A stretch of 64,000 nucleotides of DNA from Tachypleus tridentatus (lineage: Eukaryota > Arthropoda > Merostomata > Xiphosura > Limulidae). Below the pieces are notes generated by a model. It did not search any database. It was not told the DNA's origin and saw only the letters and a program-made list of their open reading frames with translations. The stretch is from the NCBI RefSeq assembly GCF_004210375.1, contig NW_027467782.1, positions 35,949,771 through 36,013,770 of the forward strand, given 5' to 3'. A program made the translations under genes and the position numbers. Positions 1-64,000 of the stretch are shown piece by piece; positions within the stretch are counted from its first letter, which is position 1; each line of letters begins with the position of its first letter.

Positions 1-264
1 GCCCGACAAGTGGGTTAAGGCATGCGACTCGTAATCTGAGGGTCGCGGGTTCGAATCCCCGTCACACCAAATATGCTCACCCTTTCAGCCGTGGGGGCGT
101 TATAATGAGACGGTTAATCCCACTATTAGTTGGCAAAAGAGTAGCCCAAGAGTTGGCGGTGGGAGGTGATGACTAGCTGCCTTCCCTCTAGTCTTATACT
201 GTTAAATTAGGGATGGCTAGCGCAGATAGCCCTCGTGTAGCTCTGCGTGAAATTAAAAAAAAAG
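1..264 (+). repeat. tRNA-derived SINE (family 1), cut at the left edge
   Basis: The copy begins with a tRNA-like head containing an A-box-like segment and the B-box-like GGGTCGCGGGTTCGAATCCC. A body with GCTGCCTTCCCTCTAGTCTT follows, and it ends in an A-rich tail near 255-264. The first bases of the consensus (GGCCCGGCATGG in other copies) are partly missing or diverged, so the element probably starts at or just before the window edge. It is a non-autonomous retroposon with no coding capacity. Confidence 0.9.
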
Positions 265-1985
265 GAGAAGAACCGTATAATTTCTCGATGTTTCTTCCGA
301 TACAGAACTACGAGCTTCATATTATTATTCTTTATTATCTAAATATAATTGTAGAACATCAGCTACAAGCTCTGATGATGTACAATACATAAATATATAT
401 GTATATACATATACAATAATCATTCAATGCAAGTTACTGAAAGTCACCAATAAAGGCTTGAATGGATAATATATAATAACTCTTTTTGCACGTTTAACAT
501 AGTAACAATAACATAAAGGTTTTACGTTATATAAATTAAGCATGAAAAGTTATGTAATCTGAACTACAAAGGACTATAAAGAGGAAGAGTTTTCAAACTG
601 TCTTATCATAGTTGTAACACTGTAGTAAATCACACAGTTTATATAGTACTTTAAAATATTCAATAATCTTAGTAAAGTCCAAAAGAAGACAGCTGGATAT
701 TTCACTAAATGTCTGTAAGACCAATGAAAGTTGGCTGACTATAAAAACAAACACTGATGCAAAATGTCTCCAAAGTGTTATTAACAAGATATGGTGGAAT
801 CACGTGTAACAAAATGGTACAAATACACTGGTACTGGACTAAAAAGAATAAAGTCCACATTTAAGTAAGTTACCGTTATCTAACGATTCGCTGCAATTAT
901 GTGATAACTGTTAAAAACAGAATCTGATGTTCGTAGCTGCAACCGAACGTCATTTCAGTGTATGTACGGTTAAAAAACAAGAGGTTTGGTAATACTACTG
1001 AGACAAGGTATATTTTAGTTATAGTAAGACACAAAATAACTCACTTTTATATCAGTGGTGGAAATATGTGTGATAATGAAAAATCACGAATGGACACTCT
1101 GACCTTTATGTTTTCCAGATGTCATTAAGACGATACATAACATGCTGTCATATATGTTTACGTTTGGTTCTGACTTCAGCTGAATGGATGATAATTGTCT
1201 TCCCACGTGTAATGATATTGAAGAAGAGATGATTGACCGGTTTAACTTGGTACAGACTTATCAGACCTCGATAGTATCGAACATGTATCGGTCTCTTTTG
1301 GAAGAATTACATGTATTCAAATGACTCTGAACATTAAGGATTCTCTGAATGCATCTTTTTCAGTAGTTGTGGATGCCTCAGGATCTTAACAACACTGATT
1401 GTAAGCATGCAACATCGATATGATATTGGTCACACAGTTTGACACAGTATACATTACATTAAAGTGAAATGTTTTAACTCTAAAAATGTGAACTCACTTC
1501 TCCTAAATATTAATCGTAAACGTAAAATAAATGAGAAATTAATTGAATTTTGAACCGGATACAGATAATAAGATGTCAGATATTCACAGAAATTAAATAT
1601 GAGAACGGTTCTAATTATTTTTATAACAGTAATTTTGCATTAGCATTAATAATGTACTATTAATTCCATTATATTTCAGTTGCTCAGTGCAATATATATA
1701 TATGTGTAGGTATAAATAAACTTGTAGGAAGTGAAAGTTTAATATAAAGAGCAGATTCTTGTTTTTAATGGTTATATACTTATGGTGTATAATACTGAGT
1801 ACTATAAAGTAAAAGAACTTTAAAAATACGAACCGTTGTCAGTAAATGAGAGTTTAATGTCTCTTTAGGTTTGTCATCATTCACGATTGTCTTAACGCGT
1901 TTCTTTGATTTAGTTTTATCAAAACCTGAAGCAGGCTTGCTCTCGTTTTCCGCTCTTTCTGTTTTCCTTTCTATTGTGTACTTTC
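265..1985. other. unannotated AT-rich DNA
   Basis: No protein-like reading frame, transposon terminus or tandem repeat could be recognised. The 64-codon frame at 593-787 (minus) has no recognisable features and is probably chance. Confidence 0.6.
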
Positions 1986-1997
1986 CATTTATTGTAT

Positions 1998-2121
1998 GGG
2001 TGTTTTGTGTTTTTCTTATAGCAAAGCCACATCAGGCTATCTGCTGAGCCCACCGAGGGGGAATCGAACCCTAATTTTACCTTTGTAAATCCGTAGAATT
2101 ACCACTGTACTAGCGGGGTCA
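1998..2121 (-). repeat. short tRNA-like SINE (family 2)
   Basis: Read on the minus strand, it starts near GCTAGTACAGTGGTAATTCT, runs through a B-box-like GGTTCGATTCCCCCTCGGTG and ends near the segment GATGTGGCTTTGCTATAAG. Related copies lie near 4.8, 5.1, 5.5, 23.3 and 25.1 kb. The element lies just downstream of the decayed cytoplasmic exon of the Ig gene. Confidence 0.75.
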
Positions 2122-2166
2122 TTTTTTGTCTGCAAGATGGTTGGTTGTGTCAGTTTTGCTTTAACA

Positions 2167-2396
2167 TCATATTATTTTCTCTTTATTAAACTTATTTGTC
2201 GGGGCCTTCTCACATTCATGGATCATTGAAACAGCTTCTAAAATATCTAATTCAGTAGGGGTGAACTTTTCAGTTACAAGCGCCTGGTCTTCTAGCATTG
2301 TATAGGCAAAACTCCACAAGACCCGAGGACGCGGTTTTCAGGGCTTTCCATTCGCCCCGGGCTTTTTCATTCACGTTGCAGAAACAGCAAATAACG
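2167..2396 (-). pseudogene. cytoplasmic exon of Ig-TM protein gene, copy 1 (decayed)
   Basis: Homologous to the exon at 19505-19661. Shared peptide segments include FCNVNEKARG and, in another frame, LEDQA. Relative to copy 2 there are two single-base deletions, near 2340 and 2300, which break the frame. The splice acceptor that reads TTTAG in copy 2 reads TTTCG here, so normal splicing into this exon should fail. After LEDQA this copy reads VTEKFTPTELDILEAVSMI and continues to a stop at 2167-2169. Copy 2 has a different tail, apparently because of about 65 bp of extra sequence. I do not recognise the family. Confidence 0.6.
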
Positions 2397-2890
2397 CGAA
2401 ACAATAACAAAAAATAAATGAGAAATAAAACGCGATTTTGTCTTTCAGTTTTCTATATAAACAATACTATAAAGATCAACTCTAAATAGTTGTCTTTTTT
2501 TGTTTTTGTTTTTTCGTAAACAAACAAATTTACAAAAAACACTTGATAAATCACCATATAGAAGTTTGGTGAGAAGTGTTAACTATAACTGAAAAGTTTT
2601 TTGACCTCATAAATAAGGTTAATTAAACATATTCAGCTTTACTAGGTTCATATTAGATTTTCACAAATTAACTACCAAAGGGGCACTGACATTTTCAAAT
2701 ATCCAACCCTACTATTCAATTAAAAGATAATTGGGTATTGAGGTCAGATGCTCTCTCACCCTGTTCCACATACTTTAATTATCAAGAACTGGAAGATAAC
2801 ATGTAGCTTACCACAAAGCAATAAGACAAATCGAAATTAGTGCTAGCTCTTCCATCCACCAAGGATATCTTACAACTGCTGGTTTGGAGG
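2280..2890. repeat. segmental duplication block A, copy 1
   Basis: This block aligns by eye to 19546-20187 along almost its whole length, including the cytoplasmic exon, the intron and the 3' part of the TM exon. Homology stops abruptly at about 2888, where the sequence turns to GGCCCAGGGAACG. The divergence suggests an old duplication. Confidence 0.8.
2812..2888 (-). pseudogene. TM exon fragment of Ig-TM protein gene, copy 1
   Basis: This is the 3' part of the exon found whole at 20110-20239. It reads RYPWWMEELALISICLIAL and ends in the splice donor GTAAGC. The upstream half of the exon is missing because homology breaks at 2888. The retained hydrophobic stretch would be the first half of the membrane span. 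With its 5' splice-in end lost, the fragment is probably not used. Confidence 0.6.
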
Positions 2891-2904
2891 CCCAGGGAAC
2901 GTAA

Positions 2905-3905
2905 CCTTGAGAGAGAGAGTTGTTTTAAAACCGTTTTACACATTGTATCGATTACATAAAACAGAAAGAAAACTTCAAATGTAACTTAATAATAATAGTA
3001 ACGTGTATAATTCTTTAAACTAAAAAATTATCTTTATTTAACATATTAAAAAATAACAATTAAATAAATATGATATTTCTTACATTTATAATATATTTTC
3101 ATATTAAACATTGATAACAACCTTTACAATTTGTCAACTGTATATATATTTTCTTTACACTTTAAACAGATAATTAGCGAAGAAAAATAATGGTCATTAT
3201 ATTATTTGAGCTCCTTACTAGTAGACAAGTAATAGAGTTATGTAATAACTCCAACTATATAGTTATATAACATAAAATCAGTTAGGTTTTCCAACATATT
3301 TACATTGTTAGACAATATAGCAAGAAAACTACTGGCTTTTCATTCCGAACATACGTTATTGAACTATATAAGAAAAAATCTCAACGTTTTCTTTACGATA
3401 ATTTACATATTATACAACTCAGTAAAACACAGTTAGTTAAATCAACTTCGATTCACTTAACTTGTAAGGATATGTAACACAAACACAGTCTTTCCATTGA
3501 CTACTTAATAAAGCTAATTTGTTATTTCGCTATTCAGTTACCTTATTAAGTTTCATAATTAACTTCTTCACTTGTTATGTTATGGTACATAATTCCTTTT
3601 TACTATCGAATCGTATCCACTGAATGGTAGTTTTTTGCGTCATTACAACACTATTAAAAACAGTAATTTTTACAAATTTTTCTTCACTGTAAATTTTCCA
3701 GGTAAAGAACCATGGTATTTTGACCACAAACACTGAATGAACGTACGTCACTGCTCGCGAAGTTTTTCGCTTACTTGGTAACAATTCTTTCTAATAGTTG
3801 TATTTAGAACTTATGAAACGGTGCTAACGTTTTGATAATCCAATGTTATTATAATCGTATTTTAAAACATTTGTTTTGTATTTGGACAAATTACTTTACT
3901 TTATT
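2905..3905. other. unannotated AT-rich DNA
   Basis: No gene or repeat was recognised. The 69-codon minus frame at 3575-3784 has no motif that I can place. Confidence 0.55.
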
Positions 3906-3908
3906 ACA

Positions 3909-4175
3909 CTGGCCCGGCATGGCCAAGCGTGTTAAGGCGTGCGACTTGTAATCTGAGAGTCACGGGTTCGCATCCCCGTCGCGCGTAAACATGCTCGCCC
4001 TTTTCAGCCGTGGGGCGTTATAATGTACAGTCAATCCCACTATTCGTTGGTAAAAGAGTAGCCCAATAGTTGGTGGTGGGTGCTGTTCACTAGCTGCCTT
4101 CCTCCAGTCTCTCAATTCATATTTCAGGACATCTAGCCCTCGTGTAGCTTTTACATAAATGTTCCAAACAAATTT
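3909..4175 (+). repeat. tRNA-derived SINE (family 1)
   Basis: Starts with GGCCCGGCATGGCCAAGCG and ends with the CTCGTGTAGCTTTTACATAA segment. The 3' half is more diverged than in most copies: the usual CTAGTCTTACACTGCTAAAT is replaced by unrelated bases near 4110-4130. No clear target-site duplication. Confidence 0.9.
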
Positions 4176-4439
4176 TCTTGACATCGACAAAATTACTCAA
4201 TTTCCGTTTGTGCTAAATGTTTTCGACGTAATTATAGACTAATCATCAGAGAATATTTACGATTATTATCGTCAAGTGAAGTTTGTTTTCTGTGGAATGA
4301 AATATCAACTGTGAGTAAAATGTATGTCCGATTTTGTAAATACTGGTGTGATTATGGAAGTTTATTTTGGGCATAAGCCGTTACATTTGAATGGTTTAAA
4401 ACAGGTTTTCACGTCTTTTAAATTTGTGTCCATTTTAGT

Positions 4440-4600
4440 ACGAAGTGATGGTACATATCTGCAGAGTAGGTTAGTCCTACGGTAGAGCTCTGCATTTCAG
4501 ATCTGTACAATAAACAAAACATTTTCTTACTGCAAGATGTAGGCCCATTATAAGAGTGACAGTTTATTCCTTATGATGGACGACAAGCGCAGCCGATCGA
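4440..4600 (+). repeat. old SINE relic (family 3)
   Basis: A diverged element sharing the core TTATAAGAGTGACAGT with relics near 6.7 kb and 50.4 kb. The ends cannot be set. Confidence 0.35.
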
Positions 4601-4699
4601 CTGTGTTTCCTCTTGTCAGTAATTTAGCGTAAGGGCCAACGACAAATAAAATTATCAAACTAAATAATAAGCATACGATGTCACCAAATTAAAGACTAC

Positions 4700-4770
4700 A
4701 TTATAGTGAACCTAAGAAGGCCGAAACGTTGTTCTCAGTCTTATTAGTAAAGTTGTATGAAACAAATATT
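4700..4770 (+). mobile_element. Penelope-like element 3'-end relic
   Basis: Contains CCTAAGAAGGCCGAAACGTT followed by GTTCTCAGTCTTATTAGTAA. This is the same terminal motif seen after the reverse transcriptase fragment at 21.9 kb and in the palindrome at 39.4 kb. No coding part is attached. Family assignment rests on the shared terminal motif. Confidence 0.5.
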
Positions 4771-4807
4771 TTAGAATATTTTAATATCTAACAAACAGCC
4801 TCTGTTG

Positions 4808-4935
4808 GTAGGGTCCTCCGCTAGTACAGCGGTAAGTTTACGGATTTACAACGCTAGAATCAGCTGTTCGATTCCCGTCGTCAGCAGATAGACCGATGCG
4901 ACTCTCAAAAAGAAAAATACACAAACATAAACATA
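4808..4935 (+). repeat. short tRNA-like SINE (family 2)
   Basis: Contains GCTAGTACAGCGGTAAGTTT and a B-box-like GTTCGATTCCCGTCG, and ends in an A-rich segment near 4910-4935. Plus-strand relative of 1998-2121. Confidence 0.75.
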
Positions 4936-5084
4936 CGCTTGATTGGAAATATCAGTTTCAAGAATTTCAGGCCGTGTTAACATTAAAACTCAGAATCAAC
5001 TGCGAGAATTCTCGCAGCGAATCCAACAGAGATTTCCTGTTCTGTAACTTTGTGCTAAAACGTACAAACGAGTCGTTCGATTTT

Positions 5085-5182
5085 TAAAACAAAGCTAAAC
5101 ACCGGGCATTACATAGCTTATCTCCTGTGAGGAATAAAAACCCGATCCTTCTGTTGTAAATCCAGAAACTGATTCATTGACA
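5085..5182 (-). repeat. short tRNA-like SINE relic (family 2)
   Basis: Read on minus it has a diverged tRNA-like head, with GTAAATCC on the plus strand near 5156, and the tail segment AGCTATGTAATGCCCGG. More diverged than the copy at 4.8 kb. Confidence 0.45.
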
Positions 5183-5427
5183 AGAGGCAGGGGAACAAAT
5201 AAAAGACTCTATAATCGAAACATTTTTTATTATCTTTCTCTTTTAAATTAAAAGTTTTTCTTTTATATATAAAGCAGTTAGTATTTGTGCTAGTAAATCA
5301 TATTTTCTTAATTTTCCACGTGAACTATTTGTTTCTGAAATATCCTTTCGTCGACGAGGACTATTTTCTTTTTCTTATCAAGAAAGGTATACCTTTAAGA
5401 AATATTAGACAAAGACTTCATAAAAAC

Positions 5428-5578
5428 TTCTAGATGCTGCTGCCCTCTAGTGGGTAAAAGCTATGGTTACAATTTACAACGCTATAATCTGAGGTTCAAT
5501 TTCCCTCGATGTAAAAGCCCAAATGGCCTATTGTATAGCTTTGGGCTGAAAATAAACACACAAACAAATCGTGGTCGT
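5428..5578 (+). repeat. short tRNA-like SINE (family 2)
   Basis: Contains CCCTCTAGTGGGTAAAAGC, then TTTACAACGCTATAATCTGA and a B-box-like GGTTCAATTTCCCTCG. It ends in an A/C-rich tail (ACACACAAACAAATCG). The tail region between the box and the end differs from other family 2 copies. Confidence 0.55.
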
Positions 5579-5579
5579 A

Positions 5580-6565
5580 GTTACTGCGAGTATTACAAGC
5601 CGATTATTATCATAATTATTTTATTTTTCACATACATTTTCAAAACCTTAACATAACACTCACTAACACCCAGGTTTATTGTTCTTGTATCATTTGTGGG
5701 GCCCCATTCTCTGTGACTACGGAGTAAATTATGACCCAGATTTCGAACATTTAGAATTGATGTGTTTTTTTTTCGTGCTCACTCGTGCGAGGCGCCTTCT
5801 ATTGATGAGAAATTACTTTTACATCGAGGAAGTATTTGGAGTTGGTTGGTTTTTCACATTTTAATACAAGTGTTTCTTCAAAGTTTAGCTCAAAGAAAAT
5901 GTCAAATCAAGTCTAATGTTGAAAGATGTTTATTTACAGTACAAGTAATTTATAGTGTAGTGGAGACGCAATGTAGTCAGATGACTTGTTACACAGTTCA
6001 GACAGTATAATAGTCAAAAATATGAAGTGACACAATGTGTTACAAACCTGTACTTGTAAATACTCAACCCAAGGAACTAACATAGTACGTTTAAAAAGTT
6101 ACAGTTGTAGTAATCAACTATCAGATGCAACACAGTGTGTGTGCTTCAATTTTGCAATTGAATAATCATCCGATAAAATCTGTTTAAACTTTCAAACTGC
6201 TGCCATACTGAGACAGATCATAAACTAAAAATACTCAACAACGATTTGTTGTTTTACAGCCGGATAATGGAAAGTGTCTACGTTACTTTTCCTCTACCCA
6301 CAGCTTCTAAGTCACTTTCATTACTTGACAGAGGGTCTGGTTACATTCTTCACGAAAGAACTTTATATGCACGTGTCAGTAAAGGAAAATATTTACCTAA
6401 CTTTATGCCCTTTTGTTAATGTACACATACGCTTTGTTCGACCCGTAAGACTCGCTGATTGTTATTAGATTTTCCAGGCTTCAGATACTCAGATGTCATT
6501 TTAATATTACGTCACTGTAAACCTTCTCTTTCCCCATATCATAATAGTTTACTTTACAACTCTTT
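5580..6565. other. unannotated DNA
   Basis: No recognisable genes or element ends. Several frames of 60-82 codons occur, but none shows family motifs. Confidence 0.55.
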
Positions 6566-6567
6566 CT

Positions 6568-6760
6568 ATTAGATTTTGAGTCCGGGCTAGTAGATCTCTG
6601 GATTTTGGAGCTATCGAATCTACTTCGATTCCGCGCGATACTGTAAAATATTCCCTACACTATAATATATTGGTGCGTTATAAGAGTGACAGTGTGTATC
6701 CCTTAGCTGGCTTTGCATCGCCTGGTGGTTAGTGCCCTAGTTTTGTCCAATGTACTGATG
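6568..6760 (+). repeat. old SINE relic (family 3)
   Basis: Contains GTCCGGGCTAGTAGATCTCT, a weak B-box-like CTTCGATTCCGCGCG and the body motif GTGCGTTATAAGAGTGACAG. The motif order matches the relic at 50.3 kb, which suggests an older tRNA-derived family than family 1. Confidence 0.45.
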
Positions 6761-6983
6761 TAAAATATTGCTAAACAAACAAAACCACACCACACGCCAG
6801 CTTTCATTGATAATTGCTGAACAAACATGTCGCATCCAATTAGTAGATTAGTAGACCAAATCATACCAAAATGATCAGTTCGGCTAAGGTATAAATAGGA
6901 GGCATATATTTATTAAAATCAGTTTCAATTTGATTCTTTTGCTCTACACATATTCAAAACGTCTTTATCTTCATTCTGAAGTC

Positions 6984-7530
6984 ATGGCTGATTGTCGAAA
7001 ACGCAAAGTGCTTTCACTAGAAGATCGTGTGAAAGTTGTAAAGTTGTTTGAAGGCGGCAAAAGCTGCAGAAAAGTTGCAGAATCCATGATCGTTGGAAAC
7101 ACACAAATACAGAGCATAGTAAATGACAAAGAAAAATAATGTCACTGTGGCAAAATGGTGCTAACACTGGCCAAAAATATCAGAAAGCACGGAAAACAGT
7201 CTACACGGAGCTGAACGAAAGGTGTGGGACTGGTTTTGTGCCGCACGTGCCAAACCACCTTGTTACTGGCGTAGCCTTGAAGGAATATGCACTGATGAAA
7301 GCCACAGAAATTAATCTGGATGACTTCACTGCCTCCAATGGTAATTATTTAGGCCTATAAATTCCAGCTTGATAACCCAAAATGTTTTAATATGCATTCA
7401 CTTTTGTTTTACTTGACTTGAATAAGTTTAAGTTACTTTTGCAAATTTTAACGCGTGTTTGTTTTCTATATTACAGGCTGGCTAGAGGCTTTCCAAAACG
7501 CAACAATCTGTCCATGAAAGACCCATGGAA
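6984..7530 (+). pseudogene. Tigger/pogo transposase relic, N-terminal part
   Basis: The frame beginning ATG at 6984 reads MADCRKRKVLSLEDRVKVV and then FEGGKSCRKVAES, the N-terminal helix-turn-helix of Tigger/CENP-B-like transposases. The second DNA-binding module follows (VWDWF, then TGVALKEYALMKATEI and DDFTASNG). After a spliceable gap (GT at 7341, AG at 7476) the text resumes as WLEAFQKRNNLSMK, the usual order for this family. At least three frameshifts are present: one near 7137, and a pair near 7222 and 7245. The DDE catalytic core is absent. It lies inside the intron region of the copy 1 Ig gene. It is dead. Confidence 0.75.
7341..7476 (+). other. possible intron within the Tigger relic
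   Basis: The coding text ASNG and WLEAF, contiguous in related transposases, is separated by 136 bp that begin GTAATT and end TTACAG after a T-rich tract. Either this is an intron of the transposase gene or the splice-like ends arose by chance around an insertion. Confidence 0.45.
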
Positions 7531-7788
7531 CATAGTACTTCACATGAAGCCACATGTAACAAAATAATACGTCATATAAAGGCGGAGATCTCAAATTAAT
7601 ACCTTGCTTGAAATCAGATTTATCAACATGGTATCTCGTAAGAAGGCTGATACATGAATATAGTACCTCACATGAAAGCAGATGTTTCTAACAGCAGTGT
7701 GAATACAGAAACCAATATCTTCAAATGATTATTCCCTGTGTTCCACATACTTTAATTATAAAGAAATTGAAAATAACATGTAACTTAC

Positions 7789-7900
7789 CACAAAGCAATA
7801 AGACATATCGAAATGAGTGCTGTCCACCAAGAGTATATTACAGCTGTCAACATCAACATCTTCAAATAATATGCCGACCCACTTAGCATCTTGGAGTTGG
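7789..7900 (-). CDS. TM exon (first type) of Ig-TM protein gene, copy 1
   Basis: On the minus strand the sequence reads TAVIYSWWTALISICLIAL and ends in the donor GTAAGTTAC. It is clearly related to the TM exon at 20110-20239, which has PWWIEELTLISICLIAL. The 5' edge is uncertain: several AG dinucleotides are possible and the matching frame stays open back to about 7920. With the fragment at 2812-2888, this shows that the TM exon and its 3' flanking intron exist in two versions within one unit. They could be alternative exons or a leftover of an internal duplication. Its copy 2 counterpart is cut at about 22000 by the Penelope-like element. Confidence 0.45.
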
Positions 7901-9594
7901 ACAATATCACCCATTACTGGAGTCCTGATTAGATGTATTAGTATATGGACGAACAAAGAGTGTAGTATTGATGGTAACATTTAAAGTAATTATATGTCGA
8001 TACGTTTACCAATACTTATTCATACCATACTTCAACATCGACATTTCCTCTCATGAAAATGAAGAGAAACTGATTTCATGTTATCTCTAAAGTAATAATT
8101 CCTTGTAAGTACTTTTCACACAATTGTAATAATCTATTTTATGCATTTATATTTCTGAGGAACCAACTTGAAGCTAATAAATTTTGTATACATTCTACAA
8201 TGGGTAATTTAAACCTTTTTATTAGATAATTCATATATAGTTCGACGTTTCTAGGTTATAAAGCAATGAGGAAGGAGATTTGAGATAACGGTGATATAGA
8301 GAAACCTTAGTCAACAACACGATACTCACCCAGTTGTGAGTTTTACTTAAATTCTTGTGAAAAATAAAGCAAATACAATACTAATGTCATTTATAAAATA
8401 CTTTATGGCAACTTCCACGTATTTTACGTCAGAGAAACAGGCCAAAACGCAAAAACAACTTTCATGTAACACAAAGAAATAGAATCTCACGTTTTAAATT
8501 TAACAGTGCAACTCAAATAAATATACTACATGTAACATTAAAATTCCAAACAGAGAATCCAGCATCATTAGACGATAAACCAAATAATTCCTTGTAATAC
8601 AAGAGCAAACACACGTTAAATCAACATAAAGAAACACTTTTATATCTATATTAATAAACTTCAGTAAATCTTGTTCGGTGTATTATAATTTGAAGATGAT
8701 ACTTTTACTTTATAAGATTTTATAACTTATAAAATATTCTGAGAGCACAAAGAGTAACGCAGCTAGTATTAATAGGAAATTACACGAAGGTTGTTAAAAA
8801 CTATCATATCAAAATAAGACAGTTCAATTATCATTAAATTATCATTATCATTCATTATCGAATTTTAGTGGTAGTTAAACTATATTTCAAATGTTTTACA
8901 AACGATAATTAATGACAGAATTAATTTTCATTTATATTTGTATGAACATCCGACTTGGTTGTTTATTAAAACATAATACGTTGATATAAACTTTTCATTG
9001 TGAAATAATTAAGTTAAAAATGATACTATTGTCATCATAAGCTTACGTATACATGAGCAATATAAATAATTTTGTAGTCAATACACATATTGAAACGAGC
9101 AAATTTGCACATTTTCACTAACATAAGGTCTGAATAAAACAACATATGAATCAAGATTTATATGTAGTTATACTAAAGCTATAAAAATATTTAGAAATGA
9201 GTACTTTTTCGAGATTTGCGACTGTAAATCCCTTTCACTTATCAGCCCCCAAATATATTCTCACATCGTGTTTTCGTCATATGCTCCCAAGTCACAAAAG
9301 CAAAGTTTGAAGACAATAGGCCTTTTCCATTTACTTTAGGCATAAGCAATTAGGAAAAAACATTTTTTGCCCAGGAATAAGAAAAGGTAAAAATTTTCTT
9401 ACATTGTGTAATCTTACGTATACACAGGTAATTATTTTTTAAATCAATACACATGGTGAGTGAAATATCAAACGAAAAGGTTATGGCTGAAAGAAATTTA
9501 AAAGCAAGATGGGCGATATCAATTTAGATATTATTCCTGTTAAGTTAGTGTAGTTTAATAAATAAAAATATGGTCTAAAAAACCATGAATTTAC

Positions 9595-9840
9595 CTCTGA
9601 CATCATGTTTGTAATCACCTTCACGATTTTTGCATGTGTAAATTCCCGCGTCTTCAAACTGGATGTTGGTTAGCACTAATTTGCCACCGTATTTTATTTG
9701 CGTTCTCTCACTATTAATAACTCGTTCATTGTGATTTGAGTACCAAATAACTGGTTCTTCTCTCTCTCTTTTATGAGCTTGGTTTGAACATATTAATGTA
9801 AGAGTAGAACCACGTTCAGTTTCGTAGACGAATTTAATAC
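9595..9840 (-). CDS. Ig-domain exon of an Ig-TM protein, copy 1 (open)
   Basis: An 82-codon exon encodes a single immunoglobulin-like domain. The first cysteine lies in STLTLICSNQ, the core tryptophan in PVIWYSN, and the second cysteine in the hallmark FEDAGIYTCKN. Strong splice signals bracket it: acceptor TGCTTGTTTCAG and donor AGAG|GTAAAT. Both junctions are phase 1, the usual arrangement for extracellular Ig exons. Read without splicing at the 5' side, the frame starts at 9895 with MANYTQLFYIFGSFLLVSG, which resembles a signal peptide. Either that is a real short leader in the same exon or it is coincidental intron sequence. The TM exon phases fit downstream: a phase 1 exit joins the copy 2 TM exon in frame. 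I cannot name the family. An I-set-like adhesion or recognition protein is the likely class. Confidence 0.75.
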
Positions 9841-9899
9841 CTGAAACAAGCAGGAAACTACCGAAAATATAAAATAATTGAGTGTAATTAGCCATTGAA

Positions 9900-10135
9900 A
9901 TCTCTCTGCACTGTACTCTTTGTAAGTCACTTTCTATATTGTTTCTAAGTGAAATATCAGTGTTACTATGCGCATAAAGTATTCTTGTTTGAATGACGTC
10001 GTGAACTGAAGTAACATTGTTAGGTGGAAAACGTTTTTTAACAATAATGATTGCAAAGTTTATTGTTTTTTGTAGTGCGAAAGACGCTTGAACTGAGAAA
10101 TTATAATAAAAAAACTATTGTTCTCAGATGTAAGA
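9900..10135. other. unannotated DNA upstream of the Ig exon
   Basis: No feature recognised. If the 9895 methionine is used, this stretch would include the promoter or 5' UTR, but no clear promoter motif is visible. Confidence 0.4.
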
Positions 10136-10139
10136 AATA

Positions 10140-10880
10140 AATTTTATTGTGTATGTACAAGCAAGGAAAGGAGGTGAGATCAAGCATACTTGTTACAGAA
10201 ACTGGAAGAAGTCTTCTAGTACAATGAAATCTGACATAATTGTAAAAGGATTTCAAAGTCAGAAGAGATGCATAAGCTCTGATATAAGAAATGATTAATG
10301 GTGGTGATTCATCTGTACATAGAAAAAATATGGACTGTATGTCTTATGACAGGAGTGTAGATAAAATAGAGTACACTAATCATGCTGTAAGACTATATAT
10401 AAACACTTTATTCCAAATAGCAGGAAAAGTGCAAAAAAACTGCAAACACTTGAGCAAAAACAGAATATTGAGATTTTAAAAAATGTGCTCATGGAGCTGT
10501 TCGCCATAATGCACAAAATAGTAATTCTTTAGAGGAGCTGAAGGAATATTTAAAGAATGCACCCTACCATATATTTGGAAATCATAGGAAGTGCAAATCC
10601 TATTACTCTTCCCATGAAGACATATCTGACATCAAAACAAGCTATTTGAATAACATACCTTATGAAACGATATTCTGAATAATGACTGCTGGTGATGCAT
10701 AAGTCAGAAAGGCTCACCGTCTGATAAGTAATTGAACAAGTAATTTAGCAGAGACTTATATGCTTCTTGTGGCAAGTTTTATCGGTGACAAACAGATTCT
10801 AGAAGGTGTTTTGAAACTGCGTTTCGATATATATGTCTTGTTTTATTTAAGGCATCACCGGCCTTGTGATTTCCTTTTGT
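10140..10880 (+). pseudogene. Mutator-like transposase relic
   Basis: Broken frames together follow the order of the Mutator-like transposase domain common in arthropod genomes: SDIIVKGFQSQK, then NGGDSSVHRK (the GDGDSSV-type catalytic aspartate region), DKIEYTNHAVR, AHGAVRHNAQNSNS, ELKEYLKNAPYHIFGNHRKC, and finally the SNLAETYMLLVASFIGDKQI segment. At least four frame changes or stops separate these blocks. No terminal inverted repeats were found. I recognise the motifs from memory and have not searched. Confidence 0.55.
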
Positions 10881-10884
10881 TGTT

Positions 10885-11325
10885 GTGCATGTCTTCAAAC
10901 AAGTTATATTTTTTATATGTTTATATTATGAATCAATCTTTACGTTACGAATGTTTGTTGTTGTTTATAAATGCAAGTATTTTTAGTGTAAATATAATTT
11001 TAAAATAATTGCTTTTTTTACTTTATCAGAGTTTACAATATTGCATCACAACACAAATGGCTGTATTGTTTATTCTGATATATTTTACAAAGTTACACAG
11101 TTTAACCTCACAAACAGTTTGATTTATGTTAGTTTTCATCATGTAATATAAAAAATATAAAAAAATACATTAAGAAAATAGTTTATAAATGCTTTCAATA
11201 TTCTGTAGTTATTTCGTTGTATTATTATAAATAATAATATTTTTAATTAAAAATAATCACAAAAATTGCAAATTTCGATCCGTTTTGAACTTATTTGGTT
11301 CAGTGACGTCAGCGGAGCTTTTCCT
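10885..11325. other. unannotated AT-rich DNA
   Basis: Very AT-rich. No coding signature is visible. The 82-codon plus frame that ends at 11008 is partly the Mutator relic. Confidence 0.5.
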
Positions 11326-11330
11326 GGAAA

Positions 11331-11912
11331 CTTGGCTTGTTTGTTTCTGACCTTCGCGCAATCTACCTGTGCTTGTCGTCCCTAATGTAGCAGTCTAAGA
11401 CTATATAGAAGGCAGCTAGTCATCATCACCCACTGCCAAGTTAGTGGGCTACTCTATTACCAACAGATAGTGGGATTGACCGTCATATTATAACGCCTCC
11501 ATGGTTTAAAGGGCGAGCATGTTTGGTTTGTTTGTTTGTTTTGAATTTCGCACAAAGCTACTCGAGGGCTATCTGTGCTAGCCGTCACTAATTTAGCAGT
11601 GTAAGACTAGAGGGAAGGCAGCTAGTCATCACCACCCACCGCCAACTCTTGGGCTACTCTTTTACCAACGAATAATGGGATTGACCGTCACATTATAACG
11701 CCCCACGGCTGAAAGGGCGAGCATGTTTGGCGAGACGGGGATGCAAACCCGCGATTCTCAGATTATGAGTCGCACGCCTTAACGCGCTTGGCCATGCCGG
11801 GCCCTAAAATCGAAGTTTAATACGTATCAGCATGTTTGGTGTAACGGGTATTCGAACCCGCGACCTTCAGATTACGAGCCAAACGCCTTAACCACCTAGC
11901 CATGCCGGACCA
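11331..11912 (-). repeat. SINE (family 1) interrupted by a second SINE
   Basis: The body of an older minus-strand copy occupies 11331-11530. Its tRNA-like head resumes at 11828-11912 (B-box-like GGGTTCGAATACCCGTTACA on minus). The text AGCATGTTTGGT is present on both sides of the interruption, which looks like the target-site duplication of the younger copy. Confidence 0.8.
11526..11804 (-). repeat. nested SINE (family 1)
   Basis: A nearly full-length copy with a clean (TTTG)n-type tail on the plus strand side and a head ending GGCCATGCCGGGCC. It lies inside the older copy. About 25 bp of non-SINE sequence (11805-11828) lies between the head and the flanking duplicate, so the inserted segment has a short 5' extension. 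Confidence 0.9.
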
Positions 11913-11914
11913 AG

Positions 11915-13360
11915 AAACCTTATTTACCAACTAAATGTTCTAAATAAGACATGCATGTAATTGTTTCGTGTCTCCTGGAGCGTTTCTTAGGCTGTTAGAG
12001 TAGGGACACATGACTGCTATAGTTAAAGTTATCGTTTATAAAACAACTTATTACATGCCTAATTATGTATTGTTTGTCAAGTCCAGATTTATATTGAACT
12101 TTATCACGTTTATCTATAATAGTGTTAGTTTCCAGTGATCTATAAGTATATTATGGCAGGTTAGTTTACCTAATTCTGTGTAGAATGTGGCCTTTCCTAA
12201 AGGTGATAGTATTTCTTGAATATGTAAAATGAAACTGATATCACCAATCACCGTGTTCTCACTATGCATACAAAGTTGACATTTTTACAGACGTAAATAT
12301 ATATGCAATAATAAAAATAATAGTTTTTATTGCACAATAACTCTAAAGCTAAAAAGCGTGTGTGAATACAACTAAGAAGGAATTAAACATAGGCTTCGTT
12401 TTCTGCATGGAAACAAACTCTGTTGATAATTGCTTACCGGGCAACATACCTTTTATGAGCAAAGAATTTTACACTAACTTTCTTTATTTGAAGCGTTTTC
12501 AATTTATATTATAAGGTCCATCTAAAAATACAAGTTTATTATATTCAAAGTGACTGACTGTACAGTATCTTGTGTGTTGATGAAGTTATGTAGGCTCATA
12601 CATCAAAAAATAATTTTAGTTGTCAGTTTCTCTTTTTAATGTACTCAGCTAAGAAAATTTGTAATACAATAACATAACTTTAGCTTGACGATATAATATT
12701 TATTTTGCAGATAAAGTATATCTATTGTAAAGAACAACACAAACTACAAAATACATAAAACCGAAACTCATACTTCAGATAATACAGATCACAATGTTAT
12801 GAAACCATGTATACATGAAATATTACTGTACATTTCTCTGTAGATCATTAATAATCATGAGGATCAGCAATCTGACTTGATGTTTATTAGTGGCAGTTAT
12901 TTTTATTGTTACTAGTTTGATATTTCCGTGGGTGTTATGATTGGCTTGTTTCCATTCCAGAAAATTAGTTTACTTGTTATGGAATACTATAATTGGCTTG
13001 TATGCATTTCAAAATATTAGCTTGACCAATTGTTGAGTAGAATTCGAAATAGCAAGCGAGTTCTAATAGGAAGAGTTAGTTATATGCGTGTCACGTGAGA
13101 TTTTATCAATGCAATAGAGATAGTACTGTACATAGGCTCCGCTTTTAACTGGATCATCCGACTGATTGAAATATAACATATTCATGCTTTAATGTCATCT
13201 ATTGGTGTAAATTAGTAATAGTTCTCTCTGGAGGAAAACTTTAAGAGAAAATATGAATCTTAGTTTGCTTTGTGGTTTTAAAGGTTACGTTAAGCTGTAC
13301 CTGTGGATAATTTCTTTAAAGTTTTTTAATTTCATTTTTATTGTTATTTTAGTGTATTTC
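11915..13360. other. unannotated AT-rich DNA
   Basis: I see no gene or known element here. Confidence 0.5.
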
Positions 13361-13370
13361 TATTCGTTAA

Positions 13371-13479
13371 GCTCGTGTAAGTTGCAAACTTGATTGCATT
13401 TGTCCACCGCCAGACGGCTTCAACAGAAGCACTCAGAAAATAGAAATACATTACAACACTATGATCAACGAGCACACAG
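13371..13479 (+). CDS. possible short cysteine-rich exon
   Basis: A frame reading SCKLDCICPPPDGFNRS and on to NTMINEHT is followed by a strong donor, ACAG|GTGAGT. The acceptor side is weak, the best candidate being ATTCGTTAAG. The closely spaced cysteines and the CPPPDGF string look protein-like, but no partner exon was found. It could equally be a non-coding exon or chance. Confidence 0.25.
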
Positions 13480-13859
13480 GTGAGTGCAGTTATACTTACC
13501 AATTCAAGCAAAAAACTGAAAATGTTTTAGAAGACATCAATTAAAGTAACTTACGTGTAATGCCAATCATCGCTATTCGACTTGTAATTCATAATAGAAA
13601 ATGGAAGTAGATTGTATTTTAGAAAGTTGCAGACACCTACAAAACTAGATTATAAACACTCTCCCAATCCACTTTAGAATATTTAGAATTATTACCACTG
13701 ACTTATCATTACAGCAAGAACGAGAAAAATATTTTTTTTTAAATCTTAAAACAAAAGCTACAAAAACAGAATAATTAATCACATTAATTAGATGAATGTT
13801 ACTATTAAAAACTGTTCCATTCTTTTACATATTATACTTTAAGGCATTCTTCAAAATTA

Positions 13860-13939
13860 GAACTATTAATTATTTTTATCCTAACAATAACTGTACAATA
13901 GATAATTATTTTTTATATGAGGAATTGCTGTATTTTAAC
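13860..13939. repeat. unit of a dispersed ~45-bp AT-rich repeat
   Basis: Contains TATCCTAACAATAACTGTAC. Similar text (cctaggaataactgtattat-like) recurs at 16460-16545, 17455-17545 and 18415-18490, always next to the Tigger or mariner element. Confidence 0.5.
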
Positions 13940-14528
13940 TACAGTAAACTCTTATTGTTTCGAAGTAGCTAGAACCGAATATATCACTTGTATCGACGTT
14001 GTTGACTGGTCCGGCCAACTGTCCATATAAATACATAGTAACAAAAGCCCCTTGAACCGAACTGCATGTATCGAAGTGTCGGCTTGTAACGATGTATAAT
14101 TATAGTCCCTAGGGTGTGAAAAGCATCAATATTACATCCTTTGTATCGAACCAGGTACGAAGATATTTATTTTTCTCTTCTTCCCTAAATTAATTGTCAC
14201 CGCTGCCGACCACCCGCTACGCCGCTAGCAAGTGCAATTAGTCAGTCTCCGCGCAACAACGTGTGGTGCCACCATCAAAATCTTACACTTGAGAAATAGC
14301 GGACTGCAGATGGGGTAGTAGATTAGCCTAGCAATGTTTTTACAACAATTATGGTCAATAACACTTTAAACCCCTGCCCGCCCCAACTCACCCGCCCTCC
14401 CAGCAAAATTAGCTTAGATATAACATTTTCAGATTATGGCTTGAGTAGATTATGCCTGGGCAGCCTGCATGCTGCGGCCTATAAAAGGCTAATCACAGTC
14501 AACTTAAACAGATCATTAATCATTGATC

Positions 14529-16133
14529 ATGGCGAAGCGCAAGCTTGTATCGATAGAAACTAAAATTGCAGCAATAGAAGTTGAAAAAAAGTTAAAACAA
14601 AACAGAAATAGCAAAAGCATTTTATGTGCCTCTGAACACTTTGTCAACATGGTTGAAAAATAAAGAGGCCATATTGTCTTCTCGAGACAACTTTTGTCCC
14701 AATAGAAAACGCATGCGAACTGCAAAACATTCTGACCTAGAAGCGGCATTGCTTCTGTGGTACAAAGCAAAGGCAAAAAACTTGCTGATCAAATGGGAAT
14801 CACTGACTTTGCATGAGTGATGGGTGGTTAACCCGATTCAAAAAAAAGACACGACATTCAATTTCGTACGATCTGTGGTGAGTCTGGTAGTGTAGAACCA
14901 GAGCAAACAAACCAGTGGACATCAACAACACTGCCACGCCTGCTAGAAAACTACAGCCCACGGGATGTCTTCAACGCAGATGAGTCTGGCTTATTCTTTA
15001 AACTTCTGCCAGACAAGTCTCTTGTTATCAAGGGAGACTCCTGTCACGGCGGGAAGCGAGCGAAGGAGCGGCTGTCTGTTTTGGTATGCGCCAATATGGA
15101 CGGCACCGAGAAGCTTCCTTTACTTGTCATAGGTGAGTGTCAAAAGCAGGTAAAAATATTTTCCTGTGTTTTCTATAGAAGTTGTTATTTTATGATTTTC
15201 TTCAGATTATTGACATGTAAATGTTTCATTTTAACTTCAAGACATTAACCATGTACATTTTCTTTCTTTTTTTTTAGGAAAGGCAGCAAAACCGCGTTGC
15301 TTCAAAGACGTCAAAACCCTGCCAACACCATACAAAGCCAACAAGCGAGCTTGGATGACTTCAGATATATTCACCGAGTGGCTGAGAGAACTTGACCGAA
15401 AGTTTGTGCTGCAGAAAAGAAAGGTCCTTATGATAATTGACAACTGCCCCGCCCACTCCAACCCCACTGGACTTAAGGCCATCAAGCTGGTGTTCCTGCC
15501 TCCCAATACCACAAGCAAGACACAGCCCATGGACCAAGGCATCATCGCCAATCTAAAACATCATTACCGCACCCTACTGCTACAGCGTCTTATTGATTCA
15601 ATAGACAATAAAGTGTTTTCACTGTGACTGTGCTTGAAGCCATGCGACTGCTACGCTCTGCCTGGTCATTGGTAAAGCAATCAACCATAGCCAATTGTTT
15701 CAGAACTTGTGGCTTCTCCTCTCCAGAGCCAGCAGAAAACAGTGAGGACCCCGAGGATGACATACCATTGGACCAGCTCTTGACACGGCTGAATGACACT
15801 GGGTTTACGGTGAATGGCACAGCAGAGGACTACGAGACTGCTGATACTGATCTGATCACTAGCGCGCCCCTGACAGACAGTGATATTGTGGCCATGGTGC
15901 AAAATAAACAGACACCAGAAAATGACAATGAAAGTGAAGATGACGACAATGAGGAACCCCCCATCCCAACACATTCTGCAGTTCGTGAGATGTGCCTGCA
16001 ACTTCAGAGATATCTTGAACACCAGGCTAACGCAGAACAGCTTATCTCTCAAGTAAACATGATGGAGCGTTTTGTGACCAAGTGCCAGAGGGACAGCAGT
16101 TCGCAAAAAAGCATTGAGCCATATTTCAAGTGA
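14529..16133 (+). pseudogene. Tigger transposase (broken)
   Basis: The product starts MAKRKLVSIETKIAAIE, the N-terminal HTH of the CENP-B/Tigger family. It continues in another frame as AFYVPLNTLSTWLKNKEAIL and then the second DNA-binding module (ALLLWYKAKAKN). The catalytic aspartates are all recognisable: FNADESGLFF, MIIDNCPAHSN and PMDQGIIANLKHHYR. An acidic C-terminal tail with DDDNEEPPIPTH ends SIEPYFK at 16133. It is broken by a frameshift near 14600, a short deletion near 14790, a frameshift near 14845 and one near 15615. An intron at 15133-15277 interrupts the coding text between LLVIG and KAAKPRCF. Without these lesions the length would fit the family. It cannot make a full transposase as it stands. 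Confidence 0.85.
15133..15277 (+). other. intron of the Tigger transposase
   Basis: 145 bp with donor ATAG|GTGAGT and acceptor (T)n-AG|GAAAGG. Removing it joins LLVIG to KAAKPRC in the same reading frame, matching the uninterrupted family order. Confidence 0.75.
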
Positions 16134-16459
16134 CTCCAGTTAGACGTTCTTGCTGGTGTTTGTATCCTGTACATTATAATTACATATGTCTATATTATGA
16201 ATGTTATTTTTTTACATGCTTTTTTTACAAGTGCTGTTAATTGTCCTTTTGAATTTCATTAAATGTGTTTTAAGTGTTTACACACGTGTGACTTCTGAGT
16301 CTTTAATCCAATTACCGGTACTGCACCAGCCGTCAGTTATAGGGCCTACCATTACCAGACTTGGCTAGTGAATGAAAAAAAGTCCTTTTTAACGAACTTC
16401 TTTTGTAATGAACAATTCTCTTTGGTCCCTACGACTTCGTTACAACGAGAGTTTACTGT

Positions 16460-16545
16460 ATTTTATCTCAGGAATATCTGTGTTATAACTATTAGTTATT
16501 TTTTTATCATGGGGATAACGTATTATAGCCAGTAAAACTGAAATA
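16460..16545. repeat. unit of the dispersed ~45-bp AT-rich repeat
   Basis: Contains TATCTCAGGAATATCTGTGT followed by TATAACTATTAGTTATTTTT. It lies directly against the right end of the Tigger element. Confidence 0.5.
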
Positions 16546-16841
16546 GAAACCTTTATAACCCGAGCGTTTACGAGAGGTGGACCTTATTTCTTCTCGGGTA
16601 ATCTGGGAATGCCTTGTATAATTGAACGAGTTATATATAAAGATTTAGTTTAGTAACGTCATACAGGTCATCGAACTTTCCGGGAAGTGTTTATTTCACT
16701 GTGTAGTGTTGTAAGCGTCTCATTTCCCGTGCTATGTGGCAGATGTCTTATCAGTATATGAAAAGATGTTGGTGGTATTTTAACTTTGGATAAAATATGT
16801 GTGTGTTGTTATAAACTGTGTTTAGGTGTTTAAGTAAAAAA
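16546..16841. other. unannotated DNA
   Basis: Nothing recognised between the Tigger end and the minisatellite. Confidence 0.45.
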
Positions 16842-17096
16842 AAGTATAGATAACACCTGGAGTGATTAATAAAGATATGTTATATAAATCAAGTATAGAT
16901 AACACCTGGAGAGTGATTAATAAAGATATGTTTATATAAATCAAGCATAGATAACACCTGGAGAGTGATTAATAAAGATATGTTATATAAATCAAGTATA
17001 GATAACACCTGGAGAGTGATTAATAAAGATATGTTATATAAATCAAGTATAGATAATACCTGAAGAGTGATTAATAAAGATATGTTCATATAAATC
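16842..17096. repeat. 51-bp minisatellite, five copies
   Basis: Five head-to-tail units start with AAGTATAGATAACACCTGG and contain GTGATTAATAAAGATATGTT. Unit length varies between about 49 and 52 bp. Because most units are near 51 bp, a minus-strand frame stays open across them and repeats a 17-residue motif (NISLLITLQVLSILDLY). That frame is a by-product of the period rather than evidence of a gene. Confidence 0.95.
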
Positions 17097-17099
17097 AGT

Positions 17100-17452
17100 T
17101 TAAAAACAAGAATTATTTCATTAAAAAGTAAGTGAAGAATAAAATTATTTTTCTGACAGAGATAAAACTAATGGAGATCACTGATTCCTGGATCTAGATT
17201 AATTCAGAAACGTTGAACAGTGTTTAACTTGGTAACCCAATATGTTTCTATTTATGTTACTAAACTAAATATTTATATAATGCTCGTTCAATTATACTGG
17301 GCATTCCAGATTGCCCCTGAAGAAGAAAGGTCCATCTCTCAAAAGAGCTCGGGTAATAAGGGTTTCTATTCCAGTTTTATTAAGACTTCTTGGATCTACT
17401 TGTTTTTAGCACATCATGATTGTCGCCATTATTTATCTTTTATTTTACAAGA
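17100..17452. other. unannotated DNA
   Basis: An 83-codon plus frame (17220-17471) contains the text APEEERSISQKSSGNKGF, which I cannot assign. No splice sites or homology support it as a gene. Confidence 0.4.
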
Positions 17453-17454
17453 AC

Positions 17455-17542
17455 CTTATAATAACTATTAAGTATTTTACAGCCTAGGAATAACTGTATT
17501 ATAACTGTTAGTATTTTATATCCTACGAATAAATGTATTATA
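17455..17542. repeat. unit of the dispersed ~45-bp AT-rich repeat (two units)
   Basis: Two tandem units containing CCTAGGAATAACTGTATTAT and CCTACGAATAAATGTATTAT. The array ends at the mariner left end. Confidence 0.6.
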
Positions 17543-18380
17543 TCTGGTTGTACGGAAATAAATGTCGTTTTTAAATTGCGAAGTTTGAAAAAGTATAAAC
17601 CATTGTTGTAAAACATGCTTTAATCAAAGTGACAGCGATTTGCTTCAACACATTTCTGTCAACGTGTAACGATGTTGTTTATGTCCCTGTTGTACAATTC
17701 AGAGTCTCTATGGCCAATGAACTTCCTGAAAGCTTCTTCTGCAGCTGTTTCGTTTTTAAAGCATTTATTGTTCAAAAATTGTCAAAGTGCTTGAAGAAAT
17801 TAAATTCTGTAAGGTGAAGGTCTGGGGAATAAGGTGGATGAGGCAGAACCTCAATTACCAATTCGTTCAATTTTTGGAACGTCATTCTCAACAGGTATTA
17901 TAATACTGATTTTGTTGGCTTTCAGTTAGTTTGTGCGTAACCCACTTATCCAACATTTCGTCTTTCCAATCGTGCTAAGATAGTTGACAATGTTTGATTT
18001 GCTTGTGTCTAGGTTTTCTGCAAGCTCACGTACTGTTGTGCAAGGGTCTGTCTCAACTGCTTCCCTTAATGTGTTTTTATCTAAGAATGGCTTCCTTCCA
18101 CAACCTTCGTGGTCTTCAAGACTTTTATCTCCGTGTCGAAGCCTTTGGAACCAATGCCGAATTGTGCATTTAGTAACAGATCCATGGCTGAATGTCTGAT
18201 TGATGCTCCTATGTAGTTTCAGTAGCTTTTCGTCCAAGTTGTAAAGGAAAATCAGGCGATAGTCCTTCTTGTCCATGCTGCCTCGGATGTTGCGAAACTT
18301 TCTCTGAATAGAGATTAAACAGCAGATAATTAAGACACCTTACAAGCGACAAATGTTGGATTAAACCAACCAACCAACGA
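17543..18380 (-). mobile_element. mariner element, internally deleted
   Basis: A mariner-family DNA transposon on the minus strand, flanked by TA at 17541-17542 and 18381-18382. Its ends are imperfect inverted repeats: CTGGTTGTACGG on the low side and TTGGTTGGTTTAATCC read inward from the high side, both followed by an ATGTCG/TTTGTCG segment. The length is about 0.84 kb against about 1.3 kb for a complete mariner, so roughly 0.45 kb of the central coding part is missing. Confidence 0.75.
17600..18276 (-). pseudogene. mariner transposase, N- and C-terminal parts
   Basis: The intact 5' frame starts at 18276 with MDKKDYRLIFLYNLDEK. It includes the paired HTH region (HGSVTKCTIRHWFQRLRHGD) and the linker SLEDHEGCGRKP, then AVETDPCTTVRELAENL. 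It stops at 17926, shortly before the expected catalytic core. After the internal deletion the C-terminal part is visible in another frame: FQKLNELVIEVLPHPPYSPD. The following LHLTEFNFF has E where mariner normally has its third catalytic D. The first two catalytic aspartates lie in the deleted part. Non-functional. Confidence 0.8.
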
Positions 18381-18414
18381 TATGTTACTCAATATTCAGC
18401 TTCTAAATGTCACC

Positions 18415-18490
18415 ATGATAATTCGGTGAGTTGTTTTTAATCCTAGGATTAACTGTATTATCATCCTAAGCTATTTTTAACTCTGTACAT
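18415..18490. repeat. unit of the dispersed ~45-bp AT-rich repeat
   Basis: Contains ATCCTAGGATTAACTGTATT, just beyond the mariner high end. Confidence 0.5.
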
Positions 18491-18494
18491 TTAT

Positions 18495-18890
18495 GGATGA
18501 ATAATGTTTTACTAGTTGACGAAATTAATTACTTTTAATTACAGCAAGCTGAGCAGTTTGATGTTCTGGTCAACTGTGCAGGAATGGGGTCAAAGCAGCT
18601 GTTCGATTACAAATACTTGGCATCGATGCTCGGACAAATAAATCAAGATAGTTCTATGACACTTTTGTTAACTTAGAAGGTGGAACAGTGAATAGAGAAA
18701 AAATATTTCTACTATAGATTTCATTTAGAAAATGAAAATAAATTATTTGTAATCCATATATGGTAAACAAAATACAGTATAAACGTTTATGTTAACACCG
18801 TTAGACGAAGTTTTTTTTTCTTATATATACCATGATTTCACGTGCATAATTACTATCCGTTGGCTATTTCTTCAAAATTATGATGTATTG
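18495..18890. other. unannotated DNA
   Basis: No gene or repeat recognised, apart from a 33-bp SINE tail fragment just beyond it at 18893-18925 (minus). Confidence 0.45.
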
Positions 18891-19099
18891 TTTGTTTTGA
18901 ATTTCGCACAAAACTACACGGTTATTATTAATAGTAATTACAAATGATGATTTACATACAATAGTTTACAAACTTATAAAGAATACTGAGTTTTATATCT
19001 GGTCTAGAACTGAATCTTTTATCGACGTTCATAAAGAACGAATAAACTCTTTGTTGATACACCTGTACACTTCTCTTGACGGCAAGCTGAGATTGAAGC

Positions 19100-19330
19100 T
19101 GGTTGTTTTTGTTGGGTTTTTTTAATTTTGCACATAGCTACACCAGGGATATCTGCACTAACCGTCCCTAATTTAGCAGTGTAAGACGAGAAGGAAGGCA
19201 AATAGTCATCACCACCCGTCGTCAACTCTTGGACTACTTTTCACCAATAAGTAGTGGGACTGTGTGCCACGTCATAACGTCCCCACAGCTGAAAGGGCGA
19301 GCGTGTTTGATGCGACGGGGATTCGAAGTT
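19100..19330 (-). repeat. tRNA-derived SINE (family 1), 5'-truncated
   Basis: Tail and body are present, with the head cut just after the GATGCGACGGGGATTCGAAG segment. It is more diverged than most copies. Confidence 0.85.
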
Positions 19331-19504
19331 TGAAGCACACGTATGTTTCATCAGTGACAATATTTAACGTACTTTTAGAAATTCTAACGTGCGAAAGTTA
19401 CTGAAGTTAAACAGTTTCTAAGGTTCGAAATCTGTAAACGTTCCTGGTCAGCTTCTGTAGTTTTCCAGTTAACAAGCGTTAATCACAATTATAGCTGCCG
19501 AGGC

Positions 19505-19661
19505 TTATTGTATACTGACTGTAGCTGACCAAGAATAATTTTCTGCCTGGTCTTCTAGCTTTGTATAGGCAGAAACACCACAAGAACCGAGGACGCGGTT
19601 TTTCAGGTCTTTCAATTTGCCCCGGGCTTTTTCATTCACGTTGCAGAAGTAACAAAGAACG
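19505..19661 (-). CDS. terminal cytoplasmic exon of Ig-TM protein, copy 2 (open)
   Basis: The acceptor TTATTGTTTAG is followed by a phase 2 exon of 157 bp ending in TAA. It encodes VLCYFCNVNEKARG, then LKDLKNRVLGSCGVSAYTKL, then EDQAENYSWSATVSIQ. The first residues complete the membrane span begun in the exon at 20110-20239 (LISICLIAL plus a cysteine plus VLCYFC). The rest is a basic, then mixed, cytoplasmic tail of about 45 residues with no signalling motif I recognise. The copy 1 counterpart has lost its acceptor AG and has two frameshifts. The tail after EDQA differs from copy 1. Confidence 0.6.
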
Positions 19662-20187
19662 CTAAACAATAATAAAATAATAATAATAATAAATAAAAAA
19701 TAAATGAGAATTAAAAACGCGACTTTTTTCTTCCACTTTTCTATATAAACAATACTATTAAAGATTAACTTCAAATAGTTGTCTTTTTTGTTGTGTTTTT
19801 TTCGTAAGCAAACAGATCTACAAAAACACTTGATGAATCACCATATATGTTTCGTAAAAAGTGTTAACAAAAATTGAAAAGTTATTTTGACCTCATTTGT
19901 AAGGTCAATTAAACATATTCAGCTTTACCAGGTTCATATTGGAGTTTTCACACATTAACTTCCAAAGGGGCACTGAACACACTTGACATTTTCAAATATC
20001 CAACCCTACTATTCAATTAAAAGATAATTTGGGATTGAAGTCAGATGTTCTCTTACCCCTGTTCCACATACTTTAATTATCAAGAACTGGAAGACAGCAT
20101 GTAACTTACCACAAAGCAATAAGACAAATCGAAATTAGTGTTAGCTCTTCTATCCACCAAGGATATCTTACAACTGTAGGTTTGGAA
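19546..20187. repeat. segmental duplication block A, copy 2
   Basis: Counterpart of 2280-2890, same orientation. Homology continues through the cytoplasmic exon, the intron and into the TM exon. Confidence 0.8.
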
Positions 20188-20239
20188 GCATCTTTTCGGT
20201 ATCCTCGAGTACAGTTGAGATTCTCGGCTGGAACATACA
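20110..20239 (-). CDS. juxtamembrane/TM exon of Ig-TM protein, copy 2 (open)
   Basis: A 130-bp exon with acceptor TTTTCTCCAG and donor GTG|GTAAGTTAC. Entered in phase 1, as expected after an Ig exon, it stays open: VYVPAENLNCTRGYRKDASK, then PTVVRYPWWIEELTLISICL. It leaves in phase 2, exactly the phase the next exon needs. NCT is a potential N-glycosylation site outside the membrane. The hydrophobic run LTLISICLIAL starts the single membrane span. The agreement of three exon phases is the main argument that this is a real gene structure. Confidence 0.65.
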
Positions 20240-20555
20240 CTGGAGAAAACAACAGAGCGTTAATATTTTTAGCACGTTTTGTGTCACCGTTTGAATTTTA
20301 AGTATTTTCACAATGAGCACGACGCACTAGTTATAATATAAATTATGACTCACTCTGTAAAATAACAACATAAATGTTCCTTTCGTGAGAAAATTAAAAC
20401 GTGTTGAGCTTCAAAACAGTTTCTTAACAGTAGACTTTTGTTTCTTTATGTACTTCCTAATGGAGTTAACAAATGAAACTAATCACACAGACTTGGAAAC
20501 ACGATCTTTTTTTTTTTTATATTAGTTATATCTTTAGGTACATTTGATTTCCCTT
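20240..20555. other. intron-like DNA upstream of the TM exon
   Basis: No coding signature. Contains a poly-T run at about 20509-20518 near the start of the Penelope-like element. Confidence 0.45.
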
Positions 20556-20559
20556 GGTG

Positions 20560-21990
20560 TTTCCCTTGCAAAACACTTAATCAATGAGAGGAATAAATAC
20601 AATCAGAACAATGAGATACATAAATACACAAATAAATACACAAACATTATCCAAAATTTACAGAAAAACTACTTAAAGCCATGTTGAACACAAAATACAA
20701 AGAACTACATGACTTACAAAAACCAAAAATGAACCGAGACCATCAACTGGCATGCTGCATTAAACCAGAGATTTACGGACCTATACAACGAAACATAAAT
20801 CAAATCAATACTAAGAAAGACAGAGACAAAAAGATCTGCCACAACAAAAACTAAAAAAAACTAAGATGTAAACAACAGAAAAGACACCAAAACGACAAAC
20901 CGTTGGCTAACCTCATAATTAACAGATCCGACCGTCAATTAAACACAGACGAGAAACAACTACTTAACAAAGGACTCAACTTCGCAATAGCACCTAGGTA
21001 CATTCCAACCATAGAAATCAAAACATGTTTAGAAGACCTAGCCTGGAGACTTGTGATACTTTCTACAGAAAACAAAAACAAGGGAAAAACCAAAAACAAC
21101 CAACAGAAAGAAGACAACTTAGATAATTTTATTGACATCCAACAGCCAAACATCCCAGGTAAAATTACAAATTTATATTTTCCAGAAACACCTAAAAACA
21201 ACATCTTAAACGACTTTTTCAAAGAATTTTCTCACAAAACCATCAACATAATTTCACAAAACTAAAAAACAACCTTACAAAAAGAGACATTAATTCCATT
21301 AAAAACCTAAAACAAGGCAGAAACATAAAAATTCTAAAAAAACAGATAAAGGTAACGCTATAGTAATAATGAACACGAATGAATACATACAAAAATGAAT
21401 AACATCCTATCAGACACGAACAAATTTAAACCAATACACACAAATCCAACAAAGACACACGAGACGCAACTGAACAAATTACTACTACAAATGAAAAAAG
21501 CCAACACAATTTCACAAACACTTTATTCCTACCTACGTGAAACCGACTCACGCACACCGCAAATATACGGCATCCCCAAACCTCATAAATCAGATTGTCT
21601 ATTACGACCAATAATGCCAACATATGAATCGTTTAATTACAATCTTGGTAAATATATAGCATGGGCATTCTCCAAATATGTAACATCAGCCAGCTCATTC
21701 ATCAAAGACTCTTTTAATTTCAAGTCTTATCTAAATCAACTTAATCATAAAGCCTTAATGGCCAGTTTCGATGTTATATCCCTCTTTACAGAAGTTCCAA
21801 CTACTGAAGCCTGCAAGTTAGCCTTAGAACTCTATATCCGAGACCCTAATCCAAACATGTGGTCAGCTTCCAGTCAGTTACCTCTTTCTTTGTGAACCTG
21901 ACGATGACCGAAGAAGGTCGAAACGTTGTTCGCTCTTCTATGTAAAATATTTTCTCAACACAAACGAGCCGTTTTTGCAAATAAAAATTA
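20560..21990 (+). mobile_element. Penelope-like retroelement, truncated
   Basis: Plus-strand reverse transcriptase text of the Penelope-like class. It includes the upstream region with LNTDEKQLLNKGLNFAIAP, the segment TPQIYGIPKPHKSDCLLRPI, and motif A with ASFDVISLFTEVP. The reverse transcriptase stops soon after motif A and passes directly to the 3' terminal motif of the family at about 21898-21960. The rest of the reverse transcriptase and the usual GIY-YIG endonuclease are therefore absent. The coding part is broken in several places. It inserted into the TM exon (first type) of the copy 2 Ig gene, at about 21990-22005. Confidence 0.8.
21898..21925 (+). ncRNA. hammerhead-ribozyme-like core at a Penelope-like 3' end
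   Basis: The order CTGACGA, then a four-pair stem GACC/GGTC with loop GAAGAA, then GAAACG matches the catalytic core layout of hammerhead ribozymes (CUGANGA, stem II, GAAA). Hammerhead motifs are known in Penelope-like elements. The cleavage-site side is unclear: after a short CG/CG stem III the expected U-H dinucleotide is not obvious, so activity is doubtful. Confidence 0.5.
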
Positions 21991-21999
21991 TCTTCCAAT

Positions 22000-22040
22000 A
22001 GTATATTATAGCTGTCAATATCAACATCTGCAACTTGGGT
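22000..22040 (-). pseudogene. TM exon (first type) remnant, copy 2
   Basis: Matches the 5' part of the region around 7840-7880 (shared minus text includes TTGACAGCTATAATATACTA). It is cut off at about 22000 where the Penelope-like element begins. Confidence 0.55.
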
Positions 22041-22639
22041 TGGGCAATATCACCCATTACTGGAGTCCTGATTAGATGGATCAGTATATGGACGAACAAA
22101 GAGTGTAGTATTGATGGTAACATTTAAAGTAATTATATGTAGATATGTTTACCAATACTAATTCATCCCACACTTCAACATCGACATTTCCTATCATTAA
22201 AATTAAGAAAAACTGATTTCATGTTATCTCTGAAGTAATAATTACTTGTAAGTACTTTTAACATCATTGTAATAATTTATTTCATGCATTTATATTACTG
22301 AAACTCACTTGAAGCTAATAAATTTTGGAGACGTTCTACAATGGGTAATTTAAAACTTTTTATTAGATAATTCATATATAATTCGACGTTTCTCGGTTAT
22401 AAAGCGATTAGGAAAGATATTTGAGATAACGGTGATACAGAGAAACCTCAGTTAATAACGCGATACTCATCCAGTCAATAACCCCAAATACAATAAACAA
22501 AATACTTAAATTCTTGTAAAAAATAAAGCAAATACAATACTAATGTCATTTATAAAATACTTTATGGCAACTTCCACGTATTTTACGTCAGAGAAACAAG
22601 GCCGAAACTCAAAACAACATGTAACACAAAATGTTTCTA

Positions 22640-23250
22640 TTTTTCTCTGTAAATATGTACTCTACTTAAACTAAAGACATGGATTTAAATGTATTCATAA
22701 AGAATGTGTAAAAACAACGTATATGCGAGTCATTTGAAAACACTGAATAACAAGAATAAGAGAATCAAATTAAAAGAAAACACCAGTTTTAATAAATGAA
22801 GTTTTAATTAAAATTTCTTTTAACCAAAGAAATTATTCAGTCACATTTATCCCAGTTTAAACATTAAATCATCGTGTAATATCATTGATTCGCCAACTTA
22901 AACATTTTCTACCCATCCTGTACATATTTTACATAAAGAAAAAATATTTTTTATTGCTATAGATGAGACCGACTAACGGGTTCTAGCATTAAAGAAATCT
23001 CCTATAACGAGATTTTCGCTCATCACTGACTTAAAATCAGTAATGAACATATTGAAAAAAATGAGGCAGAAATATTTGCGAGCAAATGTGACGTTAAACA
23101 TAATTATTAGGCTTCACTAACCTCTGCACTCCCCATCAAAACTTTATACTATTAAAGAAACATCCGTTTATGGTAAGAACGAAGTTTAGAACGAAAATAT
23201 CTATTTTGTATACGTAAAAATAAATGTAGAGCTAAATTGTTTACGTTTGT
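22640..23250. other. copy-2-specific unannotated DNA
   Basis: AT-rich and absent from copy 1. No element ends are visible. Confidence 0.45.
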
Positions 23251-23251
23251 G

Positions 23252-23364
23252 TGTTTTCTATTAGCAAAGCCACGTCGGGCTATTTGCTGAGCTCCCCGAG
23301 GGGATTCGAACCTTTAATTTTAGTGTTGTAAATCCGTAGACTTACCACTGTACTAGCAAGGGGA
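23252..23364 (-). repeat. short tRNA-like SINE (family 2)
   Basis: On minus, GCTAGTACAGTGGTAAGTCT leads into TACGGATTTACAACAC and the tail TAGCCCGACGTGGCTTTGCT. A good match to the copy at 1998-2121. Confidence 0.8.
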
Positions 23365-24310
23365 AAGCTAAGCTAGAAGAAAAAAGGAATAGAACGGCAG
23401 TGGTATTAACAGTTTTGAAACTACTGTATCAGAGAGTATCTTGTTTACTTTTAACTTCGTTAACTACCAAGCTCTGTGAGAGAAAAATCAGAAATTCCAT
23501 AGCTCTAACCAATGAATACAAATAAATATTACAAACATACAGTAAGATTGATAAAATATTGGTTATCGAATTTTTAGTGGCAGTTAAACTATATTTCAAA
23601 TGTTTTACAAACGATAATTAATGACAGAATTAATTTTCTTTTTTATTTGTATGAACATCCGGCTTGGTTGTTTACTAAAACATGACACATTGATATGAAG
23701 TCTTATTGTGAAATAATTAAGTTAAAAGTGATACTATTGTCATTATAATCTTACATATACATGGGCAATATAAATAATTTTGTAGTCAATACACATGTTG
23801 AAACGAGCAAATTTGCACATTTTCACTTACATAAGGTTTGAATGAAACAACACATGAATCGAGATTTACATGTATTTATACTAAAGTTATGCAAAAATGT
23901 TTAGAAATACTTTTTGAGATTTGCGGCTGTAATGTAAATCCCTTTCACGTATTAGCCCCAAATATATTCTCCCGTTATGTTTTCGTTATACGCTCCCAGG
24001 TCACAAAAGCAAAGTTTAAAGAGAAGAATAGGTCTTTTCCATTTACTTTAGGCATAAGCAATTAGGAAATAGCATTTTGTGTCCAGGAACAAGAAAAGGT
24101 AAAAATTTTGTTACATGGTGTAATCTTATGTACACCAAGGTAATTATTTTTATAATCAATACACATGGTGAGTGAAATATCAAACAAAAAGGTTATGGCT
24201 GAAAGAAAATTAAAAACAAGATTGACGATTTTCCATTTAGATATTATTTCTCTAAAATTGGTATCATTTAATAAATGAAAATATGGTCTAAAAAAAAACT
24301 TTGAATTTAC

Positions 24311-24553
24311 CTCTGACATCATATTAGTAATGACCTTCACGATTTTTGCATGTGTAAATTCCCGCGTCTTCAAACTGGATGTTGGTTAGCACTAATTTGC
24401 CACCGTATTTTATTTGCGTTCTCTCACTATTAATATCTTGTTCATTGAGATTTGAGTACCAAATAACTGGTTATCCTCTCGCTCTTTTATAAGCTTGTTT
24501 TGAACATATTAATGTAAAAGTAGAACCACGTTTAGTTTCGTAGACTAATTTTT
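24311..24553 (-). pseudogene. Ig-domain exon, copy 2 (decayed)
   Basis: Homologous to 9595-9840. It keeps LTLICSKQ-like text, PVIWYSN and FEDAGIYTCKN and the donor AGAG|GTAAAT. It contains two in-frame stop codons, one just before PVIWYSN and one just after NREGHY. Its 5' end, including the acceptor, is replaced by a SINE at about 24554. Confidence 0.8.
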
Positions 24554-24555
24554 AT

Positions 24556-24792
24556 GTCATGCAGTTCTGAGGGTCGCGGGTTCGAATCCCGTTCACACAT
24601 TAATGCTCGCCCTTTGAGCCGTGGGGCGTTATAACGTCACGGTCAATCCCACTATTCGTTGGTAAAGAGAAGCCCAAGAGTTGGCGGTGGGTGGTGATGA
24701 CTAGCTGCCTTCTCTCTAGTCTTGCACTGCTAAATTAGGGACGGCTAGCGCAGATAGCCCTCGAGTAGCTTTGCGCGAAATTAAAAAAAAAT
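24556..24792 (+). repeat. tRNA-derived SINE (family 1), 5'-truncated
   Basis: Begins within the tRNA-like head just before GGGTCGCGGGTTCGAATCCC and ends in AAATTAAAAAAAAA. Its left junction removes the acceptor of the copy 2 Ig exon. Confidence 0.9.
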
Positions 24793-26340
24793 GCAGTACC
24801 AACTAATTTAGATTTAATAAACGATAACAACACTTGCCTAAGATTTCAACTTGAAATTTAGGTAAAAGCAAATAAAATTTATACGAAGTTTTGCAATTTC
24901 TTTTGACAATACAAGTCTTAGTAATTTCTATGATATCAACCATAATAAGACTGCTAACAGATGTTTCGTGATACATATAAATTATAATTGAGTAGTTATA
25001 AATGTATAAACATTGTAACAATATTTAAATTAAAATATCAGTTAAAGATACTGTTTTAAATTAAACACAAAGCTAAACAATAGGCTATCTGTACTCTGTT
25101 TACCACGGGTTTTGAAACCCAGTTTCTAGCGTTTTAAATCTTTTTAAGTTGTTCATTTCTCAGTTAAACTACTAAAAACTGAGAAGAATAGCATCCATTT
25201 TTTATTTTCTTATAAACTAACTGTTGCAACATAAAACAAAAATATGAAAAACATTCCCTTTTGAAAGTGAACAGCAGTAATACAAACCTGAGTTTCAAAG
25301 TTTTTAGTGCAAATTGTTCATAAAGTAATCCAACTACATTACTGGAAATGCAGAAACAGTCTCTTCAGAGACTTTACTTATTCTTTATCCGTGTTCTCAG
25401 CTATGAATGGTGACTTTTGATCTTTAACATAAAACGTTCTTGATGCTCAGGTATCTTGGTTTTATTTCACAACAACTTGCACAAGATTAACTCCGGTAAT
25501 CAGATGAAAGTAACAGTAATCATCCGATTGCACAGGAGACAACAAAACACAGAGTCACTGGCTTATCTGAAAACTGAAAATTTTAATACTATCAGAATCA
25601 CTGAGACTTAGTTGGATATTAACAATCTTCATGAGAAAAGTTTTGAAATACCAAGCTACAAATTATTTATAAGAAATAAGAGTCATTATTGCTAGAGCAG
25701 GAGAAAACATTTTTATACAAGATGAACCTAAGAAAACATATGTATATATCATAGTGTTAAGTCACAATGAAAGTTACCTCGTCCCACTGTACATACTTAA
25801 CACAAAGTATCAGCTCATACTAACCCTTCAACTTGAGTATGTCTTGTACTACTGCTACTGATGACACAAACACAGTCAAACAAGCCTTAATGACAAACTG
25901 TGTGGTAAGTAAACTTTTCTAATCTAGGTTTTTGTTGAGTCCTAGAAACTAAAATAAATATGATACAGTAAGTCAATGTAACAAATGGTAACGTATTTTA
26001 GTTAATTATACTTGCAGGCATTCAACAGCTTTAAACTTCTAAAGTAAGATAATACAAAAGTTGATTACTTAACAATGCAACATTTTTTTAATACACAAAT
26101 CATTTAGTCACATGTAACCACAGCTGATACAAACTAGTATAAAACTGGCCTTTAATAAATGCAACTGATTTTCATTTGTTCTGTTTTAGAGAATCACATT
26201 TCAGTTGTACTACATTACACATGTATATTTATATTATTTACAAGTACATCTTTAAACTTCAGTCACAAGACAGAACAGTAAAGAAACACATTAAACAATG
26301 ATATTCTCTGTTCACATAATTTGTACTTGCATGTCACAAT
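24793..26340. other. unannotated AT-rich DNA
   Basis: No gene seen. A diverged family 2 SINE relic is possible at about 25055-25135 (minus), with the plus text CAAAGCTAAACAATAGGCTA. Confidence 0.45.
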
Positions 26341-26345
26341 CTGCT

Positions 26346-26398
26346 AAGCCTCGGATTACGAGTCAAACGCCTTAACCCACCTGACCATGCCGGGCCGT
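26346..26398 (-). repeat. SINE (family 1) head fragment
   Basis: Only the tRNA-like head remains: GGCCCGGCATGGTCAGGTGG on minus through CGTAATCCGAGGC. Confidence 0.75.
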
Positions 26399-26399
26399 A

Positions 26400-26800
26400 T
26401 GCAATTAAAACTTAGTTTATTATAGAATCTATGATATCTAAAATCAGCCTACAGTAGATGTTGGCTCAGCTAAGCGAACTATGGTAGTTTGTAATGGTAA
26501 GCATTTTGTGTGAACACATGAACATCAAAGTACAGAAAATGTGTACTTCTAAATGTTTTAGAAATATATATTGTTAATTTCTTAATAAAAAAATTATTTG
26601 AATTAATTTTTTGAATAATTCCAAGGAGTACCTTATGTTGATTTACAAGAATTACTAAACAAAGAAACAATTTAACAGCAACTAATCACATTTATGCTTA
26701 AAATGTACATAAAGTACGTTTTGCGAAAAATTAACATCACTTATGTTAAAAGTTTAGTGTAATATAAACAGAGAAGACATTTTAATAATAATGTAAGAGT
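26400..26800. other. unannotated AT-rich DNA
   Basis: Nothing recognised. Confidence 0.45.
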
Positions 26801-26811
26801 GAGTTTCTTCT

Positions 26812-27084
26812 GGCCTGGCATGGCCTAGCACGTTAAAGCGTGCGCTTCGTAATCTGAGGGTCGCTGGTTCGCCCCCGAGTCGCGCCAAAACATGCTCGCC
26901 CTCCCAGCCATGGGGGCGTTATAATGTGACGGTCAATCCCACTATTCGTTGGTAAAAGAGTAGCCCAAGAGTTGGCGGTGGGTGGTGATGACTAGCTGCC
27001 TTCCCTCTAGTCTTACACTGCTAAATTAGGAAGGGCTAGCACAGATAGCCCTCGAGTTGCTTTGTGCGAAATTCCAAAACAAAC
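26812..27084 (+). repeat. tRNA-derived SINE (family 1) with target-site duplication
   Basis: Full-length copy flanked by the 11-bp direct repeat GAGTTTCTTCT (26801-26811 and 27085-27095), so a retroposition event can be read directly. The last SINE for about 16 kb. Confidence 0.95.
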
Positions 27085-27099
27085 GAGTTTCTTCTACAC

Positions 27100-28170
27100 A
27101 ATTATTTATGACGTACTAATTATGAACAGGAAACATAAATACTTCAAACATACACATCATTCCCTTAACAGCTTGTTTCGTTTTCTTTTCATAATAAACT
27201 CTTCATTGCACTTAAACTTGCAGCTTTATCCCGTTTTCTTCGGGTTTTTGAAAAACCTTGTAGTATCTGCGTCCCATTGAACACTTTGATAGACAGAAAT
27301 ATATTTTGCAAATATTTTAAAGAAAAACTTAGGTTTGATTCTTGAAAATAACCTAAGAACACTTTTTAAATCAGGGCTTCCTTATGAATGATGTTTTTGG
27401 TTTTCTTTTCTTTCACTGGCAATGAAAAATAAACCCTGAGGGAGAATATTTAGATTGTCTTTTGTGTGCGAGATTAAATATATGATGTAGTAGAGGTATA
27501 GTTAATAATCTATAACTAAATTGAACCATTTAAACATGCGTATATTATTGATAGAATTATCGGTTCAGATATAAAACGATAGATGCGTATGTCAAAAAAA
27601 TATTGTCGTTTAGTACACTTTCAGGTGATGGAAGTGTCACCTCAACATTGAACGCAGCACATAAACAAGCCAACAAAAACAAAGAGATTTTGAGTTTTAT
27701 GTATATATATATATAAGTGTTTCGGTTCCTCCACTGATAAACGTTTGTTAGTATAAACAGTTTAACTTTTTACACATGTTCATAGATCTTAACATATGGC
27801 TTAAACTTAATACGAAAAAGAATTGCTATTCAATAATTCCAATCTCTTAATGTTAATTGGTATTGCTTATAACTCAACGAGGGTGCTTGAATTCCTAGCA
27901 TTAAAGTAATTTCGTCAAAATCATTAATTAAAGGTAAACAGTTCACAGAACTCCAAATATCTGGTGGGTTAAACAAAACAAAAACGAACACAAGCATTAT
28001 TGTTTAAGTTCTTTATTAAATAACGAAGGTCAGTTAATCTTCACAGTTTTTAAGATTTGGGAATATCATTTCATTTGAAAGTGCACAGTTTATTCCATCA
28101 AAATATGAATAAACTTTGTTTATGCATCAGTTTTTATATATTTCAAATAAAAGTTACAATTCTGTTTTCA
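27100..28170. other. unannotated AT-rich DNA
   Basis: No upstream exon for the SLC22-type exon at 28177 could be found here. Confidence 0.45.
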
Positions 28171-28176
28171 TTATAG

Positions 28177-28358
28177 AGTTGCCTGTCACTACAACAGCTC
28201 TGGCCATCGTGGGTAAATTTGGTTGTATTGAGGCCTTTGTTGCCGTGTATCAGCAGACAGCAGAACTCTACCCAATCCCTCTTAGAGCTCATGGAATGGA
28301 AACTAGTGCCACCATTGTCTGTGTAACAACGATTTGTGCACCTCACATCGTCTATCTG
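28177..28358 (+). CDS. exon of an SLC22-type organic cation/anion transporter
   Basis: A 182-bp exon (acceptor TTTTCATTATAG, donor CTG|GTAATA; phase 1 in, phase 0 out) encodes LPVTTTALAIVGKFG, then CIEAFVAVYQQTAELYPIPL, then RAHGMETSATIVCVTTICAP. GKFG followed by a short helix and (Y/Q)TAELYP(T/I)xxRxxG is the signature between transmembrane helices 10 and 11 of SLC22 carriers of the major facilitator superfamily, which move organic ions across the plasma membrane. The exon is open. The next expected exon (helix 12 with LPET) was not found before 29149, and none upstream, so this is either a lone remnant or part of a gene whose other exons are too short or too diverged to spot. Confidence 0.65.
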
Positions 28359-30590
28359 GTAATATTTTCTGGTTCAGTCTTCTATTGTAAAATACAAGAC
28401 GAATAACATAACTGAAAATTGAACACTGTTGAGAAATATATCATAAACTCATATTTAAATCTTGTTCAATCGAAACTTAAGGCTATGCATATTACATTAC
28501 TCAAATAATTGAGTCTCATTTGTATTTCTTTTTTCTCCAATAATTTTTAGAATTTATTTTTTCAACAGTTGGATTCTTCGTATCAAGGAAAGCATTGATT
28601 ATTATGATTTATCAGATTATGCTTTAAATAAAATGATTTAATTTAAACAGAAAATATCATTTTATAATGTGAAATACATGGAAGCCCAAAAGAATCTTTC
28701 CTTTTTTAAATGCAGTAATTCATTAACTAAGGATACAACCATGTAATTTTCAACATTTTGTATCCCAGCATAAACAGTTTTTATTGATACCTCAGTAGAC
28801 TTCAAATTATGTGCACCATTAGGGTTCTCACAAGCGAAATACAAAAACAACTTTCGTTCATCCTTTTGGTTGTCCAAAATACAAAAACATGAATTAGAGA
28901 AATTTGTAAAAAAAAAGTATAATATATTAATAACTTGGAAACAGTTAACAGATAGACTGAGTTAGATTTCGTAGAATAATAATGTTCATTCTTTCTCGGG
29001 TATTTCATAAAAGTGACTCAGTAGTTTAACACATGTATGTCAGAAAGTCTTTAGTGTAATTTGTAAACAAATACAAATGACCTTGTGTTGTTCGTTTATC
29101 AGGATATTTTATATTTCGAATACGTTCTTATGATTTGTTTTTATACAGAGTACACAGATCTAGAGGTGGAGTTAAAAGAATTGACAAGAAAAAAGTCGGT
29201 TCTACTGTAGAAGAACAAGATCTGGAACCTTTACCAACTGTATAATCTTAACGTCGTATTTACTCAAAAGTTGACGAATGAATTTTCTCATTAATATTAG
29301 TTTTAAGTAAACTTTTAGCTTAATTATTTTCACTTACGTAAAATAAGATATTTGAACATTTTTCTTGGAATGGCTATAATGATTCTCTATAAGTGTGTTT
29401 ATTAAACGTTTATTTCTAAACATTTATTCAAACGAATCTTTACTTCTAGAGCCTGAAACTCACACCAAAACACCTTAATTTGTCTAATGGTGGTTGTAAT
29501 GTTGGTTCTGCTAAATAAATATAATTATAGAGCAACTAGCGTGTGAACAATGAAATATAATAAGGGTGACTTATTTTACATAAAATATTTTCGTTGCACT
29601 AACACAAGGATAAAATAAGAAAATTGATATTCTGATGAAAATAGAAGAATGAGTACCTTTATGTGACTACAAAACTGATATAATTCTTGGGGAATTAAAG
29701 AAACTGTTTAATCTTCTCCCTTCACATTCAGCGATTATTGTGATTATGTGTATTTTATAGGAATTAGAGAACATTGTATAATGAAATATTATGCTATAAT
29801 TATATGTGTAGCAAAACAACAACTATTTAATGATTTATGATTTTAGTATAAAATATTTTCTCACATTATTTTAAAATTTAATCGGATATATAACTTCTCA
29901 TCCCCCTACTTTACAAGTCCCTGTCAAGCTACTGTTTGTTAACGTAATGAATAACACGTATATTAACGGCAATGTTGAAATATAAATCTACATGATATAG
30001 GGGTTAGGGGAAGCTGGATTTACCAAATATTCACAAACAATTAAACAGTAAGAAGTAAATCTTAAAAGGAAACTAATAAAAATATATCACATTTTCTTGG
30101 ACGATTTTGTGACACCACACAACAATGAGATTTGTAGTGATTTATTTTTAAATCTTTTTTTCATTGAAACTCTACCATATGTTTCCAATAAAAGAAAACA
30201 ATATCACCTTGACCTCTTTAGAACTCCTCCTGTGTATGCGAATGTCGGTAATATCGTTTGTACGATATCAAAATTCATCAGGTCGTAATTGAAAAACATT
30301 TGATAAAATAGATTGGGGTAGTAAAAAACGTTTGTGAAGAGATAAACATTCTTAGTGTTGCGTAATGACACACAAATACAATAGATTCCACCTCACCAGC
30401 ATGAAACATTATTTACTATCATAGATAATAGCCTGTATAGTGTCACTATCTGATAGCACTTGTGTCATATTTACTCCCTTGTCTTTGTAAAACTTAAATA
30501 ATATTAAACAGCTAACTTATTTCACATAATATGTCTACAGTGGATTAGAAGTAGAACATTTCTCACATTTTTATTTGTTTTTTTTTTTTT
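28359..30590. other. unannotated DNA with one possible 3' exon
   Basis: A possible terminal exon lies at 29149-29246: acceptor TTTTTATACAG, then VHRSRGGVKRIDKKKVGSTV and EEQDLEPLPTV, then a stop. It would be a basic then acidic cytoplasmic tail such as SLC22 carriers carry. It requires phase 2 entry, whereas the exon at 28177 leaves in phase 0, so a missing exon would be needed between them. The remainder shows nothing. Confidence 0.35.
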
Positions 30591-30593
30591 TTG

Positions 30594-30740
30594 ACTCTAC
30601 CTCAGCTTGCAGCAGCTTTGCAGGCTGAGTGGACAGCCATTCCACAGGATGTGATTCGTCATCTCATTGCTTCTATGGGCAGGAGATGCCAAGCAGTTAT
30701 TGATGCTTACGGGGGCATACTCGTTATTGACATTGAGTGA
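30594..30740 (+). pseudogene. Tc1-like transposase C-terminus
   Basis: A 48-codon tail reading LPQLAAALQAEWTAIPQDVI, then RHLIASMGRRCQAVIDAYGG and a stop. This is the characteristic end of Tc1-family transposases (EEWxxIPQ, then SMxRRCxAVIxAxGG). Everything upstream, including the DDE core, is missing. A T-rich tract precedes it. No inverted repeats were found. Confidence 0.85.
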
Positions 30741-30914
30741 CGATAAACTTCAACTAGTGAGCGTGGACTACGCCTTTGCAGACTTTGGATGTTTAGCAGT
30801 GAATGTGCAAAGTTTCACACATGCCATACAGAACTACCCGGAATGAACTTGTTAACAATATGTCTCAAATTTTGCCTTTTGCGTTTCTTCCTTTGAATAG
30901 TATATGTGACTTAC

Positions 30915-31165
30915 ATGTAATACTGTGTCATTAATTAATATTTTAATTTAATACTGTTTGTTATTAATAATTTATGTTATTAATTAATATTTTGATTTAA
31001 AACTGTGTTTATTAATTAATGTTTCATTTGATACCGTTTGTTATTAATTAATATTTTGATTTAATCACTGTTTATTATTAATTTATGATTGATTTAATAT
31101 TGTTTGTTATTAATTATTATATTGATTTAATACTGTATGTCATTAATTAATATTTTAATTTTAGT
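30915..31165. repeat. AT-rich minisatellite, about 7 degenerate units
   Basis: Degenerate units of about 35-40 bp built on TTATTAATTAATATTTTGAT followed by TTAATACTGTTTG. It runs directly into a (TA)n/(CA)n microsatellite at about 31178-31220. Confidence 0.85.
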
Positions 31166-31171
31166 TGATAA

Positions 31172-31175
<4 letters not shown>

Positions 31176-31218
<43 letters not shown>

Positions 31219-31222
31219 TATA
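31176..31222. repeat. (TA)n-(CA)n microsatellite
   Basis: A run of TA repeats passing into CA repeats and a short TA run. Confidence 0.95.
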
Positions 31223-33275
31223 TAAGTGTGTATGCTTGCAATTTAGAAATGATTTAGTCATGAAAGGTTATGTTTATAAGGGGTGTTACTGTGTCTAAAA
31301 TGTTAAGATAACAAATATTAATTATTTTAGCCATAATGGAGGATACATTTTAAGAAGATTAAACATTAATGAGAGAGTCTTCGAAAGAAGTTATTGTATT
31401 TGTGACTGTATACGTTAATTGTTTTTTATTGTTTAGTCCTCAGCTGTACATCTCTAGGAAGCATACAGAGTGTTTGATGGTATCTTTCTTGGTACTCTAC
31501 GAGTAAGTGTATGAACTGTGTAGATTTAATATTATAAAGATGTTATACATCCATTGTTGGTTGCTTAAATGTCAGAAAGCTCTCAGGATGGTAAGAAAAA
31601 CAAGTTCACGTTGTGTTAACATTTTCATAACTTGTTGCTGATAGAGATGTGTAATAATTACTTCACAATTCCGTACACAACTTTGCAGTATATGTTGACT
31701 TCTGATAGTGTTAATTTCTGTAGTTGTAAACATTTTCTTATAAATGTTTATGTCCATTTATGTTACTTTTAGTTGTTCTTTAGTTTCTTTCACATTTCAA
31801 ATTACTCATTCTAATTTTCATTGTTAGGTAAGGTTCATGTAATGAGCCCTTACATGTGTGTCGTTTTATTAACATTACAAAATTAAAAGTAATTAATTAC
31901 ATTATGTAACAATAACAGTATTTTTAAACCAGTACTGAAACACCTAAACAAATCCATATTGTGGTTGGATATGTGGGGTTGTCAGATTATATCTTTTATT
32001 AAACAGTATTTCCAGTAGGTATTTATACTTACTACTAATTGTGATGTGATATGAATAATGAGTAAAATCTGAGAACAAGACTCAGAACCAGAGTCAGTTT
32101 ACCATTTTAAGTTTAACTAACACTCACTGTGAGAACTGTAATTAGGTTTTTTCAGTTACTCTGAGTAGGTTTTATTTCATTATTACAGTTTCATATGCCT
32201 GTTACCAGAAGGTTAATCTATAATAAACCGACTACATGATAAAAAGATATCATAAAATAGCTTTACTAAATTCATTCAGCAATAAATGTTAGATTTGTTA
32301 ATTTAACACACTTACTACTTATTGTTAGCTAATACTGATAGTGTAGTTTTATATACAGGAAAAGTTAAAAAATAGATAGTGTAGGTCATAAATCACTGTA
32401 ACTGTTCTGTGTTTTAAGAAAAGTAAGTGAAATTTAAAGATTTATTTGTAAATAGTAATAATACACACACACACACACACATATACACATGTGGAATGTA
32501 TTAGAAGTGAATGTGATTGTATTATACAAATTACTGGTCCTCTAAAACAAAGGAAAAAGTTGTGCTTAATAAAATTCAGTTTTATACTATTTTATATCAG
32601 CTGTAGTTACATATATACTTAATACACTAGATGTTGTTGCTAGTATATACAACAGTAAGGTTTGGAAGAGCCTAGTGATGTTGTTGTTAGTATACACAAG
32701 AGGGAGCAGTGGTAAGAAATAGTAATGGTTAAATGCAAAGCCATGTTATGGGCTACCTTTTCTGTGCCCACCACAGGTGTCAAAATCCAACATTTAATAT
32801 CATAAGTATTTTTGTTTGTTTTTTATGTATCTTATGAGAATAATCATTTGGTTGAATGTTATCTATTAAGGATATGAGGTATGACTATTAATCGATTAGC
32901 AAATTCCAGCCCAATTAGTTTTTGAAATAAAGAGCTCTCAGTCCACAACCTTTACAATAAAATCTTCAAAAAATAATACTTAATAATAAAAAATAAAATA
33001 ATGAGAAATACTACACTTTTTATCAGTTGATTCTTTTCGTATGTCACAATACTAATTAGTTCAGCTGAGCAACCTTGAATTTAACTCACAATGGTAATAC
33101 TAAATTATGATGATATTTTGATTATTTGGATAACACTATGCAACACAAATTTTGTTCCTGGATAGCATATGCTATTTCTTAATGACTTATGTTGTAAAAG
33201 TACAGAAAATGGTCATTATTCCCTTCAAACTTTGCTTTTGTGATCTGGATAATGAATTTAGAAACTAACCTATTT
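31223..33275. other. unannotated AT-rich DNA
   Basis: No gene recognised. A (AC)n microsatellite lies at about 32462-32482. Confidence 0.5.
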
Positions 33276-33282
33276 TCTATGT

Positions 33283-33610
33283 AAAAATGGGCAAATTTGC
33301 ACATTTTTATTTACATAAGGTCTGAATAAAGCAACATATGTATAAAGATTCACATGTATCTACAGTAAAGTTATACACAAAAGTTAAGAAGTGAGTAGTT
33401 TTCTTTTAGATTTGTGACTGTAATGTAAATCACTTTCAAGTATTAGGCCCCAAATACAGTCTTCCATTATGTTTTGGTTATACACTCCCAGGTCACAAAA
33501 GCAGTTTGAAGAGAAAAATAGGTCATTTCCATTTACTTTAGGCATGAGCCATTGGGAAATAACATTTTCTGCCCAGGAAGAAGAAAAGGTAAAATTTGGT
33601 TACATAGTGT
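33283..33610. repeat. third copy of a 330-bp segment of the Ig-gene intron
   Basis: Matches 9090-9420 and 23795-24120 along its length. Shared text includes GCAAATTTGCACATTTT, then TTTCCATTTACTTTAGGCAT and, near the end, GCCCAGGAA. It has no Ig exon beside it. It may be an unrecognised interspersed repeat present in the Ig intron or a stray fragment of the duplication. Confidence 0.75.
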
Positions 33611-36600
33611 AGTTGAAAAGAGGGAAATTCTAATGTTTCTAACTGATTTCACAGGCTTATGAATTTGAACTTCATAAAAGTTTTGGTTTTATTTATAGAT
33701 TTGCCATAATTCATATATGCAAATTTCAAAAATAATATATATATATATATTTTTTTCTATTACATAAGGATGTCTTACAAATTATGGAGTAGAAAAAACT
33801 AATTTAGATGAAATTATTATTACATTTACTAAAGTGAACATTTATGTGTTTTATTATGTGTTTCTTGTGGGTTCTAGAAAGATTGATAAGACTACTTGGT
33901 CAATATTGGTTGTCATTATTTTAATGAATCACTTGTGTTGAAGTATATATGACATGTTGTGGAAAATCTATGTGTGATGGTGATAAATGGTTATCATATT
34001 TGGATTCAATGTACAGGAATTACTGTAAAACATGTAAACATTTCAAGACAGTAAAACCATTGAAGGCCTTTCTTATTTATGCTACACTAACCAAATCTCC
34101 AAGATAACCTAGATATGTTGTATTTCATTAGAATTTTTGCCAAGTTTATTTCATTAGATGTGTTTAGAATTCTTCACATACTAATGTAACAAATATTAAC
34201 TGGTCTGCAATTTCTAGAGTAACTATTTTATTCCCTTTAAAATAGAAGTTACATCATTGATAAGTCATCTGGCAATTTTCTGTTCACATGTGTCTGATCT
34301 TTGACTCTTAAAACACGGATAAATATTGTTTGGCTCTGGTGCTTCAACTAGTATTAATTATTCAGTCTTGTTATTTTTACCACCAAATTATTAATTTTTA
34401 CATTCTGTTACAGTGTATGGTATAAAGTGTAGTCTGAAAATAGCTTATGCTACTGAACATACTTTCAGCTGTGTGGTGAATCTTATACCTGATATTTGGT
34501 TACAAGTAGCATATTATTAAGTGATTCTGGTGTTGACTAGTTTTCTTCCACTTGGTTAGTAGTTCTGAATTTGTTATGACTATGCCTAAACATTATAGGA
34601 CTCCAGCCTAGGTGTTTACTATAAATGTTGCAGAAAATACCTTTCTTTCTTTCTTTGTATTCAGAACTGTACCATAAATGACAGGTTTTTCACAAATTTG
34701 TGTGTAGTGTTTTATAAGTTCAAAAAAGACAATTTGAATGAGTAAACAGTAAGTGGTATCAAGATTTAGATATATGTTTTTAGTATTGAGAAAATAAAGG
34801 ATATATTTGGATTATCAGTACTGTCCTCCCTTTGTTATTGGTGTTTCATTTCGAAGTAGGTAAAGACAGTTTGTAAATGTTTAATATCTATGTAGAGTAT
34901 TTATTTTAAAAAGTACCTCTAAAGTACTTGGTTACGTTTTGCTATATTATTATTATTACTGAAGGATGAACAGACTGTTTTTAGTGTATTTAATTTTGGA
35001 AATTGTTCTGAAATAGTAACTCAAGGAAGCAGGATGTGTTGTTGATTGGGATTCTGTTAAAACTGTAATGACTTTATAAAACATTACATACCACTGGTGC
35101 TTTTAGTTTTATATGTAGTCTAAGTGTATTAACTGACTTTCTACAAGCCACTCCAAACTTTACACGATCGTCTGTCATTTTACTTTTCTTTAATCCATTG
35201 TGCACAGGCTTGGTCTGTTGGAACAACCCCATATTGGGGAAGAAATATTGAGCATAAACCTATATTTATTGTGTGCATCTATTTGAAATGTTGCAAGCTT
35301 TCAGTGAAATACAAAAGTCTGTTGTTTGCATAAAATCAGATGTCAAGATGCATCTTAACTGAGGATGTTAGTCTGAATCGATAAGTTGGATTTTTGTAAG
35401 TAATAATGATGTCTCTGATAAGCATGTCGTCTTGTTATTGAATTATTTTAACCTACAAAACTTATGAAATACATATTTTTAGGATTTATTCAGTATTCTT
35501 GTATGTTGTACTTGCTAGTTATCCACCTTCTACAAAGAAGTATTAAATCAGCAGTGTAGGGTAAAACAAATAGTTAATAACTTTAATATCAGAAACATAT
35601 ACTGTCTTGGGTTATGCTCTGCAAAAGGTCGTGGATTTTGTACTTTGACCCACACCCTTGTGCATGGGATTAAGTAATTATTTTCCAGTTTAAACTATTA
35701 AAATACAGGTGTCACATTGTTGTGAATATGTGCATGTGTATGTACAAGTGCACACACACACACATCTGTATCATACATTGTAGACAGAGTGCAGCTACAA
35801 CTTATGTTGTATTTGCATATTTGCATTATGTTATTTTGAATTTTGGACATAAACTATTTAGTAAAAAATATTTCTGCATAAATACAGATGGAAAATATCA
35901 AATAATCATTTAGAATGATGAAGAACAAATAATGGTTAGAACATTTAAAAGAAACTTAATTCCAGGATGTGTAACTTCAGAGAAGTATTTGTTTTCAGTA
36001 CACTGGAGACAACAGACTTCTTTCAGTCGAATGTTTAGATAATTTATCAGATTTAACTTGTGCATCTGTATTGAATATGAGTTAGTAATGTGAGAAAGTT
36101 GCAGGTGTAAGTTGATAACAAATGGAAAACAACCAGATATCATCCTGTGAAATGTGAGTGGTTTTCATGAGATCATAGGAAGCTTCGTACATATATGTTG
36201 ATTATACACTTTAGGTATTGTTTCTCACTTATATACATGCACATATTCAGAAAAAGTATATGTGAAACCAAAAGTTTGTCTGTTATTTAAATATAAATGT
36301 ATGAATTATATAGAACAGTCATATCTTTAAATATTTAAGCTGTCTGCTTGGTATTTGTTGTGATTTGCTTCAGATTGCAAATTCTGTTGATTGATGTAAT
36401 TGACTTTATCTATTGATTGGTATTTTTGTTAATAAGTATAACTCACGTGCATGTTACAGTTTATCACAAACAAGCACACATGTGGTCATAGATGAAATAA
36501 ATCATATACAAATCTACATATATATAAAAGTTTATTATATAATCATTTGAAATGCTAAAAAAGTTATATATTGTGTGTTTGAAATCCATAAAGAACTAGT

Positions 36601-37910
36601 TTATGAAAATATGTACATGCCTTAGTTTATGGCTAAAGTAATCGTTATTCTTTTTTTTTTATGTTCATAATCTGAACTAGTTTTGGGTCGGCCAGCATAT
36701 TTGCAAGCAAGTTGGCAGCTGTGTAGGTCAAACATGTTCATTTATGGGAAGTTGAACTTTCAACTCTCAGATTGTAAGTTGGATACCCTAACTACCAGGT
36801 CTAACTAAAATAGGAGTTGTTAGAGTCTTTTATTTATTACCCTGTTATTTAACTCTAAGTTTGTACTTCAGACTGTATTTCACTGCTTAAATATGCTCCA
36901 ATGTGTGGTTGATCTAATCAGGACTTTAGCAGGTTCTTAATGTTTGATGAAAGAGTGCACATACAGCATACCTTTTTCAGAATTTCTACAGATAAATTTG
37001 AGAAGTCTGTTTACTTACTTATCACATCTAATTTATTTTATTTCTATACAATGCCTTTATGTTCCTCTCACCCAAAATACAAGTTCTTTCCAGAGTTTCA
37101 CACCCAACTTTATATTACTCGAGTTATTATCCACTCACTAAGATTGTCCATGTTCTTATAAGTTTGAAAACAAAATCTCAACAATTCCTACGTTTTAGTA
37201 TCATCATCAGACATGGAAAGTTACTACAGTGCACAGTTACTGTAAATATACCCATTGAAAAGGTTTCAAAACAGGCTTTTAAAAGATCCCAATTATTATA
37301 AACTATTTATCAGTACCTTCTGCTTTGCAAACTTACTGTAAAATTAATTTTTTTTTACCTCCTGTTCTAATTATATCTAACTGTTGAATCTTTCCAAACA
37401 TTGTTTCATGCTTTTATATCAGTTTGTGTTTGAAATATACAAAGATAAAGATTTACTTTTCACCATAATTTAGTTGATGAAAGGTGCAGTATATTCTTTA
37501 GCTTGAATATAATTAGTAATTTATTATTTACATTATTTTTATTTACTGAGTTTTGGTTTTAAAAATAAACAAAAAAGTCTTAAAATTGATTTGTTTTCTT
37601 AATATGTTGATATGTTATAAAGTGTAACAGGATACACAGTGCATATTCAACACTTAATGCAGTTTGGTAGAGTGCAGTCCAATTAACCATTCGCTGAATA
37701 ATAATTTTATTTATAGATCATCTTTTATTTTAATGCTGTTGAAGTGTTTTTGTTATGTTTATCTTACAATATAGTCAGTCTGAGATGTCCATTTCATTCA
37801 TTGTTATGTTATTTGTGTATTTTGTTTTTAAAAAAAGTGATGTTAGAGGAAGTTCTGAAATAGCTGTTCTTTTGTAAAGAACATGACTTGAGTGTGCATA
37901 TACTTTTTTC
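33611..37910. other. unannotated AT-rich DNA
   Basis: No gene or transposon recognised. A short (AT)n run lies at about 33736-33752, a (CTTT)n run near 34642-34658 and a (CA)n run near 35750-35763. Frames of 60-80 codons occur but carry no motif. Confidence 0.45.
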
Positions 37911-37915
37911 TTCAG

Positions 37916-38363
37916 GTATTCATCCTGTTGGAAACATTGGACGAGAACAAGGCTCCTTCTGGTGGCCATTGTTAGGTGCCTACTTGACATACCCATTATA
38001 CTTTTGGGACCTAAACTGTGTCTTCTCAGTGTTTTTTTAACTGGTATTCTAAGAAATGGCAAAGAAAACCCCTTCCTAGACGTTCCATCTCGAAACGACT
38101 CTTGGTCCTTTCTTTTGTAGAGCATTGTACATCTTTCTCTGGACTTCATGGCTATATTTCAACTGCACTGTGACAGATCAGAACGGAAATGAAATGAAGT
38201 GTTGAGATGCAGCTAAGAATTTTTTTTCACAAGTCTTGTGTGACAAGAAGTTAAATCTGTCATGAAAGATATTTATGTCTTTGCTCAGTATAATGGTTGG
38301 AAAGAAAGATGGCACCAATTAATTCAAGCATTTGATCTACAAGTAGAGAGAAATGCTTTGAAG
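37916..38363 (+). pseudogene. decayed exon of DNAJC22/wurst-like membrane J-protein
   Basis: After the acceptor ACTTTTTTCTTCAG the text reads HPVGNIGREQGSFWWPLLGA and YLTYPLYFW. It then runs on in other frames as KKWQRKPLPRRSISKRLLVL and KSVMKDIYVFAQYNGWKERW. This order matches the multi-pass membrane part of DNAJC22 (Drosophila wurst, needed for clathrin-dependent endocytosis), just upstream of the J domain. A donor-like AAG|GTAGTA follows. At least two frameshifts and two in-frame stops are present. No J domain (HPD) or TM2-like N-terminal exon was found nearby. Because splice-like borders are kept, it looks like a copied genomic exon and not a processed copy. Identification is from memory of the family. 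Confidence 0.65.
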
Positions 38364-39345
38364 GTAGTAGATCCAAATAAATTGAATTTTCACATTTTAA
38401 TATTTTATTCCTGTTGTTTTATTTCTGTGATAAATTAATATATTATTTAGATAGGTTTTGTTGTTATATTTACTTTTGACTAGAAATAACTGAAGAAATG
38501 TATAAACAATGTAAAAAATATGTTTAGTATAATAGCTTATTTATTTCACTTTTCTAAGACAAACTTTGATATCTGTTTTTAGTGCTCATATTAAGGCTAG
38601 TAAAATGAACAATGCTTATCTGCCTTTTTCTCTACCCTCTTCTCATACATAAAGTGATAAAATGAATCTAAACCAATTTTTATAGACGTCCAACATTTAA
38701 ATTTATGTAATTGGTACTTTTTATGAATGTGTTAAAAACACATTTAGAACATTACATGCATTTGTATCTTTATAAATAAACATTTGGTTGCTAAAGTTAT
38801 TCCTGTATGATTTGTGTTATAACCAGTTCTTGGTTGTGACACAAGTCATGATACTGGAAAGAGAAAATAAATAGATATTAATAAGGTGGAAGCTAAAGCA
38901 ACAACCTATTGTGTTGGTGGAACTTATCATAACTAACATTTGTGGTAATGTAATGAACCATAAAGGAAAATTTGCAAGCCAGTGTGATTCAGCATGTCAC
39001 ATGTTGCATTGGTTGTATACTCTTGTTATAGTAAATGGGAAACACACAGAACACCTGATCAAAGGTCAATGGTGACATCCTCCATAACTGCTTTCAGTTG
39101 TGTCTTGGAAGCCTGATTTCTACTGGTACGAAAGGCCAGGTTTTGGTTCTGCATATTATCATAGTCTCCTTACACATCTTAGATCACATTATAAAAACAG
39201 ATTTGTTTCTTGTAAATCATATAGATGTCTGTTAGTGCTCTATGAGACATATAAATCCAGTTCTCTCCAAACCAAATCCAAAAGTTCACTTTGTTAGTCA
39301 AGCTGGTAATTAGTGCCCCTTCAAGTTTATGTCCTGGACAAACTT
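38364..39345. other. unannotated DNA
   Basis: Nothing recognised. Confidence 0.45.
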
Positions 39346-39347
39346 CT

Positions 39348-39514
39348 TGTATCTCAGAATGGCTGGTATGGGTATTAACACTTTTACTAATAAAGCGGAG
39401 AACAACATTTTGACCTTCTTAAGTTATCTTCAGGTTAACCCAAGAAGATCGAAACATTGTTCTCTGCTTTATTAATAAAAGAGTTAATACCTATACCATC
39501 CATCCTGAGATACA
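39348..39514. repeat. palindrome of Penelope-type terminal sequences
   Basis: Left arm 39348-39423 and right arm 39440-39514 are reverse complements with about four in five bases matching. The right arm contains AAGAAGATCGAAACATTGTT followed by CTCTGCTTTATTAATAAA, the same terminal motif that follows the reverse transcriptase fragment at 21.9 kb. The spacer is about 16 bp (GTTATCTTCAGGTTAA-like). The unit could be two element ends joined head to head, or a small fold-back derivative. Confidence 0.75.
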
Positions 39515-41815
39515 TTTTTACTTACCTCTTGCACTACCTATGGTACAGAGCTGCATGGTAAGATATCATTTCAAATGCTCAAACTATAGCAAAATGAACT
39601 TGCATTGAAAGTCATAAAAGTAATATTTTCCTCTCATTTTAGGTTTTAAATCTGTAGTCCAGTGCTATACAGGAAGAGATCATGGCTCGTTACTGGATAC
39701 TCTCCAGACAGTGGCATCCTGATGAGCATAAATATCCTGGGGAGAAGGAGGTAGCACAAGAGAAATTGAGATATGAAGTGCTGTCTCAGATTAAGTCGAA
39801 GAGGCTGACTTGTAACAAAAAGTAACAAGATAATCCTGGGGCAATGCAAAACTAAGTAGGAATTTATAATGGAGCAATTAAAATACATATCTGTTTCAGT
39901 ATGACCACATCATACAAAGAATCTACTGATAAACTGTTCTAACTAGTCTAAATATCTGGTATCTACAAAACATTTCAGTCATTCCTTTGTTTATATAATG
40001 TTTACAGTTAGTTAGATTTCTTCAGTATATTTGGTCTGAGGATTATTATTATTCTGTGTATTTTGAATAATAATGGAAATTTCCAGTATTGTTGGTAGAA
40101 AAGAACTTATGAATATGTTCAGTGAATCCGTCAAAGTACAGCTTTTAATAGTCAAAATACAGTACTGTGAAATTGATGGAGTATTTGGTTAACTAAATGT
40201 ATTCTCCTTTAATAAAAAAAGACTAAATCTGCACTTCTATTGGGTAGTTTTATGTGTAACTGATAATGGTTTATTTGTAAAAAAAAAAAAAATGTGGACT
40301 TGAATTCAAAGTTTGTGTTTTATGATGGTTCATTGCTTTTGGAAACTTTCTTTTGAGAAAATTCTCCTTCTGAATTAATTCCTTAAACCAGAGTGGATGC
40401 TGCCAGTATTCAGCCAAAATCCTGATTTTATCCACCGAACAGTGACAGCATCTGACAATGTGTACGTCTCTTTTATGAAAACTAACCTGAACCATGTTAT
40501 TGTCTGTAAAATTAAGAAAATTGAAATTTCATAAAGTATGGTGACAGTTTTAAGGGAATCATTAAAATAATTCCAGCAAAATGTGCAACAAATTACAGGT
40601 TTAAAGAATTGAAGCACAACAAATAATCACTTTTGGGAGGACCCGACTTCTCAGTGTGTTTTTCTCTGAAGTTTCCTTTATGCACCATTCAAACTTAATT
40701 TCCAAGAAAAAGAAACAAAACAATTTGATACCAGTTTAAGTGATTGGTAGTAATAAGTAGAAGGAAAAATATTATGGAATATTTAGGTTTAGAACTACCT
40801 GGATGATAGTTGTTGAAACATAAGTAGAAAGACAAGTGTACAAAGTTAAGTATTATTTTTTGGACAAGTATTCAAAATCTCTTAGAAAAGCTTCTATTTT
40901 ATTTATATATCGTAGTTTAAAATAATTTTTTCTAGGCAAGACAGTAAGTTAACCAAACTCAATACAGAATAATAACAATTATTTATATGAGGAAAATTTT
41001 GTAATACATCATGTCTATTATTTCCTTGGATCTGAGGTACTACTATTGAATTATGAGGTCCATATTTTCCTTAGCTGTAGAGCATACTTTGATAGCAGGT
41101 TTGAAGATTTTTCATGTTATGGATTACTTACAGATGTTTTTCTTTTCTTTTACTTGTTTTTAGAACTACATAAAATATCTTACCAAAACACAGTAACATA
41201 TGTTACTCAGACTGTTTATTTAACAAATGAAGGTTTCCATTAATGCTACACCAGCCAAGTTAAAATTATGTCCCTTGTGGCTTTTTCTTTTCTGTTGTTG
41301 TCAAGATGTTTTCTTTACTGTGATGTTGAATTAAGAATAATTTTTGGTATTTCAAAGTTATTACAGTGTATAGTATTTTTTTCTTCAAATATAAGTATGT
41401 GAATATTTCAATTGTTGCACTAATCCAAACTCTCTACTGTTGTATTTGCTACATCTTCTCTTGGAAATATTAATTTTTACAAGTCAGAGCTGAAATATGC
41501 ACTGTTCATTTAGTGCAGAAACAATCAAATATGAACATGTTGTCAGGTATAAACTAAAATGTTGTATAATATTCTGTGTGCCACATTTGTCATTTTACGA
41601 ATATGAATTCAGAGCTTTGGAAGAAAGTAAATTTGCAGTTGTGAAACTACTGTAGTTGATTTTACTGTCATCACTTTGGTTCACGCTCATTAAGGATGTT
41701 ACATTTGTCTAACATTGAGTCTTGTTAAAACTGTTATAGTTATCACTTCTAATCATTGTAATTGTTCAAAATTAATTATTGGTGGTGATGTGTAGGTTTA
41801 AAATAGAATGTAACA
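39515..41815. other. unannotated AT-rich DNA
   Basis: No gene or element recognised. Confidence 0.45.
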
Positions 41816-41817
41816 AG

Positions 41818-41955
41818 CAAAATTACCCATTTATAGTGATGGTTGCTGTTTAAGTAATCTAGCAAAAGTACACGTACCCAGTGACAGTTACTGTTTACGT
41901 TTGTTTTGCAAAAGTACTTGTCCCAAGTGACAGTTACTGTTTAGGTTAATCTACC
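41818..41955. repeat. short tandem repeat, about 2.5 units of 57 bp
   Basis: Units contain GTGACAGTTACTGTTTA and GCAAAAGTAC. The first unit is more diverged. Confidence 0.7.
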
Positions 41956-43246
41956 AATATAAATTATTTCATGAACTTTAAAAATGTTAACTTTTTTGCA
42001 ATCTTGGTTTCACTTAGAGCCAAAGCTCTGAGCTTTTTATACTTCACACCATAAAATAATTAATCACTTCAGTTGTGCTAGGAGCTGCTCAACAGTAACA
42101 CATGGTAAATGTACATTTGTATTTCTTATAGTATGTCATATTTTGAAATGTTAATGATAGTCTGATAAATATAGAATATCATACTTGTGAAATAAAGTTT
42201 GGTATTAACATTATTCATACTTGTTTTACTATCATTTCAAAAGTGAATGTTAAACTTTACCCAAATGAACAGATCTTCAAATGCTACATGTTTCCAATGT
42301 ATAAGAATTCAGAAGTTATTAACAGTTGCCAGTTTTAAACATAATGATAAAATAATGAGTATAAATGAATCTGTTGACAGTAACTGTTGTCAGTAACTGC
42401 TAGAATAATAGTTGTACAAACAGAAACAGGTGTAGCACAAAGATGAACTCAATTTTACTTTTCTGGTATCTACGTGTAAACAGAAGGTTAACAATTGCTT
42501 TGTTCAGTGAACCAACGGTAATAACTTTGTATTAATTGTTAGTAATGTGTGTCCATTGTCTGTATATTTCACAAAGTATTCAACAATTCCAAACGTTTGC
42601 AGTGTTTGATTTTATCCTTTTGTGGCAGATAAAAACAAAACAAAGTATATTTTGTACATACTGGTTGACAAGTAATCTTAAAGTAATAAAAAATAGTGCC
42701 TTATTTAAAACAAAGTACTCTAATAGATTAATAAATCTTCATTGCCACTTATTACATCAAACTAAAAAGGTCATGCTGTATTACTAGGTGTAAATGGAAA
42801 GGTTTATAAGTTATTTTTAATTGAGAAAAAAAAACTATAAAATGTGACCAGAGAAAGGTTGTTTGTTATATAACAGTTTTTATATGTATTCATCTTGAGC
42901 ATTGTTTGTTGTGTATGAATATTTATGTCTAAAATTTTTTGCACATCTGTTTATAAGTAGCAGTTGAAGCCTATTCAATATCATTCTAATATCTTAAAAT
43001 GGAAATATATAAAGGCAATTTAAGATGCGAGTACAAATTTAAATGAAATTGAAATATTTTTAATAGGATGTTAAGGTTTAGTTATTCATTGGGTCCTAGA
43101 AAATGTAAGAAATGTTTGGTAATGAGGAAATGTATTTTTCTTAAAATTTATATTTGAAGATTTAGTCAAATAAGTTATAATCATTCATATATTTTTCAAG
43201 CCATTACTTATGGGGTAGGTGAAAATGATTGATACTTAAAAGGTGC
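41956..43246. other. unannotated AT-rich DNA
   Basis: No gene recognised. Confidence 0.45.
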
Positions 43247-43248
43247 TT

Positions 43249-43515
43249 CTTTTTTAATTTTGCGCAAAGCTACTCGAGGGATATCTGCACTAGCTGCCCC
43301 TAAATTAGCAGTGTAAAAGAAGAGGGAAGCTAGCTTGTCATCACCACCCACAGCAAACTTTTGGGCTACTCTTTGATCAACGAATAGTGGGATTGATCGT
43401 CACATTATAATGCCCCCACGGCTGAAAGGGCGAGCATTTTGGCGCGACGGGAATGCGAACCCACGATTCTCAGATTACAAGTCGCACGTCTTAACCCACC
43501 TGGCCATGCAGGGCC
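43249..43515 (-). repeat. tRNA-derived SINE (family 1)
   Basis: Near full length from the T-rich tail to the head GGCCCTGCATGGCCAGGTGG (minus). First SINE after the 16-kb gap. Confidence 0.9.
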
Positions 43516-43620
43516 TAGTTAAGAGAAACATGTGAACCTCACAAAGATAACAGTTGAACAGCTTTGAACAGCTTATTTTATTAAGTAGTTAATATCTATT
43601 ACTGAGTATATCTTTCACTT

Positions 43621-43892
43621 TGTGCCTAGCATGGCTAAGTGGGTTAAGGAGTTCAACTCGTAATCTGATGATCGCAGGTTCGAACCCAGTCGCACCAAAC
43701 ATGCTCGCCCTTTCAACCGTGGGGGCGTTATAACGTGACGGTAAATCCCACTATTCGTTGGTAAAACAGTAGCCCAAAAGTTGGCAGTGGGTGGCAATAA
43801 CTAATTGCCTTCCCTCTAGTCTTACACTGCTAAATTAGGGACAGCTGGCGAAGATAGCCCTCGTGTAGCTTTGTGCGAAATTCAAATAAATA
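43621..43892 (+). repeat. tRNA-derived SINE (family 1)
   Basis: Full length, head GTGCCTAGCATGGCTAAGTG and tail GTGCGAAATTCAAATAAA. It lies in opposite orientation to the copy 100 bp away, so the pair can form a long hairpin. Confidence 0.92.
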
Positions 43893-44044
43893 TTTAATTT
43901 TCATCTTGGAAGATATCTTCATCTGTCGGAAGTTAATGTTAAATGTCAATGAAAAAGGCAAAATTCGACAATAAATAGAGCACTGCATTTTGTTTTTTCT
44001 CTCTTGGGTTTTGGGTATCATATGTACTCTGGAGTGTCAGGTGC

Positions 44045-44265
44045 TCTCTGACTTCTTCTGCCTTTCTTTACTTATATGATCATGCAGTGTTGGTTGGTGT
44101 TAGTCACTGCTTTAGGTTCAGAGTGGGCTGAATTTACTCCGACCCTTTTAAGATCAATGTAATTGTGGCCGAAAAGTTTGATGTTAGTTTCGTCTGACCA
44201 AAGAATACTCTTCCAATAGGTGAAGGGTTTATCTACATGCTTTCTTGCATACCTCAATCAGTTTA
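44045..44265 (-). pseudogene. Tc1-like transposase fragment
   Basis: Reads MRYARKHVDKPFTYWKSILW followed by SDETNIKLFGHN, which contains the first catalytic aspartate of Tc1-family transposases (LWSDE(S/T)xxxLFG). Only about 60 residues survive, ending NTNQHCMII. No ends were found. Confidence 0.8.
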
Positions 44266-45765
44266 TTTGTCGTTTAATTCACATTATAATTTATGTAGAT
44301 CTGTGTTGGTATAATATTTGTAATATATTATCATTTCTATAAGCCTTATCGTGATACTTTTAAGTTGTGAGCAAAAAACTACTCGGGACGCAAGGGATAC
44401 GAACACTTTCTGTCGTAACTGGAGTTATGTTGAAAGAGAATAAAATTCATATAATACGTTCAAAAATCTTTACAGTAAAGGTAATCAGTTTCTAAATGCA
44501 GGTAACTTTACACGTGGTTTTGGGTTCACCACGTTAATATTTGGTAACACACACATGCGAGTGAGACGGCATTACGAGAAGTTATTGAAAATCTTTCCCA
44601 CCACTAAGAGTCTATTTTAACACCGTATTTACTATATGGGAGGAGAGTTGTATATTATCTTGTTGGAAATTGTATAGTCCCCCCCCCCTGGAATAACAGT
44701 AGTTATAATCCTTGACTTATTAAATTTGATCACGTTGTTCAACAAGATATAAAGCTCTTACGGAAAATGGAAAGCCAACTTCAAAGAAAATTTTAAATTT
44801 TAGCCTTGCCTTAATGGCTCATAAAATGTCTTTAAGTTGGTTGTTGTTGTTTTGGAACAGCTCTTTTTTCTTTCTTATTTTTGTCTTTATTTCTAGGATC
44901 ATTAAATAAAATATTTCAAATGATTGACTTAAGGTTATCAGAATCTCAATAGCAATATTCTGCAAAGACAAAAATTCATATAGTAGTTTTAATTCTCAGT
45001 GTAAAAAATTTGAAGCTCTTACTTATTTCACCAACCAGTTAAACATGCAAATCTCTTGTGCTGAGACACAAACGTTAACACTTTTACACTTAAAATGTAT
45101 TTTTGATAGGTATCTATCTCCTATCACACAAAGCTATCTCAATTACTCTTTGCACTCTAAGCTTTGCTGAAAAATATTTTTGTAATCAGTGCATCAGTCT
45201 TTATACCCTATCAACTTTATGCTTTTTCTAAACATGTGCATATCATGTGACTGTTTTCCACCAGTAGTGGCACATCTGCCTCCCTCTACTATTCCTTCTT
45301 ACTCCTCACTTTCAAGAATTGACCTGTTCTAAGTGAAGAACACCAGCCATGAGGAGGGTGGATGTGAATTACCAATGGGAAATTATATTTTGATGTCAAA
45401 AAATAGCTTCTGATGTGGTATTATCTCCACTCTATAAAGGTGAAAGGATCAGTTAAGAAGCACAGCGGAATAACTATCTATCCAGAATGAACAGATGTAC
45501 TCTGAGATGAATAAAGCCCATAACTGGGGTACTTCTGGAACAGGTATGCTCTTTGCACAGGAAGGTGGGAATTAAAGTAGAATGTGTGAAAAATAGATCA
45601 ATAGGTTCAAGCATTAGTCATGTATAAATAAATGTAAGTACAATGAACTATATACTTTCTCACCCTCAACAGGACAGATTCTATAACTCATTTGTATCCA
45701 CAAGATTGTGGATGAGGCATGTAGACCAATACACACACACACACACACCAACAATCACCTGTAAG
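44266..45765. other. unannotated DNA
   Basis: Contains a run of ten C at about 44681-44690 and an (AC)n microsatellite at about 45731-45748. No gene recognised. Confidence 0.45.
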
Positions 45766-45767
45766 TA

Positions 45768-46295
45768 GAATACCATCATTGTTTGTTCTCTTGTCTTCCT
45801 GAGAGACAATCAGTCACACTTTGATGGTGTTACAGAACAGTTGCCATCTCTCTTTTTCATTTTGGGGGGATTTTAATAGACACTCCCCTGTGGAGTAGTA
45901 CTAATATATACATGAGGGATTGTTCCATTGAAAATATGTTGTCGGATCACAACCTATCTCTCTTCAGTAGTGGTTCTTTTCCCTATTTCCATGCACCTAG
46001 TCATTCTTTGACTGCTGTGGATCTACGTATCTATCTGTTCCCCTTCACTTTTCTTGGAGAGATGACAATGGTAAGTGGAACAGTGAAACTACCCATTGTT
46101 TTAAGAGAGAATGGCTGTGGTCAGTGCCCTCTTACTTAAGTGCCATGGTGGAAGTTGGACCAGGTTGACTGACTTTTTTTACCACTTTTTTGAAACTTGG
46201 TCCTGCAGTCCTCAGTCTTCCATCTGTTAATAACTGCATGGAGGCAGTAAGTAATTGCATAATTCAAGCAGCTGCCAGTATGCCAACTGTATAAC
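45768..46295 (+). pseudogene. Jockey-like LINE endonuclease fragment
   Basis: Broken frames spell TIVCSLVFL, then LPSLFFIL followed by a GGFNRHSPLW-type motif (GDFN in intact elements), then MLSDHNLSLFSSGSFPYFHA and SLTAVDL. This is the C-terminal half of the apurinic-like endonuclease of Jockey-type elements, ending near NCMEAVSNCIIQAAASMP. It parallels the region 63150-63320 of the LINE at the right edge. Several frameshifts. No reverse transcriptase attached. Confidence 0.75.
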
Positions 46296-46299
46296 ATTT

Positions 46300-46500
46300 C
46301 AAAAAAAGTTATTTTCTCATTCTTTAGTAAGAAGAGGTATCATCCAATTTTCACAACATCAGTAATTGTAAAAAACATTACAATGTATCTAAGAATAGTT
46401 TTGTAATAGTATTGACATCATTGTTGTTTAATGAAAAGAGAGATCAAAAGAAATCTGTATGTATGTCATATCGAAAGAAATAATGGTGTCTGTAACTGTT
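46300..46500. other. unannotated DNA
   Basis: Nothing recognised. Confidence 0.4.
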
Positions 46501-46509
46501 TGTTAACAA

Positions 46510-46930
46510 CAGCTTAGCATTCTTATGTTAGTTCCTGTTAAACTATGTTGAAGCATACTAAATAACCCTATCCATCTGTTAACAGGATTAAAAATTATAT
46601 ATTTCTATATCAGTTCCTGTTGAACAAGTCAGAAATTGTGTTATCATCAAGATTAAAAGTGATGTAACATTAACAGTTGCCTGTTGAAAAGTCTAGGAAT
46701 ATGTTAAACAGTTTCTTTCAAGGTTAAACATTGCTTCATGTTATACAATCTTCGAGTTAAACAGCTGATACCGAAACTAAACGTTAGTTATTTTCAACAA
46801 ATTTCAGACATAGTAAACAGCTGGTTCAAAACCTAAACAAACATGAGACACACAGTTGCCACCACTTCTAAACATTACTTCCTGTTGAACATAAGTAACA
46901 CATATTGAAAGCTGTTACCAAGATTTGTTA
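46510..46930. repeat. degenerate tandem repeat
   Basis: Irregularly spaced (about 60-85 bp) recurrences of CAGTT(C/G)CTGTTGAA(A/C) and AAACAGCTG-like text. Strongly decayed. Period and borders approximate. Confidence 0.4.
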
Positions 46931-46983
46931 ATTTCTTCTGTACTCTTTGTGTTGAATTTCTTTAAACAGAGAATGAGATTGTC

Positions 46984-47257
46984 TGTTTGTTTGTTTTGTT
47001 TTTTGGAATTTCGCACAAAGCTACTCGAGGGCTATCTGTGCTAGCCGTCCCTAATTTAGCAGTGTAAGACTAGAAGGAAGGCAGCTAGTCATCACCACCC
47101 ACCGCCAACTCTTGGGCTACTCTTTTACCAACGAATAGTGGGATTGATCGTCACATTATACGCCCCCACGGCTGGGAGGGCCAGCATGTTTAGCGCGACG
47201 CGGGCGCGACCCTCGGATTACGAGTCGCACGCCTTACGCGCTTGGCCATGCCAGGCC
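46984..47257 (-). repeat. tRNA-derived SINE (family 1) with target-site duplication
   Basis: Full-length copy flanked by the 12-bp direct repeat AATGAGATTGTC (46972-46983 and 47258-47269). Confidence 0.95.
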
Positions 47258-47269
47258 AATGAGATTGTC

Positions 47270-47614
47270 ATTGAATGGTTTGTAAAAGATGATCTCATTT
47301 TGTTTTTTCTCAGTTTCTTAAATATACAGATCTTTTTTAGACATCATTACTGGCATTTCCAGATCTACATTTGGTGCTGACGTACATTACAAATGCACTG
47401 AGAGCTCTTTCTATTTACATTTTAATTCATAAAAAACTGTTATATTCAGTGAAGCTTTGTTCAGAAATTATATCTCTTTCTGGATTGATTCCTCTGCAGC
47501 AAGTCTGTCTTGAATTCTGTTGGTGTAATTTCATCTTTTTACGAATAAAATCCAAAACAAAATATTTTGCAATACATTTAGTACAATAAGGAATACAAGT
47601 TCAACTTTTCTTAA
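47270..47614. other. unannotated DNA downstream of the PDZ-like exon
   Basis: Two overlapping plus frames (47138-47380 and 47371-47589) show no motif. Nothing else recognised. Confidence 0.4.
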
Positions 47615-47620
47615 TTTATT
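47615..47620 (-). terminator. poly(A) signal AATAAA
   Basis: AATAAA on the minus strand about 126 bp after the stop codon of the exon at 47746-47906, a normal distance for a 3' UTR end. Confidence 0.45.
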
Positions 47621-47745
47621 ATTTTACAATACTAATCATGAAAAATATATAACTACACAGATAATTACTATTTACAATGAAAATGCCATTTGAAGTACTT
47701 TTGCATACATTCAGTTGTCTTTCCGATCTGAAAGACACAGGATTG

Positions 47746-47906
47746 TCAAACATATATTCTTCGTTTTATTATTCTGTTGCTGATTTTTGTGGTGTTTTCC
47801 ACGCTGACACGAGCGCCACTTAATTCTATAATTACGTCACCAGGATGAAGTGTCCCAGTGAGCGAAATCAGTGTTTCATAATCTCTCATCAGGATCACGA
47901 AAACTC
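47746..47906 (-). CDS. terminal exon encoding a PDZ-like segment
   Basis: The acceptor TTAATCGTTCCAG opens an exon entered in phase 1 with 52 codons and then TGA. It reads VFVILMRDYETLISLTGTLH, then PGDVIIELSGARVSVENTTK, then ISNRIIKRRIYV. The order (G)xLxPGDVIxExxGxxV followed by a helix-like ISNRI matches the second half of a PDZ domain, a module that binds protein C-termini. The preceding exon (50993-51049) leaves in phase 1 and joins as RITTR-VFVIL, giving a plausible first half (strand, carboxylate-binding loop). HtrA-type PDZ or scaffold-protein PDZ are both possible. I cannot name the gene. Confidence 0.5.
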
Positions 47907-47924
47907 CTGGAACGATTAAAATAA

Positions 47925-48940
47925 TACATATACAATAGATACTTTTTTACCATTTTTACTTGGTAGTGCATCTACTTACTAAACTAAAATTCATTTAAGA
48001 ATAGCTAACGTGCGATGTTAGTTTAGCGATGTTAATGTGGTTAGACACGAATACAAAATAGTTTGAAAACGTATTTTCCACATAAGGAAAAAATGCTTGA
48101 ATATTTAGATCGCGATAACAAATTAAAATCCTTTTTCCATTAAATTATCTTGTTCTTGTTGATGATTCCACAGTTTCGGTTGGTAAAACTGCTTTATTCC
48201 CTATAATTCTTTATCATTTTTTATAGGAAAGTATTTCCCAAACTGGTTGTTCAATTTTTCTAACAAATTGATTATAACAGTTATATTGAATGTTGTTTAA
48301 CTATTTTTGGCACAAAACATAACAACGCGTTGCGGCTTGTTTTTCTCTTCTTTTTTCACAACATACACGAACTTTAAAGTAACAAGAAATCAATGAAAAA
48401 CACGCGGAACAGCGACTTACAACTATGTAGGCGTGATTACGTATTTTTTTTTTTTAGGCTTTGTTATATAACTGTTGGTAATACAACGTACTCTGAGAAG
48501 ATAGGTCCTTATTGACTGTGCTCAATTCGCATATTTATTACCTGACTTATCCTTCAAATTATAAACTTGTTCTTGGCTCTTAACTACAAGTGGGGAGACA
48601 ACATATTAGGTCATATTGAATAATTTCTATGTTTTTTTCTTTTTGAAATTGTTAAGTAAGTAGGGTGTGATACTGTAGTAGACTGAAAAGGACAATGGTA
48701 TTTATTTAACCTCCATCTTGATCATCAGTTTAAAACCTAGAACTTCTATGCGCAGTTATTCCATAGGTGGCTTTGAATGAAGAATATGTTAAAACATAAA
48801 TTAATCAATCTGTCATGACACTTCTGTGTAAATCCGTGTGTGTGCGTGCGTTTAATCTTAGCAAAGGTGTATCTGCACTATGCTCACCCTAACTGTTTTA
48901 TAAACTTTATTTTCCAAACATTTTTCAGCGCAAAGTGTAA
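47925..48940. other. intron-like DNA
   Basis: Would be intronic if the three-exon model is right. No other feature recognised. Confidence 0.4.
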
Positions 48941-48950
48941 AACTAATAAA

Positions 48951-49211
48951 GTTTGTTTGTTTTTGAAATTCACGCAAAGCTACATGAGGGCTATATAAGC
49001 TAGCTGACCCTAATTTAGCAGTGTAAGACAAGAAGTAAGGCAGCTGGTCATTACCACCCACAGCCAACTCTTGAGCTGCTCTTTTAACAACAAATAGTGG
49101 GATTGACCGTCAGTTATAACGCCCCCACAGCATGTTTGGTGTGACGGGGATTCGAACTCGCGACCCTCGGATTACGAGCCGAGTGCGTTAACCATCGGGC
49201 CATGTCGGGCC
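48951..49211 (-). repeat. tRNA-derived SINE (family 1)
   Basis: Moderately diverged copy, (GTTT)n tail at the low side and head GGGCCCGACATGGCCCGATG on minus. AAAACTA on both sides may be the target-site duplication. Confidence 0.88.
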
Positions 49212-49259
49212 CAAAACTATTGAAGTGAAATTCAAAAACGTTAAGTTAAAGTTGTTTCA

Positions 49260-49795
49260 GTTACGATGCAAAACCTGCTGGACTAAATAATTAAATTCAA
49301 AATACAATAACAACAACTTCTACAGTAGGTAAATCCTGACTTTAATAACTACATCATATCGAACTTTAATATGGCATCATCATGATTAGTTTAAAATTGT
49401 TGTTATTGTAATTTTAAATTAACCGTTACCTTATTTTCTGCCGGATTATGCCATTGATAATTTTGTTTCTCCAATAATTAATTAACCTGAAAATAATATA
49501 TTGAACACATAGTCCTTTCATCTTTGTTTAGATTTGCACTCACGAATTATATTAGTAATTTAGATGTTTGGTGAAGGGAACTCTGATGTGATTTGTATCA
49601 AGAGCAGGTAAGCAAAATGAAGAGTAACAACTATTTTTATTTCTTGCTTTTCAAGTTCATACGTCATGCTGTGTTGTATCCTACAGACTGTATAATTATT
49701 CTCGTGATTCGTGGCATGTGCACGATTCACTAACGTCACGGCAGTACAAATTGCAATGTTAAGCGTCCCTTAAGTGACAACATTTCAGTGTCTAG
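49260..49795. repeat. intronic duplicated segment, copy 1
   Basis: Matches 52462-53200 once the SINE at 52562-52806 is set aside. Shared text includes ATAATTAAATTCAAAATACA and TGACTTTAATAACTACATC. The shared stretch ends at AAGCGTCCCTTA. Confidence 0.8.
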
Positions 49796-49799
49796 TAAC

Positions 49800-50305
49800 T
49801 AAGTTAAAGACAGACATCATACTACTATACAGTGGTGCAAGTTGTTAAAACAGGTGATCTCTCCAGGTCATCTTTCGTTGTAATAATAATAATCCTCTTA
49901 AATTTCAATTACACGACCACACATTTCACCCTGTTCAGTATTGTGGCGACTAGAGTATGGTTTGGAGAGAAAAAATGTTGTTAAAGCACAGATTGTTGTT
50001 TTCCTTTTATACAAGCACGAAATAAAAAGGTGAGACATCTAATTAATGTCATACCACGCATATGATAGTAAGGAACAAAAAAAAACACTACATGGTTGTT
50101 AAAAGAAGTCCAACGAAGCTGTATGATACACAAATTCAATACAACTTAAAGTTTACTATAAAATGTATTTTAAATTAGAAATCGTCGATTACCACAAAGT
50201 CATGTTAAAAACTGTTGCATTTTTCACATCTAAAAATCACTCTTTCTTCAAAGAGATCCTTACAGAGATTAAAAGTTAACATTAATTTATACTTATCATA
50301 TTCTA
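49800..50305. other. intron-like DNA
   Basis: Nothing recognised. Confidence 0.4.
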
Positions 50306-50307
50306 CT

Positions 50308-50575
50308 TGGACGGGCCAGCAGTGGCCGATATTCAGAGTGCAGGATTACGTCTCTCTACGTCTAAAATTCGAGCCACAATGCAACTAAATACAGTCAGTA
50401 ATTTCGGTTGTATGTGCGTTATAGGAATGACAGTCAGTCCCATTATTCGGCTCTAAGAGATGGCTAAAGTTTCTTATGGCAATGAGTGCTGCCGAATGGT
50501 TGGTCAGTTGTTTATAATTAGGAATTTTAAGTGATTCTGAATTGCTATTTAGCCCTTGTGAGCATAGAATACCCA
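50308..50575 (+). repeat. old SINE (family 3)
   Basis: Head GGACGGGCCAGCAGTGGCCG, then a decayed B-box-like AAATTCGAGCCACAATG, then the body GTGCGTTATAGGAATGACAG and CAGTCCCATTATTCGGCTCT. It ends near TTTAGCCCTTGTGAGCATAG. Its layout parallels family 1 but the sequence differs throughout. Confidence 0.6.
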
Positions 50576-50992
50576 TCAGTTGAGATTTTCCAGGAGAGTT
50601 GGAAAATTAGTAACTCTCAATTTTGTAAATTATTGTCATTTCACCAGGTAAAATACAGTTAAATAGTCAGTGTAACATTCACTAGTATGAGAAAAAATAT
50701 ACAAAAGACTCACAATGTTCTCTACAAAGCCACTTATCGCGAAAGTTTTAGTGCTTATCCTTCGGTTAAACTGTATATTGTGAAAAATGATTATATAGAT
50801 ACATGTAGTAAGAAATATATGTTTCTGAGAGGGCCATAAGAAGCGATAAATACAGTCAGACCATGTCTTGTCCACTTTACACGGTGAGAATTTAAGTATT
50901 AAAACTTGCTTTTGTAAAGCGACACGTTACGTTGAGTATATGTAGTAAGAAAATACGATATCCTATTTAAATAATAAAAACCTAGAACTTAC

Positions 50993-51049
50993 GAGTCGTG
51001 ATCCGCTTTTTGAGTGACTTTTTTTGATTTTTTGTGTAGGGCAAAATCA
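50993..51049 (-). CDS. 57-bp internal exon of the PDZ-like gene
   Basis: Strong splice signals: acceptor CTTCTATTCCAG, donor ACTC|GTAAGT. In phase 1 it reads ILPYTKNQKKSLKKRITT, a basic stretch that joins in frame to the PDZ-like exon downstream and to the exon at 52291-52383 upstream. The short length makes it easy to miss by gene prediction. Confidence 0.5.
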
Positions 51050-51059
51050 CTGGAATAGA

Positions 51060-52010
51060 AGCAATGCTTACATGTAATGAAGTTGTAATAGTATATTTAC
51101 AGAAAATTGAATTGTATAAGAAAAGATCAATATTTGTTTAAATGAATTGTGTTATATTGATAAACCAGTACCTCAGTGTTAATGGTTAACAACTTAGATA
51201 AAATTGGTAAATATCACGATCCACACTAAAACAGTTATTGTTCAGACAATATGACAGTATGAACAGTATTTCAATAACTACTAGATCTGTCGTGTATCAG
51301 TGAAACTGTGGACTACTGGTATTATACAGAGGTCCTCGATAATAGTGGATATAGCAGATGTAATGGAGTTAACATATTCTTCTCTACTCTCATTCACAAG
51401 TTACAATAACACCAACACTAAAATTACTTATAATGAAAAATGGTTGCAATTGTGTATAGAGAAAAACAGTAGTTGAGGTTCGTCAAATGATTATTAAACG
51501 TACTTAAATATTTATATGGTGGAATAGGTAACGAATTATGGTTATTACAGGGTCACATAAAACGTATGTTACCAAATTTGTCTGCTTGAATAAAAAATAC
51601 AAGAATTAAGGTCCCAAAACAAATTATAAGTGAAAACGACTCTACAAGATGTTGACGGCAAAGATGATATACAGGTAGTGTTTAACTAGTTTTAGCCAAG
51701 CAGCAAAGGTGCAATGTATTGAAGAAATACATAGATTATGTAAGTAACTATGAAACCGAATTATAGCATTAGATTACATACTTTTCATTGCATTTCAAGT
51801 TAATAATTTTTCTGTTTGATAACAGATTATAATCATCAATAGTACACATTCTTATCAAAACATAAGTTCACTATGGTGAGAAAAAGACAACTAAGAACAA
51901 CAGTATGTAATATACATGAACTGTTACGTATTTATCTTAAACCGCTTGTGTCCTATTTGATTAAGAAACTATAGTTTCAAAATGTTTATTCAATACTTAG
52001 TCAATTTGAT
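51060..52010. other. intron-like DNA
   Basis: No feature recognised. Confidence 0.4.
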
Positions 52011-52014
52011 TTGG

Positions 52015-52270
52015 TTTCTTTTAAATTTGGCGAAACTACACGTAAGCTATATATACTAACCATCCTTTCAGCAATTCTAGACTAAAATAAAGACACCTAA
52101 TCAACACCAAACAATGTCAACTGTTTGTTTACTCTTTTTATCAACGAATAGTGAAATTGATCGTCATATTTTAGTTTTTCTTTACGGCTAAATGGGTGTA
52201 CATGTTTGATGTGATGGGAGTTCAAAACAGCGTTCAGCAGATTGTGAGTAGAGCGTCCTGGCAACCATTT
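52015..52270 (-). repeat. old SINE (family 1), strongly diverged
   Basis: Body text such as CAACGAATAGTGAAATTGAT and a head-like end near 52260 align to the family consensus with many differences. It lies just below the exon at 52291. Confidence 0.7.
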
Positions 52271-52290
52271 AAGCTCAGAGTAAGATTTAC

Positions 52291-52383
52291 CTGAGAATAC
52301 ATACCTTCTGGGTGTGGAAATCTCCGGAGGAACTGATTTTTCTTGTTCATCACAGATGGTGTTACTGATTACCCAAGATTCAC
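52291..52383 (-). CDS. upstream exon of the PDZ-like gene
   Basis: Acceptor TTATATCTTATTTCAG. Entered in phase 1 it reads ESWVISNTICDEQEKSVPPE and then ISTPRRYVFS, with donor TCAG|GTAAAT, leaving in phase 1 to match the next exon. A second donor (AGAAG|GTATGT, at 52305) would shorten the exon by 14 bp and shift the frame, so two splice forms are possible. A partial copy lies at about 53203-53255. RRYVFSV would form the first strand of the PDZ fold when joined to the next exon. Upstream exons are not identified. Confidence 0.5.
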
Positions 52384-52461
52384 CTGAAATAAGATATAAA
52401 TGCTGATTTCTATAAAACTCAATTGTATCTAAACTAGCTTTGATTTAATATCTAGTAAGGA

Positions 52462-53200
52462 ATCTGCTGGAGTAAATAATTAAATTCAAAATACAATAAC
52501 AGCAACTTCTACACGAAGTAAATCCTGACTTTAATAACTACATCGTATCGTCCTTTGATTCTTTTTTTTTAATTCTCGCACAGTTACACAAGGGCTATCT
52601 GCGCTAGCCGTCCCTAATTTAGCAGTGTAGGACAAGAGGGAATGCAGCTAGTCATCACCACCCACCGCCAACGAATAGTATGACTGACCCTTACATTATA
52701 ACGCCCCACGGCTGAAAAGGCGAGCATGTTTGATGCGACGGGAATTCGAACCCGCAACCCTGAGATTACGAGTCGAACGCCTTGACCCACCTGGCCATGA
52801 CGAGCTTCGTTCTTTGGTATGGCATCATCATCACTTCAAACTGTTTGTTGTTGTAATTTTAATTTAACGGTTACATGATTTTCTGAGGGATCATCTCATG
52901 ATATTTGCCTCAATAATTTTGTTTTTCCTGTAATGAATTAAACTGAAAGTAATAAACTGAACATACCATCCCTTCATCTTTAGTTAGATTTGCACTCACG
53001 AAATATATTAATAAACTAGATGTTTGGTGAAGAATTAAATGAAGGTTAAAAATATTTTTGTTTCTTTTTTTTCAAGTTCGTATCTCATGCTGTTTTGTAT
53101 CCTACGGATTATGTAATTTTTTCTCGTGATTCATGGCATGTACACGATATACTAATATCATGGCATTACAAACTGTAGTGTTAAGCGTCCCTTATGTTAC
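52462..53200. repeat. intronic duplicated segment, copy 2 (split by a SINE)
   Basis: Counterpart of 49260-49795. The SINE at 52562-52806 splits it, so the SINE arrived after the duplication. Confidence 0.8.
52562..52806 (-). repeat. tRNA-derived SINE (family 1), internal deletion
   Basis: Normal tail and head, but about 25 bp around GGGCTACTCTTTTACC are missing. CGTTCTTTG-like and CGTCCTTTG-like text flanks both ends and may be its target-site duplication. Confidence 0.9.
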
Positions 53201-53202
53201 AA

Positions 53203-53255
53203 CCTCTAGAGGAACTGATTTCTCTTGGAGCTCACATAGGGTGTCACTGATTGCC
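53203..53255 (-). pseudogene. partial copy of the exon at 52291-52383
   Basis: Reads AISDTLCELQEKSVPLE, paralleling VISNTICDEQEKSVPPE, then diverges at a GTTGTAAC that could act as a donor. No stop inside the short matching part. It may be a relic of an exon duplication or a second alternative exon. Confidence 0.5.
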
Positions 53256-53392
53256 CTACGAAAAAAATGTGATATCCTGACAAAGGGAAGATTTTATGTT
53301 TTCAGAGCATCATGGTTGGTTTTGTCTGATTTTAAACCTGAAGAGAAAATATTATAAAGCTGTGTTCATTAATAATTTGACTTCTAAGATAT

Positions 53393-53662
53393 GTCAAGGC
53401 CAAGCGTGTTAAGGCGTGCGACTTATAATCTGAGAGTCGCGGGTTCGCATCCCCGTCGCGCCAAACATTCTCGCTTTTTTAGCCGTGGGGGCGTTATAAT
53501 GTTACGGTCAATCCCACTATTCGTTGGAATAAAAGTAGCTCAAGAGTTGGCGGTGGGTGGTGATGACTAGCTGCCTTCCCTCTAGTCTTACACTGCTAAA
53601 TTAGGGACGGCTAGCACAGATAGCCCTCGAGTATCTTTGTGCGAAATTCAGAAACAAACAAA
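53393..53662 (+). repeat. tRNA-derived SINE (family 1)
   Basis: Full length apart from the first few bases of the head. Tail GCGAAATTCAGAAACAAACA. Confidence 0.92.
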
Positions 53663-54955
53663 ATATAACAAATGTCTTACTAATACCTTTTTTTAAAAAT
53701 TATTTCATGTTATACGCACACAAATATTTAAATACTTGTATGAAAGATATGAACAGAACGATTATTTTTTGGTTTTTGGAGAAGAATCCTGGGTTCACAA
53801 CCTCATTATTACATTTTATTTAAACATGTACTCACAAAGAAAAGTTAGAAACTGTAGTACTACCTAGAAGTTTAGCCAAACTTATATAATAGTGCTTTGA
53901 TTAACATCCAAAATCACACAATATATTATTATAATCCTATCCATTCTACCAACATACCATTTCATGCCAGAAGTGTTTAATAAAATTATTTCCCTCTTTA
54001 GTAACTTGATCACTGACATTAAAGCTTGAAATAATTTAAACATTTTATTACCTAACCCTAAATAACTACTACTAAAGGAACAAAACAAGATTTAAACTGA
54101 AAAATAAAAGATACTGTTTAGAAACTACAGAGATCATCAAACCAAACGATCTGTAAGAACTCAACATGGTCTTCACACTTCCTACTTTGGTGTTTAGTCT
54201 AGAATAATCAATAGAAACACGTAAAAGTGATTTTTAATTCGAATGTCTGTTGAGACGTACATCTATAGGAAAAGAGTGATGTAAATGATTTCATTTCTTT
54301 AATCCGGCATTTCCCTATCGTAGTGTTGTAAATCGGTGAGTCAACTAAGTCTGTGGAATTGATCGGCTGTGATGTGAGATTCGACTTTTGTCCTATTTTG
54401 TCTGTGTTTAGTCCTTTCCAGTTGTCAAATTATTTTATATTCTATCATAAGGTGACGACAGCTCATTCTCACTTTAAACACAATCCAATATATTTTGATT
54501 TGTTTCCAACTGTTCTGTAGAAACATAAGTGTTAGATCGCAACGAAATGTTGAACAAGATTTTCCTTCGTCTTCAATATTTTTGGCCTGAAATAAATATC
54601 GTTTGCTTCCTATGTTTTCATCCTTTCAAACTAGCACTGGTTCAGGAAGAACCTAGTCGGATGTACAGAATATAAGATATGCGTTTTTAATGCTTGGGAG
54701 TTTTCTCATGGTTCTGTGTAATTATGCCATGAAATATTAGGCTCATATAGTATTTCTTTATTCTAACAAGAAAAAAGCTCAGGATATTTATTTACTCCAA
54801 CTACATGATTAGTCGCTTTTATCAGCTAAATATTCCGAGTATATTTTGAATTTTTGACTAAATTAAAAGTGACTTTTGTCATCTTCTTCAATAACTAAGT
54901 ATTGAAAATTATTATTAACTGATGATAATGTTGCTTTGCTTCTAAAACTATTACA
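53663..54955. other. unannotated AT-rich DNA
   Basis: No gene or element recognised. Confidence 0.45.
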
Positions 54956-54966
54956 TCGGTCACTTA

Positions 54967-55237
54967 CCATGGCCAAGCGCGTAAGGCGTGCGACTCGTAA
55001 TCCGAGGGTCGCGAGTTCGCGCCCGCGTCGCGCTAAACATGCTCGCCCTCCCAGCCGTGGGGGTGTATAATGTGACGGTCAATCCCACTATTCGTTGGTA
55101 AAAGAGTAGCCCAAGAGTTGGCGGTGGGTGGTGATGACTAGCTGCCTTCCCTCTAGTCTTACACTGCTAAATTAGGGACGGCTAGCACAGATAGCCCTCG
55201 AGTAGCTTTGTGCGAAATTCCAAAACAAACAAACAAA
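54967..55237 (+). repeat. tRNA-derived SINE (family 1) with target-site duplication
   Basis: Flanked by the 10-bp direct repeat CGGTCACTTA (54957-54966 and 55238-55247). Close to the consensus and ending in (AAAC)n, so probably one of the youngest copies here. Confidence 0.95.
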
Positions 55238-55249
55238 CGGTCACTTAAA

Positions 55250-55800
55250 TGTTTTAGATCTAACAGCCAAAAGGTGAATGTATACTATAACGATTGTTCT
55301 CCATTAAATCACTTGAGACTACTCTGATGTATTACATCCTGGTGGATATGGTACTCGTAGTTGTACACGATCTGCATAAATTATACAATTATCGTCAATA
55401 TCACGGCATGTAGATTGATTAATTAAATGTTTGAAACGAAACTCAGATTCAGTTTGCTTTCGTAAAAATAAACCAACTGTTTAGTTTTTTACTAAGACAT
55501 CTGACTTTGTTTAGTGCTTGAAAAGGAACAAGAAGTTCTGTTTCAGAAAGTGGAAATTCATATGTTGAAATAAATATATTGATAAGAAATATTTTCTTTG
55601 CAGATTTCTTTTCTCCGATTTTGAATTGAAATTGCTTGAGAAATCTCTTTGTGGTTGTTCTGGCGAAGAGATGTAACTGAACTTAGGTTGTTTTTTTAAT
55701 TCCATGCTTTCGATGCTTGTATTGAAATTGGTGTAAATTTTGGAAATAGTTCTGTCTAAAATGAAGATCTACATATACGTACACATCCAAACCTCTTTAA
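55250..55800. other. unannotated DNA
   Basis: Nothing recognised. Confidence 0.45.
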
Positions 55801-55804
55801 TTAC

Positions 55805-57016
55805 TTCAAAAGAAAATTGAGACTGTAAGTCTTCTGATATGGTATGCTTAAGCAACTTTAACAATTCTTAATCTTTCTTTACATTCACTTCTGAATATCC
55901 TAAAGTAAATGCGACAGAAAGGACATAAAGCAGGTATGGTTAAGTGTTATCAACTGAGAATTAGTACACTCTGTTATTAGGGATATAATAATGTATAGAA
56001 ATGTGATGTAACATTTTATAAAGTGTTACATAATACAGCTATGAATATAGTAAAATATATTTTAAATTTTAATCTCCAATAGCTGTTTGCTTATAAGTCA
56101 TAAAATAAAAGGTTTTGTTCCAAAATATGATAGTTGCATATAGATTGCACAGGGTATATCCCAATAGGCAATGGGTATATCTAGTGTAAAGTGTAACATT
56201 TATTTGCACTTTGATGGATTTTCATTCTGCCTTATTGATTTTCAAGTGAAGATCTTGAGGACCCTTTTACTGTGGCCTGTATAACACATTCCCAATGCTG
56301 CTTTGTGTTTTAGTGGAGTTTATCAAACATGTACAGTGTGATATACTTAGCTACACTATACATGTAGCACTTCTGTGAGCCAGTTCAGATTTATTTCCAC
56401 TCTTTCTTGCAACTCTTTATAAACAGAGAGTGTATTTTGATACCTACAAGGTGTGGTCTTTCACAAGTATGTCTGTATACTATTTCATTGTATACAATGT
56501 CCCATGCTATTGGTTCATTTTGAGTTCTTCCTGAAGGGGATTTATTTAAATAAATTTTGCTTTTGCCATCCATTCACTGTTTTTGTGCTGGATTATAGTT
56601 GTATGTGAATAGAATTTAGAATTCAATATTTTCATGGATTGAAATGTATTTCTTATATACTTGCTTTCACACTTCCCACCTTTCCTTTAATGCATCATTT
56701 CTTGCTGTGAAAATGATGGTTGAATACAGAGGGAGTGAACTTTGCTATAATTGAGTCACACTTCATATAGTGGAGGATTTTCATGTACTTATTAGTATGC
56801 AGCAATGTCATGTATGAACATGAGCTTAGGTGAAAGTCTTGAAGCTAGTGGGAAGTCAAAACATTTGTATCAACAGGGTAGCACACCTGTTTTATGTCCC
56901 CTTCTGTAGCATTTACTTTAGGATATTCAAAAGTGAATGTAAAGAAAGAACAAAGATAGTTTAAGCTGCTTAAGCATACCATACCAGAATACTTACAGTC
57001 ACAATATTCTTTTGAA
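55805..57016. mobile_element. fold-back element with about 135-bp terminal inverted repeats
   Basis: The left arm (55805-55940) and right arm (56882-57016) are inverted copies. Both carry TTCAAAAGAA at the outer end, then GGTATGGTATGCTTAAGCA-like text, TTTCTTTACATTCACTT, GAATATCCTAAAGTAAATGC and GGACATAAA. The interior of about 0.94 kb holds no transposase I recognise. Layout fits a non-autonomous DNA transposon (MITE or fold-back). No target-site duplication is obvious. Confidence 0.75.
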
Positions 57017-57019
57017 TGA

Positions 57020-60000
57020 GAAAATTATGTGCGAATGGTCACGTATTTGTCACCAATACAATTTCAGTTTATGTAAGCAAACTGGAAAATGCTTACGTTA
57101 AAATGAAATTCCAATACCTCAAGTTTGAAGGCATTTGATGCTCTTAAGTTTAGTAATGTGGAAACATTTTGGGTTTTCTGACAATGTAGAAAATGGTTGA
57201 GCAAACCTTCACAAAAATAAAAATTTGTGTAAGCTAATTAACATACATGTCAGTGATGTAGAAGTGGGGTGGAATCAACGTGTCTTTGTACATATGCTGA
57301 CATCATGAGAAGGTCAACTTACAGAAAGTGTAGAGAAAACTTGTAAAAGGAATTATTAACACTTTTAATGTTTTTATCTTTGGATGGGATGGTTGAACTG
57401 TGTTAAATTCAAGTAAATGACTTATTATTTATCACAAATATGTTTTTGTTAAAATGATTGTGTATGTTGATTGAAAAATCTTTGTTTTACATCATTTAAT
57501 TAGCGATGTAGTACAGATTTTGTGTTGCAATGTGTTTATCTTACTATGGCTTATGTATCTTATTATGATAAATATAAAACTATAATAGATCTATCATCTG
57601 ACATTAAATGCAAGTTTTTAATAGTCAAAATATCATAGATTGCCTGTTGTTACTCAATAAATCTGATGACCATTGATGCAAATGACTCCCAAATAGAACA
57701 TATTTAACCAAAATGACTACAAGTTTCAATATGTAAAATGATATATACAAATATGCTTGTGATATTTATTTAATTATGATGTTCCATTAATTTCATTTTT
57801 GAAAGTCAAAAGACCTCATTTACTTAATGTGGTATTAATATATTATACTTGCCTATAACAGAGTTCAAATCAGTTTATTTACAATACACATAGGTATATA
57901 TATATATATAACAAGCTTATACATAGTTGTAATGTTATTTGTAAAACTTATTCTGCAGTATTTGTAGTGCTTATTTCTGTAGCTTAGTATAAAGAAACAA
58001 AAACATTTAAGCAAATATTAAACATTTTCATAATTACTTGTTTTTGCATTGAAATTATTACAGTTATATTTATTTTAGTATAAAACACAAAATGTTCGAT
58101 ACTCAAAAGAACCTTGTTTTCTACAGTAATCTAGAGTGAGCTACCCTTGGTTTTGTAATGCTAAAATACCAATATTGTAATGCAAACATAGACCTTATTA
58201 TTAAATATAAACCCCAAGGTAAATTTTAAAATCAAAATCTAATCATTCTGATAAAACTTATTCTTCTTAAATTTTATACAAATCTACGTTTGCTATGGTT
58301 GAATAAAACACAACTAAACATGTCATATGTATGATGTATATTTAAGGATAAAAATGTTTAGCTTTGTTCCTTTAGTATTTGTCCTTGACCAGCATTACAA
58401 GTGAAAAACAAAATTCCATGAAACTGTTATAATTTAATGACAAGTAGTAAATTGAATGATACCTTGGTTCATATTTATTTTAAGTATTAAAAGTTTGTTA
58501 CCCAGAAAGGTTAAGATTTTTTTTCTTTTGTTACATGTACATCGTTGTTAAATTGTGTTATATTAGCTCCTATTACAGTAGTTTTATTAGTTGTTGATGT
58601 TTTGAATCAGGTATTAATATTTCAAAATTATTATGAAAGACACTCATTAAAATATCTAACATCTACTCATAGCCCTATAAAATGAACAACAATTGAGTGC
58701 TAAAATTAACTGTAAAGTCTGTCTTAAGACCTCTTTTACAGTTAAAAAAACAAAAATATATGTGTATGTATAAATAAGATCTAGGCTAAATATTTTTATG
58801 ATGTGAAATTATTTTCCAAATTTGTTTCAACTTGATTATTTCCTGATCATAGCTGTCAGTTGATCTTATATTGGTGTTGCAAATCATATGATAGAAAATT
58901 AGTTTCTTGTTTGTGTTATGATATGCCTTAATATTTCATTTAAAATCTCTGAAAGAAACTTTGTCCTAACTGAAGTAAATTTAACATTTTAATGTTTGTT
59001 CTCAGAAGGATGGGAAGTAAATGAAGTTAATTCAGTTGATCTGGTATTGGGCTTGTAAATAATATAATGCAAAATTAATTTTCCTGTTTGAGCTATTTTA
59101 TTATATGCAGTATTACTGTTATTGTGTGGTTATGAAGTGGTTGGCTTTGTTCTACATTTTGTACCTTAGAGCCTGGACTTATGACCTCTTGCTTTTCCAA
59201 CTTATTTTCTCAACTTGTGTCTTTGAAAGATTTTGTTCAGCATTTCTAACAGCTTGCTTCTACTTCTTGTTATTCTGATGAGGATCAGATAACTTTACCT
59301 TCAGACTTCATCACCTTTAACTTAATACATTTCTTTCAAACATCCTGACATTTTTCATTTTCCATACAAGATATCCAGATTTATGCAGCTTCATTTCTGT
59401 GGCATCTTCATGTTGAATCTTGTTCTCCTCAACAAGCTCTATCAGTAAAATCACATTTACAGGAAATATGACTAGATAAGATTTTTGAGGATTATATCTG
59501 TGCAGTATTGTTATGTCAAACCACAGTATTACATTGCTGTCTCAGTTTTGAATAGTGAACTATTTTACTGAAGATTTCCATTTTATGTACTTCTGATTTG
59601 TTATACCTTGTTAAAAAAACATTTCTATCATGTCTGGACTATGACACACACTTTGTAATAAAAACTGAAGTATAAATAAGCAATGTAATCTTCACTTTTG
59701 GTATACGTAATTAGAATACATTAAACATTCAAAACTTGTAATTCTGTTTATCTCTTTTTACTGTTCTTAAAATGTTAAGTTGTATATTCTTAAATGAGTA
59801 GATTTGTGGGAGTACAACAGCTCCACAGAATAAAGCACATTTATCAATAAAATTTTACACTTATCAATATGTTAGGAATTTTTTGCTCATCCCAAAGTAT
59901 AGGTCCTTATTTGTTAAGAAAGTGTCATCCATTAAGAATACAATTAACAAACTCTTGTTTCTTTTATGGTTTGTTTTTTGTATTTGAAGACTCATTATTA

Positions 60001-61090
60001 CACATTTCAATTTTCATCATATGCTGGAAGACAATAAAAGGGCAAGGGCTTCCAACAGAGAACAGTTTTCAAAATGACTGAATGCAAAGTTTAGTTATCA
60101 TTGGATAAAGCAGGTTATCAGCTATTTACATGAGAAATAATTTATGGTTCTGTGATAATGAGATTAAATGTAACTTCTGTACATACGAACATCATAATTT
60201 GTGTAAAGTTTAAAAGACATAGACACAAGTCACAATCTTAGAAGTTTATTATAGTATTTTTAGATATTGTTTTCATTCATGTAAATGTTTTCAAAAAGCA
60301 CATTTTTTTTACTTTCTAGAGAGTACCATTCAACATAGTATTATGTATTTGATGTCAGTTATTAAATATGTTTTTATTTTATCCTTTATTACTGATTTAG
60401 AAACATTTCATGGTAAATAAAAGTAAGTAACAGATGCGATATATATGGTAGTATTTACAAAAACTTTAGGTATGCATTTGAAAGGCTGTGCAAATACAAT
60501 GTGGTAATTATACAATGACAAAAAAGAAACCTTATTTTTCACATGAGGATTGCCATATGCTTTAATATTTTAATCTAAGTTAAACAGATATCATCAATAT
60601 GCAGACATATCTTTGTAAATTCATCTGGTTTTTTGTGCATAACACTTTTATGTTTTACCAAAAGCTTGCTATGATTCTTGTACACACATGATAGATTTTA
60701 AATTTTATTTAGTATTAATTTTTCAATATTGGGTCAGTCGAATTAATGAGTTGCATGCATGCTGGATTTAGTTGTATTTGGTCACAAATTATGTCAATTT
60801 TTGTGTGTGAGAAGACCTTATACAAGCCTTTTTATGTTTTGATAGTGTACAGTAGTAATAGTAAAATATCCAAGTGGGTCAAATGTAACTCAAATCCATA
60901 AGTATTGAACATTATTGTTAATGGTATCATATTCAAGTACAACAAATAAATAAACGAAGTTTTAGTTTATATAGAAACAAAATATACATAAATTAATTAG
61001 AACCAAGAATATCGTAAGCAAAAATATTGTTAAGTAAATAGTTGTTCTTTTTTACATACAACTCTCTTTTTTATATATATATTTTGGAGT
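57020..61090. other. unannotated AT-rich DNA
   Basis: No gene, SINE or element ends recognised over 4 kb. A short (AT)n run lies at about 57894-57910. Confidence 0.45.
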
Positions 61091-61777
61091 GAAAACAACA
61101 GGTATCCTGTATTCATATTTATGATTGGCTTTCCTGCTCCTTTACTGTTTTTTTAACTGGCAGTCAATGTTTTGTCCCCTTCGGTGTGGATTCCTGTACT
61201 TGGTAATGGGACCTGCTATGGAATGGAATGTTCTTTCAGTTTATCTCCTCTGGGATCTAAACATCCACCCACGTGTTTGCCGTGCATGGCAACCCGTGAA
61301 GGGGAGGAGATAATTCTGGTGGTTGAGATGTCCAACCCTAACACACCGCTTTGGACTTGAATTCCTGTAGACGGGCGGCCTTTGGTTGGCCCTCCTTGAA
61401 TCAATCGGCTGGTTCACTTGGGATAGGGTCAACCAAGTACCAGTGTTGGAAATTCTCAACAGGTGTTGTGGACATTGTGTCTGGTGCTGGTGTTTGTGTG
61501 TTGTGCTCACGAAACCCTGACGTTGTTGCAGTGTCTTTGTTTGACATTGTAGTGCGTCCCCTCGTAGGGCTCCATGGTTGGTGGGGTCAGTGGGCACCAA
61601 AATTTCCTTTTTCTTATGGACCCTCCAAACAAAAATTCAATTAAAATAGTAAAAAAAGCAGTCAACAGGTAAACGACCACGTCTTGACGTTTCTGAAGAG
61701 CAATCTTCAACATCTATACCACCTGTTGTACGTCATTTTTCATCCTACATTCACTTTCAGAGCAAACTTTAGGGCAA

Positions 61778-62574
61778 ATGTCCCCCTTTTTTATTCAGAA
61801 GGTACTGGAGGGACTCGCTGGCTCTCTAAAGTTAGTAAGGAAGCTTCGATCTGGTGACATATTAGTGGAAACATCCACATCTCAACACAGTGAAATCCAC
61901 TTGAATTTAAAGGCAATTGGGGATATATCTGTTGAGGTTACACCTCATGCTACTTTGAATTCACGAGAACTTATTCTTGAGAGGGATTTGAAGAACATTT
62001 CCGAGCCAGAGATTCTCACTGGTTTCTCCACTCAAGGGGTTTCTGCAGTGAGGCGTGTCTCCACTCGCAAAGATGGAGTTACATTGGCGACCAATATCTA
62101 CATTCTGACATTTACATCACTGCACCTGCCACCTTTAAAGCAGGTTATCTTAACTGCATGGTACGGCCGTACATTCAAAACCCTCCCAAATGTTTCCAGT
62201 GTCATATGTTTGTTCACTCAAAGATGTCATGTCGTGGTTCCCTGACATATGCTCATTGTGCTGGCAAGGACCACGATGCCTGTCAGTGTGAAACGGACCC
62301 ACATTGTTTCAATTGCAATGGCTCTCATCCGTGCTACTTTCGTTCTTGCCCTAAATGGTTGAAATAAAAAGAAGTGCAGCATTTGAAAACGATTCATAAC
62401 ATTACTTATCCTGAGGCTCGAAAATTGCCGTCCACCACATTCTTTCAGATATATATTGCTGCTGCACTTCGTTCTACAACTACAGTGGGAGAACAGAAAG
62501 ATCTCTGTGCCTCCAGGAAAATCGTTCTCAAAACAGATGAAAAGACTTTTGGCCTCCATGGTTACAAAAGTTGA
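61778..62574 (+). pseudogene. LINE ORF1 (gag-like, CCHC zinc knuckles), broken
   Basis: The first part (61778 on) includes LRSGDILVETSTSQHSEIHL and ERDLKNISEPEIL. After a frame change near 62110 the text continues YLNCMVRPYIQNPPKCFQC, with a CX2CX4HX4C knuckle (CFQCHMFVHSKMSC) and two partly degraded ones (AHCAGKDH, CFNCNGSHPC). It ends SCPKWLK with a stop at 62365-62367. Remnants of the C-terminal part follow (NITYPEARKLPSTTF). These are features of Jockey-type ORF1 proteins, which coat the element RNA. The second knuckle has lost its first cysteine (Y in its place). Confidence 0.75.
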
Positions 62575-62883
62575 TGAATAAATTCCTACACCCATCTTTG
62601 TCCCATACATACATTCCAACAAACCCCAAAATCCACGTCCTTTGGTTCTGGGTTCAGGCATTTCCTCAGATGAATCTTCTTCTTCCACCCCAAGATGCAA
62701 AACAATCATTTGTTCGTGACCTCAGTCACTGAAATCCCCTTTTAACAACAAAGACCTGCCCAATCGCCCCAGGGTAGAATCCATAGAGGTCGACATACCT
62801 CCTTCGACTAAGCACAGTAAGGAAAAAGACGTAGTCGTAAACAGAAGGGTTCTCCAGCCAATTCGTCTACACGTCATTAAAAA

Positions 62884-63370
62884 TGGGCACCTTGATACAA
62901 CGGAACTGTCGAGGTTTACGTTCTAATCTGGATGGCATCAAAACACTGATTGCTTCCTACTATCCTGTATTCCTTTCCTTTTAGGAGACATTTCTGAAAC
63001 CTGCCGATACAGTCATCTTACAGCAGTTTTCTTTGTACAGAATGACGGTCTGTGCGATGGATGAGTGCATGGAGAGGTGACACTGTCGGTTTATCAGCAT
63101 GTACCCACCCTGTCCTTGTCACTCAACACTTCCTTTCAAGCGGTAGTCATCCGTGTTTCCTTGGGTCATACCATCACTGTTTGTTCTGTCTACCTGTCAC
63201 CTGGAGAGACATATGATAAATCAGACCTTTTAGCTCTCATTGGACATTTGCCATCTCACTTTTTAATCCTGGTGAACTTTAATGGACATCATCCCCTCTG
63301 GGGAAGTGCTGTTATAGATAAGAGGGGTGGCTCTGGATATCTGGAGCATTGCCGATACTCTAGGTGAAAG
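62884..63370 (+). pseudogene. LINE ORF2 endonuclease region, broken
   Basis: Starts MGTLIQRNCRGLRSNLDGI, the first catalytic block of the apurinic-like endonuclease. It continues ETFLKPADTVIL (catalytic E block) and, in another frame, SLGHTITVCSVYLSPGETYD, then LILVNFNGHHPLWGS. The last block normally reads GDFN, so a catalytic aspartate is replaced by asparagine. An in-frame stop near 62980 and a frameshift near 63050 are also present. Confidence 0.8.
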
Positions 63371-63424
63371 ATTTTGCTGGGTATCTAACTGTTTGTCCCT
63401 TTGACCACAATCATCCCTTTAACT

Positions 63425-64000
63425 GGTGGTACTTAAACTGGCCCTTCGTCAGTCTGGCAGTAGATCAATTGGACCAGATGATATACACTATGACATGCTG
63501 AACCATCTATCTCCTGCTTCTCTTGCTATTCTTCTGGTTGTTTTTAACTAAATCTGCAAGGAGATTGCTTTTCCTGATGCCTGGCTGCAGGCTATTGTCC
63601 TACCTTTCTCCAAGCCTGGGAAAGATCCCAAGATTCCTTGAAACTACTGTCCAGTTGCTTTCACGAGCTGTCTCTGTGAGACCTCAGTGAGGATGGTTAA
63701 TGCTCGTCTTGTTTGGTTTCTCAAATCAAAAACCACCCAGTGCAGTTTCCGACGACAGCACTTCACCATGGACCACCTGATTCGACTTTAAACGTCAATC
63801 AGAGAAGTCTTTCTCAATCGATATCTTGTATCAATATTCTTTGACATTGAGAAGGCTTATGACGCAAGGTGGAGGTATGGCATTTTGCGAGACCTCTATA
63901 TATATTGGTTATGTGGCCAGTTGCACATTTTTATTAAATTTTTTTAATGGACAGGAGATTACAATTTCGTGTTTATTCGACACTTTCCCATTCTTTTCTA
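63425..64000 (+). pseudogene. LINE ORF2 reverse transcriptase, partial
   Basis: Recognisable blocks: GPDDIHYDMLNHLSP, LPFSKPGKDPKIP, and motif A with SIFFDIEKAYDARWRYGIL. Several in-frame stops. The catalytic YADD block would lie beyond the window. Confidence 0.78.

Follow-up and report, generated by a model that had tools for sequence, protein, structure and literature searches.

A dead gene pair in the horseshoe crab Tachypleus tridentatus and the large family of predicted Ig-tipped receptors to which it probably belongs

Two copies of one gene segment lie about 15 kb apart on the minus strand of the window, a stretch of 64,000 nucleotides from Tachypleus tridentatus, and they raise the question of which gene they come from, whether relatives of it are intact and what such a gene may do. 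A preliminary description had recognized this duplication, and alignment bore it out with collinear minus-strand blocks at 8855-9835 and 23563-24551 (89% identity), 7827-8475 and 21995-22630 (84%), and 2282-2891 and 19545-20189 (85%), each with E=0. An extra, decayed minus-strand fragment at 7721-7847, comprising the end of a transmembrane (TM) exon and the following intron, matches 2744-2878 and 20041-20177. The Ephrin_rec_like exon of the full gene (see below) was not found in either window copy, and tblastn found no further tail exon in the window. Judged by what is left of them, both copies are incomplete and dead, and the pair is rearranged; contig C19 carries eight such pairs, including this one. 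The 2.17-Gb assembly that contains the window also has coagulin exons, for which none of 14 control genomes gave a signal, in keeping with a horseshoe crab.

The best preserved part of copy 1 is its immunoglobulin (Ig) exon, which had been placed at 9595-9840. The exon is open as described, but its 5' limit had to be moved, as the frame continues to an ATG at 9895; exon 1 (9595-9895, minus strand, donor GT from 9594) is intact and encodes a signal peptide and the Ig domain in an open frame of 100 codons and one further base. The in-frame leader with its ATG recurs across loci, namely in all eight of L001-L008, the window itself being one of them, and in 18 of 18 among L025-L042, so that the CAG at 9841 probably does not serve as an acceptor. 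The Ig domain, whose sequence is identical at three other C19 loci, is matched by Pfam Ig_3 (E 1.8e-8) and I-set (E 1.4e-6), and Ig_3, Ig_2, I-set, ig and V-set all lie above the Pfam cut-off. Further downstream, copy 1 retains a TM exon remnant at 2812-2905 (minus), still open and without its 5' part according to the alignment with copy 2 and the comparison with locus L032, followed by a cytoplasmic exon at 1831-2396 (minus) that is a dead remnant, with CG in place of the acceptor AG, the frameshifts reported before, and stops.

Copy 2 has lost its tip. Its Ig exon (24311-24551, minus) contains two TAA, the stops already reported, and lacks a signal peptide, at whose position lies a plus-strand repeat (24566-24791) that we take to be SINE-like. 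The same repeat replaces the signal peptide in 4/4 copy-2-like loci spanning the junction (WIN2, L043, L044 and L076), the junction being common to L043, L044 and L076, and the two stops are also present in L043 and L044. Since junction and stops recur at other loci, the decay of copy 2 is older than the spread of the pair, and the idea that the 'complementary decay' of the two copies is something special is not supported. The TM exon (20110-20239) and cytoplasmic exon (19505-19661), both on the minus strand, are open as described and bordered by AG and GT, but they are not intact single family exons. The former is a fusion of a stalk and a TM exon, which full copies carry as separate exons some 1.85 kb from each other, and we read this fusion as a deletion of the intervening Ephrin_rec_like exon. 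The latter follows the family sequence to approximately 19545 and is then unrelated down to the stop: the match of other copies ends at about residue 39, none of the 113 tail matches besides the window's own exceeds residue 42, and the last 12 codons are non-family, whereas in the 13 of 18 full loci whose exon 5 is uninterrupted the frame extends by more than 100 further residues. Among the related loci L013-L016 the fused exon is open throughout, and so is exon 5 except in L013, where its frame ends early. It is nevertheless unlikely that a short form lacking the cysteine module works, as the donor behind the fused exon is gone in L014, along with the leader; L014 and L076 are one locus, whose Ig exon lacks a signal peptide owing to the repeat.

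Full copies elsewhere in the genome revealed what the window has lost. The complete gene would be spliced from an exon 1 encoding signal peptide and Ig domain, a stalk exon, a cysteine-rich Ephrin_rec_like exon (PF07699; 42.2 bits for the exon against a cut-off of 23.1, and 39.4 in the full L032 gene model), a TM exon and two tail exons. Its exon content and order support the earlier prediction of a single-pass Ig membrane protein from one gene family, and the Ig, TM and tail exons have the phases given before. Whether Ig and TM exons might belong to different families is answered in the negative by their order and strand across the genome; in all 18 full loci read, which had been picked for that, the TM exon lies downstream of the Ig exon. 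Membership in the Ig superfamily, which is marked by a Cys-Trp-Cys core and a DxGxYxC motif, is supported by the alignment, where the motif can be seen, and by Pfam. I-set and ig score above the cut-off in the L032 model and Ig_3 slightly below (29.9 vs 30 bits), while for a second Ig type, termed B, ig alone lies above it. In the model, the TM helix is followed by a juxtamembrane stretch rich in Cys, and the tail, about 280 residues long, contains a YTKL motif. Pfam searches of the model at E up to 1 detected no FNIII domain, ephrin-binding domain or kinase, and a death-fold or kinase tail was rejected, exon 5, exon 6 and the full model having no convincing Pfam match. A single-sequence AlphaFold model of the Ig domain was too poor to use (mean pLDDT 50.6).

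The suspicion that the family is larger elsewhere proved right. Across the 2.17-Gb assembly, with 150 candidates scored in each Ig search, 117 Ig matches had at least 75% identity, of which 100 are stop-free; type-A Ig exons, those of the window's type, are 77-100% identical to the window's. The Ephrin_rec_like exon (E3) yielded 441 candidates on 14 contigs, and only five of the 150 scored contain a stop. For 93 of these 150 an Ig exon lies at most 12 kb upstream on the same strand (against 6, 0 and 2 for the three alternative arrangements), and the order and strand of E3 and the last tail exon (E6) agree likewise (28 vs 0 and 0). In the part read of L071, one of the 57 E3 exons without a type A or B match, no Ig exon was found. 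Contig C19, which makes up 3.2% of the assembly, holds 49 of 118 type-A Ig matches, against 3.8 expected if the copies, which are not independent, are counted singly, and further clusters occur on C5, C6, C1, C9 and C10. In a comparison covering roughly 15 kb, units of about this size or larger were found again on many contigs, together with their introns and flanks, at an identity of 83-100%. The genome duplications reported for horseshoe crabs (PMC7210998, PMC7815833) cannot, by reasoning, alone explain more than 100 copies this similar.

How many of the copies could still function was approached with 18 collinear loci chosen for completeness (Ig, TM and tail matches), which biases the intact fraction upward: 11 are intact through five exons, seven contain a stop or frameshift, and the splice dinucleotides are conserved in all. 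Only one (L069) of four more diverged type-A loci read has kept the ATG leader. A selection test indicated moderate constraint, omega counted by distinct changes being 0.39 over the five exons, with the true frame the lowest of three in each of them, compared to a median of 0.68 and a minimum of 0.42 in 300 intron windows. The exons are thus under moderate purifying selection. Exon 1 diverges by 3.4%, its flanks by 9.4% and 9.7%, and some E3 frames remain open at a protein identity to the query of 75% and some E6 frames at one of 56%, although many E6 matches below 70% have stops. Against a functional family count not only this moderate omega and the single leader among four diverged loci, but also the divergence of E4 and E5 (5.9%), which is no lower than that of the introns (4.8-5.5%), and a shifted frame of exon 1 that scored 0.39 in pairwise counts, below the 0.50 of the true frame.

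The two Ig types, A and B, are about 50% identical, and their dS is 0.51 in the Ig domain and 0.13 in the adjacent E3; the tip is therefore older than the body that carries it. Mosaic copies are represented by L037 and L028. Positive selection was rejected as the cause of the A/B divergence (dN/dS 0.62), and no sign of diversifying selection was seen in the Ig domain, where dN/dS stays below 1 in comparisons within type A, within type B and between the two types. The stretch that follows the second Cys is one of the best conserved, which a classical hypervariable loop would not be. Both results likewise weigh against the receptor reading given below.

Taken together, we consider it fairly probable that the window holds a dead pair from a large horseshoe-crab receptor family, the intact members of which are predicted to be surface receptors with a binding Ig tip and a signalling body. 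The gene would have reached 14 contigs, with a strong excess on C19, by duplication of units at least about 15 kb long, and recombination among copies may explain why old Ig types sit on a body that is younger and more uniform. The tip would most likely bind a ligand, which might be foreign or come from a different individual or cell, and the shared body would most likely transmit the signal. With more than 100 copies, some apparently intact, such a cell-surface family is a candidate recognition-receptor family, and we infer recognition as its function. Horseshoe crabs have a classic place in the study of innate immunity in invertebrates, and so large a family of membrane receptors, with an Ig tip above a cysteine-rich neck, would add a new candidate for recognition at the cell surface. 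The family also offers a natural example of recent, massive amplification in a gene with introns. A bolder version, in which horseshoe crabs possess a few hundred germline-encoded Ig-tipped receptors that have not been described, a large part of them on a single chromosome, and use this repertoire for Dscam-independent recognition of non-self or between individuals while recombination moves old tips and homogenizes the body, is tentative and, in our opinion, rather doubtful.

Copy number might also come from a vehicle, the gene being a passive rider in a large mobile or satellite-like unit and most copies neutral. The recurrence of whole units with introns and flanks on many contigs, the C19 excess and the seven broken loci would suit this explanation, which is harder to reconcile with an exon 1 less diverged than its flanks, with E3 and E6 frames open at low protein identity, and with a transposon-like domain in just one of seven unit frames scanned with Pfam (THAP, beside L031, in a stretch absent from L032); we regard it as unlikely, if still to be reckoned with. 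Were C19 a sex-linked or otherwise special chromosome, its excess could reflect a gamete or germ-line recognition family amplified there, and the Ig domain is weakly similar to the sperm Sp38 family, with a score under the cut-off set for it. Such similarity is, however, expected of any Ig domain, and the clusters on five other contigs speak against this distinctly improbable origin. Duplicated haplotypes or misplaced repeats in the assembly could account for L029, L031 and L040, which are 100% identical (rounded) over 9.9 kb, and for close same-strand pairs of equal identity, but most of the 18 full loci, distributed over six contigs, differ from L031 by 2-11% and carry different insertions, which makes an artefact very improbable as the source of the many copies.

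Neither the top-ranked literature matches nor a search by term in the main text of PMC7210998 and PMC7815833 produced a description of the receptor family; 'immunoglobulin' and 'ephrin' have 0 occurrences in the main text of PMC7210998, and section 11 of this genome paper names lectins, protease inhibitors and fucosyltransferases as amplified immune genes and no Ig family there. Carcinolectin-5b, with 79 genes in the tandem immune clusters of horseshoe crabs according to the same source, is likewise a lineage-specific amplification in this animal group, but consists of lectins in tandem clusters rather than Ig receptors. Eph receptors, ELAPOR1 and thyroglobulin share the cysteine-rich PF07699 module; in contrast to Eph receptors, the horseshoe-crab model has neither kinase nor ephrin-binding domain and a single module beside a single Ig. 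The sDscam genes of chelicerates, members of the same subphylum, also combine many Ig-tip variants with a body of one common kind, and are described in the available parts of PMC4835542 and PMC5775551 as 5' cassettes in tandem that are joined by splicing to a single constant region, with further Ig and FNIII domains. Here, however, each unit has its own body, one Ig and no detected FNIII, with one Ig exon per body in all 18 full units read and the Ig upstream of its own E3 in the 93 of 150 cases given above. Compared by description, the family resembles Hydractinia Alr in its many clustered single-pass Ig-superfamily genes and pseudogenes. As far as the accessible part of PMC11067881 describes it, Alr comprises at least 41 loci in few clusters of one large region, with low overall protein identity, whereas the horseshoe-crab copies are found on 14 contigs, carry an Ephrin_rec_like module and have type-A Ig exons closely similar to that of the window.

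The preliminary description had proposed two copies of one minus-strand gene segment in the window (C19:35949771-36013770, in an assembly of 2,167 Mb and 205 contigs). Coagulin, a family not known outside horseshoe crabs, has collinear exon matches in this assembly (best E 1.5e-25) and no match in 14 control genomes, and the animal is accordingly taken to be a horseshoe crab. This duplication is real and far beyond chance, with three collinear blocks of 84-89% identity, and the accompanying inventory of open and broken exons in both copies was correct. Copy 1 is the downstream one (2.2-9.9 kb) and copy 2 the upstream one (19.5-24.6 kb). In copy 1, the frame of the Ig exon is open back to an ATG at 9895, which gives a leader ahead of the Ig domain. 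The same leader is preserved in eight of eight loci L001-L008, one of which is the window itself, and in 18 of 18 loci L025-L042. A second Ig type (type B), about 50% identical to that of copy 1 (type A), has a different leader at the same place, with the ATG in 14 of the 16 loci read; more diverged type-A loci retained the ATG in only one case of four. Signal peptide and Ig domain are therefore most likely encoded together in a single exon.

Twenty loci were taken for reading, 18 full length and two resembling copy 2, and exon ends were set from splice signals and copy-to-copy comparison. At L032, a family locus outside the window, the signal peptide and Ig exon (E1, 441-741) is followed by a stalk exon (E2, 6015-6077), an Ephrin_rec_like exon (E3, 6262-6423), a transmembrane (TM) exon (E4, 7875-7992) and a tail exon (E5, 8412-8848), and a second tail exon (E6) lies about 2 kb beyond E5. 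The phase is 1 at the ends of E1, E2 and E3, and 2 at the end of E4. For the L032 gene model, Pfam gave 39.4 bits for Ephrin_rec_like (cut-off 23.1), 26.2 for I-set (cut-off 23.7) and 29.9 for Ig_3 (cut-off 30), and nothing convincing in the tail. Among the best 150 of 441 E3 candidates, an Ig exon was located within 12 kb on the same strand upstream in 93 cases and downstream in 6, and the two opposite-strand arrangements gave 0 and 2. E6 followed E3 on the same strand within 9 kb in 28 pairs and no other arrangement occurred (150 best-scored E3 rows and the 68 E6 rows judged open and nearly full length). Ig exon, E3 and E6 stand in succession at 20 loci or more; in two of these 20 the Ig exon carries a stop.

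The family is large. With the Ig domain of copy 1 as query, at least 117 matches reached 75% identity, 100 of these 117 being stop-free (best 150 of 315 candidates), while type B or B-like fragments account for at least 58 rows, ten with stops (best 150 of 275 candidates, not counting rows also listed for type A or further fragments of a locus already included). At least 150 matches each were obtained for the TM exon (best 150 of 442 candidates), E3 (of 441) and E6 (of 367), the last including at least 68 frames that we judged open and nearly full length; the first tail exon matched 113 times out of 135 candidates. All counts from 150 scored rows are lower bounds. Some E3 matches have slightly different frame lengths (71, 73 and 81 aa), for example at C9:124567780, C1:41220972 and C6:130953307, which suggests further subfamilies.

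All splice dinucleotides tested are intact in 18/18 loci, and E1-E5 lack stops and frameshifts in 11 of them, a fraction not to be taken as the rate for all copies because these loci were picked for Ig, TM and tail matches. In a 12-locus alignment, copies diverge by 3.4% in exon 1 versus 9.4 and 9.7% in its flanks, and by 2.6% in E2 and 3.0% in E3 versus 4.3-5.0% in the surrounding introns; E4 and E5, at 5.9%, are not below their introns. Counting distinct changes over the 18 loci, omega was 0.39 across five exons and the true reading frame had the lowest omega of three in each of them, with a median of 0.68 and a minimum of 0.42 in 300 windows of intron treated as if coding. When changes were counted by pairs, a shifted frame of E1 came out lower than the true one (0.39 versus 0.50). 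Our reading of this pattern is purifying selection of moderate strength in a family many of whose copies are now decaying.

The copies spread as units of at least about 15 kb. When L031 and L032 were compared with their flanks, about 14.7 kb, a minimum for the unit, matched on the side of L032, and a 2.9-kb stretch was present beside L031 only. Probes from both flanks (best 40 candidates scored for each) also matched next to many other copies, with identities of 83-100% once short side matches are disregarded. As the vehicle, segmental duplication and a large mobile element are both candidates. On C19, 49 of the 118 type-A Ig matches listed (at least 70% identity) were counted versus 3.8 expected by length, an excess whose binomial tail overstates the case, as copies spread in clusters. 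C19 is a 70-Mb contig and could be a special chromosome, for example a sex-linked one.

The window pair is itself a recurrent module. Among the matches listed, Ig exons resembling copies 2 and 1 are paired in constant order and strand at no fewer than eight places on C19, window included, with 15-25 kb between the two, and one further candidate pair lies on C1; pairs were identified by identity and position, and part of them were read in sequence. Copy 2 and the loci L043 and L044 are 98-99% identical across 5.5-6.7 kb and have the two stops of copy 2 in common; with L076 they also share a SINE-like repeat at the Ig exon start, in the place of the signal peptide. Stalk and TM exons were fused through a deletion of about 1.85 kb, which removed the Ephrin_rec_like exon, and copy 2 additionally lost the end of the tail after the fusion. 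In copy 1, stalk and Ephrin_rec_like exons were searched for and not found, and an extra TM fragment lies at a rearranged junction. Copies 1 and 2 are both dead; for copy 2, at least the stops and the leader loss were copied along with the module.

The window also contains repeats. Positions 33279-33611 hold a single copy of a repeat that both gene copies carry in the intron following their Ig exon. Frames at 20855-21895 (+), located in copy 2 between its Ig exon and its TM exon, resemble a Penelope-type reverse transcriptase, for which Pfam gives no support. A broken DDE_1 transposase in overlapping frames (14832-16133, +; Pfam E 8.7e-30 for the middle piece) is presumably Tigger/pogo-like, and a Mos1-type HTH_48 (mariner-like) fragment lies at 17926-18339 (-; E 4.7e-6). 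Fragments at 61697-63367 (+), with an endonuclease-RT domain at 63065-63367 (E 6.1e-6, just under cut-off), are assumed to be a LINE-type element. The SINE-like family, presumably tRNA-like and yielding nothing with ARAGORN or Rfam, has many copies in both orientations (7-263, 3911-4110, 11363-11803, 19108-19327, 24566-24791, 26811-27084, 43244-43890 as an inverted pair, 46985-47257, 48951-49226, 52554-52805, 53392-53672 and 54965-55238). An exon-like frame at 28113-28406 (+) resembles SLC22 organic cation/carnitine transporters (PDB OCTN2, E 4e-8) and has no Pfam match.

Ig tip and body differ in age. Six genes of type A, one of which has an Ig stop, were compared with four of type B: dS between the types was 0.51 in the Ig domain and 0.13 in E3, a few kb away, with dN/dS of 0.62 and 0.46, respectively. 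Faster amino-acid change would not account for a difference in dS. A B or B-like Ig lies upstream of 16 E3 exons that match the type-A query at 75-94%, and at the type-A loci L037 and L028 the body shares 99% identity with other units while the exon 1 region reaches no more than 95% with any of the remaining 17 loci. The simplest reading is recombination or conversion between units. In 12 aligned Ig sequences, the stretch after the first cysteine is the most variable, with length changes; the segment that follows the second cysteine belongs to the best conserved.

By its anatomy, the predicted product would be a surface receptor that crosses the membrane once and bears its Ig tip on a cysteine-rich neck. 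Given the copy number, the maintained Ig types and this architecture, recognition is the most likely putative role. Identity with an Eph receptor was rejected, as was identity with sDscam, from which the family differs in that the units read have neither a detected FNIII nor a shared constant region. In style, and by anatomy, the predicted protein is similar to Alr of Hydractinia.
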